Shown in pieces: positions 1-64,000 of a stretch of 64,000 nucleotides of DNA. How positions within the stretch are numbered: the first letter of the stretch is position 1; each line of letters begins with the position of its first letter. The notes beneath the pieces were generated by a model. That model had not been told where the DNA came from. It did no database searches and worked only from the letters and a program-made list of their open reading frames with translations. A program made the translations under genes and the position numbers. This DNA is from an uncultured Bacteroidales bacterium. GTDB taxonomy: Bacteria; Bacteroidota; Bacteroidia; Bacteroidales; Bacteroidaceae. The stretch lies in NCBI GenBank assembly GCA_902763865.1, contig CACWTR010000004.1:21946-85945 (forward strand). The letters run 5' to 3'.

Positions 1-4926
<4,926 letters not shown>

Positions 4927-4927
4927 T

Positions 4928-5947
4928 TTAGTTTTTTGTTAGTCGTTTCAACGTCAGCAGAGTGATTTCCGGCGTGGCTCCGATGCGCCAGGGAAGAGTG
5001 CCGCCCAGCCCGATGTTGACATAGAGGTGCCGGGAACCTTCCGTATAGAGTCCGTCGCATTCGGGATAAATCCACTTGGATGGCGTGAAGCCCAGGATGC
5101 GCATCTGCATGGCATGTGTGTGTCCGCTGAGTGTCAGGGGGATGTTGGTCCGGGGTAGTATTTCTTTGCGCCACTGCGACGGGTCGTGCGTCAGCAGGAT
5201 GCAGAAGGTGTGTTCGTCGTCAATGCCTGCCATCGTCTTGCCGATGTCTCCGCGTTGCACCACGGGATGTGCCCCTACGCTCTGGTTCTCGCAGCCGAGG
5301 ATGGCAATGGAGTCGTTTCCGCGACGAATGAATGCCGATTCGTTGAGCAAGACTGTCCAGCCCAGCTCCTCACGCTCCATCCTGACCAGTTCCGCAACGG
5401 CTTCCGTCCGTTGGCGAGGCGAGAGGGAACGGCTGTAGGGCAGATAGTCGTGGTTGCCCAGGACGGCATAGACGCGTCCGGGTTCCTTGGCGTGCAAGCC
5501 TCTGAGGATTGCCGCGAAGGGTTTCAGCTCGTCGGGACTCATTGAGACAAGGTCGCCGGTGAAGAAGATGATGTCCGGCTCGAGGGCATTGATTTCGTCG
5601 ATGCGTTCTTGCAATTGCCTTTCGTGTCCTGCCCACCCGTCCAGGTGGAGGTCGGAGATGTGGACGATGCGCAGCCCGTCGAAGGATGGCGGCAGGGATT
5701 CAAAGGCAATCTGTACGGGCTTCACCTCGTGACGGAACCGCCCGTATATGTTGCCGAAACAGACAAGGACAACCCAAAGCACGACGAGCCCGAGGGCGAC
5801 GAGTCCGTAGGGACGGTAGGCGACGTGCAGGGGCAGGACAAGGCTCGACAGCTTTGCTAATATATATATAATGTGTGGCAGCAGTGCGAGCATTGCACCA
5901 ATGACGACTATGGCTATTATCAGGATTGTCATGTTCTTGCGGGGCAT
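4928..5947 (-). CDS. Membrane-anchored metallophosphoesterase (calcineurin-like, YkuE/YaeI type)
   Basis: A 339-residue protein with two hydrophobic N-terminal segments (about residues 6-30 and 45-65) followed by a calcineurin-like phosphoesterase domain. The metal-binding motifs appear in the usual order: ISDLHLDG (about 97-104), FTGDLVS, LGNHDYL, a distal THDPS and SGHTHAMQ. Members with this architecture hydrolyse phosphoesters such as UDP-sugar lipids or lipid A intermediates at the membrane, but specificity varies and is not inferred here. It sits between an unknown lipoprotein gene (19 bases upstream) and a GH2 gene (1 base downstream), so it belongs to the glycosidase operon by position. 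A direct role in glycan use is not evident. Confidence 0.9.
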   Translation of the reverse strand: MPRKNMTILIIAIVVIGAMLALLPHIIYILAKLSSLVLPLHVAYRPYGLVALGLVVLWVVLVCFGNIYGRFRHEVKPVQIAFESLPPSFDGLRIVHISDLHLDGWAGHERQLQERIDEINALEPDIIFFTGDLVSMSPDELKPFAAILRGLHAKEPGRVYAVLGNHDYLPYSRSLSPRQRTEAVAELVRMEREELGWTVLLNESAFIRRGNDSIAILGCENQSVGAHPVVQRGDIGKTMAGIDDEHTFCILLTHDPSQWRKEILPRTNIPLTLSGHTHAMQMRILGFTPSKWIYPECDGLYTEGSRHLYVNIGLGGTLPWRIGATPEITLLTLKRLTKN

Positions 5948-5966
5948 TGCGTGGTCGTTCCTTTGC

Positions 5967-6899
5967 TTAGAGTTTTACGGCAGGCCATCCGAAGTCTTTG
6001 TAGTAGCCGACGTTGAGCCCTTTGCTGCTTATGTACTGGCGCAGTTGTTCCTGGCGGACGGCTTCGCTGACGTCCTGATTGGAGTGCATGTACTGGTAGA
6101 GATCGTAGTGTTGTCCGAAGATGCGCTTGGCGCTTGCCTCGTAGCCCGCCCCGTCTGTTGTCTGCTCGAATTCTGTCACGACGTAAGAGCCGTCCTTCTT
6201 GTTCAGGGTCATGCGTCCGGAGTGGTTGCCGCCGGAAACGGTGACGAGTGTGTCGCCCGAGATGTTGTACCAGAAGATCCAGAAGTCGCCCCACACGTTT
6301 GCCGGAAGGGACTCTCTCTCGTCCTCGGCCACCATCATCAGGGACGGTATGCAGAGCTCGCCTTGCAGGTATCCGCTTCCGATTTCCTTCACGAGATAGT
6401 CGCTGACGGCATTGCGGACAGCCTGTTCGTCGCGGTTCAGGGCGATGTGGCGGATGCAGTCCGCTTTGTGGCCGTCAAAGTCGGACATCAGCCACTGTCC
6501 GCCTACCTTCTCCATGCAGAGAAGGTGCTCTTCCGCTTCGTCTTCTTGGGCGATGGACCCGTCTTCCCATGCTTGCTGCACCCGGATGGTTGCCTGGGCG
6601 TGTGTCCGGTCCGTCTGTTCCACGCTTACGACTTCATAAACGGGTATCGTCCCTGCGTTGCCGGTCACGAAGTAATGGAGCCATTCGTGGTCCATCGCCT
6701 CGAGCTCGGGCAGACGGTTGAACATCGTGTCGAGGACGGCGTAGAAGTCTTCCGTCATGTATGGTCTCGACTCTTCGCGCAGGACGTGGTCGGGAACATA
6801 TCGGCACAGTTCTGCCGCGCGCTCGCGCAGCATTTCTTCATTGTTGCCGCAGGAGGCCAGCAGCAGCAATGTCAGTGTGTAGCTAAGGAATCTTCTCAT
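5967..6899 (-). CDS. Unknown lipoprotein of the GH2 cluster
   Basis: A 310-residue protein I do not recognise. It starts MRRFLSYTLTLLLLASCGN, a clear lipoprotein signal peptide with Cys at about residue 17. The remainder is acidic and lacks further membrane segments. Two halves can be seen. The first (about 30-170) resembles the small alpha/beta folds of NTF2/DUF3828-like proteins in its 'TEDFYAVLDTMFNRLPE' helix and a later 'GGQWLMSDFDGH' strand. The second (about 170-290) holds WGDFWIFWYN and a beta-rich stretch. The fold comparison is weak and only by eye. It is the first gene after an 88-bp repeat element and lies 19 bases before the phosphoesterase gene. Confidence 0.8.
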   Translation of the reverse strand: MRRFLSYTLTLLLLASCGNNEEMLRERAAELCRYVPDHVLREESRPYMTEDFYAVLDTMFNRLPELEAMDHEWLHYFVTGNAGTIPVYEVVSVEQTDRTHAQATIRVQQAWEDGSIAQEDEAEEHLLCMEKVGGQWLMSDFDGHKADCIRHIALNRDEQAVRNAVSDYLVKEIGSGYLQGELCIPSLMMVAEDERESLPANVWGDFWIFWYNISGDTLVTVSGGNHSGRMTLNKKDGSYVVTEFEQTTDGAGYEASAKRIFGQHYDLYQYMHSNQDVSEAVRQEQLRQYISSKGLNVGYYKDFGWPAVKL

Positions 6900-6955
6900 G
6901 TGTGTTCTTCTCGTTGTTGAAGTTTGGTGGGGCTATGTGAAACATGATGTGTCCG

Positions 6956-7043
6956 TTGCTTCATCGTGAACAAGCAATTGCACATACATGTATGTGCAAT
7001 TGCATCTACATGTATGTGCAATTGCTCCATCGCGATGAAGCAA
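6956..7043 (+). repeat. 88-bp inverted-repeat element, copy 1
   Basis: Left end TTGCTTCATCGTGA and right end TCGCGATGAAGCAA form 14-bp terminal inverted repeats with one mismatch. Inside are two 22-bp tandem units (GCAATTGCACATACATGTAT+GT and GCAATTGCATCTACATGTAT+GT) and a third partial GCAATTGC. Copies of identical length occur at 14413-14500 (same orientation) and 37477-37564 (opposite orientation). It lies in the 162-base gap between a GH2 gene and a lipoprotein gene. No open reading frame of its own is credible. Confidence 0.9.
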
Positions 7044-7061
7044 TGAACCCGACGTGGGGAC

Positions 7062-9275
7062 TCATAGCTTGACATGCGCTGTCTTCAGTCCTTTGCCTTG
7101 AACCGTGACGGTTACTCGTCCCTTCCCTCCGGTGCTCCTGACGACCAGAAGGGCTCGTCCCTTCCAGGCCTTGTGGCTTGCATCAGAGTAGCGGTCGCAG
7201 TCCTTGATGTCGGCATTGCCGAAGGCGGCAAGGACGGCGGGGCCGCTGACGGAGGCAGTCAGCTCGTTGTCGGCAGTAGGATTCAGCGTGCCCTTGGCGT
7301 CGGTCAGTTCCACGGTAATGAACGCCAGGTCCTGACCATCGGCTTTTAGCGCCGTGCGGTCTGCCTTGAGGCGGATAGTACGTGCCGGCCCTGCGGTTTG
7401 CAGGGTGACAGCTTCCTGGCCTCCCTCCGCGCGAAGCGTACCGGGCTGATAGGGTAGGGTGAAGGTAGCCATGCATTTGGCCGTTTCTTTCTCGCCGATG
7501 AGTTGGTCGTTGAGGTAGAGACGTACCCGCGGATAATGCGAATAGACTTCGACTTCGATGTCCTTGCCTTCATGCCCGGGCCAGTTCCAGCTCTCGAAGG
7601 TGGGCCACGTGCTCCACATCGTCGTCTTTACGGTTCCGTAGAAGCCGTCCGGCTCGCGCACTGCCATGTAGAGGTGTTCGCCCTCCTTGTTCCAAAGCAT
7701 CGAGCGGTAGTGGCTTACTGGTTTGCGCTGTCCGATGAGGTCGATGTCGCCGCAATAGGAAGCGTGCCAGGGGAACAGGAGATTCACCCAATGCTCGTTT
7801 GGCACGTCGCCCTCGTAGTAGTAGCGTCCGATGCCCGACTCGCCGAGATAGTCGATGGCGGTCCACACGAAGTCACCAATGACCCAAGGCTCACTCGCCA
7901 CCTTCTGGTAGTTGTTCCATGCATCGCGGGGAAAGCTTTCGGTCTGCATCATCACGCGTTCCGGCACGCGCTCGTGGTCGCCCTGCGACTTGTGGATCAT
8001 GTAGTTGTAGCCCACTATGTCGTGCTCGGCAGCCAGCGGGTCGTAGATGTCCCAATCCTGGTCCCAGGCACAGAGAGCCGAGGTGACAGGACGGTGTTGC
8101 GGGTCGAGCTGACGGCAGAGCTTGCTCAGCCTGTGGGCAGTTCTCACCACCTCGATCTTCTTTCGCTCGATGACTTCGTTACCTGTTGACCAGCAGAAGA
8201 TGCTGGGATGGTTGCGGTCTCGCAGCACCATTGCCTTGAGGTCCTCTTCCCACCATTGGTCGAAGAGCACAGAGTAGTCGAAGTCGTTCTTCTTCTCGCG
8301 CCATCCGTCGAATGCCTCGTCGATGACCAGCAGGCCCAGCTCGTCGCATGCACGCAAGAAAGTCTCCGAGGGCGGGTTGTGCGAGGTGCGGACAGCATTG
8401 AAGCCAGCCTCCTTCAGCAGCCGGACGCGCCGGAACTCGGCAGCATCAAAGGCCGCTGCACCCAGGATGCTGTTGTCGTGGTGCACACAGCCTCCGTTGA
8501 GCACGATGGGCTTGCCGTTCAGGAGCAGTCCCTTCGCGGCAGAGTACTCGATGGTTCGTATGCCATAGGTCACAGGCACGGTATCGCCCTCTGCCTCTAT
8601 CGTTGCGTGGTAGAGGTAGGGGTCGTCGGGCGACCACAGGTGAGGTTGGCTCACGTCGATGTGTTTGGATACGGTCCTGCGCGAGCCGTCGGCCTGTATC
8701 ACGTCGGCCTGTATCTCGACGTTGTGGATGTCGGGAGTGGTGACGTTGACGCTCCACTCGTCGATATAGCTTTTCCCTGTCGTCAGCAGCCAGACGTGAC
8801 GATATATGCCCGAGCCGCTGTACCAACGGCAATTCTTCTGCTGCGAATTATCTACGGAAACCTCCACAATGTTGTTGCCAGCCTTGGCGTAGGGCGTGAT
8901 GTTCACGAAGAACGGGGTGTAGCCATACGGATGTCCGCCGGCCTTATGTCCGTTGACATATACCTCGGCATTCATATAGACGCCCTCGAAGTAGAGGCGA
9001 AGCGTCTTCTCCCTGGCCTCCGAGTCATCCAGCCGGAACTCCTTCCTGTACCAACCCTTTCCGGTAGGCAGGTATGCACCGTCGTTGCCGGCAGGTGCCT
9101 CCTTGTCGAAGTCGCCCTCTATGCTCCAGTCATGGGGCAGGTTCACTGTCTGCCACTGAATGCTGTCACGTGAAAAACTCCAGTCGCTGTCGAACAGCTG
9201 CTTTCTCTCCGGCGTGGCCGCCATCATGCAGCCCATGCCTGTCAGGGCTGCAACAAAAAGAATCATGCGTCGCAT
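7062..9275 (-). CDS. GH2 glycosidase (beta-galactosidase/beta-glucuronidase-like)
   Basis: A 737-residue exported GH2 enzyme. I chose the ATG at 9275 (MRRMILFVAALTGMGCMMAA, a normal signal peptide) rather than an in-frame ATG at 9317, because the latter overlaps the end of the DUF1349 gene. The jelly roll contains NLPHDWSIEGDF and the Ig-like domain follows. The barrel holds the acid/base Glu of WSTGNEV (about residue 367) and the nucleophile Glu of MMQTESFP (about 446). A DUF4982-like segment (VRLYLNDQLIGEK) and an Ig-like C-terminal domain (LKADGQDLAFITVELTD) close the protein. It lies 7 bases after the DUF1349 lipoprotein and probably shares its promoter at 10080-10111. Its sugar specificity is not determined. 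Confidence 0.93.
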   Translation of the reverse strand: MRRMILFVAALTGMGCMMAATPERKQLFDSDWSFSRDSIQWQTVNLPHDWSIEGDFDKEAPAGNDGAYLPTGKGWYRKEFRLDDSEAREKTLRLYFEGVYMNAEVYVNGHKAGGHPYGYTPFFVNITPYAKAGNNIVEVSVDNSQQKNCRWYSGSGIYRHVWLLTTGKSYIDEWSVNVTTPDIHNVEIQADVIQADGSRRTVSKHIDVSQPHLWSPDDPYLYHATIEAEGDTVPVTYGIRTIEYSAAKGLLLNGKPIVLNGGCVHHDNSILGAAAFDAAEFRRVRLLKEAGFNAVRTSHNPPSETFLRACDELGLLVIDEAFDGWREKKNDFDYSVLFDQWWEEDLKAMVLRDRNHPSIFCWSTGNEVIERKKIEVVRTAHRLSKLCRQLDPQHRPVTSALCAWDQDWDIYDPLAAEHDIVGYNYMIHKSQGDHERVPERVMMQTESFPRDAWNNYQKVASEPWVIGDFVWTAIDYLGESGIGRYYYEGDVPNEHWVNLLFPWHASYCGDIDLIGQRKPVSHYRSMLWNKEGEHLYMAVREPDGFYGTVKTTMWSTWPTFESWNWPGHEGKDIEVEVYSHYPRVRLYLNDQLIGEKETAKCMATFTLPYQPGTLRAEGGQEAVTLQTAGPARTIRLKADRTALKADGQDLAFITVELTDAKGTLNPTADNELTASVSGPAVLAAFGNADIKDCDRYSDASHKAWKGRALLVVRSTGGKGRVTVTVQGKGLKTAHVKL

Positions 9276-9282
9276 ATCTGTT

Positions 9283-10017
9283 TTATTCCTTATCTGGTTG
9301 CTGTCCGTTGTGGGCAAGCCACATGCATTCTGTTATCTTCATGTCGGAAAAGACGGCAGTGAAGGACGATTCCTCAGGCGAGCAGGCGTAGATGCCGAAA
9401 CTGATTTCGCCTGCTCCGGCATGCATGTGGCAAATACGCATCTGGCTGAAGTTCTCGCCATCGGCAGAGCACTCGATGCAGTAGTCGTCCTGTCGGCGCG
9501 AGAAGCGATACCACATAGTCTTGACATCGGCAGGGATGGCAGTGGTAGCCCAGTCAGAGTAGCCATTGTTGGTGGCGACGCTGCCGAGGTGCTGGAAGTT
9601 GTCGTTCTCGTATTCGACAGAACCCTTCAGCCAGTTCTCGCTGTCAAGGTACATTACGATGCCGCACTGGTCGAAGCGGTGATGGCTGCCGGTGAAGTCG
9701 GTCTTGACCACGAAGCTGAAGAACTTCTCGCTGGTCTTCATTTGCAGGACAGGTGCGTTGTCGTTCTGGAAATGGTAGTAGGTACGTTGCCACAAGTCCG
9801 TGTGTGGAGCGGTCGTAATGCGGATGGTGTCGTCTTTCATCTCGCATGCCGCAGGCTCCCTTGTCCATTGCAGGTCATCGAAGTTGATGCGGCCTCCATT
9901 CGAGAGGGCCGTCTTGACATCGTCCGAAGTTGGGGTGTTTTGTTCTTTAGCTTCCTGCTGGCAAGCTGAGAGCATGCCGAGGAAAAGCAGGTAGAGACAG
10001 GTTTTTGTCAGTTTCAT
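9283..10017 (-). CDS. DUF1349 (concanavalin A-like fold) lipoprotein
   Basis: A 244-residue lipoprotein; MKLTKTCLYLLFLGMLSACQ gives a lipobox with Cys at about residue 19. The body (about 40-235) matches the DUF1349 pattern known from yeast-type 'regulation of enolase 1' proteins, a beta-sandwich: LQWTREP, WQRTYYHFQNDNAPVL, FDQCGIVMYLDSENWLK, and SFGIYACSPEESSFTAVFSD near the end. Such proteins are thought to bind or cleave carbohydrates, but activity is not established, so a glycan-binding role is inference. It is the first gene of the minus-strand run into the GH2 enzymes and has a good upstream promoter. Confidence 0.87.
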   Translation of the reverse strand: MKLTKTCLYLLFLGMLSACQQEAKEQNTPTSDDVKTALSNGGRINFDDLQWTREPAACEMKDDTIRITTAPHTDLWQRTYYHFQNDNAPVLQMKTSEKFFSFVVKTDFTGSHHRFDQCGIVMYLDSENWLKGSVEYENDNFQHLGSVATNNGYSDWATTAIPADVKTMWYRFSRRQDDYCIECSADGENFSQMRICHMHAGAGEISFGIYACSPEESSFTAVFSDMKITECMWLAHNGQQPDKE

Positions 10018-10079
10018 GAATTATGTTTTATTGGTTAGTTTCGTGTGGTTTTGGCAGCAGAAAGCGTGCAAATCCATTA

Positions 10080-10111
10080 CAAAGTTATGTATAACTCCCT
10101 TCTGGGCCAAA
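10080..10111 (-). promoter_or_regulatory. Bacteroidetes-type promoter for the DUF1349/GH2 operon
   Basis: Read on the minus strand: TTTG (10111-10108), 20 bases, TAACTTTG (10087-10080). This matches the known primary sigma consensus of Bacteroides (TTTG, 19-21 bases, TAnnTTTG). It places transcription start about 60 bases before the ATG at 10017. Confidence 0.7.
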
Positions 10112-10200
10112 TTTCCTGACTTAAAATCTTCTGTTTATTGCCTAAATTGAATAAATTTGCTCTTTTTGCGGCACATTACAATTTATTCCGAGGCAAAGAA

Positions 10201-10231
10201 TTTGATTGCTGAGATAAAAATGGTAAATTTG
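10201..10231 (+). promoter_or_regulatory. Bacteroidetes-type promoter for the HD-domain gene
   Basis: TTTG at 10201-10204, 19 bases, TAAATTTG at 10224-10231: an exact consensus match. Because transcription would begin near 10237, it rules out a longer reading frame from 10157 and supports the ATG pair at 10268/10271. Confidence 0.75.
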
Positions 10232-10267
10232 CATTGCCGTTGTGAGACAGCAGCGGACATATCTGAT

Positions 10268-10951
10268 ATGATGAAAACACACTATACGGACATCAATCCG
10301 GAACTCCGCGTCTATGTGGAGGAAAACATCATTCCCCGTTACGATGAATTCGACAAGGCTCACCGGCGCGAACACGTGGCAATGGTCATCAGCCAAAGTC
10401 TGGATTTGGTTGTGCAGACGGGAACGGACCCCGACATGGCGTATGCCGTTGCCGCATATCACGATACGGGGTTGTGCGAAGGCCGCGAACATCACCACGA
10501 GGCATCGGCACGGATTCTGAGGGCCGACCCGAACCTGCGGCGCTGGTTTACAGAGGAGCAGATAGACATCATGGCGGATGCTGCCGAGGACCATCGTGCC
10601 TCGTCTGACCGCGAACCGCGTAGCATCTACGGAAAAATCGTGGCCGAGGCGGACCGATTTATCGATGCCGACACAGTCATCTGCCGAACCATTCAGTTCG
10701 GCCTCGACCATTCTCCTGTTCCCGGTCCCGACACGTCGCCCGAAGCAACCCGAGAAGCGCACTACAGGCGGACGTTGTCGCACCTCCGCGAAAAGTACGG
10801 TCGGGGCGGATACTTGCGTTTGTGGTTCGAGGACTCGCCTAATGCCCGTCGCCTCCGTCACTTGCAGGACATCATCGATGACGAGGCGCACCTGCGCCAA
10901 CTATTCAATCATTATTATAATATAATGTATAAGGAAAATGAGAAAGATTGA
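10268..10951 (+). CDS. HD-domain phosphohydrolase-like protein
   Basis: About 227 residues, cytoplasmic, no signal peptide. The HD superfamily metal ligands are visible: histidine in DKAHRREH (about 32-36) and the HD pair of AAYHDTG (about 65-66). EGREHHHEAS (about 72-80) and a downstream AEDHRAS carry further histidines and an Asp. The C-terminal part, with GPDTSPEATREAHY and NARRLRHLQDI, is helical. HD proteins of this size hydrolyse nucleotides or other phosphoesters; the substrate is not evident. The start is at two adjacent ATG codons (10268 or 10271), supported by the promoter at 10201-10231; an upstream ATG at 10157 is before the predicted transcript start. The 3' end overlaps the CotH-like gene by 14 bases in another frame, so the two are probably translated together. 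Confidence 0.85.
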   Translation: MMKTHYTDINPELRVYVEENIIPRYDEFDKAHRREHVAMVISQSLDLVVQTGTDPDMAYAVAAYHDTGLCEGREHHHEASARILRADPNLRRWFTEEQIDIMADAAEDHRASSDREPRSIYGKIVAEADRFIDADTVICRTIQFGLDHSPVPGPDTSPEATREAHYRRTLSHLREKYGRGGYLRLWFEDSPNARRLRHLQDIIDDEAHLRQLFNHYYNIMYKENEKD

Positions 10952-13622
10952 TTTCGGCAGACTGCTCCTGATGGCTTTCCTTTGCTCAGTTCTTCCCTTG
11001 CAAGGCCTTCACGCAGAAAAGCTGGAAAGGAAGCTGGGGGGCACAGTGATTGGTTCAGACGCCAATTCGCGTTCCTGGACAGGATTGGACTTAGGCTCTC
11101 CTCATGTCATCATCCGCGTAGGATGGTGTCGCAAGGACGACTCCGGCAGCACCGTCCTGGGGTTGTTTGAAGGGTCCAATCGCGAAGACTTCATGGATGC
11201 CATCCCACTTTACATGATAACACAGGAGGGTGCGACGGGTCAGTTCACGTATGCCGACGTGCCGGTCACTCGCGGCTTCCGATATGTCCGCTGGTGTGCA
11301 CCCGCAGGCTCCGACAGCAGTGTTGCCGAGGTGGAGTTCTACGGCTATGCAGGTGCGGGCAACGACGGCAGGTTCTATCAGCTGACGAACCTGCCCACGC
11401 TGTCCTACCACACCTATAGCGGACAGGAGCCATACGACAAGGTGCACGAACTGGAATCCGAGATGTGCATCATCTATGACGGCGGAACCCGCCTGCAGGA
11501 ATACCCGATACTGGTCCGGGAACGCGGAAACGGCTCCCGCTATGAGCTTTTCAAGAAGCGTCCCTATCGCGTGAAGTTCAACGACGGCAAGTCTCACTAC
11601 ATGCTCAAGGACTCTCCGCTGCAGAGCAAGGCCAAGGCGAAGAAGTGGACTCTTATCCCAAATTGGCGCGAAAAGACCCTGATGCGCAACAACATTGCCT
11701 TCGAGATGAGCCGGCGGCTTGGCCTCAGCTATACGCCCTGGATTCAAAACGTAGATGTCATCGTGAACGGCGAATACAAGGGCAACTATCAGTTGTGCGA
11801 CCAGGTGACGGTTGACCCGAACCGCGTTGACATTACTGACATGCAGTCCGGCGACGTTGATGCCTTGAGCATCACCGGCGGTTATCTGCTGGAGATCACC
11901 GGTCCGGGAGAGACTTATCATTTCTATTCGACACGGGGCAACATCCCTGTCGATGTCAAGTCGCCGGACGATGACGACATCGTTTCCGCGCAGTTCTCTT
12001 ACATCCGCGATGCCTTCAACGACATGGAGGCCCGCCTGTGGGCTTCCAACTACAAGCATCCCGAGAAGGGCTACCGCAGCAGGCTCGACCTGGAGAGTTT
12101 CCTTCGTCTCTTCCTCGTCGGCGAATTTGCGGGGAACAACGATGCAATGTGGAGCATCTACCTCTACAAGGAGCGCGGCGACGACCTGTTTCGTTTCGGT
12201 CCCGTCTGGGACTTCGACTTGTCGATGGACAACGACCAGCGCACCTATCCGGCCAACGGGAAACCGGACTGGCTTTACAACTATGGCGCCGCCGTCACGG
12301 GCATTCGCGACTTCGTGAGCCGCATCCTTTCCGACCCCTATGCTGTCGAGACGCTCAAGAGCATCTGGGGCGACATGCGCGAGAGCGGCGCCTTCAGCCA
12401 GGACAGTCTTTGGGCTTTCGTCGATAGCTTGGGTGTCGTGCTCGACGAGTCGCAGAAGCTGAACTTCACCCGATGGGACAACCTGGGCAAGTTCCTTACG
12501 CTGCAGCAGTTTGCGCCCGGCACGTACCAGGGCGAGCTCGACATCGTCAAGAACTACCTGGCGGAACGCATCAAGTGGATAGACAAGAAGCTGGGCTACA
12601 AGGATTACGACGATGTCAATCCGGAGGACACGTTGTTCGTCATCAGTTCGCCGGAGGACCTCCTGGCCTTCCAGCGTGCCGTCAACGACCAGAACCTATC
12701 CGCCCTGAACGCACGTCTGGAGGCTGACCTCGACCTGAGCGCCGTCAGCCCCCAACTGGAGCCTATCGGCACGACGCAGATTCCCTATACGGGCTGCTTC
12801 GAGGGCGGCGGTCACACCATCTCGGGCCTGACGATGTCCTATTCCACCAACTATGTTGGACTCTTCGGCGTCGTCAGCGGCGGAGCCGTCATCCGCAATT
12901 TTGTGCTCGACGAAACGTGTTCCATCAAGGGCAATTCCTACGTCGGCATCATCGGAGGTTCGAATGGCGGCGGTACTGTCACGATGGAATGCCTGGGCAA
13001 CGAAGGCTCCGTAGTAGCTATGGAACGTAATGCCGGCGGCATCTTCGGCTGCAACATGCGGGCATCCGCCACGCCCATCTTCCTCAACTGCTACGTGACA
13101 GGGCCGGTGAAGGGAGCGCGGGAAAGCGGCCAGATTACCGGCTATGCGGGTAACGGACAGGCCTACAACTGCTATGCCAGCGGCACGGTGGAGGGTGTCT
13201 ATTACCAGGACATGAGCGATGCGATGCTACGCGGCAAGCCGACGTCGTCGAACTGCTATTCCATCTATCCCGACAGGAATGCCACGCAGGTCGATGAGAG
13301 TCAGGTGTCGGGCGGTGAGCTATGCTACTTGCTCAACGAACCGGATGCGGACGCGCCCGTCTGGTTCCAGACGCTCGGACAGGACAGCCATCCCGTCCTG
13401 GATGCCACTCACGGCAAGGTGCTGCTTGCGTCCGACGGCAGCTACACGAATGACGACATCGATTTCCTTGCTGCTCCTTTCCTCGCGGACAACTTCGAGG
13501 CCTATTCCCTTTCGGGTGTCCGGCTGAACGGTGCCCGCCAGCAGTGGCCGACAGGCTTGGGGAAGGGCATACGGATTCTCCGCTCCCGCGACGGCAGAAG
13601 CCGCAAGGTGCTGATGCGTTAG
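10938..13622 (+). CDS. Secreted CotH-kinase-domain protein with GLUG-like repeats
   Basis: An 894-residue exported protein. The signal peptide ends near LHA (about residue 26). Residues 30-140 look like a discoidin-like beta domain (WTGLDLGSPHVIIRVGWC). The CotH domain spans about 180-560, with ILVRERGNGS, KKWTLIPNWREKTLMRN, VNGEYKGNYQL and GPVWDFDLSMDND. These are the motifs of CotH protein kinases, whose Bacillus members phosphorylate spore coat proteins; Bacteroidetes members are surface or secreted and their targets are unknown. From about 600 to 760 there are GLUG-like repeats (YVGLFGVVSGG, YVGIIGGSNGGG). The last 40 residues (YSLSGVRLNG...GKGIRILRSRDG) resemble short Por-type tails. It overlaps the HD-domain gene upstream and converges with glutathione peroxidase. 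Confidence 0.88.
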   Translation: MRKIDFGRLLLMAFLCSVLPLQGLHAEKLERKLGGTVIGSDANSRSWTGLDLGSPHVIIRVGWCRKDDSGSTVLGLFEGSNREDFMDAIPLYMITQEGATGQFTYADVPVTRGFRYVRWCAPAGSDSSVAEVEFYGYAGAGNDGRFYQLTNLPTLSYHTYSGQEPYDKVHELESEMCIIYDGGTRLQEYPILVRERGNGSRYELFKKRPYRVKFNDGKSHYMLKDSPLQSKAKAKKWTLIPNWREKTLMRNNIAFEMSRRLGLSYTPWIQNVDVIVNGEYKGNYQLCDQVTVDPNRVDITDMQSGDVDALSITGGYLLEITGPGETYHFYSTRGNIPVDVKSPDDDDIVSAQFSYIRDAFNDMEARLWASNYKHPEKGYRSRLDLESFLRLFLVGEFAGNNDAMWSIYLYKERGDDLFRFGPVWDFDLSMDNDQRTYPANGKPDWLYNYGAAVTGIRDFVSRILSDPYAVETLKSIWGDMRESGAFSQDSLWAFVDSLGVVLDESQKLNFTRWDNLGKFLTLQQFAPGTYQGELDIVKNYLAERIKWIDKKLGYKDYDDVNPEDTLFVISSPEDLLAFQRAVNDQNLSALNARLEADLDLSAVSPQLEPIGTTQIPYTGCFEGGGHTISGLTMSYSTNYVGLFGVVSGGAVIRNFVLDETCSIKGNSYVGIIGGSNGGGTVTMECLGNEGSVVAMERNAGGIFGCNMRASATPIFLNCYVTGPVKGARESGQITGYAGNGQAYNCYASGTVEGVYYQDMSDAMLRGKPTSSNCYSIYPDRNATQVDESQVSGGELCYLLNEPDADAPVWFQTLGQDSHPVLDATHGKVLLASDGSYTNDDIDFLAAPFLADNFEAYSLSGVRLNGARQQWPTGLGKGIRILRSRDGRSRKVLMR

Positions 13623-13639
13623 TGGCGTTGGTGCCCCTC

Positions 13640-14257
13640 CTACAGCTGTTCCTCGATGGGCTTTTCCAGGTCGGCGGGGTCAACGGTGGGCTCGAAGCGT
13701 GACACCACCTCGCCCTTCCTGTTCACCAGGAACTTCGTGAAGTTCCACTTGATGTCGGGCTTAGAGGCATAGGCAGAGTCGGCTTTCGAGAGCATGTTGT
13801 CCAGCAGCTGCGAGAGAGGATGCTCGGGTGCGAAACCGGCAAATCCGGCTTGGCCTTCCAGCCACTTGTAGATGGGGTGTGCATTCTCGCCGTTGACTTC
13901 TATCTTGGACATCAGCGGGAAGGTGACACCGTGATTCAGCCGGCAGAACTCCTCAATCTCGCTGTCGGTGCCGGGCTCCTGGTGACCGAACTGGTCGCAG
14001 GGGAAACCAATGATGACCAGTCCGCGGTCCTTGTATTTCTGGTAGAGCGCTTCCAGCCCGTCGTACTGCGGGGTGAAGCCACACTTCGATGCGGTGTTGA
14101 CGATGAGAAGCACTTTGCCCTTGTAGTCGGCGAAGTTCACTTCCACTCCCTTGTTCGAGAGTGCAGTGTAGTCGTAGATGGTACTCATGTTGTTTTTGTT
14201 ACAGGATGAAAGGCAGACGATTGCTGCCAGGATTGATAATAGGATGTTTCGTCTCAT
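13640..14257 (-). CDS. Glutathione peroxidase-family (thiol) peroxidase, lipoprotein
   Basis: A 205-residue peroxidase of the GPx family that reduces hydroperoxides, in bacteria usually with thioredoxin as donor. MRRNILLSILAAIVCLSSCN is a lipoprotein signal (Cys about residue 19), so the enzyme likely works at the periplasmic face. The peroxidatic cysteine is in NTASKCGFTPQ (Cys about 59). The FPCDQFGHQEPG motif follows (about 85-96), and its Cys is the usual resolving residue of thioredoxin-dependent members. WNFTKFLVNRKG supplies the conserved Trp/Asn. It has its own promoter at 14297-14327 and ends 17 bases from the convergent CotH gene. Confidence 0.92.
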   Translation of the reverse strand: MRRNILLSILAAIVCLSSCNKNNMSTIYDYTALSNKGVEVNFADYKGKVLLIVNTASKCGFTPQYDGLEALYQKYKDRGLVIIGFPCDQFGHQEPGTDSEIEEFCRLNHGVTFPLMSKIEVNGENAHPIYKWLEGQAGFAGFAPEHPLSQLLDNMLSKADSAYASKPDIKWNFTKFLVNRKGEVVSRFEPTVDPADLEKPIEEQL

Positions 14258-14296
14258 AGGTTATTCTCTTTGTGTATTATGCGTTGCTTCCGCATG

Positions 14297-14327
14297 CAAA
14301 TGTACGAATAATATGGTAAAGTACAAA
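14297..14327 (-). promoter_or_regulatory. Bacteroidetes-type promoter for the glutathione peroxidase gene
   Basis: On the minus strand: TTTG (14327-14324), exactly 19 bases, TACATTTG (14304-14297). Predicted transcript start is about 30-35 bases before the ATG at 14257. Confidence 0.75.
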
Positions 14328-14412
14328 GAAACACACAGTTTTTTGCTCGCAATGCTGTCGTTTTCAGCTGAGGACGTCACGAACCGGAAGCGCACACGAC
14401 GCGTTGTGTCCG

Positions 14413-14500
14413 TTGCTTCATCGTGAATAAGCAATTGCACATACATGTATGTGCAATTGCATCTACATGTATGTGCAATCACTCCATCGCGATGAAGCAA
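14413..14500 (+). repeat. 88-bp inverted-repeat element, copy 2
   Basis: Same length and orientation as copy 1: TTGCTTCATCGTGA at 14413-14426, two 22-bp units with the ACATGTAT core, and TCGCGATGAAGCAA at 14487-14500. The third partial unit reads GCAATCAC instead of GCAATTGC, as in copy 3. It lies in the divergent gap between the peroxidase and GMP synthase promoters. That gap (14258-14686) contains both promoters and this element; I see nothing else in 14501-14615. Confidence 0.9.
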
Positions 14501-14615
14501 CCAATAGGACGCGTGCCTCATCCGGAATCCAAACGTGCGAGCATGTCTTTGCACGTGGCAGCAGGAGCGCCTCAAAACTTTTTTCAGTATTATCAGCTCT
14601 GCACGCCCGAATTAT

Positions 14616-14646
14616 TTTGCAGTTTGGATTTATTTGTATATCTTTG
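14616..14646 (+). promoter_or_regulatory. Bacteroidetes-type promoter for the GMP synthase subunit gene
   Basis: TTTG at 14616-14619, exactly 19 bases, TATCTTTG at 14639-14646. The ATG at 14687 lies about 35 bases after the expected transcript start, so the 88 in-frame codons upstream of it (which include translated repeat sequence) are not part of the gene. Confidence 0.75.
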
Positions 14647-14686
14647 CAGGCAGAATATCATTCAACCCTTAATACATCATTATTCT

Positions 14687-15670
14687 ATGGCAACAGGTAA
14701 TGTAAGGCCGGAATCGATGGAGCGCATCACGACTCCTGCTCTGGCACAGAAGTTCATCGAGGAACAGATTAAAGAGCTCCGTGCTCAGATAGGCGACGGA
14801 AAGGTGCTGCTGGCCCTGTCGGGCGGTGTCGATTCGTCGGTAGTGGCAGCCCTGCTCATCAAGGCAGTGGGCAAGCAGCTCGTGTCGGTACATGTCAACC
14901 ACGGCCTGCTCCGCAAAGGCGAGCCGGAACAAGTGGTGCGCGTCTTCCGCGACGAATTGGATGCCAACCTGGTGTACGTCGATGCCTCGGACCGTTTTCT
15001 CGACAAGCTGGCCGGCGTGGCCGATCCCGAGCAGAAGCGCAAAATCATCGGTGCCGAATTCATTCGCGTGTTTGAGGAAGAAGCCCGCAAACTCTCCGGA
15101 ATCAGCTTCCTGGCTCAAGGCACAATCTATCCCGACATCGTCGAGAGCGGCCCCGTGAAGAGTCACCACAACGTCGGCGGCCTGCCCGATGACCTTCAGT
15201 TCGAGCTGGTGGAGCCCATCAAGCTTCTCTACAAGGACGAGGTGCGCGTCGTAGGCAAGGAACTTGGCCTGCCCGACAATATGGTGTATCGTCAGCCCTT
15301 CCCCGGACCCGGCCTGGGCGTCCGCTGCACCGGTGCCATCACGCGCGACCGTCTGGAGGCCCTGCGCGAGAGCGACGCCATCTTGCGCGAAGAGTTTGCC
15401 AAGAACGGACTCGAAGGCAAGGTATGGCAGTACTTCACCATCGTGCCCGACTACAAATCGACTGGCGTGAAGGAGAACAAGCGCAGCTGGGACTGGCCCG
15501 TCATCATCCGCGCCGTCAACACACGCGATGCCATGACTGCCACCATCGAGGAGATTCCCTATCCGCTGCTGCATCATATCACGCAGCGCATCGTCAGCGA
15601 AGTGCCCGGAGTGAACCGCGTGCTCTACGACCTGACACCAAAGCCAACAGGCACCATCGAGTGGGAGTAG
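14687..15670 (+). CDS. guaA: GMP synthase ATP-pyrophosphatase subunit (no amidotransferase domain)
   Basis: A 327-residue protein that aligns with only the synthetase half of GuaA, which adenylates XMP and aminates it to GMP. The PP-loop motif SGGVDSS is at about 45-51. [19 protein letters not shown] and FPGPGLGVR follow in the usual order, and the C-terminal dimerisation domain ends with the XMP-binding PTGTIEWE. The N-terminal class I glutamine amidotransferase domain (about 200 residues in normal bacterial GuaA) is absent. The upstream DNA contains a repeat and a promoter, not a lost domain, so this is not a simple truncation. The protein could use free ammonia or a separate amidotransferase encoded elsewhere, as in archaea, or be a paralogue of a full-length GuaA. 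The frame is intact. Confidence 0.9.
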
Positions 15671-15674
15671 CACT

Positions 15675-16829
15675 ATGGCAAAGATTCCCTTCCTGGCCCG
15701 AATCGTCATAGCCATCGCGCTGGGCATCGCACTGGGCTTCGTCATGCCCGGTGCGGTGATTCGCGGCTTCAACACCTTCAACGGCATCTTCAATCAGCTG
15801 CTGGGGTTCCTCGTGCCGCTGATCATCCTCGGCTTCGTCACCTCAGCCATTGCCGAGCTCGGTCGCGGGGCAGGCAAGATGCTGGCTCTGACAGCCGCCA
15901 TCGCATACTGCGGCACAGTACTCTCCGGACTGTTTGCCTACGGGTGCAGCACCACGTTGTTCCCATCCTTCATCGGCGAAGTGGGGACGGCAGGACTGAG
16001 TGAAAGTGGGACAAGCTTTCCGCCATTCTTCACCATCGCGATTCCACCCCTCATGGGCGTGATGACTGCGCTGGTCACCTCGTTCCTGCTTGGGCTGGGC
16101 ATTGCGGCTTTCGATGCCAGGACGCTCCAACAAGTGTTCTTCGAGTTCAAGGATATCGTCACGCTGGCCATCTCGAAAGTCATCCTGCCGCTGTTGCCCG
16201 TCTATATCTTCGGTCTCTTCCTCGACATGACGGCAGTCGGAAGCATCGGGCGGGTGATGGGTTCATTCCTGATTATCATTGCCATCATCTTTGCCATGAC
16301 AGCCGTACTGCTCGTCCTGCAATACTGCGTGGCGGGAGCCGTCGTGCACCGCAATCCCTTCCGCCTGCTGGCAAGAATGATGCCGGCATACTTCACGGCG
16401 CTGGGCACAGCATCCTCGGCAGCCACGATTCCCGTTACCTTGCAGCAAACCATCCGGAACGGTGTCTCGCCGGAAGTGGCCGGATTCACCATCCCGCTTT
16501 GTGCCACCATCCACATGTCGGGTTCAATGCTCAAGATAACCTCATGCGCTGTTGCCCTGATGCTGATGCAAGGCATTCCATTCGACTTCCCTCTGATGCT
16601 GGGATTCGTTATGATGCTTGGCATCACGATGGTGGCCGCCCCCGGAGTGCCCGGAGGTTCCATCATGGCCGCCCTCGGAGTCCTCGACGGCATCCTGGGA
16701 TTCACCTCGCAACAGCAGGCCATGATGATAACGCTCTACATCGCAATGGACTCGTTTGGCACGGCATGCAACGTGACGGGAGACGGAGCCATCGCCCTGA
16801 TAATCGATAAAATAAAGAATAGGAGGTAA
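15675..16829 (+). CDS. Sodium:dicarboxylate/amino-acid symporter (DAACS family)
   Basis: A 384-residue inner-membrane protein, hydrophobic over most of its length (8 or more segments), of the dicarboxylate/amino acid:cation symporter family. Its signatures are the serine-rich reentrant loop region LGTASSAATIPVT (about 236-248), then IPLCATIHMSG and AAPGVPGGSIMA, which in this family bind substrate and sodium. Substrates of relatives include glutamate, serine/threonine, succinate and cystine; no motif here decides between them. It starts 4 bases after the GMP synthase gene, so it is likely co-transcribed. The start ATG follows directly on that stop. Confidence 0.9.
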   Translation: MAKIPFLARIVIAIALGIALGFVMPGAVIRGFNTFNGIFNQLLGFLVPLIILGFVTSAIAELGRGAGKMLALTAAIAYCGTVLSGLFAYGCSTTLFPSFIGEVGTAGLSESGTSFPPFFTIAIPPLMGVMTALVTSFLLGLGIAAFDARTLQQVFFEFKDIVTLAISKVILPLLPVYIFGLFLDMTAVGSIGRVMGSFLIIIAIIFAMTAVLLVLQYCVAGAVVHRNPFRLLARMMPAYFTALGTASSAATIPVTLQQTIRNGVSPEVAGFTIPLCATIHMSGSMLKITSCAVALMLMQGIPFDFPLMLGFVMMLGITMVAAPGVPGGSIMAALGVLDGILGFTSQQQAMMITLYIAMDSFGTACNVTGDGAIALIIDKIKNRR

Positions 16830-16885
16830 AGCTTCGGAAGAAGCCATGCGACTGGCATCCGGACGAGAGAAAACAAACGGAAACA

Positions 16886-17989
16886 ATGGACAGGAACGAG
16901 CAAATCATACGTACCAGCTACGTCGGCGTGGCGGCAAACGTACTGCTGGCTGCATTCAAGGCTACGGTAGGCTTGGCTGCCAGTTCGGTAGCCATCGTGA
17001 TGGATGCCGTGAACAACTTGACTGACGTGCTCTCTTCGGTTATCACCATCGTAGGCACAAAACTGTCGGAACGTCCGGCTGACCACGAGCATCCCTTTGG
17101 TCACGGACGCATAGAGTACTTCAGTGCCATCATCATTGCCATCATTGTCCTGATGGCAGGCGTAGGCTCGTTGGTGGAGTCTGTGAGAAAAATCGTTCAC
17201 CCCACCGAACCGCACTACACCAATGCGACGCTGACGGTCATCATCGTAGCCATCGGTGTGAAGCTGCTCCTGGGGCACTACGTGAAAAGGACAGGCGAAA
17301 GGCTGAAGAGCGACGCCCTCATCGCAAGCGGAGCAGATGCCCTGTTCGATGCTGTCGTCACGCTTGCCACACTCATCTCTGCCGGCATCATGATGCTCTG
17401 GAACGTCAACCTCGACGGCATCTTCGGCACGCTCATCTCGCTGGTTATCCTGAAGGCTGGCTATGAGATGCTCTCTTCGCCCATCAACGAACTCCTGGGC
17501 AGTCGCATCTCTTCGGAGTTCGTGGCACAATTGAAGAATGAAGTAATGAGCTTCAAGGACGTGCACGGCGTGTTCGACATCATCATGAACAGTTATGGCC
17601 CCGACACCATCATCGGGTCGCTCCACGTCAACGTGCCCGACACGATGTCTGCCCGCGAGATTCATCGCCTCACGCGCAGCATCTCGTCCCATATTTACAA
17701 CAAGTTTCACGTCATCCTCACCGTTGGTATCTATGCCATCAATACCGACACCAAGGGGACCGGCAGGTTGCAACACGAAGTCATGGACTTTGCTGCCAAT
17801 CATGCCGACGTGATGCAAGTGCACGGATTCTTCTATTACCCCGAGCACAACCTTATCACTATTGACGTCGTGCCCGAAGAGACTGTAAAGGACGGACAGA
17901 GATTTGCTGATACGATGGAGGCTGACTTGAAACAACGGTTCCCCGACTACAATTTCTCCATCATCGTGGACCATAACTACAGCGAGTAG
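16886..17989 (+). CDS. Cation diffusion facilitator metal transporter
   Basis: A 367-residue CDF-family transporter that exports divalent metals (zinc, iron or manganese) from the cytoplasm. The membrane domain has about six segments in residues 12-210. The first metal site is formed by DAVNNLTD (about 34-41) with HPFGHGR (about 71-77) close behind. The second site sequence is DALFDA in place of the more usual DxxxD spacing of zinc-selective members, so metal preference is uncertain. The cytoplasmic C-terminal domain (about 215-300) has DVHGVFDI and SLHVNVPD typical of the family, and is followed by an extra ~65-residue segment with QVHGFFYYPEHN. It is 56 bases after the symporter gene and converges with the HAD phosphatase. 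Confidence 0.9.
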   Translation: MDRNEQIIRTSYVGVAANVLLAAFKATVGLAASSVAIVMDAVNNLTDVLSSVITIVGTKLSERPADHEHPFGHGRIEYFSAIIIAIIVLMAGVGSLVESVRKIVHPTEPHYTNATLTVIIVAIGVKLLLGHYVKRTGERLKSDALIASGADALFDAVVTLATLISAGIMMLWNVNLDGIFGTLISLVILKAGYEMLSSPINELLGSRISSEFVAQLKNEVMSFKDVHGVFDIIMNSYGPDTIIGSLHVNVPDTMSAREIHRLTRSISSHIYNKFHVILTVGIYAINTDTKGTGRLQHEVMDFAANHADVMQVHGFFYYPEHNLITIDVVPEETVKDGQRFADTMEADLKQRFPDYNFSIIVDHNYSE

Positions 17990-18045
17990 CCGCCTTGTCC
18001 TTGAAGAAGAGGACACGTCAGTTGCTCCCCCTTGAGTAACGTAGT

Positions 18046-18834
18046 TCAAATCAAGCCGAAATGACGGAGAGCCTCGGCGATGCCGTCGTCATCAATGCTG
18101 GCCGTCACGTAGTCGGCTACTTGCTTCAGTGGTTCGATGGCATTGCCCATCGCTATGCCGATGCCGGCCTGCAAAATCATCGACGTATCGTTGCCGCCGT
18201 CGCCGAAAGCAATGGTGCGCTCCGCGTCGAACCCCTCGTGTCGCGCCATCGCAAGGATGCCCTTGCCTTTGTCTGCGCCCTTGGCCGTGAAATCCGTGAA
18301 CTCAGGATGCCACCGACCCGAAATGCAGTGCGGCATGCGGGCCAGAAGTTTCGTTTCGTATTCAGCAGGGAAAAAGGGCGTCAGCTGCAAGATGTCCTGT
18401 TCCATGACCTTATTCAATGGCGCAATGACATCGAAATCCTTTACTGCCAGTGTTTGCCGGAACATGCGGTTCACGTCGCCTTTGGGGTCGAGCACAGCCA
18501 CATCGCGTCGCCCTACGACGACAAGGCCGTAGCCTTTCGTCTGTGCATCCTCCAGGCATGTCAGGACGTCCTGTCGCGGTATGGGCTGACAGTTCACCAA
18601 CTCATCGCCGACGTAGCACAACGCGCCGTTGGTAGTGATGTAGCCGTCGATGAGGTGCTCAATGGCTCCCAGGTTCGTGATGATGAGAGGCGGACGGCCC
18701 GTGGCGATATAGACCCGGGAGCCGTTCTCCTTTGCTTGCGTCAATGCTTGAACGGCAGACGAAGGTATCTCATGGGTCTTGAAGCTGACCAATGTGCCGT
18801 CGATGTCGAAGAACAAAGCGTAAGGTTGTGCCAT
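18046..18834 (-). CDS. HAD superfamily Cof-type phosphatase
   Basis: A 262-residue cytoplasmic HAD hydrolase of the Cof/YbjI subfamily (IIB cap). Motif I is FFDIDGTLVS (about 8-17), with the nucleophilic and acid Asp in DID. Motif II is YIATGRPP. The motif III lysine lies in the GADKGKGI region (about 190), and motif IV is AFGDGGNDTSMI (about 206). Relatives dephosphorylate sugar phosphates, pyridoxal phosphate or nucleotides, often with wide specificity. It is the last gene of the minus-strand run from the Fur gene, 20 bases after the TPR gene. Confidence 0.9.
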   Translation of the reverse strand: MAQPYALFFDIDGTLVSFKTHEIPSSAVQALTQAKENGSRVYIATGRPPLIITNLGAIEHLIDGYITTNGALCYVGDELVNCQPIPRQDVLTCLEDAQTKGYGLVVVGRRDVAVLDPKGDVNRMFRQTLAVKDFDVIAPLNKVMEQDILQLTPFFPAEYETKLLARMPHCISGRWHPEFTDFTAKGADKGKGILAMARHEGFDAERTIAFGDGGNDTSMILQAGIGIAMGNAIEPLKQVADYVTASIDDDGIAEALRHFGLI

Positions 18835-18854
18835 GATGATGATTTAGCGTTAGT

Positions 18855-19703
18855 TCAGCGCGTCTTCTCAAGGATGGAGGCGACGTGACTGCCGCTGGCT
18901 CCCAGGCTGATGGCTGTACGGCAGTCCTGACCGGCCAGACGCTTCTTCTTCATTGCAAGGTAGAGCGAAGCACGTGTGAGGTAACATTCGGGATTGTCCG
19001 GCTCGCACTCAATGGCTCTTTCCACGTCTTGTATCGCTCTTTCATACTCGCGGCGCTGCTCATAGAGGCCACAGCGGGCCAAGTAGTGTCGGGCATGAGT
19101 GGGATACAGCTGGATGAGGGCGTCGAGTTGCTCCATAGCCTCGCGCGGACGACCGTCCTTGCTGTTCAGAATAGCCAGCCCCAGCCTTGCATCCTCATGC
19201 ATCGGGTTGACCTTGAGCAGATGGTCGTAATCGGTTCGTGCCTCGCGATTGCGACGTTGCCCGGAATAGATGAAGGCGCGGAAGAAAAGCGCTTCCTCGT
19301 TGTCGGGATCTGTGGCAAGTAGCTTGTCGTAGTCGAGTAGGGCACGTTCCGGATTGTTCATCATGAGATGAAGGGAAGCACGGCCCAACAACAGGCCGGC
19401 AAGCGAGATTGGATGTTTGGCCGCAGCAGGCTGTGGCTTGACGAGGGCAATGCCTTTCGTGTATGCGTCAAGGGCCTGAGAGTTCTGACCGCCGCGCTGA
19501 TAGATTTCGCCCAGGTATTGATAGAGGACAGCATTCGACTCCCTTTCCGGGTCAAGCTGGATGGTCTGTTGAATCAGTTTCTCCGCTTTCGACAAGGAGT
19601 CGGCAGCAAGTGCTTCAATCACCAGCTTCACGTTGCGTTCATAGACCTGAGCATAGCCGGGGAGAAACGTGAAAAGTGAAAAGAGGAGAAGAAACCGTTT
19701 CAT
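18855..19703 (-). CDS. Exported tetratricopeptide-repeat protein
   Basis: A 282-residue protein with an N-terminal signal peptide (MKRFLLLFSLFTFLPGYAQ). The rest is a stack of about six TPR-like helix pairs, with typical positions in YQYLGEIYQRGGQNSQALDAY, ALLDYDKLLATDPDNEEALF, ARTDYDHLLKVNPMHEDARL and AIQDVERAIECEPDNPECYL. TPR proteins in the periplasm act as scaffolds; no enzymatic motif is present. It lies 8 bases after purA and 20 bases before the HAD phosphatase, so co-expression is likely, but no functional link to purine synthesis is implied. Confidence 0.88.
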   Translation of the reverse strand: MKRFLLLFSLFTFLPGYAQVYERNVKLVIEALAADSLSKAEKLIQQTIQLDPERESNAVLYQYLGEIYQRGGQNSQALDAYTKGIALVKPQPAAAKHPISLAGLLLGRASLHLMMNNPERALLDYDKLLATDPDNEEALFFRAFIYSGQRRNREARTDYDHLLKVNPMHEDARLGLAILNSKDGRPREAMEQLDALIQLYPTHARHYLARCGLYEQRREYERAIQDVERAIECEPDNPECYLTRASLYLAMKKKRLAGQDCRTAISLGASGSHVASILEKTR

Positions 19704-19711
19704 CTTTCCGC

Positions 19712-20980
19712 TTACAGCTGTATGGTCTGCGCTCTGTCCGGTCCGACACTGACGATGGTAATGGGCGTGGCTGTTGCCTTCTCGATGTATGCAATGTAGT
19801 TGCAGAGCTCCTGCGGGAACTGACTTTTGCTGGTCATTGCCGTCAGGTCAGTTTTCCATCCCGGCAATGTCTCATAGACGGCTTCCCAGCCTTCAGTGTC
19901 GTAGGGCATCTGGTCTGTTGTGACACCGTTCTTGGTGTAGTGGGTACAAACTTTGATTTCAGCAAAATCATCGAGCACGTCGCTTTTCATCATGATGAGC
20001 TGTGTGACGCCATTGATCATGATGGCATAGCGTAGGGCCACAAGGTCGAGCCATCCGCAGCGGCGGTTGCGCCCCGTCACGGCACCATATTCGTGGCCTA
20101 TCTCGCGAATTTTGTCGCCTGTCTCATCGAAGAGCTCAACGGGGAAAGGACCGCTGCCGACACGTGTGGAGTAAGCCTTGAAGATGCCGAACACCTCGCC
20201 GATAGCGTTGGGAGCGACGCCCAAACCGGTGCAGACGCCTCCACTCACCGTGTTGGAGGACGAGACGAAGGGGTAGGTGCCGTGGTCAATGTCGAGCATC
20301 GTGCCCTGAGCGCCCTCTGCCAGCACGTTCTTGCCTTCGCGAAGCATCTGACCGAGCTCAATCTCCGTATCGGTCAATGGGAACTGACGCATGTACTCTA
20401 TGCCTTCCATCCAGAGCTGCTCCTCGGCAGTGATGTCGTAGTCTGTGTAGCCAAGGTCGCGAAGAATCCTTTCGTGACGAGACTTGAGTGTGTTGTACTT
20501 CTCCTGGAAGTTCTCGAGGATGTCGCCCACACGCAACCCTGTCCTGCTGGCCTTTTCGCTATAAGTCGGGCCGATGCCTTTTCCCGTTGTGCCGACTTTA
20601 TTCTTGCCTTTGGCCGCTTCGTGGGCGCGGTCCAGAACGCGATGAGTGGGCAGGATAAGGTGGGCACGCTTGCTGATGTGAAGACGGCTCTTGAGGTCGT
20701 AGCCAGCTTCTTCCAGTTCGCGGGCTTCCTGCATGAAGAGGTCCGGGGCAATGACACATCCGTTGCCGATGATGTTGAGCTTGCCTTCGTCGAAGATGCC
20801 GCTCGGGATGCTGCGAAGGACAAACTTCTTTCCTTCGAAGATGATGGTATGTCCGGCATTCGGACCGCCTGCAAAGCGAGCTACTACGTCATATCTCGGT
20901 GTGAATACATCTACAACCTTTCCTTTTCCTTCGTCTCCGAAGACGATGCCAAGCAGGGCATCCACTTTACCTTTTGCCAT
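19712..20980 (-). CDS. purA: Adenylosuccinate synthetase
   Basis: A 422-residue cytoplasmic enzyme making adenylosuccinate from IMP, aspartate and GTP, the first step from IMP to AMP. The P-loop-like FGDEGKGK (about 14-21) holds the catalytic Asp. GPNAGHTI (about 38-45) holds the catalytic His. TTGKGIGPTYSEKASR and the GTP-binding TKSD-like segment MKSDVLDDF are present, and VGPDRAQTI ends the protein. Length and motifs are complete. It lies 20 bases after the Fur-family gene and 8 bases before the TPR gene. Confidence 0.97.
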   Translation of the reverse strand: MAKGKVDALLGIVFGDEGKGKVVDVFTPRYDVVARFAGGPNAGHTIIFEGKKFVLRSIPSGIFDEGKLNIIGNGCVIAPDLFMQEARELEEAGYDLKSRLHISKRAHLILPTHRVLDRAHEAAKGKNKVGTTGKGIGPTYSEKASRTGLRVGDILENFQEKYNTLKSRHERILRDLGYTDYDITAEEQLWMEGIEYMRQFPLTDTEIELGQMLREGKNVLAEGAQGTMLDIDHGTYPFVSSSNTVSGGVCTGLGVAPNAIGEVFGIFKAYSTRVGSGPFPVELFDETGDKIREIGHEYGAVTGRNRRCGWLDLVALRYAIMINGVTQLIMMKSDVLDDFAEIKVCTHYTKNGVTTDQMPYDTEGWEAVYETLPGWKTDLTAMTSKSQFPQELCNYIAYIEKATATPITIVSVGPDRAQTIQL

Positions 20981-21000
20981 ATATTTATACTAATGTTCGG

Positions 21001-21543
21001 TTAACTTTTCTTCTTTTCTTTCTTGTTTTTTCTCGCTTCCTGTCGGTTCCTGGCCTGACACTTCCTGCAAAGGCCGTGCATATAGACCAGCTTCTGTTCG
21101 ATGCTGAAATAACGCACGTGCAGATTCTGCAAAGCCAGGCGTGCTGTTCCGGTAGAGACACGTGTAATCGTGTTGCACTGGTGGCAGATGACGTAGGCTT
21201 TGGGTAGCGAGTCGGTCTGCATCTCGAAGTGGGCCGCGGTTGCCAGCGGGTGCTTGATTGCCAACCCTGCTTCGCAAAGCAGTTCCATCGTGTTGAAGAG
21301 CGTGGCTCTGCTGACCTGGAACTCGCCGTGTTGTTGCATTTGCGTCATGAGCTCGTCAATTGTGAAGATGCTTCCGGACATGTTCGCCACGCGCAGCACC
21401 TCGTAGCGCTCCGGTGTCTTGCGCATGGCTTTGCTTTCCATGTATTGTGTCAGACGGTCGCGCATCGCGGCGAAAGTCAGGCTTTGCCGTGCAAGGGCAT
21501 CCTTGTTCCTCTCGGGTGTAGGCTGAATAGGTTTCTTGTCCAT
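21001..21543 (-). CDS. Fur-family transcriptional regulator
   Basis: About 180 residues. The N-terminal winged helix (about 28-105) has the Fur pattern: RKTPERYEVLRV, FTIDELMTQM, VSRATLFNTMELLCEAGL. The C-terminal dimerisation domain has the two zinc-binding pairs CHQC and CRKC. The regulatory metal ligands are less clear than in classical Fur, so I cannot say whether it senses iron, zinc, manganese or peroxide. The start at 21543 (MDKKPIQ) is preferred to an ATG at 21555 because of the promoter-like box at 21553-21560. The C-terminal tail is lysine-rich (KNKKEKKKS). It lies 20 bases before purA, suggesting co-transcription. Confidence 0.88.
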   Translation of the reverse strand: MDKKPIQPTPERNKDALARQSLTFAAMRDRLTQYMESKAMRKTPERYEVLRVANMSGSIFTIDELMTQMQQHGEFQVSRATLFNTMELLCEAGLAIKHPLATAAHFEMQTDSLPKAYVICHQCNTITRVSTGTARLALQNLHVRYFSIEQKLVYMHGLCRKCQARNRQEARKNKKEKKKS

Positions 21544-21552
21544 ACCAAAGTG

Positions 21553-21560
21553 CAAAGATA
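21553..21560 (-). promoter_or_regulatory. Probable -7 box upstream of the Fur-family gene
   Basis: TATCTTTG on the minus strand, ending 9 bases before the ATG at 21543. I see no convincing TTTG at the -33 position. If real, the leader would be only a few bases long. Confidence 0.4.
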
Positions 21561-21595
21561 CGAATAAATTTGTGATTTAAGCGCAGGAATGCAGA

Positions 21596-22150
21596 TTATT
21601 TTGCTTTGAGCGCATCTTTCAGTATCTGAATGGCTTTTCTGAGATGCAGATTGGCATTTGCCTGCATGCTGGAAACAAGTTCGCCAATGGTTGCTTTCTC
21701 TGCTTCGCTTATGTGCTTGCCGCGAACAATAAGATGTCGTAGGGTGAGACATGCGCATGTGGCGGGAAGTGTTCCCCCCCCTGTGAGCCATGCCAGGCTT
21801 GTCTCCTTCGCATGGGGCGTTTCAGGCAACAAGAGCATGGCCATGACCTGTGCTTCTTCAGCGGTCAGCATTGTTTGTGCCCATGCATTTGCTGTTTCCT
21901 GAGCGAAGGAGTCGGGAGGCATGAGCATGATGGCCAGCAGTCGGGTCTCGCGGATGTCCTGTTCCCAGAGCCGGCAGGCAAGGTCGGCATCCCTGGGAAA
22001 CTCTTCTGCTATGGAGCGAAGGCGGGGTAGTTCCACTCCGAAGATGAGATGGAAGGGCATTCCTGCTTCCCGCATTCGGGCTGAAAGGATTCCGTTCATG
22101 CCGGCACGCAGTTCCTTCTTTATCTCTCTATCCACATCCTGAATGTTCAT
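21596..22150 (-). CDS. AlkD-like DNA alkylation repair protein (HEAT repeats)
   Basis: A 184-residue all-helical protein. The spacing of RSIAEEFPRDADLACRLWEQDIRETRLLAIMLMPP and DLACRLWE resembles the HEAT-like repeats of AlkC/AlkD DNA glycosylases, which remove bulky cationic alkylated bases such as 3-methyladenine. The protein is shorter than AlkD (about 230 residues) and I could not confirm the catalytic Asp and Trp by eye, so a non-enzymatic HEAT protein is possible. Its start overlaps the end of the M49 peptidase gene by 4 bases (ATGA), implying translational coupling. Confidence 0.75.
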   Translation of the reverse strand: MNIQDVDREIKKELRAGMNGILSARMREAGMPFHLIFGVELPRLRSIAEEFPRDADLACRLWEQDIRETRLLAIMLMPPDSFAQETANAWAQTMLTAEEAQVMAMLLLPETPHAKETSLAWLTGGGTLPATCACLTLRHLIVRGKHISEAEKATIGELVSSMQANANLHLRKAIQILKDALKAK

Positions 22151-24084
22151 AGTGTATTGTAGTCTGTACTGTAGCGCAGCATCTGTTCTTCGTAGGTTTC
22201 TTCGTAGGAAATGCTGACATCGATGATGTTGCCTTCTTCGTTGCGAACCAGCTTGCAGCGGGGGTTGATGAAGCCTTTGTAGGGAGCTAAGTCGAGGCGT
22301 TCATAGCGCTGTCGAATCTCGTGGTGGAGGCGGGCGTCGAGTTTGATGCCATATTCTTCGACGAGGTGCCGTGCGCTTTCGTAGTCGCCTTCGCTCTTGA
22401 TGCGTTGTACCTCGGCCAACAATTCTCCGAAGGCCTGCCGCAGCATCTGATAGTTGTCGATGCAGACGTAGTGCTTGCCGTCTCTCTGAACTATCCTGAC
22501 AGCCTCGGGATAGTTTGCAAGTGTCCAGCGGCAGATGAGTGCGCGGTTCCTCATGTGGGCTTCTTCTATCTGACAGCCTTCTTCGATGCGGACCATCTGC
22601 GTCAGAAGTCCGTTCATGAGGTAGCTGTAGTATTGCGAACGATATGCTTCGTCATTGGGGAGCAAGCCAAGCTCGACGAGCTTCGGGTCGGCAATGTAGT
22701 AGAGTCCGAAGAGGTCGGCCCGGGCTTCTTCAAGTGTGCTTCCGTAGGCACGCAGGGCATCGGCATCCACTCCCGGCAGCAGTTGGCCGCTTCCGTGTCC
22801 AAGGCATTCGTGCAGGTCGGTGTGCAGGTCGTCGCAGATGTCGGCATAGAGTCCGAGCATTTCGCGTGTCTCGTTGTCGATGACGAACTCTTCTCTCATC
22901 CCGCTGCCTTTGGCCGCTTCGTTGTAGGCACGTGTCAGGTTGGCTATTGTCACGCTTTTGCTGCCATGTTCAGCTCTTATCCAGTTGCTGTTGGGCAGGT
23001 TGATGCCGATGGCACTGCTGGGGTAGAGGTCGCCGCCCAGCATGGCAGCACTGATGACCTTTGCACTCACGCCTTTGCAGGTTTTCTTCTTAAAACGGGC
23101 ATCTACAGGCGAGTGGTTCTCAAACCATTGTGCATTGTCGCTTAAAGCCTTGGCCCGATGGGTTGCCTCCTGGTCAATGATGTTGACGTAGCCTTCCCAA
23201 CTTGCTTTCAGGCCGAGAGGGTCGCCATAGACTTCGGTGAATCCGTTGGTGAAGTCCACCTCTCCGCGAGTCTCTTCCACCCACAGGATGGCGTACTCGT
23301 CGAAAGTTCTCAGGTTGCCTGTCTGATAGAATTCGACGAGTTTGTCGATGACGGCTTTCTGTCTGTCGTTCTCGGCGTAGTCGCGTGCCTTGCACAGCAT
23401 TTCGCAAATGTGGTCGATGGCCGGTCCGTAGAGCCCTTGGCTTCGCCACACGTTCTCATAGAGACAGCCGTCGGCCTTGCGTTCCAGTCGGCTGTTCAGT
23501 CCGAGCATCGGAGGCCTGAGCGGGTCGGCATCGGCCTTGAGCTTGGCATAGAAAGCTTCTGCTTCGGGCTGGGTGATGCCTTCGGCGTAGTAGTTACAGG
23601 AGGATGTGAGCAGGAGGTCTTCTCCGTTTGCCTGATTGACGCGCTTCGGCATCACGTCGGGATTGAAAATCACCTCAGCCAGTTCCGCAGCGAGGTCTTC
23701 TTTCGTCTCGTCTTGGTGAAGCGGGAGAAGCGAGGCATCCAACTTGCTGACCTCAGTCAGGAAGAAGTCGCGGCTGAAGCCCGGCTCGAACTTCAGGTAG
23801 CTGTAGTGATGGTGAATGCCATTGGCGAACCAGACTCTTTTGAGGTAGAGGACGAAAGCCTGCCAGTCCTGCTGTTCTTGCTGTCCGGCGTAGTGCCGGA
23901 AGATGGCTTCCAGGGTCTTTCGCAGCCTCAGTCCGTGGCGGCAGTTCTGGTCCCAGAGGATGTCCCGTCCCCAGAGTGCGGCTTCGGCCAGATAATAGAC
24001 GAGCAGTTTCTGCCTGAGCGTCAGGGCGGCGAAGCCCGGGACTTCGTAGCGCAACAGTTGGATGTCGGCGAAGCGATCTGTCAT
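22147..24084 (-). CDS. Dipeptidyl-peptidase III-like zinc peptidase (family M49)
   Basis: A 645-residue protein of peptidase family M49, which removes dipeptides from the N-terminus of short peptides. The zinc motif HECLGH (about residues 425-430) fits the family's HExxGH, and the third ligand is the Glu in LEEARADLFGLYY (about 451). No signal peptide is visible, so it should be cytoplasmic. Its length fits the family (about 650-750). It overlaps the AraC-type gene upstream by 4 bases and the AlkD-like gene downstream by 4 bases, so the three are tightly coupled. Its role could be peptide turnover; the pairing with DNA repair is unexplained. Confidence 0.92.
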   Translation of the reverse strand: MTDRFADIQLLRYEVPGFAALTLRQKLLVYYLAEAALWGRDILWDQNCRHGLRLRKTLEAIFRHYAGQQEQQDWQAFVLYLKRVWFANGIHHHYSYLKFEPGFSRDFFLTEVSKLDASLLPLHQDETKEDLAAELAEVIFNPDVMPKRVNQANGEDLLLTSSCNYYAEGITQPEAEAFYAKLKADADPLRPPMLGLNSRLERKADGCLYENVWRSQGLYGPAIDHICEMLCKARDYAENDRQKAVIDKLVEFYQTGNLRTFDEYAILWVEETRGEVDFTNGFTEVYGDPLGLKASWEGYVNIIDQEATHRAKALSDNAQWFENHSPVDARFKKKTCKGVSAKVISAAMLGGDLYPSSAIGINLPNSNWIRAEHGSKSVTIANLTRAYNEAAKGSGMREEFVIDNETREMLGLYADICDDLHTDLHECLGHGSGQLLPGVDADALRAYGSTLEEARADLFGLYYIADPKLVELGLLPNDEAYRSQYYSYLMNGLLTQMVRIEEGCQIEEAHMRNRALICRWTLANYPEAVRIVQRDGKHYVCIDNYQMLRQAFGELLAEVQRIKSEGDYESARHLVEEYGIKLDARLHHEIRQRYERLDLAPYKGFINPRCKLVRNEEGNIIDVSISYEETYEEQMLRYSTDYNTL

Positions 24085-24590
24085 TTCTTTGCTTTCCTTG
24101 GTTTAGGTCCTCTTTTCTTTGCCTTTGTCTTTTTTGTTTTTTTCTTTGCGACAGCCTTGGTATCGGCGGCTGGTGTTCCGTACTTCAGCCTGTATTCTCT
24201 CGGTGTTATCCCGCACACCCGGTAGAATGTAGCATAGAAGCTCTGCCGGGTGGAGAAACCGGTGTTGACGGCAATGTCTTCCATCGTCATGTTGTTGAAA
24301 CCGCTGTCCTGCAGCATGTACCTTGCTTCGTGGATGCGCATTTCGCCGACGAGCTGGGAGTAGTTCTGCTGGAAGCGCAGGCTGACGACGGCACTGATGT
24401 GTCGGGAGTTGACGCCAAGGTCTTCGGCAAGTCGCTTGGCAGAATAGTTCGGGTCGCGATACTTCTGCTCAATCATCAGTTTTGCAATGATCTTTCTTGC
24501 AATGTCTTCTACGAACTCCGGCGCAACGGAGGTTCTGTAGGAAAGTGTCTTGGTCTTGTCTTTCTTTTCTGTAATGTTGTACTTAGCCAT
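24081..24590 (-). CDS. AraC-type HTH regulator with lysine-rich tail
   Basis: A 169-residue protein. Residues about 40-140 form an AraC DNA-binding domain with two helix-turn-helix units (YSAKRLAEDLGVNSRHISAVV and MTMEDIAVNTGFSTRQSFYATF, then GITPREYR). There is no ligand-binding N-terminal domain, only about 35 residues. The last 30 residues (from about 140) are strongly basic, rich in KK and with RGPKPRK, which is unusual for AraC members and could add non-specific DNA affinity. It lies 16 bases after the glycerophosphodiesterase gene and overlaps the peptidase gene by 4 bases. Confidence 0.87.
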   Translation of the reverse strand: MAKYNITEKKDKTKTLSYRTSVAPEFVEDIARKIIAKLMIEQKYRDPNYSAKRLAEDLGVNSRHISAVVSLRFQQNYSQLVGEMRIHEARYMLQDSGFNNMTMEDIAVNTGFSTRQSFYATFYRVCGITPREYRLKYGTPAADTKAVAKKKTKKTKAKKRGPKPRKAKK

Positions 24591-24606
24591 ATAATAATAT
24601 AATATG

Positions 24607-25371
24607 TCAGTTGTTTTTGTTAATCCTGATTAGCGTTTCAGGGTCGTTGGTCGTTATGATGTCTATGCCGGGCATGTTGGCAAAGCGGGTAAGTGCTTCC
24701 TCCCCGTCCACTGTCCAGACGTTGACTTCCAGGCCGAGCTTCTTCGCCTGCTGTGCCCAGTCGGGATGGTTGTCGAAGACCTTCGTGTTGTAGTCGATGC
24801 CCGTCCAGCCCAGCTCTTTCACCTGCTGCGGTGAGAGGTCGCCGTTCAGGTATGCCACCTTTGCTTCCGGTGCAAGTTCGTGAACGCGCTTGCAGACGTG
24901 CTTGCTGAAGGAGATGTAGTCTGTCCTGTCGGCCAGCCCAAGCATGTTGATGAGTTCGACGGCCACTTCCGAGATACGGGCGTCGCGCTGTGCATTGCGG
25001 TGCGGCTTTATCTCGAATATCAGCCTGCAACTGCTCCATCGCAGTGTTTCCATGAGATATTGCTGCAGGGTGGGGATAAACTCGCCGTTCTTCAGGCGGA
25101 TGTTCATCAGGGTGGCATAGGTCGTGTCTTCGATGCGGATGCCTTCGACGGTTGCGTCGTGGAATACGACAGGCACTCCGTCGGCAGTGAGCCAGACGTC
25201 GAACTCACTGCCCCAGCATCCGGCTTCTGCCGCTTTCTGGAACGAAGCGATGGAATTCTGTGCGCTTCCGTCTGTCTTCCAATAGCCGCGGTGTGCCACG
25301 ACGTGGGGTTGGGCGAAAGCGGCGAGCGTTACGAGAGAGAGGAGTAATAAAAAGTATCTTTGCATCATCAT
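24607..25371 (-). CDS. Glycerophosphodiester phosphodiesterase, exported
   Basis: About 254 residues. Three ATG codons in a row (25371, 25368, 25365) begin the signal peptide MQRYFLLLLSLVTLAAFAQ; I give the outermost. A longer frame from 25464 crosses the probable promoter and is rejected. The GDPD motifs are present: VVAHRGYW (catalytic His), SEFDVWLTADGVPVVFHD with the metal-binding Glu/Asp and second His, and LIFEIKPH. The enzyme splits glycerophosphodiesters into an alcohol and glycerol-3-phosphate, most likely in the periplasm. It may be the first gene of the run that continues into the AraC-type gene. Confidence 0.9.
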   Translation of the reverse strand: MMMQRYFLLLLSLVTLAAFAQPHVVAHRGYWKTDGSAQNSIASFQKAAEAGCWGSEFDVWLTADGVPVVFHDATVEGIRIEDTTYATLMNIRLKNGEFIPTLQQYLMETLRWSSCRLIFEIKPHRNAQRDARISEVAVELINMLGLADRTDYISFSKHVCKRVHELAPEAKVAYLNGDLSPQQVKELGWTGIDYNTKVFDNHPDWAQQAKKLGLEVNVWTVDGEEALTRFANMPGIDIITTNDPETLIRINKNN

Positions 25372-25388
25372 TTGGTTTTTATATGATG

Positions 25389-25396
25389 CAAAGATA
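25389..25396 (-). promoter_or_regulatory. Probable -7 box of the glycerophosphodiesterase gene
   Basis: TATCTTTG on the minus strand, ending 17 bases before the first ATG at 25371. No clear TTTG stands 19-20 bases further upstream, so support is partial. Confidence 0.45.
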
Positions 25397-25523
25397 CGAA
25401 AATTTTGCGATATATTGTTACATTTAGGCCTTCTTTTTTCTCTTTCCTGCAATTCGGGTAACAAATATGCACAGGATGAAGGTCAGGACGCAGGCCCATG
25501 TGTTTGTTGCTGGCGAGAAATTG

Positions 25524-26114
25524 TCATCCTACCAGGCTGAATTGCCTCTGCACGATGAGCTTTCGCAGGTTGATGAGGGCATAGCGCATGCGGCCAAGTG
25601 CGGTGTTGATGCTGACCCCCGTCTGCTGGGCAATCTCCTTGAAGGAGAGGTCGTCGTAGAAACGCATTATGACGACTTCGCGCTGTGAGGCCGGCAGATA
25701 GTTGAGCAGGCGTCGGATGTCGTCGCGTCTCTGGAGGTCGATTATTTCGTCCTCGCGCGTGGCCTGGCTCAGGCTGAGGCTGTTGAGGGCTTTTGGCTTC
25801 ACCTGGCTTTCGCGTACGGTGCAGCTCGTTTCGCTCTCACGGCTCTTATCGACGATAAGGTTATGGGCGATGCGCATCAGCCAGGCGCTGAACTTTCCGC
25901 TCGTCTGGTATTTGTGGCTGCGTATGGCAATGATGGCTCGCTGGAATGTGTCCTGGAAGAAGTCGTTGGCTACGTCGTTGTCCTTGACCAGAAACAATAT
26001 ATAGGAATAGAGATATCCCTGGTGACGGGCGAGCAGAATGTCAAATGCACTATCGTTGCCTTCTTCGTACAAACGTACCAACTCATGGTCGGTCATTGCA
26101 GATAAATTGTTCAT
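25524..26114 (-). CDS. ECF-type RNA polymerase sigma factor
   Basis: A 196-residue sigma-70 family protein with region 2 (about 22-90: FDILLARHQGYLYSYILFLVKDNDVANDFFQDTFQRAI and FSAWLMRIAHNLIVDKSR) and region 4 (about 130-185: YLPASQREVVIMRFYDDLSFKEIAQQTGVSINTALGRMRYALINLRK). There is no region 3 and no N-terminal extension, so it belongs to the extracytoplasmic-function group. No anti-sigma or SusC-like gene is next to it, so the signal it answers is unknown. ATG at 26114 and 26096 are both possible starts; the first is used. It is divergent from mazG, with a promoter-like box at 26197-26204. Confidence 0.93.
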   Translation of the reverse strand: MNNLSAMTDHELVRLYEEGNDSAFDILLARHQGYLYSYILFLVKDNDVANDFFQDTFQRAIIAIRSHKYQTSGKFSAWLMRIAHNLIVDKSRESETSCTVRESQVKPKALNSLSLSQATREDEIIDLQRRDDIRRLLNYLPASQREVVIMRFYDDLSFKEIAQQTGVSINTALGRMRYALINLRKLIVQRQFSLVG

Positions 26115-26196
26115 TACGTCTCAAAGTATGGTTTTGGAGTAATGTTTTCCTATAGGCAAGACGGATTTAAGTGTTAATAAATGTGTTTTGACGATG

Positions 26197-26228
26197 CAAA
26201 GCTATGGCTTTATTTTCTTTCTTGCAAG
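26197..26228 (-). promoter_or_regulatory. Promoter-like sequence upstream of the ECF sigma gene
   Basis: On the minus strand: CTTG (26228-26225), 20 bases, TAGCTTTG (26204-26197). One mismatch to the TTTG box. The leader to the ATG at 26114 would be about 75 bases. Confidence 0.5.
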
Positions 26229-26336
26229 TATTTCTCCTGTTTTTTTGAAGATTTGTGCCAATTTTGTCCCGAAACCAAGACTTTTTTAACGAAAATGTGT
26301 AATTTTGTAAATCCTAAACAGTAATAGCAAACAGTA

Positions 26337-27137
26337 ATGGCAAATACAAGAGAAGAGAAACTGCAGGCTTTCGGGCGACTGCTTGACGTCATGGACGAAC
26401 TGCGCGAGAAATGCCCCTGGGACCATAAGCAGACCAACGAGAGTCTGCGGCCCAACACGATAGAAGAGACATTCGAACTGTGCGAAGCGATTCTCAAGGA
26501 CGATGTCCCCAACATTGAAAAGGAGCTGGGCGACGTGCTGCTTCACATCGTCTTCTACGCAAAGATAGCCAGCGAGAAGGGACAGTTCGACATCGCCGAC
26601 GTGTGCAACAAGCTCTGCGACAAGCTCATCTTCCGTCACCCTCACGTCTATGGCGATGCCGTAGCGCGGACGGCGGGCGAGGTCGTACAGTCGTGGGAAC
26701 AAATCAAGCAGAAGGAGAAGGACGGCAACAAGACGGTCCTCGGCGGAGTGCCGAATGCCCTCCCGTCGCTCATCAAGGCATACCGCATTCAGGACAAGGC
26801 ACGGGCCGTGGGCTTCGACTGGGAGAAGAAGGAGGATGTGTGGGACAAAGTACGAGAAGAAATGGACGAACTGCAGGCTGAACTTGCATCGGAAGACAAC
26901 ATCGAGAGGCAGACAGCCGAATATGGCGACTTCCTCTTCAGCCTGATTAACGCGGCAAGACTCTATCACATCAATCCCGACAACGCCCTCGAGCATACCA
27001 ACCAGAAGTTTATACGCCGCTTCAACTACGTGGAGCAGAAGGCAAAAGAAATGAACCTGCAACTGAAGGACATGACGTTGGCCCAGATGGATGCTCTCTG
27101 GGAGGAAGCAAAAGGAGAGGAGCGACGTTCTCTCTGA
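26337..27137 (+). CDS. mazG: Nucleoside triphosphate pyrophosphohydrolase
   Basis: A 266-residue cytoplasmic enzyme of the MazG family that hydrolyses (d)NTPs to NMPs and pyrophosphate, cleaning aberrant nucleotides. Two MazG-type halves are present. The first has CPWDHKQTNESLRPNTIEE (about 23-41) and the metal-binding ELCEAILKDD...EKELGDVLLHIVF. The second (about 180-245) has KVREEMDELQAELASED and EYGDFLFSLINAAR. Length equals that of E. coli MazG. It is divergent from the ECF sigma gene, with a 222-base gap that contains an imperfect TAATTTTG box at 26300-26307, and is followed by the 21-bp periodic array. Confidence 0.95.
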   Translation: MANTREEKLQAFGRLLDVMDELREKCPWDHKQTNESLRPNTIEETFELCEAILKDDVPNIEKELGDVLLHIVFYAKIASEKGQFDIADVCNKLCDKLIFRHPHVYGDAVARTAGEVVQSWEQIKQKEKDGNKTVLGGVPNALPSLIKAYRIQDKARAVGFDWEKKEDVWDKVREEMDELQAELASEDNIERQTAEYGDFLFSLINAARLYHINPDNALEHTNQKFIRRFNYVEQKAKEMNLQLKDMTLAQMDALWEEAKGEERRSL

Positions 27138-27176
27138 TTTCAGCATCCAAAATCCTTCCCGACGTGTCATAAAACT

Positions 27177-27258
27177 ATTTTCACGTCATGAAAATCTATT
27201 TTCATGACGTGAAAATTAATTTTCAAAGCGTGAAAATTGATTTTCAAGCTTTGAAAAT
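27177..27258. repeat. Array of four 19-bp palindromes with an exact 21-bp period
   Basis: Four units start at 27177, 27198, 27219 and 27240. Each has the form ATTTTCA-N5-TGAAAAT, with N5 = CGTCA, TGACG, AAGCG and AGCTT, and spacers CT, TA and TG. Units 1 and 2 are exact reverse complements of each other; units 3 and 4 are reverse complements with one mismatch. The 21-bp period is two turns of B-DNA. It lies in the convergent gap between mazG and the Spy-like gene, so it is not upstream of either. Confidence 0.92.
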
Positions 27259-27334
27259 AACTTTTAATCGCGTTGTTTAGGGTTTGGGAAAGCGTTGACT
27301 CGGCTTTTATCTGCAAGCCAGGGGATAAAACTAA

Positions 27335-27370
27335 GAGAGCAGACAACCATTCACAAGGTCATCTGCTCTC
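27335..27370. terminator. Hairpin terminator between mazG and the Spy-like gene
   Basis: GAGAGCAGA (27335-27343) pairs exactly with TCTGCTCTC (27362-27370). It lies just beyond the stop of the minus-strand gene at 27408 and could serve both convergent transcripts. The rest of the gap 27138-27407 holds the palindrome array and no gene. Confidence 0.55.
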
Positions 27371-27407
27371 CTACTGAAACATTCTTTTTACCTTAAAGCT
27401 TTATGTC

Positions 27408-27887
27408 TTACTTAGGTCTTTGGCCCTCTTGGGGGCGGTTCTGCCTGTCGTGGCCGAACTCTTCCAGCATTTTCCTGTGGAAGACGTCCTCGGCACACAT
27501 GGCCTTATATACCTTCTGCGGCGATACTGCGTTGCACATCTTCTTGTAGTAAGCAACTTCCAGTTGTGCCATCTCTACGCCGAGGTCCTTTATCCTCTGT
27601 ATGGTGTTGGCATAGTCCTGTTCGTCGGTGTTTTCTGTCGGTGCTTTCTTCTTGAGCCTGTAGATGCTGCGTTGCAGCTGTCGCTGCTTGCCTTTCATCT
27701 CGTGGTAGATGGGGTAGAAGGCTTGCGCTTCTTCGGGAGTGAAGCCTGCCTGGCTCGTGACAAAGTTTTCCAGCTTTGCCTTGAACTCCTCGGGGTCGAA
27801 CTTGCCGCGCCTGTGCTGTTGAGCCAAGGCGCAGCAAACCGGGACGAGGATGCCTAATGCAAATAAAATACCTTTCTTCATATCCAA
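27408..27887 (-). CDS. Spy/CpxP-like periplasmic protein
   Basis: A 159-residue exported protein; MKKGILFALGILVPVCCALAQQ is a signal peptide. The mature part is charged and helical. FVTSQAGFTPEEAQAFYPIYHEMKGKQRQLQ recalls the LTxxQ-type motif of Spy, CpxP and ZraP, periplasmic chaperones or metal sensors induced by envelope stress. The tail is Gln/Arg/Pro-rich. It follows the anti-sigma-like gene by 5 bases and the ECF sigma gene before it, so the three form one operon; a role as effector or sensor of that sigma system is inferred from position. Confidence 0.8.
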   Translation of the reverse strand: MDMKKGILFALGILVPVCCALAQQHRRGKFDPEEFKAKLENFVTSQAGFTPEEAQAFYPIYHEMKGKQRQLQRSIYRLKKKAPTENTDEQDYANTIQRIKDLGVEMAQLEVAYYKKMCNAVSPQKVYKAMCAEDVFHRKMLEEFGHDRQNRPQEGQRPK

Positions 27888-27892
27888 TCTTT

Positions 27893-28228
27893 TTACTCTG
27901 CTTCTGTCAGATACGAGGCGATGCTCATATTGTCTATCATCGAGTAGTCCAATGCATCTTCGATGTACTGGGTGTCCTCCGTTTCGGCAATCTGATTGTT
28001 CATTTTGCTCTCAAAGAGTATTCCTCCGCCTGCGACACAACCGGCCAGAAGTGCTGCTGCGGCCCACCGCCACAGCATCTTGCGGCGCTTCTTTCTTGCT
28101 ATGCGGTCCCTCACTCTTCCGCCCAGCTTCTCAAAGTAGCCTTCGGGTACGGTGAAGTGATTCTCGCGGTCGAAGCGGGAAAGAAGCCTTGCTTCCAGTT
28201 CTTCTGTGTTATAGTTGTTCTTGTTCAT
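27893..28228 (-). CDS. Small single-pass membrane protein, probable anti-sigma factor
   Basis: A 111-residue protein with a charged N-terminal part (about 1-50; EELEARLLSRFDRENHFTVPEGYFEKLGGRVRDRI), a basic patch RKKRRK, one membrane segment (WRWAAAALLAGCVAGGGILF, about 53-72) and an acidic C-terminal tail. This layout, just downstream of an ECF sigma gene, is that of Bacteroidetes anti-sigma factors whose N-terminus binds the sigma. No ZAS zinc motif is present. The function is inferred from topology and context. Confidence 0.78.
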   Translation of the reverse strand: MNKNNYNTEELEARLLSRFDRENHFTVPEGYFEKLGGRVRDRIARKKRRKMLWRWAAAALLAGCVAGGGILFESKMNNQIAETEDTQYIEDALDYSMIDNMSIASYLTEAE

Positions 28229-28260
28229 TTACCTATTTGATGTTTATTTGTGTAAAAGGT

Positions 28261-28800
28261 TTAATCGAGATTCTCAAAATAATCGAAAATTTTTTTCACT
28301 GCATGGTGATAGGATGCTTTGAGTGCTCCGATGCTGGTGCCAAGCATGTCGCTCATGTCCTCGTACTTCATCTCTTCAAAGTACTTGAGGTTGAAGACGG
28401 TTCGCTGCTTGTCGGGCAGCGTGCTGATGGCTTCCTGGAACTGTCGCTGCACTTCGTCGCCGTCGAAATAGCTGTCGCCCTCCAGCATGTCGGCCACGCT
28501 TCCTTCCGGCATGTCGAGGCTGAGGTTCTGCTTCTTCTTGGTCAGATGGTTGAGCGACTCGTTGATGGCAATACGGAAGAGCCAGGTCTGCAGCCGTGAT
28601 TCTTGCCGGAAGGAGTCGATGGCGCTCCAGGCTTTGATGAATGTGTTCTGCAGCACGTCGTCGGCATCGTCGTGGGAAAGCACCATGCGGCGAATCTGCC
28701 AGTAGAGGGGCTCCTGGTATTCGCGCACGAGTCGTGTGAAGGCCGCATCCTTGGTGGACGGGTCCTGCAATTGCCTGATGAGTGCTTTCTCGTCTGTCAT
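28261..28800 (-). CDS. ECF-type RNA polymerase sigma factor
   Basis: A 179-residue sigma factor. Region 2 (about 20-90) has VREYQEPLYWQIRRMVLSHDDADDVLQNTFIKAW and LQTWLFRIAINESLNHL. Region 4 (about 120-175) has LPDKQRTVFNLKYFEEMKYEDMSDMLGTSIGALKASYHHAVKKI. It is the first gene of a run with the anti-sigma-like (32 bases downstream) and Spy-like genes, so it probably answers an envelope signal. I see no consensus primary promoter in front of it; autoregulation by the same sigma is typical but not shown. Confidence 0.94.
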   Translation of the reverse strand: MTDEKALIRQLQDPSTKDAAFTRLVREYQEPLYWQIRRMVLSHDDADDVLQNTFIKAWSAIDSFRQESRLQTWLFRIAINESLNHLTKKKQNLSLDMPEGSVADMLEGDSYFDGDEVQRQFQEAISTLPDKQRTVFNLKYFEEMKYEDMSDMLGTSIGALKASYHHAVKKIFDYFENLD

Positions 28801-28881
28801 TACATTATCTTTGACTGCAACAATCCGCTTTGGTTTAATCGGGGATGGAGATTATGGCTAATGATGAGGTGAAAAAGAATA

Positions 28882-28922
28882 GGGATTAAAGACCGGAGCT
28901 GTAATCCTTAATCTTTAATCCC
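28882..28922 (-). terminator. Hairpin downstream of the small secreted protein gene
   Basis: GGGATTAAAGA (28882-28892) pairs exactly with TCTTTAATCCC (28912-28922), 32 bases past the stop of the gene at 28955. Probable rho-independent terminator or processed 3' end on the minus strand; the T-run is weak. Confidence 0.5.
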
Positions 28923-28954
28923 TAAACTTTATTCTGCTATAATTTCTTTTCTTG

Positions 28955-29257
28955 CTACTGTAGTGATATCTTTCGAACTATCTTGCCGACCTTGATGAGG
29001 TAGCATCCTTTGTTCAGGTTCAGGGCAAAGGAGATGTCGTTGCTGTCGATGCGGATGGTTGCCACTTTTGCACCGGTCAGGTTGAAGATTTCCATCACCT
29101 CGCCGTTAGCTCCCACGATGTGCACGTTCTCCCCGTTGATGGTGAGTGTGATGCCGGACACGGGTGTCTCTATGCCGTCGCGCTCCGTCTCAGCCTGCAC
29201 GGAAAGGGGGGCAAAAGCTATTGCGAAAGTGAATAATATGATGTATATCTTCTTCAT
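28955..29257 (-). CDS. Small exported protein made almost only of a Por-type C-terminal tail
   Basis: About 100 residues. I use the ATG at 29257 (MKKIYIILFTFAIAFAPLSVQA, signal peptide) because the promoter box at 29276-29283 would start the transcript after the alternative ATG at 29278. The mature part (about 75 residues) contains ITLTINGENVHIVGANGEVMEIFNLTGAKVATIRIDS and CYLIKVGKIVRKISLQ. This is the beta-rich pattern of C-terminal sorting tails of type IX secretion cargo, but here with no cargo domain. Its function is unknown. It could be a remnant of a larger gene or a self-standing small protein. Confidence 0.75.
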   Translation of the reverse strand: MKKIYIILFTFAIAFAPLSVQAETERDGIETPVSGITLTINGENVHIVGANGEVMEIFNLTGAKVATIRIDSNDISFALNLNKGCYLIKVGKIVRKISLQ

Positions 29258-29275
29258 CCTTGATAGATTTCGTTG

Positions 29276-29307
29276 CAAAATTACACTTTTTATTTGTCTC
29301 TTGCAAG
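29276..29307 (-). promoter_or_regulatory. Promoter-like sequence of the small secreted protein gene
   Basis: On the minus strand: CTTG (29307-29304), 20 bases, TAATTTTG (29283-29276). The -7 box is a full match and the -33 box has one mismatch. Confidence 0.55.
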
Positions 29308-29409
29308 GATTTTAGTCTAAAAAATGCTTAAATCTATGCAGAATGCCTCAAATTTGTGCCGCTCGACACGAAACATAGCCGTCGGGAAGCGGCAAAAGCC
29401 ATCGTTCCG

Positions 29410-30219
29410 CTACTCTTTTTGCCAGACACGCACATAGTCGATTTCCATCGTCAGCGGCAGTGCCGTCTCATCGACTCCCGCATAGCCTCCCCAATCGCCT
29501 CCCCAGGCCACGTTGAGGATGGGGTAGAAGGCTTTGTCGAAGGGCCAGGTGTCGGGATTGCCTTGACGGTCGTTGGGGAAGAAGAGCTACTCGGTGCCGT
29601 CAACGTAGGTGCGGATGTAGTCCTCGGTCCATTCCAGGGAATAGACGTGGAAGCCGTCTTCTGCTCCGGCACAGGTCATGCTGTGGGTCTTCTGCGTCTT
29701 GGCGGGATGGTTGTAGGCCGTGCAGTGGATGCTGCTGGAGACGATGTTTGCATCCACGCCCACTTCCTCCATGATGTCTATCTCGCCACAAGCCGGCCAC
29801 CTGCCGCCGCCGACGGGCATCATCCACCATGCCGGCCACGTGCCCTTTCCCTTTGGCAGCTTGATGCGTGCCTCGACATATCCGTATCTGAAGCCGACGG
29901 AGCGGTTCCCGTAGAGACGTCCGCTGTATATCTTGTCGCCTTCCCTGAACGTATGGATTCTCAGCTTGCCCTTCTTGCAGTCTGCTACCTTCCTGCCCAG
30001 GGGACTCTTCTCCTTGACGTAGGTCTGCAATTCGTGGTTGACCCATCCGGCCCGCGCCTCTTGGAAGGTCCAGCGGCTGGAGTCGATCTTGGAAGACGAG
30101 AATTCGTCGTTCCAAACCAGTTCGTAGCCGGGCAAGGGGCAGGAGTCGATTTTCCTGCCTTGCGCCATGAAGGGTAGGGAGCAGAGCAGCAGGATGATGA
30201 TGCGTCTTGTGTAGTCCAT
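29410..30219 (-). pseudogene. GH16 endo-beta-glucanase (laminarinase-like) interrupted by an in-frame amber codon
   Basis: The frame from ATG 30219 encodes a GH16 enzyme. It has a signal peptide (MDYTRRIIILLLCSLPFMAQG), LVWNDEFSSSKIDSSRW, the catalytic EIDIMEE (ExDxxE, about residues 150-155) and YSLEWTEDYIRTYVDGTE. A TAG at 29589-29587 then stops it after 210 residues. Reading past the TAG, the same frame continues for 58 codons with clear family sequence (LFFPNDRQGNP, PFYPILNVAWGGDWGG-like, MEIDYVRVWQKE) to a TAG at 29412-29410. GH16 relatives normally have an aromatic residue at the TAG site, so one base change (TAC or TAT to TAG) explains it. Without the last strands the protein is unlikely to fold. 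It is the last gene of the run from recF. Confidence 0.88.
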
Positions 30220-30252
30220 ATTCTGAATGCTTTAGGGGGTAAAAGTGTTGTC

Positions 30253-31356
30253 TCAGCTCTTCAAGCCTACAATCTGCGTAGGCGGCAGCTGGGCTTTCCT
30301 CCGGTCCGTCTCTGTGACGACTCGGGCAGCAAGCTGCAGGAAGGCCTGACCGTTGATGCTGGCCGGGTCGGTGGCAGAGGGAACACCGCTGTCACCACTC
30401 TCGCAGATGTCCTGAACGAGGGGTATCTGTGCCAGGAGCGGGAGTTGCATCTCTTCTGCCAGTTCCTTGACGCCCTCCTGTCCGAAGAGATAATAGCGCT
30501 CGTCGGGGTGGCGGGCAGGCGTGAACCAGGCCATGTTCTCGACCAGTCCCAGGATGGGGACGCCCACTTTCTCGTTCCGGTACATGTCAATGCCTTTGCG
30601 GGCATCGGCCAGCGCCACCTGCTGCGGCGTGCTGACGATGACGGCTCCCGTGATAGGAATAGTCTGGACAAGGGTCAGGTGGATGTCGGACGTGCCGGGC
30701 GGGGTGTCGAGTATAAAGTAGTCGAGCTCCCCCCAGTCGGCATCGCCAATGAGCTGCTTGAGGGCATTGGAGGCCATTCCGCCGCGCCACATGATGCCTT
30801 GCTCGGGATTCACGAAGAAGCCGATGCTCAACATCTTGACGCCATACTTCTCTTCCGGAATAATGAGGTCGCGACCATCAACGTTCTTGCTGTAGGGCCT
30901 GGCATCTTCCATTTGGAACATCTTAGGCACGGAGGGCCCGAAGATGTCGCAGTCGAGCAGTCCGACTCGCATACCCAGCCGCGCCAGAGCAACGGCGAGG
31001 TTGACGGCCACGGTGCTCTTGCCCACACCGCCCTTGCCGCTGGAGACGGCAATGATGTTGCTGACGCCCGGCAACAGGTCTGGCAGGTCCGGACGAGGTG
31101 CCTGGAGGGTGCGCGTCTTGATTTCCACTTCGGCATCCTTGCTGGCATAGGCATGGATGGCAGCCTCGGCTGCTTTCACCACGCTGCGCATGAAGGGGTC
31201 GGTAGGTTTGTCGAAGACAAGTGTGAAGCTGACGCTGAGGCCGGCAATGCGTATGTCGTCATCTACCATCTGCATCTCCACGATGTTCTTGCCCGTTCCG
31301 GGATAGCGGACCGTGGCAAGAGCATCGAGGATGAGTTTAGGATATAGAGCTGTCAT
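30253..31356 (-). CDS. Mrp/ApbC-family P-loop iron-sulfur carrier ATPase
   Basis: A 367-residue cytoplasmic protein. An N-terminal DUF59/MIP18-like domain (about 1-85) precedes a deviant Walker A NTPase domain with SGKGGVGKST (about 106-115), LLDCDIFGPS, a switch region FILDTPPGTSDIHL, and VENMAWFTP. Mrp/ApbC/NBP35 proteins carry Fe-S clusters to apo-proteins. I see no CxxC pair in the C-terminal part, which some members use to hold the cluster, so cluster binding may differ. It lies 18 bases after the M13 peptidase and 33 bases before the GH16 pseudogene. Confidence 0.93.
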   Translation of the reverse strand: MTALYPKLILDALATVRYPGTGKNIVEMQMVDDDIRIAGLSVSFTLVFDKPTDPFMRSVVKAAEAAIHAYASKDAEVEIKTRTLQAPRPDLPDLLPGVSNIIAVSSGKGGVGKSTVAVNLAVALARLGMRVGLLDCDIFGPSVPKMFQMEDARPYSKNVDGRDLIIPEEKYGVKMLSIGFFVNPEQGIMWRGGMASNALKQLIGDADWGELDYFILDTPPGTSDIHLTLVQTIPITGAVIVSTPQQVALADARKGIDMYRNEKVGVPILGLVENMAWFTPARHPDERYYLFGQEGVKELAEEMQLPLLAQIPLVQDICESGDSGVPSATDPASINGQAFLQLAARVVTETDRRKAQLPPTQIVGLKS

Positions 31357-31374
31357 GATGAGAGAATGTGTGCC

Positions 31375-33429
31375 TTACCAGATTGTTACTCGTTCTTCAA
31401 CAGGGATGAACATGGGGTCAGCCTCGGTGATGCCGAAAGCATCGTACCAGGCATCGATGTGCGGCATCTGACCGTTCACGCGCCACATGCCCAGCTGGTG
31501 CGGGTCGCTCTTGACGCGCTTCTGAATCTCCTCGTCGCGGATGTTCTGCCCCCAGACGTTGGCATAGGCCAGGAAGAAGCGCTGCTCGGGAGTAAAGCCG
31601 TCCACGACGGGCAGCGGATGCTGTGCCGTAGCGTTCTTGAAGGCTTGGAAGGCGACCATCAGTCCTCCGTGGTCTGCCATGTTCTCGCCGAGGGTGAGGG
31701 AACCGTTGGCATGCAGGCCAGGCAGCACCTCGATGCTGTCGTGGAAGGCACGCATCACCTGTATGCGCTCTTCGAAGCGTTTCGTGTCTTCCTCGCTCCA
31801 CCATGTGACGAGGTTGCCCGTCTTGTCGTACTTGCTGCCTTGATCGTCGAAGCCGTGGGTCATCTCATGTCCGATGACCACGCCGATGGCTCCGTAGTTG
31901 AATGCATCGTCGGCACTCATGTCGAAGAAGGGCGGCTGCAGAATGCCTGCGGGGAAACAGATTTCGTTGGTCGTGGGGTTGTAGTAGGCATTGACCGTCT
32001 GCGGCGTCATGTACCACTCGTCGCGGTCAACAGGCTTGTTGAACTTGGTCCTGACCATGTCCTTCAGTTCCCATTCGCCTACGGCAAGCATGTTGTTCAG
32101 GTAGTTGTCGCCAATCTCGAGGTCGCTGTAGTCCTTCCACTTGTTGGGATAACCCACCTTGACGTAGAAGGCATCGAGCTTCTCGCGTGCCACCTTCTTT
32201 GTCTCGTCGCTCATCCAGTCCTGCACGTCGATGCGCTCTCCGAGGGCCACTTGCAGGTTCTTGATGAGTTTCTCCATGCGAGCCTTTGCTTCTGGCGGGA
32301 AGTACTTTGCGACATAAAGCTGTCCGAGAGCTTCGCCCAGGCCGCCTTCGACGGCAGCAACGGCACGCTTCCAGCGGGGACGATCCTCCTGTTTGCCGCT
32401 CATCACCTTGCCGTAGAAGCCGAAGTTGAGGGCGCGGCTCTCGTCGTCGATGAAGGACGAAACCATATCGATGGCATGCCAGAGATAGAGGTTCTGCAGT
32501 GCTTCGGGTGTCTCTTCCTTCAGGACTTTCTCCACTTCATGAATGGCGAGAGGCTGGCCGAGGCATACTTCCTTCACGCCTTCCATACCGAGGTTCTGGA
32601 AGAAGCCATCCCAATCGATGCCGGGGAACTGCTCTTTCAACTCGGCGTAGGAAAGCTTGTTGTAGTTGGCCTCAGGGTCGCGCAGCTCGGTGCGGCTCTT
32701 GCTGGCCACGGCAATGCGAGTCTCGATGCGCAGGACATCCTGACTGATGCGCAGGGCATCCTTTTCGGAAAAACCAGAGTGCAGGCAAAGGTCGGAGATG
32801 TACTTCTGATAGGCTGTGCGAATTTCCTGCGTCCTTGGGTCGTTGTCAACGTAATAGTCCTTCTGGCCGAGTGTCAGACCACCTTGAACGATGTTCACGA
32901 GGTTGTTCTTGGAGTCCTTCTCGTCGGCACCGATATACATGGCGAAGAGTCCGGGGACGCCTTGCCTCTGCATGCGAGGCCAGACCTCATCGAGCCAGTT
33001 CTTGGTGATTTCGGGTGAGCACTGGTAGCCGTCGCAGAGCAGGAAGCCTTCCAGTGCACCCCAGTAGTGCTCGTTGAGGTTCACGCTGTCCATAGCACTG
33101 TTGTAGAGGTCGGCAATCTTCTGAGCAATGGAGCCTTTCTCGTTCTGTTGTGCTGCCACGCTATCGATGAGTGAGCGCAGGCGCTTGTTGTTGTCTTCCT
33201 GCAGCTGGTCGAAGGAACCGAAGCGGCTGTACTCAGCCGTCAGGGGATGAGCCTTTTGCCAACCGCCGGTTGCATACATGTAGAAGTCCGTGCCGGGCCG
33301 GTAGGTGGAGTCGAGGTTTGCAAGGTCAATGCCGGAACTCTGCTGATTGCTTCCCGGCGTGCAGGCAGCAGCCAATGCTGTCAGGGCGAAGGCTGCCAAG
33401 AGGTGATTTGTAGTCATAAGCTTATACAT
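31375..33429 (-). CDS. M13-family zinc endopeptidase (PepO/neprilysin-like), lipoprotein
   Basis: A 684-residue lipoprotein: the signal region holds LAAFALTALAAACTPG with a lipobox Cys. ATG at 33429 or 33417 could both start it. Zinc ligands are in VVIGHEMTHGFDDQG (HExxH about 521-525) and the third in LGENMADHGGL (about 581). NAYYNPTTNEICFPAGILQPPFFD, the M13 substrate motif, precedes the zinc site. The enzyme cleaves peptides of up to about 40 residues at the outer or periplasmic side. It follows the ABC-F gene by 7 bases. A 550-codon open frame on the other strand is a shadow. Confidence 0.95.
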   Translation of the reverse strand: MYKLMTTNHLLAAFALTALAAACTPGSNQQSSGIDLANLDSTYRPGTDFYMYATGGWQKAHPLTAEYSRFGSFDQLQEDNNKRLRSLIDSVAAQQNEKGSIAQKIADLYNSAMDSVNLNEHYWGALEGFLLCDGYQCSPEITKNWLDEVWPRMQRQGVPGLFAMYIGADEKDSKNNLVNIVQGGLTLGQKDYYVDNDPRTQEIRTAYQKYISDLCLHSGFSEKDALRISQDVLRIETRIAVASKSRTELRDPEANYNKLSYAELKEQFPGIDWDGFFQNLGMEGVKEVCLGQPLAIHEVEKVLKEETPEALQNLYLWHAIDMVSSFIDDESRALNFGFYGKVMSGKQEDRPRWKRAVAAVEGGLGEALGQLYVAKYFPPEAKARMEKLIKNLQVALGERIDVQDWMSDETKKVAREKLDAFYVKVGYPNKWKDYSDLEIGDNYLNNMLAVGEWELKDMVRTKFNKPVDRDEWYMTPQTVNAYYNPTTNEICFPAGILQPPFFDMSADDAFNYGAIGVVIGHEMTHGFDDQGSKYDKTGNLVTWWSEEDTKRFEERIQVMRAFHDSIEVLPGLHANGSLTLGENMADHGGLMVAFQAFKNATAQHPLPVVDGFTPEQRFFLAYANVWGQNIRDEEIQKRVKSDPHQLGMWRVNGQMPHIDAWYDAFGITEADPMFIPVEERVTIW

Positions 33430-33436
33430 TATTATA

Positions 33437-35335
33437 TTATATATATTTTTCCCATTCTTCTTCAGCTTGCTTGAGCTGTGTTTTCAGTCGGCCATGTTTT
33501 TCGTAGAGCGTCACGTCCTGACTGCCTTCCGGTGTTGACATCTGCTCTTCGAGGATGCGGATGGCAGCTTCGAGCTGTGTCACCTTCTCCTCAGCTTCCT
33601 GCAGAGCCTTCTCGCGCTTCTTCTGTTCGCGGGCCAGTGCTTTCTGTTCGGCATAAAGGAGCCCTCCTCCAACCTCTGCCCGAGGAGGGAGGCTTTCGCG
33701 GCGGTTCTCCCCTCTGCGCGGAGAGGGGTCCGTGGTGTGGCTATTCAGGTACTCGTAGATGCCGCCGAGGTGCTCTCGCACTTTACCACCACCGAATTCA
33801 TAAACCTTTGTGACGAGGCCATCGAGGAACTCGCGGTCGTGGCTCACGACGATGACGGTGCCGTCGAAGTCACGTATGGCAGCCTTGAGCACGTCCTTCG
33901 AGCGCATGTCGAGATGGTTGGTCGGCTCGTCGAGGATAAGGCAGTTCACCGGTTCGAGCAGGAGTTTTATCATTGCCAGTCGCGTCCGCTCGCCTCCGGA
34001 AAGGAACTTCACCTTCTTGTCTCCGGCTTCACCTCCGAACATGAATGCCCCGAGGATGTCGCGGATTCTGAGGCGGATGTCGCCCCGTGCCACACGGTCG
34101 ATGGTGTCGAAGACAGTCAGTTCCCCGTCGAGCATCTGTGCCTGGTTCTGTGCGAAGTAACCGATCTGCACGTTGTGGCCCACTTTTAGTTCGCCGTCGA
34201 AAGGTATTTCGCCCATGATGCACTTGACGAGTGTTGTCTTACCCTCGCCGTTCCGTCCGACGAATGCGACCTTTTCGCCTCGCCTGATGGTGAGGTTCAC
34301 ACCTTTGAAGATGCAGTGGTCGCCGTAAGCCTTGCTTACTTCGTTGCAGATGACGGGGAAGTCACCGCTCCGCATCGAGCACGTGAACTTGAGGTTCAGG
34401 GCACTGTTATCGACCTCATCCACTTCGATGGGTACAATCTTTTCCAACTGGCGTATTTTCTGCTGGACTTGTATGGCTTTTGTTGCCTGATAGCGGAATC
34501 GTTCTATGAACGCCTTTGCATCGGCTATCTCCCTTTGCTGGTTCTCGAGGGCCCTGAGCTGCTGTTCGCGCCGCTCGGCATGAAGGGTGACGTACTCGTC
34601 GTACTTGACTTTGTAGTCGTAGATGCGTCCGCAGGATATTTCTATTGTCCGGTTTGTTACGTTGTTTATGAATGCCCGGTCGTGGCTGACCAGCACTACG
34701 GCAGCGGCACGTGTGGAGAGGAAGTTCTCGAGCCACTGTATGCTTTCTATGTCGAGATGGTTGGTGGGCTCGTCGAGCAGCAGCACGTCGGGGTGCTGGA
34801 GCAGGAGCTTTGCCAGTTCGATGCGCATGCGCCAGCCTCCGCTGAATTCGCTCGTGGGGCGGTCAAGGTCTTCCCGCTTGAAGCCAAGTCCCTGCAGGGT
34901 ACGCTCCAGCTCTGCCTGATAGTTCATGCCTCCCATCATCTGTAGTCTTTCGCTCTGATGGCTGAAGCGCTCCACGAGTTGCATGTATGCTTCGCTTTCA
35001 TAGTCCGTTCTTTCCGAGAGCTGTGCATTGATGTCTTTCAGCTCGTCCTCCATCTCGGTGATATGTTCGAAGGCTCGTTCTGCTTCTTCCCTGACGGTTC
35101 GCTCGTCGGTGAGCTTCATGACCTGTGGCAGGTAGGCGATGACGGTGTCGCGCGGGACGCTGACGGTGCCGGCTGTAGGCTGTTGCAGTCCTGCTATGAT
35201 TTTCAGCATCGTGCTCTTGCCGGCACCGTTCTTGCCGACCAGCGCGATGCGGTCGTGGTTGTTTATCACGTAGCTGATGTCCGTGAAGAGTGGTTTGGCA
35301 CTGAATTCAACGCTTAGGTTGTCGATTGATATCAT
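33437..35335 (-). CDS. ABC-F family ATPase (ribosome-associated type)
   Basis: A 632-residue cytoplasmic protein with two ABC domains and no membrane segment. The first has Walker A GKNGAGKST (about 35-43), signature FSGGWRMR and Walker B LLLLDEPTNHLD. The second has GRNGEGKTT, FLSGGERTRLAM and LILDEPTNHLDM. The linker between them is the charged P-site tip region (about 240-300), and a coiled coil ends the protein (about 560-632), as in Uup/EttA-type proteins that act on translating ribosomes. Residues about 535-560 (TDPSPRRGENRRESL...) are encoded by a G/C-rich palindromic cassette that looks inserted. It lies 76 bases after the ProX-like gene. Confidence 0.94.
   Translation of the reverse strand: MISIDNLSVEFSAKPLFTDISYVINNHDRIALVGKNGAGKSTMLKIIAGLQQPTAGTVSVPRDTVIAYLPQVMKLTDERTVREEAERAFEHITEMEDELKDINAQLSERTDYESEAYMQLVERFSHQSERLQMMGGMNYQAELERTLQGLGFKREDLDRPTSEFSGGWRMRIELAKLLLQHPDVLLLDEPTNHLDIESIQWLENFLSTRAAAVVLVSHDRAFINNVTNRTIEISCGRIYDYKVKYDEYVTLHAERREQQLRALENQQREIADAKAFIERFRYQATKAIQVQQKIRQLEKIVPIEVDEVDNSALNLKFTCSMRSGDFPVICNEVSKAYGDHCIFKGVNLTIRRGEKVAFVGRNGEGKTTLVKCIMGEIPFDGELKVGHNVQIGYFAQNQAQMLDGELTVFDTIDRVARGDIRLRIRDILGAFMFGGEAGDKKVKFLSGGERTRLAMIKLLLEPVNCLILDEPTNHLDMRSKDVLKAAIRDFDGTVIVVSHDREFLDGLVTKVYEFGGGKVREHLGGIYEYLNSHTTDPSPRRGENRRESLPPRAEVGGGLLYAEQKALAREQKKREKALQEAEEKVTQLEAAIRILEEQMSTPEGSQDVTLYEKHGRLKTQLKQAEEEWEKYI
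33658..33732. repeat. G/C-rich palindromic cassette inside the ABC-F gene
   Basis: Plus strand contains CCCTCCTCCAACC...GAGGAGGGAGG (33662-33692) and CCCCTCTGCGCGGAGAGGGG (33709-33728), two stem-loops in a row. It adds about 25 residues in frame between the second ABC domain and the coiled coil. Similar cassettes stand at 48234-48290, 49134-49164 and 55381-55446. Confidence 0.7.
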
Positions 35336-35411
35336 AGTGTGAGCCGCTAAAGTTGTTCGGCTTTCTTCTTATTATATATAATGTGTATGTTGTTTCCGCG
35401 TGGAATGCTTC

Positions 35412-35963
35412 TCAATAGAGTTGAATGTATTCGTAGGTGTTGCCGACGGCAGAGAGGTATCGCTCGAAGTCGTCGAGGGCGATGACGACTGTGCCGCGGC
35501 AGTCGTTGGGGTGGAAGGATAGTGTCTTCCTGCTCGGGTCGGGGTAGTTGCTGTCGTCCAGAAGTGCTGCATCGAGGAAGAGGTGGACGTGGTGCTCCTG
35601 GTCGTTGATGAGTCCGAAGGGAGAGACGCTTCCGGGCTCGAGTCCGAGGTATTTCATCATCCTTTCGGGCGAGGCGAAGGAGAGTTTGCCGCACGACGGT
35701 TTGCCTTGCGCCTGGAGTGCTTGCTTGAGCCGTGCTTCGAGGTCGTGGATGTCGAGGTCGTGGTCGCAGTGGAAGCAGACGAGATAGTGCTGGTTGCCCT
35801 TGTGGTTGCGCATGAAGATGTTCTTGCAGTGGACGGAGCCGTCATCCTTCCACCATCGCTTGGCCTCCTCGATGGTCTTGCCTTCGGGATGGTTGTAGCA
35901 GGAGAAGGGTATGCCGTGTTCCTTGAGGTAGTTCAATACTTTGTCTTGTCTCTCTGTAGTCAT
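35412..35963 (-). CDS. YbaK/ProX-type aminoacyl-tRNA deacylase
   Basis: About 183 residues. I use ATG at 35963 (MTTERQDKVLNYL) because a frame from 36017 would overlap the DUF721 gene by 38 bases and its extra residues do not look conserved. The fold is that of YbaK/ProX/PrdX editing proteins: HGIPFSCYNHPEGKTIEEAKRW, then CKNIFMRNHKGNQHYLVCF, GKLSFASPERMMKYLGLEPGSVSPFGLIND and VHLFLDAALL. These free-standing enzymes hydrolyse mischarged Ala-tRNA(Pro) or Cys-tRNA(Pro). Lys in the HCKNIF segment is the likely catalytic residue. It lies 16 bases after DUF721. Confidence 0.9.
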   Translation of the reverse strand: MTTERQDKVLNYLKEHGIPFSCYNHPEGKTIEEAKRWWKDDGSVHCKNIFMRNHKGNQHYLVCFHCDHDLDIHDLEARLKQALQAQGKPSCGKLSFASPERMMKYLGLEPGSVSPFGLINDQEHHVHLFLDAALLDDSNYPDPSRKTLSFHPNDCRGTVVIALDDFERYLSAVGNTYEYIQLY

Positions 35964-35979
35964 GTCTTGGTGAGGTTGC

Positions 35980-36270
35980 TTAGTGGAAATTGACATCGCT
36001 GATGACGTATGAGCCAACGCTGTCGTTGAGTTTCTTCGCGATACGCTTGTGTTCCATCATGAGGTTCTGCCTGAGGGGTGCACTGGCCAGCCTGACGTGC
36101 AGCTGTCCGTCGCGGACATAGACCTGTCGGGTGTAGCGGTTGATGGTTTCGCCCATGACTTCCGCCCATGCCTGGGTGATGCGGTACTCCAGCAAGGGTG
36201 TCTCGAGTCCTTCCTTACGCAGGAATGCCAGCAGGACGTCGCGCATCGGTTGTACCTTGGTGTAAATCAT
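35980..36270 (-). CDS. DUF721/DciA-like protein
   Basis: A 96-residue protein of the DUF721 family; FLRKEGLETPLLEYRITQAWAEVMGETI and LHVRLASAPLRQNLMMEHKRIAKKLND are typical. Family members with this KH-like fold (DciA) help load the replicative helicase in bacteria without DnaC. Its start overlaps the recF stop by 4 bases, an arrangement common in Bacteroidetes, so a link to DNA replication or repair is likely. Confidence 0.9.
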   Translation of the reverse strand: MIYTKVQPMRDVLLAFLRKEGLETPLLEYRITQAWAEVMGETINRYTRQVYVRDGQLHVRLASAPLRQNLMMEHKRIAKKLNDSVGSYVISDVNFH

Positions 36271-37364
36271 GAGCTGATGCCTCCCTTCTCCACGATGAAT
36301 ATCTTGCTGTCGCTTCCCGTCGAGGCCAGGATGCCGTCGAGGTGGTCGCGGTTCGTGTCGGTGATGAAGATTTGCCCGAAGCGGTCTCCGCCCACCAGTT
36401 TCACGATTTGTTCCACTCGCTCTGCATCGAGCTTGTCGAAGATGTCGTCGAGCAGGAGCAGGGGAGTCGTGCGTGAGCCAGTTCTGCAGAGGAAGTCGAA
36501 CTGGGCCATCTTCAGGGCAATCAGGAATGTTTTGCTTTGTCCCTGCGAGCCTTCGCGACGTACGGGATAGCCGTTCTGCATCATCTCGAGGTCGTCTTTG
36601 TGTATGCCGTGTAGGGTGTAGCCGACGGCTCGGTCCTTGAAGCGCTGGCCGGTGAGCTGTTCGAGCAGCGGTCCGCGTTGCAGGTGCGAGACGTAGTGCA
36701 GTTCGACTTCTTCGTTGCCTGCGGAGATGCGGTTGTAGAACTGCTGGAAGATGGGGATGAGTTCGGAGATGTATTCACTGCGCTTGCGGAAGATGTACTC
36801 CCCTTCGCGCGACATCTGTTCCTCGAAGATGCGGAAGACTTCTGGGTCCGGTTCCTCGTCCTGCTTCAGCATGACGTTGCGTTGTTGCAGGGCTTTGTTG
36901 TAGCGTATCAGCGAGTCCGTGTAGGCGGGGTCGTATTGGCAGATGACCATGTCGATGAAGCGTCGCCGCTCCTCGCTGCCGCCCGTCACCAGAATCTGGT
37001 CGGCAGGCGACACCATGACGAGGGGAATCAGCCCGATGTGTTCCGAGATGCGGCGGTAGGCTTTCTTGCCCCGCCTCACCACCTTCTTCTGTCCTGTCTT
37101 CAGCCCGATGTGGATGTCTTCGGGGGTGCCGTCCTCGTGCTCGTAGAGACCTTGCAGGGACATGAACTCACTTCCATGCCTTACGCACAGATGGTCGATG
37201 CTGCTGCTGTAGCTGCGGCAAAAGCTCAGGAAGTGGATGGCATCCAGGACGTTTGTCTTTCCCTGCCCATTCCCGCCGATGAAGCAGTTCAGCTTCGCAG
37301 AGAAGTGTAGCTCGGCCTCCGAAATGTTCTTGTAATTGAATATGGTTAGGTCTGTCAGTCTCAT
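36267..37364 (-). CDS. recF: DNA replication and repair protein RecF
   Basis: A 365-residue SMC-like ATPase that helps load RecA at gaps with RecO and RecR. The start at 37364 (MRLTDLTIFNYKNI) matches the family; a longer frame from 37385 runs into the promoter. Walker A is FIGGNGQGKTNVLDAI (about 31-46), the signature is REGSQGQSKTFLIAL, and Walker B is LLLLDDIFDKLD. Length fits the family. Downstream overlap with DUF721 is 4 bases. The promoter box ends only 8 bases before the ATG, so the leader is very short. Confidence 0.96.
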   Translation of the reverse strand: MRLTDLTIFNYKNISEAELHFSAKLNCFIGGNGQGKTNVLDAIHFLSFCRSYSSSIDHLCVRHGSEFMSLQGLYEHEDGTPEDIHIGLKTGQKKVVRRGKKAYRRISEHIGLIPLVMVSPADQILVTGGSEERRRFIDMVICQYDPAYTDSLIRYNKALQQRNVMLKQDEEPDPEVFRIFEEQMSREGEYIFRKRSEYISELIPIFQQFYNRISAGNEEVELHYVSHLQRGPLLEQLTGQRFKDRAVGYTLHGIHKDDLEMMQNGYPVRREGSQGQSKTFLIALKMAQFDFLCRTGSRTTPLLLLDDIFDKLDAERVEQIVKLVGGDRFGQIFITDTNRDHLDGILASTGSDSKIFIVEKGGISS

Positions 37365-37372
37365 TTCAGCTG

Positions 37373-37403
37373 CAAAAGTACACAAAAACGCACAAAACTC
37401 AAA
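37373..37403 (-). promoter_or_regulatory. Bacteroidetes-type promoter for the recF run
   Basis: On the minus strand: TTTG (37403-37400), exactly 19 bases, TACTTTTG (37380-37373). It would begin a transcript that could run through seven closely spaced genes to 29410. Confidence 0.75.
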
Positions 37404-37476
37404 GGAAATCGTCCTTTTTATTTAGAGTTTGAGGGCTTGAAGAAGTTATTCGCCCCGGCACGTCGCGTCGTGTTGA

Positions 37477-37564
37477 TTGCTTCATCGCGATGGAGTGATT
37501 GCACATACATGTAGATGCAATTGCACATACATGTAGATGCAATTGCTTATTCGCGATGAAGCAA
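37477..37564 (-). repeat. 88-bp inverted-repeat element, copy 3 (opposite orientation)
   Basis: TTGCTTCATCGCGA (37477-37490) and TCGCGATGAAGCAA (37551-37564) are exact 14-bp inverted repeats. Between them are two identical 22-bp units (GCACATACATGTAGATGCAA+TT). On the minus strand it matches copies 1 and 2, including the asymmetric CTCCA end. It lies in the divergent recF/TPR gap. Confidence 0.9.
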
Positions 37565-37729
37565 CGAACCTATCGTGGGGCAGGTGGCTTTTCGTTGCAT
37601 GCCGTCACCCCGTCTGCCCGCCGAGCCGGAAAGCACTCCGTTTCCCGCGTTCCGAGTGCTTGGCAGTCGCCACAGGCAGCGGCTTTTTCGATAAAACGGC
37701 AACATTAGGAACATTTTGGAATTAATAAT
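37565..37729. other. Non-coding sequence between the 88-bp element and the TPR promoter
   Basis: No gene seen. It holds a short hairpin (AGCACTC at 37631-37637 with GAGTGCT further on, over a GTTTCCCGCGTTCC loop). GAACCnnnnCGTGGGG just after the element resembles the sequence beside copy 1 (7045-7058). Confidence 0.4.
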
Positions 37730-37760
37730 TTTGTATTTTGAATTAATAATCGTACATTTG
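37730..37760 (+). promoter_or_regulatory. Bacteroidetes-type promoter for the TPR/ribH run
   Basis: TTTG at 37730-37733, exactly 19 bases, TACATTTG at 37753-37760, 28 bases before the ATG at 37789. Confidence 0.75.
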
Positions 37761-37788
37761 CACACAAATTCAATAAATAAATACAAAA

Positions 37789-38460
37789 ATGTCTAAGAAA
37801 AAAGCTAAGAATCAGGTAAACGAGTTCGACGAAACTCTTGCAGCCTCCAAATCATTCTTCGAGAAGAACAAGAACGCAATTCTCTATGGCGGATGTGCAC
37901 TGCTCACGGCCATCATCGCAGCACTGCTCATCCATCAGTTCTACATCACCCCGCGCAACAACCGTGCCAACGAGAGCATCTTTGCCGCAGAGCAGGCTTT
38001 CATGGACGGTAGCTACGAAAAGGCCCTCAACGGCGACGGCGAGAACATGGGCTTCCTTGCTGTCATCGACGAATTCGGAAGCACTAAGGCCGGCAACATC
38101 GCCTGCCTCTATGCTGCCAAGTGCTACGCTGCCACTGAGAAGTATCAGGAAGCTATCGACATGCTCGACAAGTTCGACGCTTGCGGCGACGCTATGATCA
38201 GCCCCGCAGCCATAGCTCTCAAGGGCAACTGCTATGCCGAACTCGGAGAGAACGAAAAGGCCGCAGACCTGCTCCTGAAGGCTGCCAAGGAAGCCGACAA
38301 CAACACCGTCAGCCCCTTGTGTCTGCTGCAAGCCGGACAGATTTACGTCTCTCTCGGACAGAAGGATAAGGCCCTCGACTGCTACAATCAGATTAAGTCG
38401 AAGTATCAGCAGAGCAACATCTACTACGAGATTGACAAGTACATCGAACAGGCACAGTAA
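37789..38460 (+). CDS. Single-pass membrane TPR protein (YfgM-like)
   Basis: A 223-residue protein with a short basic N-terminus (MSKKKAKN), one membrane segment (about 30-54: [24 protein letters not shown]) and a periplasmic domain of TPR units ([76 protein letters not shown]). The topology matches the YfgM/tetratricopeptide family, ancillary to the Sec translocon in E. coli. Here it is the first gene before ribH (29 bases), with a strong promoter. Confidence 0.9.
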
Positions 38461-38489
38461 GTGTCGTCCCCAAAAGAGCGTTCTGTCCT

Positions 38490-38972
38490 ATGGCTTCATC
38501 CCTGCATAATCTCTCCGACTACGACATCAATTCCGTGCCCGATGCTACCGGCATGCGTGTAGGCATCGTAGTCAGCGAATGGAACGACAAGATAACCGGA
38601 GCCCTGCTGGAAGGTGCCTGCCAGACACTCATCAAGCATGGAGTGCGCGAAGAAGACATCAAGGTGAAGCTCGTTCCGGGCAGCTTCGAACTCGTCTATG
38701 GTGCCTCACGGCTCGTCAACTCCGGTCTGGTGGATGCCGTTATCGCCATCGGATGCGTCATTCGCGGCGATACCCCCCACTTCGACTACATCTGCCAGGG
38801 TGCCACGCAGGGCCTGGCCGACCTGAACAGGGAAGGGCGTGTGCCGGTCATCTACGGCCTGCTCACGTGCAACACCCTCGAGCAGGCACAGGAGCGGTGC
38901 GGCGGCATGCTCGGCAACAAAGGCGACGAATGTGCCATCACAGCCATCAAGATGGTCAAGGGCTGGGAGTAA
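38490..38972 (+). CDS. ribH: 6,7-dimethyl-8-ribityllumazine synthase
   Basis: A 160-residue enzyme, the penultimate step of riboflavin synthesis: it joins 3,4-dihydroxy-2-butanone 4-phosphate and 5-amino-6-ribitylamino-uracil. Typical motifs are [17 protein letters not shown] (about 28-44), [30 protein letters not shown] with the catalytic His after GDTPH, and [29 protein letters not shown] near the C-terminus holds the phosphate-binding residues. No other rib gene is in view. Confidence 0.97.
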
Positions 38973-39096
38973 ACGGACATACAACGCTTCGTTACACCAC
39001 ACACATACATAAGGGGGCACTTCATTCGAGGCGCTCCTTTATTATAAAGAGAACATCATACGTACATTATACTACACAAGAACAATCACCACAGAA

Positions 39097-39948
39097 ATGT
39101 TGAGAATAGCCGTACAGTCGAAGGGACGCCTCTTCGAGGACACGATGGCCCTGCTTGCCGAAGCAGGCATCAAAGTAAGCAGCAGCAAACGAACCCTGCT
39201 CGTCCAGAGCAGCAACTTCCCCATTGAAGTGCTCTATCTGCGCGACGACGACATACCGCAAAGCGTGGCGAGCGGCGTTGCAGACCTCGGCATAGTCGGA
39301 CAGAATGAGTTCGAGGAGAGGGCAGAGGATGCCCGGGTAGTCCGTCCGCTGGGCTTCAGCAAGTGCCGACTCTCGCTGGCCGTGCCCAAGGGGTGTGGCT
39401 ACGACGGCATCAAGTGGTTCGAGGGGAAGAAGATAGCCACAAGCTATCCCGCCATCTTGCGCCGCTTCATGCAGGAGCAGCACATCTCGGCAGACATACA
39501 TGTCATCACCGGAAGCGTCGAGATAAGTCCGGGCATCGGACTGGCCGACGCCATCTTCGACATCGTTAGCAGCGGCTCGACACTCGTCAGCAATAACCTT
39601 GTCGAAGTCGAGACCGTCATGAAGAGCGAAGCACTCCTTATCGCCAACAAAGACTTGACCGACGAGAAGCAGGCCGTTCTCGACGAGCTGCTGTTCCGCA
39701 TCGAAGCTGTCAAGGCTGCCGAGGACAAGAAGTACGTCCTCATGAACGTACCCACCAGTCGCCTCTCGGACGTAGTGGCCGTCCTGCCCGGCGTGAAGAG
39801 CCCCACCGTCATGCCCCTTGCCACCGAAGGCTGGAGCAGTGTGCACACCGTTATCGAAGAGAAACGCTTCTGGGAAATCATCCGCGAGCTGAAGCTTCTC
39901 GGTGCTGAAGGCATCCTCGTCGTGCCCATCGAGAAGATGATACCGTAG
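39097..39948 (+). CDS. hisG: ATP phosphoribosyltransferase (long form)
   Basis: A 283-residue enzyme for the first step of histidine synthesis, condensing ATP and PRPP. The catalytic domains have QSKGRLFEDTMALL, VASGVADLGIVGQNEF and the PRPP loop DIVSSGSTLVSNNL. Residues about 205-283 form the ACT-like regulatory domain found in the HisZ-independent long form, expected to give feedback inhibition by histidine. It opens the hisGDCB run. The 124-base gap upstream may hold a terminator for ribH and a his promoter, but I find no clear consensus. Confidence 0.96.
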   Translation: MLRIAVQSKGRLFEDTMALLAEAGIKVSSSKRTLLVQSSNFPIEVLYLRDDDIPQSVASGVADLGIVGQNEFEERAEDARVVRPLGFSKCRLSLAVPKGCGYDGIKWFEGKKIATSYPAILRRFMQEQHISADIHVITGSVEISPGIGLADAIFDIVSSGSTLVSNNLVEVETVMKSEALLIANKDLTDEKQAVLDELLFRIEAVKAAEDKKYVLMNVPTSRLSDVVAVLPGVKSPTVMPLATEGWSSVHTVIEEKRFWEIIRELKLLGAEGILVVPIEKMIP

Positions 39949-39977
39949 GCGAATAAGAAGAAACAACATCACTGAAC

Positions 39978-41264
39978 ATGAACACATACAAGTATCCTAC
40001 AGCCCGGGAGCTGGACGTACTGTTGCGCCGTCCTGTCCGCGACGCATCCGAGCTCAATGCCACGGTCTCTGCCGTCCTGAGCGACGTGAAGGAGCGCGGG
40101 GATGCTGCCGTGCGCGACTACGAGGAACGCTTCGACAAGGTGCAGCTCCAGGACCTGGCCGTCACCGAAGCCGAGATGCAAGAGGCCGAGAAGCTCGTCA
40201 GCGAAGAATTGAAGGAAGCCATCCGCCTGGCACATGCCAACATTGAGCGCTTCCATGCAGCCCAGCGCTTCGAAGGCGAACACATACAGGTGACGGAAGG
40301 AGTGGAGTGCTGGCAGAAAGCCGTTGCCATCGAGCGTGTTGGCCTCTACATACCCGGCGGCACAGCTCCCCTCTTCAGCACCGTCCTCATGCTTGCCACT
40401 CCAGCCAAGATAGCGGGCTGCAAGGATATCGTTCTCTGCACACCGCCCGCCCGCGACGGCAGCGTCAATCCTGCCATCCTTGTGGCTGCCCGCACAGCTG
40501 GCGTCAGCCGCATCTACAAGATAGGAGGCGTGCAGGCCATCGGCGCGATGGCTTACGGAACGGAGAGCGTGCCCAAGGTGTATAAAATCTTCGGGCCGGG
40601 CAATCAGTTCGTCATGTGCGCCAAGCAGCAGGTCAGCCTCCACGACGTTGCCATCGACATGCCAGCCGGCCCAAGTGAAGTAGCTGTGCTGGCCGACGAG
40701 ACAAGCAATCCGGCTTTCGTGGCTGCCGACTTGCTCAGCCAGGCAGAACACGGACCGGACAGCCAGGTGCTGCTCGTCTGCAAGGACGCTGAGACAGCCC
40801 GCAAGGTAGAGGACGAAGTCAACCGCCAGTTGGCTCTGCTTCCGCGAAAGGACATTGCAACCCGCGCGCTGGAACACAGCAAGGCCATCGTCGTGCACGA
40901 CGACGATGAGATGATGGACATCTCGAACCGCTATGCCCCAGAACACCTCATCATCGAAACGGCCAACTACATGGAACTTGCAGCCCGGGTGGTCAATGCA
41001 GGCAGTGTCTTCCTCGGACCGCTCACGCCGGAAAGTGCCGGCGACTATGCCAGCGGCACCAACCACACGCTGCCCACCAACGGTTACGCCGTTGCATACA
41101 GCGGAGTCAACCTCGACAGCTTCTGCCGCAAGATAACCTTCCAGCACATCAGTCCTCAGGGCATTCAGGCCATAGGTCGCGCCGTTGAGCTCATGGCCGA
41201 AGCGGAAGGACTGGATGCTCACCGCAACGCTATGTCCCTGCGGTTAGGAGCCGTAGCCCTCTGA
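39978..41264 (+). CDS. hisD: Histidinol dehydrogenase
   Basis: A 428-residue zinc enzyme performing the last two NAD-dependent oxidations of histidinol to histidine. Motifs: GLYIPGGTAPLFSTVLM (about 120-136), GGVQAIGAMAYGTESVPKV, FGPGNQFV, DMPAGPSEVAVLADE and the zinc and base region DLLSQAEHGPDSQ. HLIIETANY and GPLTPESAGDYASGTNH complete the family pattern. It lies 29 bases after hisG. Confidence 0.97.
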   Translation: MNTYKYPTARELDVLLRRPVRDASELNATVSAVLSDVKERGDAAVRDYEERFDKVQLQDLAVTEAEMQEAEKLVSEELKEAIRLAHANIERFHAAQRFEGEHIQVTEGVECWQKAVAIERVGLYIPGGTAPLFSTVLMLATPAKIAGCKDIVLCTPPARDGSVNPAILVAARTAGVSRIYKIGGVQAIGAMAYGTESVPKVYKIFGPGNQFVMCAKQQVSLHDVAIDMPAGPSEVAVLADETSNPAFVAADLLSQAEHGPDSQVLLVCKDAETARKVEDEVNRQLALLPRKDIATRALEHSKAIVVHDDDEMMDISNRYAPEHLIIETANYMELAARVVNAGSVFLGPLTPESAGDYASGTNHTLPTNGYAVAYSGVNLDSFCRKITFQHISPQGIQAIGRAVELMAEAEGLDAHRNAMSLRLGAVAL

Positions 41265-41310
41265 CCGGAATCCCTAACCCCCCAACGTCTCATCTCAAAC
41301 TCCACATACA

Positions 41311-42360
41311 ATGAACTTTGATTTAGACAATCTTGTTCGCCCGAACATTCAGGCCCTGGAACCTTACAGCTGTGCCCGCGACGAATTCAAGGGCATGGAA
41401 GCACACGTCTTCCTCGATGCCAACGAGAATCCGTACAACGACCCGGTAAACCGTTACCCGGACCCCTTGCAGGAGAAGCTGAAGGCTCGCCTCGCTCCCA
41501 TCAAGCAGGTGCGTCCGTCGCAGATATTCCTCGGCAACGGCAGCGACGAAGCCATCGACCTTGTCTATCGCATCTTCTGTCGTCCCGGCCAGGACAACGT
41601 CGTTGCCATCGCTCCGACCTACGGCATGTACCGCGTCTGTGCCGACATCAACGATGTGGAGTACCGCAGTGTGCCGCTCTCCGAGGACTGGATGTTCGAC
41701 CCGAAAGCTCTGCTCGCTGCCACAGACGCCAACACGAAGGTCATTTGGATATGTTCGCCTAACAATCCTACAGGCAACGACTTCCCGCGCGAAGCGATTC
41801 ACGAGGTGCTGACCTCCTTCTGCGGCATCGTGGTCATCGACGAAGCCTACTCCGACTTCTCGACCAATCAGCCCTTCCGCACCCTCCTCGACAGCTATCC
41901 CAACCTCATTGTGCTCAACACCTTCAGCAAGGCTTGGGCCTCGGCAGCAATCCGCCTGGGGATGGCCTTTGCCAGTGAGGACATCATCGCGCTCTTCAAC
42001 AAAGTGAAATACCCCTATAACGTGAATCTGCTCACTCAGGAAAAGGCCCTTGCGCTGCTCGAGGACAGTGTCACCGTGGAAGGCTGGCTGGCTCAGATAC
42101 GCCGCGAGCGCAGTCACATGCTGCCGGCCCTCAGCGAGCTTCCCATCGTGGAAAAAGTCTTTCCGACAGATGCCAACTTTGTGCTTGTTCGTGTCAGCGA
42201 TGCCAATCGCATCTACCGTTACCTGATAGAGCAGGGCATTGTTGTTCGCAATCGCCATCGCGTCCAGTTGTGCGACAACTGCCTTCGCATCACGGTGGGC
42301 ACCCGACAGGAGAACAACGAGCTGCTCGGAGCGCTTCGCTTCTTCAAAACCAATTCATAA
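41311..42360 (+). CDS. hisC: Histidinol-phosphate aminotransferase
   Basis: A 349-residue class II PLP aminotransferase. [19 protein letters not shown] (about 31-49) is typical of His[14 protein letters not shown] follows, [14 protein letters not shown] and [10 protein letters not shown] hold PLP-contacting residues, and the Schiff-base Lys is in [16 protein letters not shown] (about 206). [22 protein letters not shown] is near the end. It converts imidazole acetol phosphate and glutamate to histidinol phosphate, between hisD (46 bases) and hisB (8 bases). Confidence 0.96.
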
Positions 42361-42368
42361 TTCAGACT

Positions 42369-43433
42369 ATGCAACGGCTTCTTTTCATCGACCGCGACGG
42401 CACAATCCTGCGTGAGCCTGCCGACGAGCAGATAGACAGCTTCGAGAAGTTCAGCTTCGTGCCCGGTGCCATCAGCGCCCTGCGCTTCCTGAGGCAGCAC
42501 ACCGACTTCCTCTTTGTCATGGTGAGCAATCAGGACGGCCTCGGCACGGAAAGCTATCCCGAGGACACCTTCTGGCCCACTCACAACCTGATGCTCGACA
42601 CGTTGCGGGGCGAAGGCGTCACTTTCGATGCCATTCACATAGACCGTAGTTTCCCCGCCGACAACCTGCCTACCCGCAAGCCGGGAACGGCTATGTTGAC
42701 CCGGTACATGAGTGGCGACTACGACCTCGCGGGCAGTTACGTCATCGGAGACCGCGAGACGGATGCCAAGCTTGCAGAGAACCTTGGCTGCCGCAGTCTC
42801 ATCCTTGGGCCCGACATGAAATGGGAGAATATAGCCGAGCTGCTTTTTGCCGGAGAGCGCACGGCCTGTGTCCGCCGCACTACGAAGGAGACGGACATCG
42901 AGGTGCGTGTCTGTCTGGACGGCAACGGAAAGAGCGACATACAGACGGGAATCGGCTTCTTCGACCACATGCTCGAGCAGATTGCCAAGCACGGCATGAC
43001 GGACCTCTACATTCGTTGCCGTGGAGACCTGCACGTCGATGAGCATCACACCATCGAGGATGTTGCCTTGGCCCTTGGCGAATGCCTGCGCAAGGCCCTC
43101 GGCGACAAGCGTGGCATAGAGCGCTACGGCTATTGTCTGCCTATGGACGACTGCCTCTGCCAGGTTGCCCTCGACTTTGGCGGACGGCCCTGGCTCGTCT
43201 GGGATGCCGAGTTCCGTCGGGAAAAGGTGGGGGAGATGCCTACAGAGATGTTCCTGCACTTCTTCAAGAGCCTCTCCGACAGTGCTGCCATCAACCTCAA
43301 CATCAAGGCCGAGGGGCAGAACGAGCACCACAAGATAGAAGGCATCTTCAAGGCTTTTGCCCGAAGCCTGCGCATGGCTGTCCGCCGCGATATTGACCAC
43401 TTCCAGCTTCCGTCGAGCAAAGGCGTGCTATAG
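42369..43433 (+). CDS. hisB: Bifunctional histidinol-phosphatase / imidazoleglycerol-phosphate dehydratase
   Basis: A 354-residue two-domain enzyme. Residues about 1-165 are a HAD phosphatase ([38 protein letters not shown]). Residues about 170-354 are the dehydratase, with [31 protein letters not shown] and a later [15 protein letters not shown] carrying the metal-binding histidines. The ATG at 42369 ([11 protein letters not shown]) is used; an upstream in-frame ATG at 42270 lies inside hisC. Fused HisB of this form is shared with enterobacteria and many Bacteroidetes. hisA, hisF, hisH and hisI are not in the window. Confidence 0.96.
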
Positions 43434-43444
43434 AAGAAACAGAA

Positions 43445-44059
43445 ATGCTGAATAACAAGTTCTCATCCCAGCTCCTTGAGAAGGCCGTGACCGAGATAGG
43501 CCGTCTGCCCGGCATCGGCAGCAAGACTGCTTTGCGCCTGGCGCTCTACCTGCTTCGTCAGGAAGAGGGTAGGGTGGAAGCCCTGGCCGACAGCCTTGTC
43601 GAGATGCGCAAGGGAATACGCTATTGCCGTGTGTGCTACAACATCTGCGACAACGACCTTTGCGAGATTTGCAGCAATCCGACGCGCGATGCCGCCACCG
43701 TCTGTGTCGTGGAGAACGTGCAGGACGTAATGGCGATAGAGAACACCATGCAGTACCGCGGGCTCTACCACGTGCTGGGCGGTGTCATCAGTCCAATGGA
43801 CGGCATCGGCCCGAGCGATTTGCAGATAGAAAGCCTCGTGGAGCGCGTCCGGCAGGGAGGCGTCTCGGAGGTCATCCTGGCCCTCAGTCCGACGATGGAA
43901 GGCGACACGACCAACTACTACATCTACCGGAAACTCGAGGAGACCGACGTCAAGGTGACGGTCATCGCACGCGGCATAGCCCAGAACGACGAGCTGCAAT
44001 ACACCGACGAGATAACCTTGGGCCGCGCCCTTGCCGGTCGAATACCCTTCGGAAACTAA
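43445..44059 (+). CDS. recR: Recombination protein RecR
   Basis: A 204-residue protein acting with RecF and RecO in gap repair. It has a helix-hairpin-helix at the N-terminus ([20 protein letters not shown]), a zinc finger [16 protein letters not shown] (about 60-75) and a Toprim domain ([26 protein letters not shown]). Length is normal. It lies 11 bases after hisB, so it is probably transcribed with the his genes, and is about 6 kb from recF. Confidence 0.97.
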
Positions 44060-44067
44060 AAGTCACT

Positions 44068-44316
44068 ATGATAACCTACTATCTGACCTTGCTTTGTGCA
44101 GCATCCATCCTGCTTTCGTCCTTCTGCGCAATCTACTACAGAAGGGTGAACGCCTACATCCGTATCGCAGGGATTGTCTTTGCCGCTGCCATCGTGCTCT
44201 TCCTCTATTTCCGCTACGGCGACGCCACGCAGCTCTATGGCCTCGGCATCCTGGCTGTCGCCTTGCTGTTCCCCCTGACAGACATCATCAGAAAGCGTCA
44301 TGCTAAAGAGCAGTAA
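44068..44316 (+). CDS. Small membrane protein of unknown function
   Basis: An 82-residue protein (MITYYLTLL start) with two or three hydrophobic segments: ITYYLTLLCAASILLSSFCAI (about 2-22), IRIAGIVFAAAIVLFLYF (about 31-48) and LYGLGILAVALLFPL. It ends with a basic tail (RKRHAKEQ). No family is recognised. The evidence that it is real is its tight position (8 bases after recR, overlapping the acetyltransferase by 17 bases) and its clean membrane pattern. It is easily missed because a longer frame starting inside recR includes it. Confidence 0.65.
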   Translation: MITYYLTLLCAASILLSSFCAIYYRRVNAYIRIAGIVFAAAIVLFLYFRYGDATQLYGLGILAVALLFPLTDIIRKRHAKEQ

Positions 44317-44833
44317 ACTGAAGTTGCGAGCCGTCGAGCCGGAGGACCTCGACCTGATGTACCTCATCGAGAACGACACCGAGCTCTGGTCCGTCGGTCA
44401 GGCCTCAGTGCCCTTTTCCCACTATGCCCTCAGGCAGTATATTGCCGAGAGCAACAACGACTTCTTCCACGACCGTCAGCTTCGTCTCGTCATCGAGAAG
44501 GCCGACGGCGTCAGTGTCGGCTTCGTTGACCTTCAGCACTACGATCCCCTGCACCATCGTGCAGAGGTCGGCATCGTCGTGGTGCCCGAACAGCAGCGTC
44601 AGGGCCTCGCTACCGAAGCTCTTCGCCTGCTGGCCGGCTATGTCTCGAAGCATCTTGGCATCCACCAGCTCTATGCCCTCGTGCCGGAAGGCAATGCCCC
44701 TTCGGTCAGCCTCTTCCGTCGGTGCGGTTATGTCCAGGCAGCCGTTCTGCAGGACTGGCTGAACGGCCCTCAGGGGTGGCGCTCGGTGACCGTCTTCCAG
44801 AAGCTTCTCTCCCCTCAACTCTCAGACCAGTGA
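44300..44833 (+). CDS. GNAT-family N-acetyltransferase (RimJ/RimL-like)
   Basis: A 177-residue enzyme with the acetyl-CoA fold. LRAVEPEDLDLMYLIENDTELW is the usual start of RimJ/RimL-type members. AEVGIVVVPEQQRQGLATEALRLLAGYV (about 94-121) contains the Q/RxxGxA motif that binds acetyl-CoA. YALVPEGNAPSVSLFRRCGYVQAAVLQDWL follows. It probably acetylates a protein N-terminus or a small amine (spermidine acetyltransferases share this look). It is the last gene of the plus-strand run, before the terminator at 44900. Confidence 0.9.
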   Translation: MLKSSKLKLRAVEPEDLDLMYLIENDTELWSVGQASVPFSHYALRQYIAESNNDFFHDRQLRLVIEKADGVSVGFVDLQHYDPLHHRAEVGIVVVPEQQRQGLATEALRLLAGYVSKHLGIHQLYALVPEGNAPSVSLFRRCGYVQAAVLQDWLNGPQGWRSVTVFQKLLSPQLSDQ

Positions 44834-44899
44834 ATTCGGGGCATACCTGCCCGCGAAGCGTGTCGCCGAAAAACGACTCGTGAGCTTATTGCCATAAGA

Positions 44900-44958
44900 A
44901 CGCGTCCTTCTGGCCAATGACTCGTGAGTCGATGGCCGGGAGGACGCGTCCCGTTTTT
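44900..44958 (+). terminator. Terminator after the his/recR/GNAT run
   Basis: ACGCGTCCTTCTGGCC (44900-44915) pairs with GGCCGGGAGGACGCGT (44934-44949), two mismatches, with GACTCGTGAGTC in the loop, followed by CCCG and five Ts (44954-44958). It could also serve the convergent VanX-like gene. Confidence 0.75.
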
Positions 44959-44982
44959 ATCGTCGTAGTGACACGGAGTTCC

Positions 44983-45783
44983 TTAGTTCGCCAGCTGCTT
45001 GACGGGGAATGTGAAATAGGTGTCGGGGAACGGCTCTTCCTCGAGGGTGAAGTGCCACCACTCGGAGTCTAAGGGTTTGAATCCGTGGGCCAGCATGGCA
45101 CGGCGCAGTATCATGCGGTTCTTGAACTGTTCTTCGGTGATGCTGCGTTTCGGATTGGCCAGACTCTTGGAGTTGTCGCCGGTATATTCGCCGGTCTCGG
45201 GATTGCCGCAGAAGTCGGGATGGCTCTCGGGACCGAACCAGTCGAAGGTGCCGCCCATGTCGAGCTCCTTCTCCGTCTGCATGTCGAAGAGCGTCAGGTC
45301 AACGGTCGAGCCGCGTGTGTGGCCGCTCTTCGCCATGATATAATCCTGCTCGAAGAGTACGCTCTTGTCGAGGTCGGGATAGAAGAAGGTTTTCATCTTC
45401 GTGTCGGCTGTGTCGAGTGACCAGCGCACGAAGTGATCCACGCCTTTCTGCGGACGGTAGGCATCATAAATCTTCAGCCTGTAGCCTTGCGACATCACGT
45501 CATCGCTCACCTCCTTCAGCGCTTTGGCAGCCTGCTTGGTCAGCAATGCAGTCGGTTGCTCGTAGCCGTCGATGCGGGCGCCCACGAAGTTGTACGTGCC
45601 GTAGTAGCGAATCTCCAGGATGGCATCCGGCACGACGTCCGTCAGCGTTACAAACTGGCTGCTGTCATCCGTCGGGCTGAGGACGGGAGTGTTCTTCTCC
45701 TTGCTGCAGCAGCCGGTGACTATACTTGCGCCGCAAACAATGGCAAACAAGGCGGCGAACATCCAGGGCTTCATCTTTTTCAT
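44983..45783 (-). CDS. D-alanyl-D-alanine dipeptidase-like protein (VanX/DdpX, family M15D), exported
   Basis: About 266 residues from ATG 45783 (MKKMKPWMFAALFAIVCGASIVTGCC), a lipoprotein-type signal with Cys at about 25-26; a longer frame from 45876 is rejected because it runs into the GH3 gene. M15D motifs: EIRYYGTYNFVGARIDGY, IYDAYRPQ, the zinc site SGHTRGSTVDLTLF and EWWHFTLEEE. VanX-type enzymes cleave D-Ala-D-Ala. In gut Bacteroidetes such exported enzymes more likely recycle or scavenge peptidoglycan dipeptides than give glycopeptide resistance; no other van gene is present. Confidence 0.92.
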   Translation of the reverse strand: MKKMKPWMFAALFAIVCGASIVTGCCSKEKNTPVLSPTDDSSQFVTLTDVVPDAILEIRYYGTYNFVGARIDGYEQPTALLTKQAAKALKEVSDDVMSQGYRLKIYDAYRPQKGVDHFVRWSLDTADTKMKTFFYPDLDKSVLFEQDYIMAKSGHTRGSTVDLTLFDMQTEKELDMGGTFDWFGPESHPDFCGNPETGEYTGDNSKSLANPKRSITEEQFKNRMILRRAMLAHGFKPLDSEWWHFTLEEEPFPDTYFTFPVKQLAN

Positions 45784-45818
45784 TCCTGTTTCGATAATAT
45801 AATGTAATGTGACTCTAT

Positions 45819-48044
45819 TTACTTCAGCGTGAATTTCATCTTGCAGGTGAGGTGGTCGCTGCTGTCGCCGGCCCATGCGATGAACTCGCCGGGCTCAGCC
45901 TTCCAGCCGCCGGTTGCCTCGTCCCAGAAGGAGAGTGCACGCTTGTCTGTGCTGAGCGTGATGGTCTTCGTCTCGCCGGGCTTCAGCATCACCTTCCGGA
46001 AGGCTTTCAGCTCCTTGACAGGACGATCTACGCTGCACTTCACGTCGCTGATGTAGAGCTGAACCACGTCTGCTCCGGTGCAGTCTCCCGTGTTCGTGAC
46101 ATCTACCTTGAAGGTCATGTTGCCGTCGGTGGTCTCGTCGAAGTCTGACCTGAGATTGCTTACCTTGAAGGTGGTGTAGCTCAAGCCATGCCCGAAGGCA
46201 AAGGCGGGTTTCAGCTTCTTCATGTCCGTCCAGCGATAGCCGACGTAGATGCCTTCCTTGTATTCCTCGTCGATAATCTTCTTTCCCTCGCGCCAGATGC
46301 CGGGGAAGGCGGCTTCGCCAAAACTGTGGGCACCGACTTGCGAGAGGTTCTCGTACCAAGTGAAGGGCAGGTGACCGCTGGGATTCGTCTTGCCGAGCAG
46401 GACGTCGGCAAGTCCGATGCCAGCCTCGCTGCCCAGGAACCAGCCCTGAACGATGGCAGGCACCTGCTTGCGCCAAGGCATCGAGACGGCGTTACCGCTG
46501 ATGTTGACGTAGATGGTCTGCTTGTTGACCGATGCAAGAGCCGTGATGAGCTTGTCCTGGTTGTATGGCAGGTCCATCGTTTTGCGGTCGTGTCCTTCGC
46601 AATCCTGGTAGTCGCTCTTGTTCAGCCCGCCAAAGATGACGACGTAGTCCGCCGTCTTGGCCTTCTCCACTGCTTCGTTGATGAGCTCCTCGGGCGAGCG
46701 GTCGTCCTTGAGGTCCTGGCCCGTGGTGACACCGTTATAGCTGCCCCCAACGTCGCCCACATATCCGCGGGCAAATTCAATCTGGCAGTCCGACGCCTTC
46801 AGACGCTCCTGCAGACCTTGCAGCGGACTGATTTCGTGCTGAGCCTTCAGCGAGCTTGAGCCGCCGCCCACCGTCATCATCTTGATGGCATTCTCGCCCA
46901 CGACAAGTATCTTCTTGCCCTTGGGCTGGATGGGCAGCACGTTCCTGTCGTTCTGCAAGAGCACGATGCCCTCTCCGGCCACCAGCCGGGCCGTCACATA
47001 GTGCTCCTCGCTGCAGAGGAAACCGTAGGGGCGCTGCCTGTTCATCGTGGTGCGGAAGAAGAGCCTTAGCACGCGACGAACCTTCTCGTCGAGCTCCTTG
47101 GTGGTGTACCTGCCTTCGAGGATGGCCTTCTGATAACCTTTCGAGAGGTAGTAGTTGTCGTAGGCATTCGTTGCGCCCATCGTCAGGCCGTCCGTCCAGG
47201 TGCCGAACTCCATGTCGAGCCCATTCCTGACGGCCTGGTCAAGGTCGTGCGCTCCGCCCCAGTCGCTGACCACTACGCCGTCGAAGCCCCAATCCTGCTT
47301 CAGTATCTTGTTCAGCGTATATTGGTTGTGGCAGTTGTGCTCGTCCTTATAGAGGTTGTATGCTCCCATGATGCCCCATGCCTTGCCTTCCTTCACGGCT
47401 GCTTCGAAGCCTGGCAGGTAAATCTCATGCAGGGCACGGTCGCTGATGATGACGTTCACCTGATGACGATACTCTTCGTCGTTGTTCAGGCAATAGTGTT
47501 TCACGCAGCTTGCCACGCCGCAGCTCTGCAGCCCCTGGACGTAAGGTATCACCATGCGCGAAGTCAGATAGGGGTCCTCGCCCATGTACTCGAAGTTGCG
47601 GCCTCCGAGGGGAGTGCGGTAGATGTTCACGCCGGGCCCAAGTATCATGCCCTTGCCGCGATAGAGCGCTTCCTCGCCCAAAGCACGACCGTACAGGGAG
47701 GAGAGCTGAGGGTGCCACGTTGCAGCCAGGCAGGTCAGGGCTGGGAAGGCCACGCACGAGTCGTTGGTCTGCCCGGCCTGTTCCCACTCGTCCCACAGGA
47801 CGTCGGGGCGCACGCCGTGAGGGCCGTCGTCGGTCCAGAAGTCGGGGAAGCCGAGCCGTTTCACGCCGGCACTCGAGAACTTGCTCTGGGCATGAATCAC
47901 GTCAATCTTCTCGGCAAGCGTCATGCGCGAGAGTGCGTCCTCCACTCTGTCTTCGATGCCTTTCGACGGATCGAGATAGACTGGTGTCTGGGCCTGCAGT
48001 AACAAACTGAAGGCAGAAAGGAATAAAGTTATCCTGTACTTCAT
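45819..48044 (-). CDS. GH3 beta-glucosidase/beta-xylosidase-like enzyme, exported
   Basis: A 741-residue enzyme with a signal peptide (MKYRITLFLSAFSLLLQAQ). The (beta/alpha)8 domain has FPDFWTDDGPHGVRPD, a KHYCLNN substrate motif and the nucleophile Asp in GVVVSDWGGAHD (about residue 261). The alpha/beta sandwich domain has ILVVGENAIKMMTVGGGSSSLKA. A fibronectin type III-like domain closes it (GADVVQLYISDVKCSVDRPVKELKAFRKVMLKPGETKTITL). It removes beta-linked glucose or xylose from oligosaccharide ends. It lies 35 bases before the VanX-like gene and 17 bases after fmt. Confidence 0.95.
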   Translation of the reverse strand: MKYRITLFLSAFSLLLQAQTPVYLDPSKGIEDRVEDALSRMTLAEKIDVIHAQSKFSSAGVKRLGFPDFWTDDGPHGVRPDVLWDEWEQAGQTNDSCVAFPALTCLAATWHPQLSSLYGRALGEEALYRGKGMILGPGVNIYRTPLGGRNFEYMGEDPYLTSRMVIPYVQGLQSCGVASCVKHYCLNNDEEYRHQVNVIISDRALHEIYLPGFEAAVKEGKAWGIMGAYNLYKDEHNCHNQYTLNKILKQDWGFDGVVVSDWGGAHDLDQAVRNGLDMEFGTWTDGLTMGATNAYDNYYLSKGYQKAILEGRYTTKELDEKVRRVLRLFFRTTMNRQRPYGFLCSEEHYVTARLVAGEGIVLLQNDRNVLPIQPKGKKILVVGENAIKMMTVGGGSSSLKAQHEISPLQGLQERLKASDCQIEFARGYVGDVGGSYNGVTTGQDLKDDRSPEELINEAVEKAKTADYVVIFGGLNKSDYQDCEGHDRKTMDLPYNQDKLITALASVNKQTIYVNISGNAVSMPWRKQVPAIVQGWFLGSEAGIGLADVLLGKTNPSGHLPFTWYENLSQVGAHSFGEAAFPGIWREGKKIIDEEYKEGIYVGYRWTDMKKLKPAFAFGHGLSYTTFKVSNLRSDFDETTDGNMTFKVDVTNTGDCTGADVVQLYISDVKCSVDRPVKELKAFRKVMLKPGETKTITLSTDKRALSFWDEATGGWKAEPGEFIAWAGDSSDHLTCKMKFTLK

Positions 48045-48061
48045 AATATATATATAATGTG

Positions 48062-49072
48062 TTATAGTGAAATTCTTGTTCCACGTAGGAGGTCGGCAAT
48101 GGGCATCCTTTTTTTTCCCGCAAGCTGGACCTCGTCAAGGGAAAGGAATCCTCCCGGCAACGCCACGAGCAGCTTGTCACCAACCTGTTCCATGAGAGTG
48201 GAGGGCTTGTCACCGCCGTTCTTCTCTTCTTCGGAAGGGACGGGGGATGGGGGGCAGCCCCCCCCTCCTTTGGAGGGGACGGGGGAGGCTTTGAAGACCT
48301 TCATCTCCGTCTCCTTGCCGTTGGCGATGACGGGTGTCCATGCGGCAGGGTAGGGGCTGAGGCCTCGGATGAAGTCGTAGGCACTCTTCATGGTGTGCTC
48401 TTCCCACTTGATTTGACAGGTGTCCTTGAATATCTTCGGAGCAGGCCGCAACGGTTCGTCCGTCATGAACTGACTTTGGTCGATGGCCTTGGCCTGGCCG
48501 CTTTCGATGAGTCGGACCGTCTTCACGACCAGCTCGGCACCCTGCACCATGAGCTTGTCGTGGACGTCCTCGGCACAGTCGTCGATGGCAATCGGTGTGC
48601 GCTCCTGCAGGATGATGCGTCCCGTGTCGATCTGCTCGTCGAGGAAGAAGGTGGTGATGCCTGTCTCGGTGTCGCCGTTGATGATGGCCCAATTGATGGG
48701 AGCCGCGCCGCGATACTGTGGCAGAAGGGCCGCGTGGAGATTGAAGGTGCCAAGCGGCGGCAAGGCCCACACGACTTCCGGCAGCATGCGGAAGGCTACG
48801 ACAATCTGGAGGTCGGGCTTCAATGCACGGAGTTCGGAGAGGAAGGTTTCGTCGCGCAGCTTCTCGGGCTGAAGAACGGTGATGCCTTTCTCCTGGGCAA
48901 ACTTCTTGACGGGACTCGACTGCAAGACGTCGTGGTGCCGTCCGATAGCTTTGTCGGGCATCGTGACGACGCCGACCACGTTGTAACCCTCTTCCAGAAG
49001 GCGACTGAGGCTTTGCACGGCAAAGTCCGGCGTGCCCATGAAGATGATGCGTAATGATTTACTATTTGACAA
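48062..49072 (-). CDS. fmt: Methionyl-tRNA formyltransferase, with an in-frame Pro/Gly-rich insert
   Basis: A 336-residue cytoplasmic enzyme that formylates initiator Met-tRNA using 10-formyl-THF. The catalytic domain has IIFMGTPDFAVQSL (about 9-22), NLHAALLPQYRGAAPINWAIINGDTETGIT (catalytic Asn, His, Asp) and EDVHDKL. The C-terminal tRNA-binding domain follows (YDFIRGLSPYPAAW). At about residues 261-281 a stretch SPVPSKGGGGCPPSPVPSEEE interrupts that domain. It is encoded by a G/C-rich palindromic cassette not seen in the family. The frame is kept, so the gene may work. It precedes GH3 by 17 bases. Confidence 0.95.
   Translation of the reverse strand: MSNSKSLRIIFMGTPDFAVQSLSRLLEEGYNVVGVVTMPDKAIGRHHDVLQSSPVKKFAQEKGITVLQPEKLRDETFLSELRALKPDLQIVVAFRMLPEVVWALPPLGTFNLHAALLPQYRGAAPINWAIINGDTETGITTFFLDEQIDTGRIILQERTPIAIDDCAEDVHDKLMVQGAELVVKTVRLIESGQAKAIDQSQFMTDEPLRPAPKIFKDTCQIKWEEHTMKSAYDFIRGLSPYPAAWTPVIANGKETEMKVFKASPVPSKGGGGCPPSPVPSEEEKNGGDKPSTLMEQVGDKLLVALPGGFLSLDEVQLAGKKRMPIADLLRGTRISL
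48234..48290. repeat. G/C-rich palindromic cassette inside fmt
   Basis: On the fmt strand: CCCCCGTCCCCTCC, a palindromic CCCTCCAAAGGAGGG, a run of G, CTGCCCCCCAT and a second CCCCCGTCCCTTCC. Two near-identical 14-mers frame a palindrome. The length keeps the reading frame and adds about 20 residues to Fmt. Confidence 0.75.
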
Positions 49073-49133
49073 TTTACAATATACTATTTATTTACGGTTT
49101 AGTTATTTTGTGATATAATCCCCTATATGGTTT

Positions 49134-49164
49134 CCCCTCTCTCGGGAGAGGTGGTGGGGAGAGG
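49134..49164. repeat. G/C-rich palindromic cassette downstream of the DUF1080 gene
   Basis: CCTCTCTCGGGAGAGG hairpin followed by TGGTGGGGAGAGGC, next to the stop at 49168. Same look as the cassettes in fmt and the ABC-F gene. The rest of the gap to the fmt start (49073-49133) is A/T-rich and empty. Confidence 0.6.
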
Positions 49165-49167
49165 CTT

Positions 49168-50166
49168 CTAAAGTTCCTTTACGTAGATGTTCCTGAAGTA
49201 GCAACGGCATCCGTGGGCCTGCATCTCAATCTGGTCGGAGGGGAAGATGGGGAGCTTGCGGTCCCAATAGTTCTCGAGGACGATGTTATCGACCACCTTT
49301 GTGCCGTTGAGCCATACCGTCACCTTGTCGCCCTTCATGATGATGCGGAAGGTGTTCCATTCGCCGAGTTTGTTGTCCTCGACGCTTGTCGGCTTGCTTG
49401 GGTTCTTCTGGTTGTTGTAGAGGCCGCCAGAACCGACCTGTGCACCGACGTTGGTGCGTCGGATGTCCCAAATCTGCACCTGCGGCGTGCCGCGAAGATA
49501 GACGCCGGCATCGGGCTCCTTGCCATTGGGGTCGAGCCGCCAGTCAACGAGCAGTTCGAAGTCGGCATAGTCTTTCTCGGTGCAGATGTTGTCCCAACCG
49601 TTGCCGATATAGACGAGCACTCCGTCCTCCACAATCCAGTCGCGACGCATCAGCTCGTCGGCTTTCTCCTGAGCCTTGGCAAGTTCCTCCTTGCTCATCT
49701 TCGAGCGGGCAATGGGGTTCTCAACAAGGCCCTTCCAACCCTCGAGGTCTTTGCCGTTGAAGAGGCAGACGAAGCCTTCCTCGCTCTGGTTGGCAGCTGC
49801 AAGCCAGGCTTTTGCCGCCTTCTTGTCCTTGCCTTTGAGCATAGGAATGATGGCTGTGAGCGTCTGCCGTGTCTCCGTACCGTTGTATTCGGGATGTGCA
49901 GCGAGTATCGTCCAGACGGCCTTTGCAGCGGCGTGAGCTATCTGTTCGTCTTCAAGCAAGGATGTGGCAAAGGTGAGAGCCTGATAGGTTCCGGCATTTG
50001 CCAGAAGCGATAAGGCTGCCTCGCGCTGGGTCTGGTCGTTGGTCTGTTCAATGATATGGCGCAGGGAAATGACTTGATTCTCGGGCGTGAGCGTCTGTGC
50101 CTTGACGGGAGAGAGCAGGCAGCAGAACGCTGAGAGAAATAAGATGGTAGTCCGTTTGAGATGCAT
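49168..50166 (-). CDS. Exported DUF1080 (3-keto-disaccharide hydrolase-like) protein
   Basis: A 332-residue protein with a signal peptide (MHLKRTTILFLSAFCCLLSPVKAQ). Residues about 25-125 are helical (HEAT-like: QREAALSLLANAGTYQALTFATSLLEDEQIAHAAAKAVW). Residues about 130-332 are a DUF1080 concanavalin-like domain: FVCLFNGKDLEGWKGL, DWIVEDGVLVYIGNG, DFELLVDWRLDPNGKEPDAGVYLRG, GEWNTFRIIMKGDKVTVWLNGTKV. DUF1080 members include enzymes that cleave 3-keto-glycosides, and many Bacteroidetes members of unknown activity. A carbohydrate role is inference. Confidence 0.9.
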   Translation of the reverse strand: MHLKRTTILFLSAFCCLLSPVKAQTLTPENQVISLRHIIEQTNDQTQREAALSLLANAGTYQALTFATSLLEDEQIAHAAAKAVWTILAAHPEYNGTETRQTLTAIIPMLKGKDKKAAKAWLAAANQSEEGFVCLFNGKDLEGWKGLVENPIARSKMSKEELAKAQEKADELMRRDWIVEDGVLVYIGNGWDNICTEKDYADFELLVDWRLDPNGKEPDAGVYLRGTPQVQIWDIRRTNVGAQVGSGGLYNNQKNPSKPTSVEDNKLGEWNTFRIIMKGDKVTVWLNGTKVVDNIVLENYWDRKLPIFPSDQIEMQAHGCRCYFRNIYVKEL

Positions 50167-50216
50167 AATGGCTGGGAACAGTTTAATGTTATGGGGGAAA
50201 GAAGTTAAATAAACAA

Positions 50217-50292
50217 GGGTGTGTCAAAAGGAAGGGAAGGGGGCACGCAATACAAAGCACAGCGTATCCTCTTCCTTCGTTTTGACACACCC
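50217..50292. repeat. Inverted repeat with GGGTGTGTCAAAA arms
   Basis: GGGTGTGTCAAAA (50217-50229) and TTTTGACACACCC (50280-50292) are exact reverse complements; the match continues for about eight more bases with two mismatches (GGAAGGGA against TCTTCCTTC). The 50-base centre is not similar to a gene. It ends 22 bases from the epimerase stop and may act as a terminator or be a small mobile repeat. Confidence 0.7.
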
Positions 50293-50313
50293 TCTTTGAA
50301 TAAGGTGCGTTGT

Positions 50314-50718
50314 TTATTCTTCGCACAGTTCGGTCAGAATGCCGCATGTGCTCTTGGGGTGGAGGAATGCGATGTGCAGGCCGTCGGCACCCTTGCGGGG
50401 GGCTTTGTCGATGAGGCGGATGCCCTTCTCGTCGCACATGGCGAGGGCTTCGCTCACTCCGTCCTCTACCTTGAAGGCAACATGATGAACGCCACGACCA
50501 CCGTTGTCGAGGAACTTCTGTACTGTGCTTTCGGGGCATGTGGGCTCCAGCAGCTCAATCTTCACTTCGCCTACCTTCATGAAGGCGGTCTTTACTTTCT
50601 GGTCTTCCACAACTTCTGTCTTATAGACTTCCAGCCCGAGGACGTCCTTGAAATAGGGGAGTACTGCATCAATGCTCTGTACGGCAATGCCGAGGTGTTC
50701 AATACGAGAAATCTTCAT
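50314..50718 (-). CDS. mce: Methylmalonyl-CoA epimerase
   Basis: A 134-residue vicinal-oxygen-chelate (glyoxalase-fold) enzyme that interconverts R- and S-methylmalonyl-CoA in the propionate pathway. ISRIEHLGIAVQSIDAVLPYF (metal His at about 8), KVKTAFMKVGEVKIELLEPT, NGGRGVHHVAFKVED (second His) and IAFLHPKSTCGILTELCEE (third His and Glu) all match. Length equals that of the family. It has its own promoter-like box; methylmalonyl-CoA mutase is not in view. Confidence 0.95.
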   Translation of the reverse strand: MKISRIEHLGIAVQSIDAVLPYFKDVLGLEVYKTEVVEDQKVKTAFMKVGEVKIELLEPTCPESTVQKFLDNGGRGVHHVAFKVEDGVSEALAMCDEKGIRLIDKAPRKGADGLHIAFLHPKSTCGILTELCEE

Positions 50719-50771
50719 GATTTAATGTTGTTTTTGTTGTTCTTTTATTGGTTAATTGTGTTATCGTCTTG

Positions 50772-50803
50772 CAAAGGTACACCTTTTTGCTTGATAATCC
50801 AAG
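50772..50803 (-). promoter_or_regulatory. Promoter-like sequence of mce
   Basis: On the minus strand: CTTG (50803-50800), 20 bases, TACCTTTG (50779-50772), about 53 bases before the ATG at 50718. Confidence 0.55.
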
Positions 50804-50856
50804 CAAAGCACCCTTTTTCTTTCCCCTTTTCTGGTCAGAGAGGCCGTCATGATGCC

Positions 50857-52977
50857 TTACCAGATGTCCTCGGGCGTTTCGGGGTTGTCGTAAACTTCCT
50901 TGGGGCAGTACTCCATGTAGTCCATATAGAACTCCTTCTGCTCGGAGTCGAGGACTGACTTAACCTTCATGTAGTAGGTCTTGTCGGGGTCCATCGTCTG
51001 TCGCACGATGATGTAGCGCAGGTTGGAGTTACGGTCACGCTCGATGTCGGAATTGCCGTCTGCCGTTACGCTTCTCGCTCCCTTCATGACGCCGTTATTC
51101 CTGAGTCGTTTATCGACCTCGGCATCATAGTCATCGTCACCCGAATCCCTCTCGTAGCCGACGTTCATGCTGCCAATTCCCTTTGTCAGGTTCACGGGGA
51201 TGCCGGCTGCCGGCAAGCGGTCCGGGTCGTCGCCGAAGTAGAATTGCTGGATGCCGCGGTCGCCGTTGGGAAGTACCTTGTAGCGGAACTCGTAGGTGGT
51301 GCGTCGGGGCACAGGCGGCAGCTTGAAGGTTAGCTCGAAGCGTCCCTTTGCCTTCATCTCGTCGCTGTGGAGGTTACACCAGTTGTAGTTGTAGGCATTA
51401 AGGTAGATGAAGATGGTGTGGTCGTTCATCTTCATGTTGTCGAAGTAGTTGTATATCTTCGTGGGCGGGATATAGACATCCTGATTCTTTACGTCGCTCG
51501 AGAGCTTCAGCCGAATGTCGTTGCTCATGGCCTCGGGGAAGAGGGTCATGCCGTCGAAGCGCATGCGCTGGCGTGCCAGGTTGTCGCGAACCCTGTCATT
51601 ATAGGATAAAGGTGCATCAATGGGATAGATGCAACAGTTGATGATATCGGTCAGTATTGCACGTTTCGGGTCCTTATCGACTTTGCAACCTACGTCCAGT
51701 GGGTCGCACGACAATTCATGCAAAACGCCGTCGCGAGCCTGGTCAAGCTCCGGGAAACGGTTCAGGAAGACACCTTCCGACTCCTTGCTCTCGTAGATTT
51801 TGAGAATACGACGCTTGCCCATCGTAGTGTAAATCTCATACATGGGAATAGTGTAGTTGAAAGGAGTCGAGGCACTGTAACCGTACTCGTTTCTGTGGAA
51901 TACGAGGCGGTCGGACGATGTGCGGAAAGGCAGGATGTGATAAGTGGTCCACTGATAGAGCAAGTTCGCCTCGTCGGTATAATTGTTGTCGGTGGTAAAG
52001 ATGTCATCGTCGGAATACTGATGGTTTGAGACTAACCATTGCATCAGGGCAGGTAGCAGCGTGGCCGACGGAGCCGTCGGGTCCAGCCCCTGCTCGCGCC
52101 AGAATGCATCAGTCTCAGAGAAGATGGTGAAGCCGTAAAGCCTGTGCTTAGGCGTATAGTTCACTCCGGCAGGGAAGTGTCCGTCGATGTACAGGTTTGC
52201 AGTTTCGGGGATGATGCCGCGCAGGTAGAGACTTTCATAGACCTCGTCCCTTATTTTCGAGAGAGTGTCCATCAGTCCGCAAGCTTGTATGGCCTTTGCC
52301 ATGACAAGGTAGCCCTCGCGCTGTTCCTCTATCATTTCCTGAAGATAGAGCGCGGCTGTCACATCCTTGGGAGCGATGACGCGTCCCACCTGATGAATGA
52401 TGCCGTTACTCATCTGGATGTCTCTTTCTGTGGCGCTGATGGGACTGTCGTTGTTGATGAAGATGGAATCGACGTCCTTGTAGCGCACGGAAAGCTTGCG
52501 CTCGTTCATGTTGCTTAGGGGGAACTCGTTGCCCGTCTCTTTGGGGAAGTCGCTGGTCAGGACAGCTTCTTCATTGTCGCCGGCATCAATGATGGAGTTG
52601 CATACTATCACACGATAGATGGAGTCGCGTTTGTGCTCATCGTAGAAAGAGTCCAGCGAAGGCGCACTCAGCAAGGATGGATTTTCAGCATAGAGTTGCT
52701 GGAGATATTGTTCTATAGCCTCATTCGTCGGAGCAAAGACGGTGAAGTGACCGCGAGCAGAGAGCAACTGTCCTACCGTACTTTGGCTTCGCATCGAGAT
52801 AGGGGTCATGTTCAGTAGCCTAACGTATTCGGAATAGGCTTCGTGCTTCTCCAGATACCCCAGTACGGTATCAACCTTGAAGACATATCGAGCTGATGTG
52901 TCGATCTCTTCGCTACAGCCCAGGCATGATAGCGCCAGAATGGTTGTCGCAAGGTACTTGTTAATCGTGCTTTTCAT
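50857..52977 (-). CDS. Fasciclin-domain lipoprotein
   Basis: A 706-residue lipoprotein (MKSTINKYLATTILALSCLGCSEE, Cys about 21). A FAS1 domain covers about 60-190: RSQSTVGQLLSARGHFTVFAPTNEAI at its start and MSNGIIHQVGRVIAP at its end. A second, more divergent FAS1-like stretch covers about 200-390. The C-terminal 300 residues are beta-rich and unassigned. FAS1 proteins mediate adhesion or bind surface partners. It follows the GH92 gene by 52 bases, so it is probably part of a mannan-related unit; no SusC or SusD is adjacent. Confidence 0.85.
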   Translation of the reverse strand: MKSTINKYLATTILALSCLGCSEEIDTSARYVFKVDTVLGYLEKHEAYSEYVRLLNMTPISMRSQSTVGQLLSARGHFTVFAPTNEAIEQYLQQLYAENPSLLSAPSLDSFYDEHKRDSIYRVIVCNSIIDAGDNEEAVLTSDFPKETGNEFPLSNMNERKLSVRYKDVDSIFINNDSPISATERDIQMSNGIIHQVGRVIAPKDVTAALYLQEMIEEQREGYLVMAKAIQACGLMDTLSKIRDEVYESLYLRGIIPETANLYIDGHFPAGVNYTPKHRLYGFTIFSETDAFWREQGLDPTAPSATLLPALMQWLVSNHQYSDDDIFTTDNNYTDEANLLYQWTTYHILPFRTSSDRLVFHRNEYGYSASTPFNYTIPMYEIYTTMGKRRILKIYESKESEGVFLNRFPELDQARDGVLHELSCDPLDVGCKVDKDPKRAILTDIINCCIYPIDAPLSYNDRVRDNLARQRMRFDGMTLFPEAMSNDIRLKLSSDVKNQDVYIPPTKIYNYFDNMKMNDHTIFIYLNAYNYNWCNLHSDEMKAKGRFELTFKLPPVPRRTTYEFRYKVLPNGDRGIQQFYFGDDPDRLPAAGIPVNLTKGIGSMNVGYERDSGDDDYDAEVDKRLRNNGVMKGARSVTADGNSDIERDRNSNLRYIIVRQTMDPDKTYYMKVKSVLDSEQKEFYMDYMEYCPKEVYDNPETPEDIW

Positions 52978-53029
52978 CTCTCTTAGTTTTTTCGGTTTGG
53001 TATAGATTATAGTGTTTGTTCTGGTTGTG

Positions 53030-55354
53030 TCAGTCGCTCAGTGAGTACGGCTTACCGGATGTGACGCATCGTTTCTTGTTGGGTGTGCCGCTCATGATGA
53101 ATTCGAGCGTGCCGCCTTTCATGATGTCGGAATGCGTCAGATAGAGCTTATCGTATGGTTGTCCGTTTAGTCGGACCTCCTTTACGTATCGTTTCTTGTC
53201 GCTGACTCCGGGAGCCTTGATGAAGAATACCTTTCCACCGGGGAGGGTCAGCTTGCAGCTTGGCACATAAGGAGCTCCCAGCACATACTGGTCGCTTCCG
53301 GGACAAACGGGATAGAAGCCCATTGCCGTAAAGATGTACCACGCAGACATCTGACCGCAGTCGTCATTTCCGTGCAGTCCGTCGATGTTGTTGACGTACA
53401 TGCGGTTCATTATTTCCCGAAGCCAATACTGAGCTTTCCAGGGTTGAGATGTCCAGGCGTAGAGGTAGGGAATGTGGTGGCTGGGTTCGTTGCCATGAAC
53501 GTAGCCGCCCAACAGACATTCTTCCTCGATGTCTTCATTATCGGCGTAGTATTTCTTGTCGAGTGGTTCGGCAAAGAGGTTGTCCAGCCTTTCAATGAAC
53601 TTTTTGTCCCCGCCGAAGCACTCAATCATGCCCTTCACGTCGTGGGGGACATGGAAGGAGTAGTTGACTGAGTTGCCCTCGATGAAGCCTTCTCCGTATG
53701 TCTGTAGGGGCGAGAAGTCTTTCTTCCAGCTGCCGTCCTTGTATTTAGGTTCAGCCAGTCCAAGTTCCGGATTGAACACATTCTTATAATAGAAGGCACG
53801 CTTCTTGAATGTCTCGGCCATCTCGTTGTCGCCTGCATCGAGTGCAGCCTGATAGATGGTCCAGTCGTCGTAGGCATACTCAAGGGTATTGCTCGCACTT
53901 GTTCCGCAACGGTCGTAGGGCACATAGCCGTACTGCATGTAGTCGGTCAGTCCTTCCATCCATTTTGATGTCGCAGTTGATTTCATTGCTTCAAGCATCG
54001 CTTTCTTGTCTTTGATGCCAAGCTTTTTTGCAACATCAGAGAGGACGGCCACTGCATGATAGCCGCTCATGCACCAGCCTTCGTTAGCCATCAGGTACCA
54101 GACGGGCAGGAGATGGAGCGCACTTTGCTGCTGGATGCGAATCATGCTTTCTGCCATGTCAGCACCCTGTCGTGGCTTGATGAGGTTGAGCAGGGGATGC
54201 TCAGCCCGATACGTGTCCCACAGGGAGAAGATGGTGTAGTTTGTGAAGCCGTCAGCCTGATGGATTTCCATATCGTTGCCTCGGTATTTGCCATCAACGT
54301 CCATATAAACCGAGGGATTAATCATGGTGTGGTAGAGCGAGGTGTAGAAGAGCGCTTTCTGGTCATCGGTGCCTTCTATCTCGAGCCCTGTCAGTTCCTT
54401 AACCCACTGCTCCGTGGCGCGTTCATGTACCTGCTCGAAGCTGAGGCCAGCTGCTTCTGCACGCAGGTTAGCCAATGCTCCGCTCTGGCTGACAGCAGAG
54501 AGTGCGACCTTGATTGTCAGTTGCCGGCTTGCGGGAAGCTTGGTCTGGAAGTAGGCAGCAATCTCACGTCCGGCCATGTCGGGGAAGTTGTGGTGAATGT
54601 CGTTCTTGCGCCAGAATCCCGAATACTTCATTCGCTGGTTGTCCTTGTAGCCATACTGCAGGATTGGTTCGGAAAGCGAGATGGCGAAGTAGGTATAGTT
54701 CTGGCGTGCCCAGCCGTTGGTGATGCGATAGCCGGTCAGAAGTGTATCGTTCTCAACCCGCAGGTAGGACCAAAGTGTTTTGCCTTCGTAGTTATAGATG
54801 CCGTGTCCGAGGTCCAAGATGAACTGTGCCTGCTCTGAAGGAAAGGTGTAGCGGTGCACTCCGACGCGCTGAGTCGTAGTGAGTTGTGCCAGGATGCCGT
54901 AGTCCTGCAGCTTGACCTCATAGTAGCCTGGCGTGCACTTCTCCGTGTCGTGGGAGAAACGCGAGCGGTATCCGCTTTCCGGATTGTCTGCTGTGCCGGG
55001 ATTGGTGTGGATGGGGCCAGTCGTAGGCATGATGAGTATGTCGCCCAGGTCGCTGTGTCCGGTGCCGCTGAGGTGCGTGTGACTGAAGCCCACGATGGTC
55101 TTGTCGCAATGCTGATAGCCGGCACAGTACTCATACACCTTGCCTTGATACCTGCCATCGACGTTGTGGGGAATGGTGTCAGTCTCGGGACTCAGCTGTA
55201 CGATGCCGAATGGGACGCAGGCCCCCGGGAATGTGTGGCCCATTCCGTTTGTGCCGATGATGGGGTTGACATACTCGATGATACCTTTGTCCGAGGCGGA
55301 CAGGCTGAGGGTCAATGCCAAGAGGGGGATTAAGGTGTAGTTCCTGGGGTTCAT
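53030..55354 (-). CDS. GH92 alpha-mannosidase, exported
   Basis: A 774-residue enzyme with a signal peptide (MNPRNYTLIPLLALTLSLSA). GH92 motifs run in order: YVNPIIGTNGMGHTFPGACVPFG, FSHTHLSGTGHSDLGD, a middle domain with NGWARQNYTYFAISLS, HPLLNLIKPRQGADMAESM, then HGNEPSHHIPYLYAWTSQPWK and GNDDCGQMSAWYIFTAMGFYPVCPG. Catalysis in this calcium-dependent family uses acidic residues in those last motifs. It trims alpha-mannose (often 1,2- or 1,3-linked) from N-glycans or yeast mannan. It precedes the fasciclin gene. Confidence 0.96.
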   Translation of the reverse strand: MNPRNYTLIPLLALTLSLSASDKGIIEYVNPIIGTNGMGHTFPGACVPFGIVQLSPETDTIPHNVDGRYQGKVYEYCAGYQHCDKTIVGFSHTHLSGTGHSDLGDILIMPTTGPIHTNPGTADNPESGYRSRFSHDTEKCTPGYYEVKLQDYGILAQLTTTQRVGVHRYTFPSEQAQFILDLGHGIYNYEGKTLWSYLRVENDTLLTGYRITNGWARQNYTYFAISLSEPILQYGYKDNQRMKYSGFWRKNDIHHNFPDMAGREIAAYFQTKLPASRQLTIKVALSAVSQSGALANLRAEAAGLSFEQVHERATEQWVKELTGLEIEGTDDQKALFYTSLYHTMINPSVYMDVDGKYRGNDMEIHQADGFTNYTIFSLWDTYRAEHPLLNLIKPRQGADMAESMIRIQQQSALHLLPVWYLMANEGWCMSGYHAVAVLSDVAKKLGIKDKKAMLEAMKSTATSKWMEGLTDYMQYGYVPYDRCGTSASNTLEYAYDDWTIYQAALDAGDNEMAETFKKRAFYYKNVFNPELGLAEPKYKDGSWKKDFSPLQTYGEGFIEGNSVNYSFHVPHDVKGMIECFGGDKKFIERLDNLFAEPLDKKYYADNEDIEEECLLGGYVHGNEPSHHIPYLYAWTSQPWKAQYWLREIMNRMYVNNIDGLHGNDDCGQMSAWYIFTAMGFYPVCPGSDQYVLGAPYVPSCKLTLPGGKVFFIKAPGVSDKKRYVKEVRLNGQPYDKLYLTHSDIMKGGTLEFIMSGTPNKKRCVTSGKPYSLSD

Positions 55355-55380
55355 GAATGGGCTTGTTGATGTTCAAAATA

Positions 55381-55411
55381 GAAAAACCTCCCTTTATGGG
55401 GGAGGTTTTTC
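55381..55411. terminator. Hairpin terminator between GH92 and HU genes
   Basis: GAAAAACCTCCC (55381-55392) pairs exactly with GGGAGGTTTTTC (55400-55411), flanked by A- and T-runs on both sides. It lies downstream of the HU stop at 55459 on the minus strand. CTCCCC...GGGGGGAG follows at about 55411-55446 and resembles the cassette at 49134. Confidence 0.7.
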
Positions 55412-55458
55412 TCCCCTTCTCCTCAATATATGGTGGTTTGGGGGGAGTCTATGTGTTC

Positions 55459-55737
55459 TTATGCCTTAGCTACGGCTTCCATGAAGTCCTTGCAGGGCTT
55501 GAAGTATGGGATGTCGTGAGCGGGGATAATCATCGTGGTGTTCTTTGAGATATTGCGTGCGGTCTTCTGGGCACGGTGCTTGAGGGTCCAAGTTCCCCAT
55601 CCGCGGATAAAGACACTTTCCTTGTTGATGAGTGATTCTTTCAGAGTGTCGATCACACCTTCTACAGCAGCCATTGCTGTGGGCTGGTCAATGCCTGTCT
55701 TCTCGGCTACAGCTTTTGCTAATTCAATCTTTGTCAT
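55459..55737 (-). CDS. HU-family DNA-binding protein
   Basis: A 92-residue nucleoid protein. MTKIELAKAVAEKTGIDQPTAMAAVEGVIDTLKESLINKESVFIRGWGTW is the dimer helix pair and beta-saddle start. RAQKTARNISKNTTMIIPAHDIPYFKPCKDFMEAV carries the DNA-binding arms with the conserved Pro and Phe. It binds and bends DNA as a dimer. A promoter-like box stands at 55787-55818. Confidence 0.94.
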   Translation of the reverse strand: MTKIELAKAVAEKTGIDQPTAMAAVEGVIDTLKESLINKESVFIRGWGTWTLKHRAQKTARNISKNTTMIIPAHDIPYFKPCKDFMEAVAKA

Positions 55738-55786
55738 ATTAGGTTTGATTTTATATGTTTGTTTAACTGTCTTCTGAAAACTGCTA

Positions 55787-55818
55787 CAAAATTACATAAA
55801 TTATAATGTTCAAGCAAG
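55787..55818 (-). promoter_or_regulatory. Promoter-like sequence of the HU gene
   Basis: On the minus strand: CTTG (55818-55815), 20 bases, TAATTTTG (55794-55787), about 50 bases before the ATG at 55737. Confidence 0.55.
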
Positions 55819-55889
55819 TGTTGAGAACATTTTTTTCCTTAAATGTTGTCTGACGAGCAAAATATACCTTATATATATAAGTTTTTAGT

Positions 55890-57269
55890 CTAAGCGAACA
55901 GTTCTCTTACGGCTTCGACGACGCGACGGACGGGCACCAGTGCTATCTTGTATTGTTTCGGGTTAAGGCCGTTCATGTTGTGGGAGGGGATGAGAATGCG
56001 GCGGAATCCAAGCTTCTGTGCTTCGGCGATGCGTTGCTCGATGCGTGCCACGGGACGTATCTCGCCGCTCAGTCCCACTTCTCCTGCCATGCAGACATCG
56101 CCTTCGATGGGCATGTCGCCGTTGCTCGAGAGAACTGCTGCCACTACGCTCAGGTCGATGGCGGGGTCCGTGACGCGCAGTCCGCCGGCAATGTTGAGGA
56201 ACACGTCCTTCTGGGCGAGTTTGAAGCCGACTCTTTTCTCCAGGACGGCCAGGAGCATGTTCAGCCGTCGTCCGTCGAAGCCTGTCGTGCTGCGTTGTGC
56301 TGTGCCGTAGGCGGCAGTGCTGACAAGGGCCTGGGTCTCGATGAGGAAGGGTCGGACGCCTTCTACGGAGCAGGATATTGCCACACCGGACAGTCCTTCG
56401 CGGTTGTCGGTCAGCAGCAGTTCGCTGGGGTTGCTCACCTGCCGGAGCCCATCGTGCCGCATCTCGTAGATACCCAGTTCGCTGGTGCTCCCGAAACGGT
56501 TCTTGATGCTGCGCAGGATGCGGTAGAGGTGGTGTTGGTCTCCTTCAAACTGCAGGACGACATCGACGATGTGTTCCAGCACTTTCGGTCCGGCCAGGGC
56601 ACCGTCCTTGTTGATGTGTCCGATGAGGAGCACGGACGGTCCTCCGCTCTTGGCATACCTGAGCAGCGATGCGGCACATTCCCTGATTTGTGCCAATGAG
56701 CCTGCCGACGATTCTACCGTCTCTGTCTGGATGGTTTGTATGGAGTCGATGACGACGAGGTCGGGTTGCATCTCTTCGATGTGGCGGAAGATTTGTTCGA
56801 GCGATGTCTCGCAGAGCACGAACAGCCCGTCGTTTGCGGGGCCAAGACGGTCTGCCCTGAGTTTTATCTGCCGGGCACTCTCTTCTCCGCTGACATAGAG
56901 GATGCGTCTGTCCTGCAGTCGCAATACGGTCTGGAGTGTCAGTGTGCTCTTGCCGATGCCCGGTTCTCCGCCCAGCAGCACCAGACTGCCCGGCACCATG
57001 CCGCCGCCAAGCACGCGGTTCAGCTCTTCGTCGCCCATGTCCATCCGGGGCTCGTCGTCGGCCTTTATCTCGTGCAGCCGCCTTACGCCGGAGCTTTCGC
57101 CCGTAGGGAACGGACGTGCAGCGTCCTTCCCCTTCAGGGAGGTTTTCTGCGGCGACACCTTGAACTCCTTCATCGAGTCCCAGCGTCCGCAGGCAGGGCA
57201 CTTGCCCATCCACTTCACGCTTTCCTGTCCGCAGTATTCGCAGACATATACTGTCTTTTCCTTAGCCAT
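55890..57269 (-). CDS. radA: DNA repair protein RadA
   Basis: A 459-residue RecA-like ATPase that drives branch migration during recombination. The N-terminal zinc finger is CEYCGQESVKWMGKCPAC (about 10-27). Walker A is LGGEPGIGKSTL (about 98-109), then VSGEESARQIKLRADRLG, Walker B LVVIDSIQT and the RadA-specific KNRFGST (about 260). A Lon-protease-like domain without protease activity closes it (GLRVTDPAIDLSVVAAVLSS, EVGLSGEIRPV). Its start overlaps the end of tex by 8 bases. Confidence 0.97.
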   Translation of the reverse strand: MAKEKTVYVCEYCGQESVKWMGKCPACGRWDSMKEFKVSPQKTSLKGKDAARPFPTGESSGVRRLHEIKADDEPRMDMGDEELNRVLGGGMVPGSLVLLGGEPGIGKSTLTLQTVLRLQDRRILYVSGEESARQIKLRADRLGPANDGLFVLCETSLEQIFRHIEEMQPDLVVIDSIQTIQTETVESSAGSLAQIRECAASLLRYAKSGGPSVLLIGHINKDGALAGPKVLEHIVDVVLQFEGDQHHLYRILRSIKNRFGSTSELGIYEMRHDGLRQVSNPSELLLTDNREGLSGVAISCSVEGVRPFLIETQALVSTAAYGTAQRSTTGFDGRRLNMLLAVLEKRVGFKLAQKDVFLNIAGGLRVTDPAIDLSVVAAVLSSNGDMPIEGDVCMAGEVGLSGEIRPVARIEQRIAEAQKLGFRRILIPSHNMNGLNPKQYKIALVPVRRVVEAVRELFA

Positions 57270-59406
57270 TCTTCTTCATGCTTAGGGATATTCTTTGTCT
57301 TTGCAGGTCTATGCCGACGACGCGGACCATGACTTGCTGGCCGATGCTGAGTATGGTGGTGGGGTCCTTTACGAAGCGGTCGGCCATCTGCGAGACGTGG
57401 ACCAGTCCCTTCGTGTGTACGCCGATGTCAACGAAAGCTCCGAAGTTGGTGATGTTCGTCACGATGCCGGGCAGCAGCTGTCCTTCCCGCAGGTCGGCTA
57501 TGTCGTGGACCGTCTCGTCGAAGGCGAAGGCTTTGAGTGGCTGCCGTGGGTCGAGTCCGGGTTTGTCCAGCTCGGTCATGATGTCTTGCAGGGTAGGGAG
57601 CCCCACGTCCTTGCTGACGTATCGCTCTATGTCTATCTTGTCGCGAAGGGATTTGTCGGCCATCAGTTGTTCGACGGTGCATTTCTGGTCCCGTGCCATC
57701 TGTTCGACCAGCTCGTATCGTTCCGGATGTACGGCGCTGTTGTCGAGTGGTTCGTCGCCGCCCTTGATGCGGAGGAAGCCAGCCGACTGCTCGAATGCCT
57801 TTGCTCCGAGGCGCGGCACCTTCATCAGCTCGCGCCTTGAGCGGAACGGTCCGTTCTCTCTCCTGTAGCGGACGATGTTCTGTGCCAGCGAGGGGCCGAG
57901 TCCGCTGACGTAGGTAAGCAGCCACTGGCTGGCCGTGTTGAGGTTCACCCCGACGCGGTTCACGCAGCTGACGACTGTCTCTTCGAGGCTCTTGCGCAGG
58001 GCAGTCTGGTTGACGTCCTTCTGGTATTGTCCCACTCCGATGCTCGACGGGTCAATCTTGACCAGCTCTGCCAGGGGGTCCATCAGTCGGCGTCCGATGC
58101 TGACGGCTCCCCTGACCGTTACGTCCTCGTCGGGGAACTCCTGGCGACCGATGTCGCTTGCGCTGTATATGCTTGCGCCGTCCTCGCTGACGCTATAGAT
58201 TTCCACGCCCTGTGGCAGGTCGAGGTGACGGACGAAGTCTTCCGTTTCGCGTCCTGCCGTGCCGTTGCCTATGCTGATGGCCTGTACGCCATACTTCTCC
58301 ACGAGGTTTTGCAGGGTTTGCATTGCCCTGATGCGCTCGGCCCGGGGAGGGTGTGGAAAGATGACGTCGTGGTGCAGCAGGTTGCCTTCCGCGTCCAGGC
58401 AGACGACCTTGCAGCCGGTGCGAAAGCCCGGGTCGATGGCCATTACGCGTTTCTGTCCGAGGGGCGATGCCATCAGGAGCTGTTCCAGGTTGCGGACGAA
58501 GATGCGGATGGCTTCTTCGTCGGCTTTCTGCTTCGAGGCTGTTGCGAACTCGCTGGAAATGCTTGGTTCCAGCAAACGTTTGTAGCCGTCCTCCACTGCT
58601 TCCCTTACGGCCTGGCTGCTCTCGCTGCCGCCGCGGACGAACTGTCGGGCGATGCGCTCCAGGGCCGGCTCGTCCTCCACGCAGATGGCAACGCGCAGTA
58701 TGCCTTCCGCCTCGCCTCGGCGCATGGCCAGCAGGCGGTGGCTTGAGCAGCGCTTCAGCGGCTCTTCCCATTCGAAGTAGTCGCGATAGTTCTGCCCTTC
58801 GGCATCCTTGCCCCGGATGACTTTGCTGCGTATGGTGGCATGTATGGAAAAGGTGGTGCGCAGTGTCTGGCGGGCTCTTTCGTCCTCGCTCACGCGTTCT
58901 GCGATGATGTCCTTTGCCCCCTGCAGGGACCCCTCGGCGTCGTCTTTCAGAGGGGATAGCTTTGCTATGAGAGCCTTGAGCGGAGTGTTCGTCTGCCGCA
59001 TGATGGCATCGGCGAGGGGTTCCAGCCCTGCCTCGCGAGCCACTTGTGCACGGGTGCGCCGTTTCTGTTTGTAGGGCAGGTAGATGTCCTCCAGTGTGGT
59101 CTTGTCCCAGCAGTCCCCGATGCGGGTCCGAAGCTCGGGAGTAAGTTTGTCCTGCCCTTCAATGGCGGAGAGGATGAACTCCTTGCGGTGCATCAGCTCC
59201 GTGACGTCCTCCAGCTCGGAGGCTACACGGGCCACCTCCACATCGGTCATTCCGCCTGTCGCCTCCTTGCGGTAGCGGCTGATGAAGGGCACCGTTGCCC
59301 CGTCCTGCAGCAGGTCAACGACCTGCCTCACGTATTTTTCCTTGAGCCCCGAGCGCTGTGCTATCAGCTGGCTTTGCAAGGCCAGGGTTTCTTCGTCTGT
59401 AGTCAT
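57262..59406 (-). CDS. Tex-family transcription accessory protein
   Basis: About 714 residues. The ATG at 59406 (MTTDEETLALQSQL) is used; a frame open from 59694 would pass through the promoter. The order is N-terminal helical domain (RKEATGGMTDVEVARV), YqgF-like RNase H domain (VMAIDPGFRTGCKVVCLD about 330-347), two helix-hairpin-helix motifs (NTASQWLLTYVSGLGPSLAQNIV) and a C-terminal S1 RNA-binding domain (GQLLPGIVTNITNFGAFVDIGVHTKGLVHVSQMADRFVKDP). Tex binds nucleic acids and affects transcription and stress survival. It overlaps radA by 8 bases, so the two are co-transcribed. Confidence 0.95.
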   Translation of the reverse strand: MTTDEETLALQSQLIAQRSGLKEKYVRQVVDLLQDGATVPFISRYRKEATGGMTDVEVARVASELEDVTELMHRKEFILSAIEGQDKLTPELRTRIGDCWDKTTLEDIYLPYKQKRRTRAQVAREAGLEPLADAIMRQTNTPLKALIAKLSPLKDDAEGSLQGAKDIIAERVSEDERARQTLRTTFSIHATIRSKVIRGKDAEGQNYRDYFEWEEPLKRCSSHRLLAMRRGEAEGILRVAICVEDEPALERIARQFVRGGSESSQAVREAVEDGYKRLLEPSISSEFATASKQKADEEAIRIFVRNLEQLLMASPLGQKRVMAIDPGFRTGCKVVCLDAEGNLLHHDVIFPHPPRAERIRAMQTLQNLVEKYGVQAISIGNGTAGRETEDFVRHLDLPQGVEIYSVSEDGASIYSASDIGRQEFPDEDVTVRGAVSIGRRLMDPLAELVKIDPSSIGVGQYQKDVNQTALRKSLEETVVSCVNRVGVNLNTASQWLLTYVSGLGPSLAQNIVRYRRENGPFRSRRELMKVPRLGAKAFEQSAGFLRIKGGDEPLDNSAVHPERYELVEQMARDQKCTVEQLMADKSLRDKIDIERYVSKDVGLPTLQDIMTELDKPGLDPRQPLKAFAFDETVHDIADLREGQLLPGIVTNITNFGAFVDIGVHTKGLVHVSQMADRFVKDPTTILSIGQQVMVRVVGIDLQRQRISLSMKKNG

Positions 59407-59429
59407 GGCTGTGTCTGTTGTTGCGTCTG

Positions 59430-59461
59430 CAAAGATACGAAGAATAACATTAAAATCCAAA
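59430..59461 (-). promoter_or_regulatory. Bacteroidetes-type promoter for tex-radA
   Basis: On the minus strand: TTTG (59461-59458), 20 bases, TATCTTTG (59437-59430). Transcript start would be about 20 bases before the ATG at 59406. Confidence 0.7.
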
Positions 59462-59553
59462 TCTCTGCCCGATTTATGCTGCAACGAATGGAGAAATTCG
59501 GCATCATGCCAATTTTTCAGGTCCGGTATGCCTTCGGAGTGAAATTTTAATCG

Positions 59554-59561
59554 TATATTTG
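59554..59561 (+). promoter_or_regulatory. -7 box of the polysaccharide lyase gene
   Basis: TATATTTG, 50 bases before the ATG at 59612. The -33 region shows no good TTTG, which may mean regulated or activator-dependent transcription, but that is a guess. Confidence 0.45.
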
Positions 59562-59611
59562 CGGTAGGAAACCTCAAGTTTGAAACAAAGTACACATTAT
59601 ATACTCCTATC

Positions 59612-61534
59612 ATGAAACGTCTGAATCTCTCCGCCGGTTTGTTTTGTACGGCCCTTACTATATTGTTGATTGCCAGTCTTTCCTCGGCGCCCATCCGGGC
59701 TCAGGAACGTGGATTCGTCCATCCCGGCGGGTTATACACGCAGGAGGACTTTGACCGCGTGAAGGCGCAGATTGCAGAGAAGAACCAGACGGTGCTGAAG
59801 GCCTGGAACATGCTGAAGACGGCTGAGTACGCACAGAGCAGCGTGCAGACCAGCCCGGTGGAAACCATCGTCCGCGGCGGTTCCGGCGAGAACTACATGA
59901 ATGCGGCCCGCGGAGCTGCAATGGCTTTCCAGAATGCTCTGCGGTGGAAGCTGGGCGGCTCTGCTGCCAACGCGAGGGCTGCCGTCCGCATCCTCATGGC
60001 CTGGGCCAACAAGACGACGGCTATCAGCGGCAACAGCGACCAGTGCCTGGCTGTGGGACTCTACGGATACCAGTTCGCTCAGGCTGCGGAAATCATGCGC
60101 GACTACGAGGGCTGGAGCCAGGAGAGCTTCGAGAAGTTCCGCCAGTGGATGCTCGGCCTGTGGTACCCGAAAGCCATACAGTTCCTGCGGCAACGCAACG
60201 GCACATGGGAGAACAGCGGCAAGTGGTGGAAAGCCCCCGGCCACTACTGGTCGAACTGGGGACTTTGCAATGCGCTGTGCGTAATGTCGATAGGCATCCT
60301 TGCCGACGATGTCGAGATTTACAACCAGGGTGTCTCGTTCATCAAGTACGACCAGACCGGCAACTATGCCGGGCCGCCTGTCATGCACGACGTGACGGGC
60401 CACGACGGTTTCTCCGGCAAGGCTATCTGGAACGACGGCTTGACTGAGTTCTGGGGCAACCTGATTGTGACTACTGCGGAAAGCGCCCTGGAAACCGGCG
60501 CTTACGGACAGCTCGGACAGATGAACGAGAGCGGACGCGACACGGGTCATTCTGCAATGGCCCTCGGGCTGGCTGTGGATATTGCGAAGATAGCATATAA
60601 TCAGGGCGACGACCTCTTTGCCTACATGGGCCATCGCCTGGCTGCCGGCATCGAGTACGTGGCGGCGCAGACGCAAAGCGTAGCGGGGCTGCCCTGGACT
60701 CCCTACCTTTACATCAGCAGCGGATATGCCTACTCCGACGGGCGTGCATGGCTCATGACGGAACCGGCCCTCGGCGCACAGATGCGTCCCTATTGGGGGA
60801 CGGTCATCGGAATGTACGAGGGAGTGAAGGGTGTGACAATGCCCTTCTCCGAGACAGCCTATGCACAAATGGGCATAGACGAAGGCGGCAAGGGTTCCAC
60901 CAGCGGCGGCTACGACCACCTGGGCTACTCCGTCCTCATGAATACACGCGAGCCGCAGCTCTGCCCCCCGGACAAGGTGCCTACCGAACTGACAGGACAG
61001 ATGGAGTACAGCGGCGGGCTGACGGCTGCGCTGATTCCAAGCATAGCAAACGAGAAGAAGCGTGGGCTCGTCACCGGCAAGACGACCTGCCACAACGAGC
61101 TTGGCGCTCTGGTCAACACCTACTCCACGAGCAAAAGCGCGGTACTGCCCGCAGGGAAGACGGTACGGCTCATCCCTCAGCTGCCGGAAGGCGAGGAGGA
61201 TACGGGACAGTGGCTCTGGAACACCGGAGAGACAACACGTGAGATTACCGTCGGCACAGGATGGAGCTACGTCTATCGCGTCACCTACACCAACAAGCAG
61301 GGCATCCGGAGCCGCCTGGCCTTCTTCATCGCCACTACCGACGAGGAAGAGCCCGTGGGAATCAGAACCATCGGACACGAAGCCGTGAAGGGGAAGAGAG
61401 CGGCGGAAACAGGAAGCATGCAGGATGCTGTCTATGACCTGCACGGCAGGCGGATAGCCCGTTCCCTGGCGGATGCCGTTCACGCGGGCAAGCACCGGCT
61501 GCTCGTTGTAGGAGGCAGGAAAGTGGCGTTGTGA
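59612..61534 (+). CDS. Exported alginate-lyase-fold polysaccharide lyase
   Basis: A 640-residue protein with a signal peptide (about 1-31, ending APIRAQ). Residues about 35-420 match the alpha/alpha-toroid 'alginate lyase' domain (PF05426 type): HPGGLYTQEDFDRVKAQI at the start, YMNAARGAAMAFQNALRWKL, ENSGKWWKAPGHYWSNWGLCNAL, and MNESGRDTGHSAMALGLAVDIAKIAY with the likely catalytic Asn/His/Tyr region. A beta-rich domain (about 480-570; PAGKTVRLIPQLPEGEEDTGQWLWNTGETTREI) follows, and the end (AVYDLHGRRIARS) resembles Por-type tails. Related lyases act on alginate, glucuronan or similar polyuronides; the substrate is not decided by motifs. Confidence 0.85.
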   Translation: MKRLNLSAGLFCTALTILLIASLSSAPIRAQERGFVHPGGLYTQEDFDRVKAQIAEKNQTVLKAWNMLKTAEYAQSSVQTSPVETIVRGGSGENYMNAARGAAMAFQNALRWKLGGSAANARAAVRILMAWANKTTAISGNSDQCLAVGLYGYQFAQAAEIMRDYEGWSQESFEKFRQWMLGLWYPKAIQFLRQRNGTWENSGKWWKAPGHYWSNWGLCNALCVMSIGILADDVEIYNQGVSFIKYDQTGNYAGPPVMHDVTGHDGFSGKAIWNDGLTEFWGNLIVTTAESALETGAYGQLGQMNESGRDTGHSAMALGLAVDIAKIAYNQGDDLFAYMGHRLAAGIEYVAAQTQSVAGLPWTPYLYISSGYAYSDGRAWLMTEPALGAQMRPYWGTVIGMYEGVKGVTMPFSETAYAQMGIDEGGKGSTSGGYDHLGYSVLMNTREPQLCPPDKVPTELTGQMEYSGGLTAALIPSIANEKKRGLVTGKTTCHNELGALVNTYSTSKSAVLPAGKTVRLIPQLPEGEEDTGQWLWNTGETTREITVGTGWSYVYRVTYTNKQGIRSRLAFFIATTDEEEPVGIRTIGHEAVKGKRAAETGSMQDAVYDLHGRRIARSLADAVHAGKHRLLVVGGRKVAL

Positions 61535-62076
61535 AGCCTCCGGAAGTCAGTTGCCAAAATGCAACCGTTCCGGACGGATTCCTTTCAAACTGTCAATTAT
61601 TGCACACTCCGAAAAACGTCGAAAACGGGGACTTTTCACGTCGTTTTTCCCGACACGACACGTTGCCGCGTCCGTAAGTTCACGACGTGTTGGCCAACGA
61701 CTCACGACGTATCCGGCAAGACGTCGTGTTGCTTCGGGTGGAACTTGACGGCGAAAAAGTGTGCAAAAACGGGCGAAAACCTCCCGGATTGCAATCTCCG
61801 TTTGCCAATCTCAAGCTCGTTTGTTGCGGAAAGAACAATGAAAAGAATCTGCAAGCCACTATGTCTTAAGTGATTGCAAATTTCCCTTCGGTTTGAGCGA
61901 TTTTTTCTGCTTAGGTGAGGAAAAGTGTGCCCGTACGCGAAAAAAACGATTCTGGAGCCTTTGACGAAAAATGACGTGTCAGCAAAACCACGATTTCGCT
62001 TTCATTTTGTCAGGAGTCGGACACGCCGAAGCAATACGAAAAAAGAAATTGTGTCAAAACACGGGAGATTGTTTCA
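61535..62076. other. Repeat-rich non-coding stretch after the lyase gene
   Basis: No gene supported. CACGACACGTTGCCG (61654-61668) faces CGGCAAGACGTCGTG (61714-61728) as an imperfect 15-bp inverted repeat. Between them TTGGCCAACGACTCACGACG repeats the TGGCCAAYGACTC motif of the terminator at 44900. Short open frames (up to 104 codons) cross these repeats and look random. Confidence 0.5.
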
Positions 62077-62163
62077 AACCACGAATTGCACGAATTACAC
62101 GAATTAATAATCAACTACCAACCAGCAGTTGAATAATTCGTGTAATTCGTGCAATTCGTGGTT
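62077..62163. repeat. 30-bp perfect inverted repeat made of ACGAATTnC 9-mers
   Basis: Arm 62077-62106 and arm 62134-62163 are exact reverse complements over 30 bases, with a 27-base loop that itself contains TCAACT and AGTTGA. Each arm is three 9-mers in tandem (ACGAATTGC, ACGAATTAC, ACGAATTA). It lies 24 bases beyond the efp stop. Confidence 0.9.
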
Positions 62164-62186
62164 AAATCATTCTATCGGTAGCGGAC

Positions 62187-62750
62187 TTACTTCACGCGGC
62201 CAAGGTAGGTGCCGTCGCGACTATCCACTTCCACCGTCTCGCCTTCCTCGATGAAGAGAGGTACGCGAATCTCTGCACCCGTCTCTACTCTTTCAGTCTT
62301 TTGTGTGTTGGTAGCGGTGTCACCCTTCAGTCCGGGCTCCGTCCAGACAACCTGCAGATGCACCTTGACGGGTACGTCGGCATAAAGCACCGTTTCCGTG
62401 CTGGCATCCACCACGACTTCCACGTTCTCGCTCTCCTTGAGGAACTTCACGCCATTCACCTGGTCGGGAGCAATGGTAATCTGCTCGTAAGTCTCATTGT
62501 TCATGAAGACCAGGTCTTCGCCGTCCTTGTAGAGATACTGGTAGGGGCGACGCTCCACGCGTACGTCCTCGAGACGCTCGCCGATGTTAAATCGCTTCTC
62601 GATAACGCCGCCGTTCACAACGTCCTTCAGCGTCACGTTCATGATGGTGTTGCCCTTGCCGGGTTTGCGGTGAAGGAAGTCAATGCAGAAATAGAGCTTG
62701 CCGTCCATGCGGATGCAGGTGCCCTTCTTGATGTCCTGTGAGTTAATCAT
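62187..62750 (-). CDS. efp: Translation elongation factor P
   Basis: A 187-residue protein that relieves ribosomes stalled at polyproline. The three-domain layout starts with a KOW-like domain (MINSQDIKKGTCIRMDGKLYFCIDFLHRKPGKGN), whose loop RKPGKGN bears a Lys at the tip, the site modified in many EF-P. The OB domains carry FMNNETYEQI, VVDASTETVLYADVPVKVHLQVVWTEPGLKGDTA and GAEIRVPLFIEEGETVEVDSRDGTYLGRVK. Divergent from rpmH. The TACCTTTG box at 62795-62802 is its likely promoter. Confidence 0.97.
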   Translation of the reverse strand: MINSQDIKKGTCIRMDGKLYFCIDFLHRKPGKGNTIMNVTLKDVVNGGVIEKRFNIGERLEDVRVERRPYQYLYKDGEDLVFMNNETYEQITIAPDQVNGVKFLKESENVEVVVDASTETVLYADVPVKVHLQVVWTEPGLKGDTATNTQKTERVETGAEIRVPLFIEEGETVEVDSRDGTYLGRVK

Positions 62751-62794
62751 AAAATTAGCTTCTGTTTTGTTAATACATTATTGGTTTTGTGCTG

Positions 62795-62802
62795 CAAAGG
62801 TA
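62795..62802 (-). promoter_or_regulatory. -7 box of efp
   Basis: TACCTTTG on the minus strand, 44 bases before the ATG at 62750. No clear TTTG 19-20 bases upstream. Confidence 0.5.
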
Positions 62803-62876
62803 CGAAGAAAAGTTGAAAAGTTGAAAAGAAGAAGAGAAAAAGTTGTCGAGGACTTGCATAATAGAAAAAAAAAGCT

Positions 62877-62884
62877 TAATTTTG
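62877..62884 (+). promoter_or_regulatory. -7 box of rpmH
   Basis: TAATTTTG, with CTTG at 62853-62856 (20-base spacing), 46 bases before the ATG at 62931. Confidence 0.5.
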
Positions 62885-62930
62885 CACCCCGAATCGTAAT
62901 GCGTAACATAATAAATAAGCATAAGAAGAT

Positions 62931-63086
62931 ATGAAAAGAACATTTCAGCCCCACAACCGTCGCCGCAACAACAAGCACGGTTTCCGTCAGAGAATGACAA
63001 CCGCTAATGGCCGTCGCGTCTTGGCCAGCCGTCGTGCAAAAGGTCGCAAGAAGCTCACCGTTTCCGACGAAAGACACGGGAAGTAA
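62931..63086 (+). CDS. rpmH: 50S ribosomal protein L34
   Basis: A 51-residue highly basic ribosomal protein. [22 protein letters not shown], then [24 protein letters not shown] and a short tail HGK; the KRTFQP start and the GRRVLxxRRxKGRKKL core are diagnostic. It is divergent from efp, a pairing often seen in Bacteroidetes. In most other bacteria rpmH lies near the origin with rnpA and dnaA. A perfect terminator follows 18 bases after the stop. Confidence 0.95.
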
Positions 63087-63104
63087 GCCACACACACTCT
63101 CCTG

Positions 63105-63158
63105 ACAGATAAGGGAAGGGTGCAAAGCCGTCAAGCTTTGCACCCTTCCCTTATCTGT
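63105..63158. terminator. Bidirectional terminator between rpmH and gdhA
   Basis: A 23-bp perfect inverted repeat (63105-63127 with 63136-63158; ACAGATAAGGGAAGGG and CCCTTCCCTTATCTGT at the outer ends) around an 8-base loop, between two convergent genes. Confidence 0.85.
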
Positions 63159-63175
63159 TTGATTGGCAATCCGGC

Positions 63176-64000
63176 TCAGACTATGCCCTGAGCCATCATT
63201 GCTTTCGCCACTTTCATGAAGCCGGCGATGTTCGCGCCCTTGACGTAGTTGACGTAGCCCGACGCCTCCTTGCCGTAGCGGACGCACTGCGCGTGGATGC
63301 CGGACATGATCTGGTGCAACCTGCGATCCACCTCCTCTGCCGTCCAGCTGATGCGCATGGAGTTCTGTGTCATCTCGAGGCCGGAAGTGGCTACGCCGCC
63401 GGCATTCACAGCCTTGCCCGGAGCAAAGAGCTGACGGGCCGCAACGAACTTCTCGGCAGCCTCAGCCGTGCAGCCCATGTTGCTGACCTCTGCCACACAA
63501 AGCGGAGCATAGGAGAGAATGCTGTCGGCATCGTCGCCGTTGAGTTCATTCTGCGTGGCACAGGGCAGGTAGATGTCGGCCTTTTGCTCCCAGGGCTTGC
63601 GGCCCTCGAAGAAGGTGGAGCCGGGGAACTCGTCGGCGTAGGGCTGACAGACATCATTGCCGCTGGCACGAAGCTCGAGCAGGTACTCAATCTTCTCATC
63701 GTCGAGGCCGGCAGGGTCGTAGATGTAGCCGTCGGGACCTGATATGGTGATGACCTTGGCTCCCAGTTCCGTCGCTTTCTTGGCTGCGCCCCAGGCCACG
63801 TTGCCAAAGCCGCTGAGGGCAACCGTCTTGCCCTTGATGTCGAGGCCGTGCGTCTGCAGCATCTGTTGCACGAAGTAAAGTGCGCCAAAGCCCGTTGCCT
63901 CGGGACGCAGGATGCTGCCGCCCCATTCCAGGCCCTTGCCCGTCAGGGTGGCTGCATGGAACTGCGTGGTGAGCTTCTTGTACATGCCAAAGAGGTAGCC
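63176..64000 (-). CDS. gdhA: NADP-type glutamate dehydrogenase (5' end cut by window)
   Basis: The C-terminal 274 residues of a hexameric glutamate dehydrogenase that interconverts 2-oxoglutarate plus ammonia and glutamate. Visible are LTGKGLEWGGSILRPEATGFGALYF, the Rossmann fold VALSGFGNVAWGAAKKATELGAKV, PCATQNELN, the ANAGGVATSG-type NAGGVATSGLEMTQNS, and the C-terminal GYVNYVKGANIAGFMKVAKAMMAQGIV. An in-frame ATG at 63985 is internal; the frame is open to the window edge and the true start lies outside. The length and motifs are those of the approximately 445-residue bacterial form. It converges with rpmH across the terminator. Confidence 0.95.
   Translation of the reverse strand, partial: GYLFGMYKKLTTQFHAATLTGKGLEWGGSILRPEATGFGALYFVQQMLQTHGLDIKGKTVALSGFGNVAWGAAKKATELGAKVITISGPDGYIYDPAGLDDEKIEYLLELRASGNDVCQPYADEFPGSTFFEGRKPWEQKADIYLPCATQNELNGDDADSILSYAPLCVAEVSNMGCTAEAAEKFVAARQLFAPGKAVNAGGVATSGLEMTQNSMRISWTAEEVDRRLHQIMSGIHAQCVRYGKEASGYVNYVKGANIAGFMKVAKAMMAQGIV

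Follow-up and report, generated by a model that had tools for sequence, protein, structure and literature searches.

What are the three 88-bp sequences with inverted ends that recur within the 64-kb stretch of Bacteroidales DNA analysed here (hereafter the window)? The original prediction suggested copies of a small mobile element (MITE) or a REP-like sequence, and mentioned a binding site for a palindrome-recognising protein as another possibility. All three are indeed present at 88 bp each, copies 1 and 2 on the forward strand and copy 3 on the reverse, with the inner pair of units carrying an ACATGTAT core, with GCAATTGC, with the CTCCA end by which copy 3 is seen to be inverted, and with partly shared outer flanks. 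Each is an array of tandem 22-bp imperfect palindromes joined at GCAATTGC (Table 1), the units of such arrays across the host genome starting with TTGC and finishing with GCAA or near forms; the 14-bp inverted repeats said to be terminal do exist, but they are ordinary outer 22-bp units. Match counts and fold scores place the three-copy pattern beyond chance: in the window, TTGCTTCATCGYGA at up to two mismatches has nine matches against 1.18 expected, eight of them within the three copies, GCAATTGC has nine against 1.47, seven of them within the copies, and the copies with their flanks, on both strands (six folds), have predicted folds 6.4 to 11.0 SD below dinucleotide shuffles. No relationship links the six proteins encoded next to the window arrays, which are GH2, glutathione peroxidase, GMP synthase, RecF-like, TPR and one without a match.

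Table 1. Arrays and their arms in the 64-kb window.
Feature	Position	Strand	Description
Array 1	6956..7043	+	four 22-bp units: 6956-6977, 6978-6999, 7000-7021, 7022-7043
Array 1, left degenerate arm	6940..6955	+	arm profile and arm table
Array 1, right degenerate arm	7044..7059	+	arm profile and arm table
Array 2	14413..14500	+	four 22-bp units: 14413-14434, 14435-14456, 14457-14478, 14479-14500
Array 2, left arm	14397..14412	+	arm profile and arm table
Array 2, right arm	14501..14516	+	arm profile and arm table
Array 3	37477..37564	-	four 22-bp units; orientation opposite to arrays 1 and 2
Array 3, arm adjoining CTCCA end	37461..37476	-	arm profile and arm table
Array 3, other arm	37565..37580	-	arm profile and arm table
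Fourth array, sequence unrelated	44870..44979		GGCC junctions, centres ACGCGT and CTCGTGAG, 22-bp geometry
Fifth, weaker GGCC-family array	61636..61745		repeat spacing 44 and 22
AT-rich array, period 21	27178..27257		four quasi-palindromes TTTTCA-N5-TGAAAA

The three repeats are members of a large family whose expansion took place independently in several species within one group of gut bacteria. We read 51 arrays in the host genome, 44 of three units (66 bp) and seven of four units (88 bp), so that 88 bp, originally proposed as a constant length, is the less common size; an automatic tally had given 41 and 10, and three arrays (L016, L021 and L023) were reassigned on reading as three-unit arrays with a degenerate neighbour. 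These counts come from an array finder that required 22-bp spacing and at most two mismatches per junction, and so would pass over arrays bearing indels; as a separate check, clustered half-sites, read among the first 100 of 167 matches, are spaced in multiples of 11. The host-genome arrays are scattered, mostly intergenic and in both orientations, but an open frame of at least 90 codons touches 23 of the 51 in one crude ORF picking, and open-frame overlap exceeds 20 bp in 12 of the 51 in a second. Same-genus genomes have from 0 to 123 pattern matches each (at least one in 23 of 101 genomes, six or more in nine), and each species has its own cores on the common 22-bp geometry, with ACATGT, CGCG or TCATGA as centre sequences within the GCAATTGC type. 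For two of these genomes, G104 and G019, 50 arrays were read of 79 pattern matches and 45 of 123; the JAFUGG and CAMKTM loci, whose match positions agree, were pooled with them and duplicates dropped by sequence. Assemblies break at arrays: three contigs (G104 C8, G104 C9 and G019 C44) start inside one. In IMG/VR the pattern matches 33 stretches, and none of the first matches, one inspected per stretch, resembles the array family; Rfam gave no match at gathering score for the window and five array loci. The repeats are thus neither confined to three copies nor matched to a named family, and we found no description of such arrays in the literature searched, which is no proof of absence; at minimum, they are an abundant repeat class and a site of assembly breaks.

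In the host genome, the part that is copied or homogenised appears to be the core, not a longer unit. One 66-bp core is identical in nine arrays with unrelated flanks; among these nine, flank positions 1-4 are 81% alike (68% in other pairs) and arm positions 5-16 are 59% alike (55%), while positions 17-30 (31% versus 33%) and 31-60 (30% versus 31%) lie at background. Identical cores could alternatively result from selection or gene conversion, and some G104 arrays are embedded in a larger repeat that reaches about 250 bp, so that the unit being copied differs from place to place. The arms beside the arrays are degenerate 22-bp sequences whose signal in the host genome is small past about 20 bp. 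They differ weakly from each other, with no fixed orientation to the core (of 41 host-genome arrays examined, 28 pair a G-type with a C-type arm, and in these the core lies 14 one way and 14 the other). They hold the 22-bp phase, but no pairing covariation was seen in them (z -1.1), on which ground hairpins within the arms were rejected. The outer arms joined as a putative insertion target gave one window match at three mismatches (0.05 expected), in a long open frame.

Within the core, G104 follows a rule that the host genome does not. In 36 of the 48 G104 arrays with three units, the third unit reads as the exact reverse complement of the first; these represent ten different unit-1 sequences, of which one accounts for 22 of the 36. 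In the host genome the two units match in only 4 of 40. Perfect palindromes are avoided in G104 (0 of 152 units) and in G019; host-genome arrays have 35 among 152 units, and their three-unit arrays exceed shuffle (29 versus 17.9). The other genomes, pooled, show no avoidance (6 of 304 units; 7.3 expected in three-unit arrays). Among 13 G104 copies picked by eye for like arms and oriented by them, one middle unit occurs in opposite orientations, five against three, the remaining five copies having other middle units or four units.

Set beside the observed anatomy, copy number, species-specific cores, scatter, unit 1/3 matching in G104 and the two orientations in which the middle part lies with respect to the arms, our preferred explanation, to which we give an even chance, is a non-coding, non-autonomous, interspersed hairpin-forming repeat, copied or homogenised as a core whose units are later turned over. 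That a short non-autonomous repeat is involved, as originally proposed, is supported by the high copy number, intergenic bias, both orientations, scatter, species-specific expansion and the presence of the same cores within unrelated flanks, all of which fit it; the data do not support a classical MITE in which 14-bp inverted repeats form the ends. Three or, less often, four imperfect palindromes of 22 bp in tandem make up the core, with degenerate 22-bp arms on either side, and a single long hairpin is the predicted fold of the window's four-unit arrays when single-stranded. After arrival, the set of units may change by duplication, loss and turnover, for which slippage and template switching at hairpins are the simplest route, and the copying enzyme would presumably act in trans and recognise the hairpin.

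Against this mobile-repeat reading, the unit matching and palindrome avoidance of G104 are absent from the host genome, and target-site duplications, an empty site and a mobilising enzyme were all sought without success. No convincing target-site duplication emerged from 34,300 offset and length tests on each of three sets (48, 49 and 45 arrays); even in the best rows, three to seven arrays matched. In favour of the reading, array 2, beside guaA, has no counterpart in stretches from 20 relatives, which reach at least 453 bases upstream in 19 and 114 bases, too short to test, in one; nor was an empty site found there, the glutathione peroxidase gene being missing upstream of guaA in all 20 stretches, so that gene order is not kept. 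At the GH2 locus the neighbour gene was not found in the three relatives that have the GH2 gene. With gene matches 66-86% alike (rows shown) and a different gene order, the relatives are too distant for empty-site pairs at the two loci. As for a partner enzyme, none was found: Y1 transposase matches occur in 41 of 101 genomes (E 0.001), and a Y1/RAYT partner was rejected because five of the nine genomes having six or more array matches are without one (G005, G017, G019, G062 and G072, bins 89, 80, 62, 70 and 80% complete). The host Y1 gene is flanked on each side by CCCTGGG repeats, and its 3.3-kb locus contains no GCAATTGC array, so that the REP-like alternative of the original prediction fails in its usual RAYT form.

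The same geometry recurs in unrelated sequence. An 11-bp dyad scan of the window finds arrays 1-3 together with the fourth array, which comprises five 22-bp steps, the last degenerate, and has a lattice score of 25, where six shuffles peak at 20-22. The fifth array is absent from the places found by the lattice scan and folds no better than shuffles; it came to light in a profile scan that followed the joined-arm pattern. GGCC-type places number at least about 34 (from the 100 of 125 matches listed), although lone rows bearing two mismatches could have arisen by chance, and the six arrays (23 units) kept by a GGCC chain finder are too few for the palindrome-avoidance test. One GGCC array lies about 290 bp from a Y1 domain match in the host genome, making a link of this type to Y1 possible. 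In the AT-rich array units 1 and 2 are reverse complements of each other, and this 21-bp array is possibly the same phenomenon. It is conceivable, if rather improbable, that geometry and not sequence defines the element: dyads 11 bp apart would form 22-bp asymmetric quasi-palindromes, unrelated cores (GCAATTGC type, GGCC type and perhaps the 21-bp AT-rich type) would sit in like arms of one genome and be swapped between species, and an enzyme or spreading DNA-binding protein would read or make the lattice, with some species avoiding perfect local palindromes in favour of one long hairpin or a directional unit.

A related possibility, slightly less probable still, is that the arrays are a protein-binding lattice, in which dyads 11 bp apart on one helix face offer a platform for a spreading dimeric protein, candidate roles being nucleoid, gyrase, segregation or regulator; sequence could then drift where geometry could not. 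Such a lattice would explain why phasing is common to unrelated sequences, and why the arms keep the 22-bp phase without covariation, as expected of a binding site and not of a hairpin. Among steps 9-13, the window arrays are recovered at step 11, and step-11 lattices number 28, 21 and 19 in stretches of the host genome, G104 and G019, with none at steps 10 or 12, a result meaningful only as a contrast between steps because the stretches had been fetched for their arrays and all 68 lattices have GCAATTGC-like junctions. At step 12, the window scan gave one place, at 15308, with a score of 23, slightly above six shuffles (20-21). Weighing against the lattice, the GCAATTGC form is unmatched in 78 of the 101 same-genus genomes, so its function would have to be dispensable or served by other sequences; the arrays occur in mixed gene contexts, and no candidate protein is at hand. 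If lattice geometry is kept while sequences turn over, the arrays point to an activity that processes or binds DNA by phased dyads. The gene for it could then be sought by comparing, within one genus, species rich in arrays with species that have none.

We think it unlikely that the arrays act as RNA elements, transcribed hairpins serving near genes as terminators, mRNA stabilisers or promoters: predicted RNA folds are strong on both strands, but every gene context is occupied (of 51 arrays, 19 divergent, 11 convergent, 19 co-directional and two undetermined, by crude ORF picking), Rfam has no match, and the arms lack hairpin covariation. Least probable of all, and very much so, is a classical MITE moved by a DDE transposase via its 14-bp inverted ends, which would account for those ends, the high copy number and both orientations but not for lengths in multiples of 22, ends that are ordinary units, the lack of target-site duplications, or 14-bp half-sites that on reading lie inside arrays in 99 cases and isolated in one (first 100 of 167 matches listed).

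How, then, does the preferred reading, a hairpin-forming repeat copied as its core, compare with known repeats? As short imperfect palindromes, clustered, mostly intergenic and uneven between species, the arrays resemble REP, BIME and REPIN sequences, for which short imperfect palindromes, often clustered, a mostly intergenic location and species-uneven copy number are described in PMC3733652 and PMC2817692. Unlike in REP/RAYT systems, neither a GTAG nor a CGTC tag stands at the foot of their units (the arm positions where GACG might be read allow it in no more than 27 of 82 arms), the host Y1 gene lies among other repeats, and five of the nine genomes having six or more array matches lack a Y1 match. 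BOX elements of Streptococcus pneumoniae, according to PMC3049150, are interspersed, consist of tandem inner modules, variable in number, enclosed by end modules, with predicted stem loops, and have reported terminal repeats and target duplications. The arrays share this modular, interspersed build with tandem inner units and predicted stem loops, but show no target duplication and have 22-bp palindromes as inner modules. In the place of the distinct BOX end modules A and C stand arms that differ weakly and have no fixed orientation to the core. The BrickBuilt MITE of Porphyromonas gingivalis, also of the Bacteroidales, is described in PMC4596501 as intergenic, with 19 copies in one strain, each a spacerless tandem 23-nt repeat between leader and tail whose repeat number differs among copies; its terminal repeats are said there to resemble those of IS elements, and promoter activity is reported for its segments. 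Host order, multiple copies, a mostly intergenic location and tandem short repeats flanked as if by leader and tail are common to both, whereas the array unit is 22 bp, unrelated in sequence (the 23-nt consensus has no window match at up to three mismatches), quasi-palindromic throughout and mostly present three times, with no IS partner found for the 14-bp ends among the first 100 half-site matches listed, one of which is isolated. Our best reading is that the arrays are built like BOX, BrickBuilt or BIME elements, although they lack a tested feature of each.

The three 88-bp copies (arrays 1-3) lie exactly where the original prediction had placed them, and each splits precisely into four 22-bp imperfect palindromes (units) that start with TTGC (or TCAC) and end with GCAA, so that the junctions between units read GCAATTGC or a near form. 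Two main unit types, TTGCTTCATCGCGATGAAGCAA and TTGCAYMTACATGTATGTGCAA, were found, and folding prediction gives a single long hairpin on either strand of the window arrays. Across this genome (2.91 Mb in 75 contigs, 84% complete) we read 51 distinct arrays, 44 with three units and seven with four, three of the latter falling within the window; an automated tally of 41 and 10 was recounted after reading had reassigned three loci (L016, L021 and L023) as a three-unit array plus a degenerate neighbour. The half-site CGATGAAGCAA had 85 matches on one strand and 82 on the other, against 1 and 0 for its control, and among the first 100 matches listed of 167, reading placed 99 inside arrays and one in isolation. 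Phased-palindrome arrays are a real and abundant class, of which we found no description in the literature searched; no longer element bearing the same ends was seen.

Likeness between 41 arrays extends about 16 bp past the core on either side; columns 19-20 are still weakly alike, and there is little further out. As a consensus, these degenerate arms form one more 22-bp palindrome that keeps the core's phase. The two halves of an arm do not covary (pairing 0.447 observed versus 0.460 shuffled; 82 arms). Arm types at position 2 tend to be opposite, 28 of 41 arrays having G in one arm and C in the other (permutation P 0.007), and between such arms the core points either way equally often (14 versus 14). 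The conserved flank is longer in G104, an array-rich relative of the same genus, where 13 copies, chosen visually because their arms are alike, have parts of a repeat around the array in common. With one copy as query (361 bases), eight listed matches, itself included, extend to at least query base 314, which makes the repeat holding the array up to about 250 bp long; when the arms are used to orient the 13 copies, the most frequent middle unit lies one way in five and the opposite way in three. At several loci (L372 and L390 among them, also L402) the array sits near one end of this repeat, and in several copies a downstream gene, with a TAnnTTTGC-like putative promoter recognised by eye, follows shortly past the other end. 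At the start of G104 contig C5 (L348), the two arms around an array form a 71-bp, 98.6% inverted repeat at the contig end, possibly through misassembly.

Of the 48 three-unit arrays of G104, 36 have a third unit that is exactly the first in reverse complement; these represent ten different unit-1 sequences, one of which accounts for 22 of the 36. Perfect palindromes are absent from the 152 units of G104 (0/144 in three-unit arrays versus 14.5 expected from shuffles of the right halves within each position, the basis of all expectations here). Corresponding figures are 12/43 matched arrays and 3/137 palindromic units (3/129 versus 14.1) in G019, another array-rich relative; 4/40 and 35/152 (29/120 versus 17.9) in this genome; and 12/92 and 6/304 (6/276 versus 7.3) in the other genomes pooled. 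The unit grammar of G104 is therefore not universal.

Judging by the record titles of the matches listed, the family belongs to genome bins of rumen Prevotellaceae, Bacteroidaceae and Bacteroidales, and unrelated bacteria also give chance matches to the array pattern. GCAATTGC-N14-GCAATTGC matched in 23 of 101 same-genus genomes (backward control, 1 of 101), with at least six matches in nine and a maximum of 123; some single matches were judged by sequence to fall outside the family. A family-wide sample gave 12 matching genomes of 399, seven of 34 within the genus and five of 365 outside, where no genome had more than two matches. The pattern also occurs in 33 viral stretches, none of which resembles the array family in the first match of each. 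Unit centres vary by species (ACATGT, TCATGA, CGCG), the 22-bp spacing being itself the search criterion in relatives.

The same geometry recurs with other sequence. A scan of the window for dyads at 11-bp steps picked arrays 1-3 and a fourth; steps of 9, 10 and 13 gave nothing above shuffles. A word common to the fourth array, with its GGCC junctions, and a weaker array of this type at 61636-61745 matched 70 and 55 times in the genome when two mismatches were allowed (2 and 0 for the control), many matches lying 22 bp apart in runs of up to eight units. The GGCC type includes at least one array (G000:C7:7729) whose end is an arm resembling those of the GCAATTGC arrays, which suggests, from few cases, that cores might be exchangeable between like arms.

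Arrays and further repeats or matches in the window
Feature	Position	Strand	Character
Array 1	6956-7043	+	88 bp
Array 2	14413-14500	+	88 bp
Array 3	37477-37564	-	88 bp
Fourth array	44870-44979		unrelated sequence, GGCC junctions; lattice score 25 versus maxima of 20-22 in six shuffles
GGCC array, weaker	61636-61745		absent from lattice-scan places; fold no better than shuffles
AT-rich array	27178-27257		four quasi-palindromes TTTTCA-N5-TGAAAA, period 21; units 1 and 2 mutual reverse complements
Dyads at step 12	15308		one place above shuffles at this step; score 23 versus 20-21 in six shuffles
Joined arm consensus without core	17564-17587		one match, 3 mismatches, inside a long open frame
9-bp tandem array	62080-62106		CACGAATTA x3
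9-bp tandem array	62134-62160		TAATTCGTG x3, reverse complement of the array at 62080-62106

The AT-rich pattern matches four times in the window against 0.01 expected, and nowhere in the other fetched loci of the genome (385 kb, overlaps counted repeatedly). For the joined-arm match 0.05 were expected, and 4 of 100 shuffles held at least one.

As the likeliest origin, to which we give roughly an even chance, the arrays would be non-autonomous interspersed repeats whose core is copied or homogenised. Mobility is favoured by uneven copy number, by unrelated neighbouring genes (in G104, by eye from open frames), by the lack of an array in the guaA stretches of 20 relatives (19 long enough to test) where this genome has one, and by nine identical 66-bp cores: at arm positions 5-16 these copies are 59% alike, versus 55% for other pairs, and farther out their likeness is at background level. 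Against it, or missing from the case: no target duplication was found at the arrays, nor did we find an empty site or a mobilising enzyme. The main rival is that the arrays are a lattice of dyads read by a protein. A terminator role is not indicated, since gene context in the 51 arrays is mixed on crude picking of open frames (19 divergent, 11 convergent, 19 co-directional, two undetermined). An open frame touches the array in 23 of 51 by one such picking and overlaps it by more than 20 bp in 12 of 51 by another; some of these frames extend genes upstream, a true gene end is possible for others, and the arrays are accordingly best called mostly intergenic.

A Y1 (RAYT-like) transposase gene (L288, G000:C4:17302-18074) lies just upstream of the window, flanked on both sides by ordinary-looking CCCTGGG repeats; about 290 bp from the Y1 domain match there is a GGCC array with some eight units. 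As a partner of the GCAATTGC arrays Y1 was rejected, its presence not tracking them across genomes. Nor do we assign the arrays to MITE, REP, BOX or BrickBuilt families, because a tested defining feature of each failed; in build, they come closest to a BIME or to the module sets of BOX and BrickBuilt.
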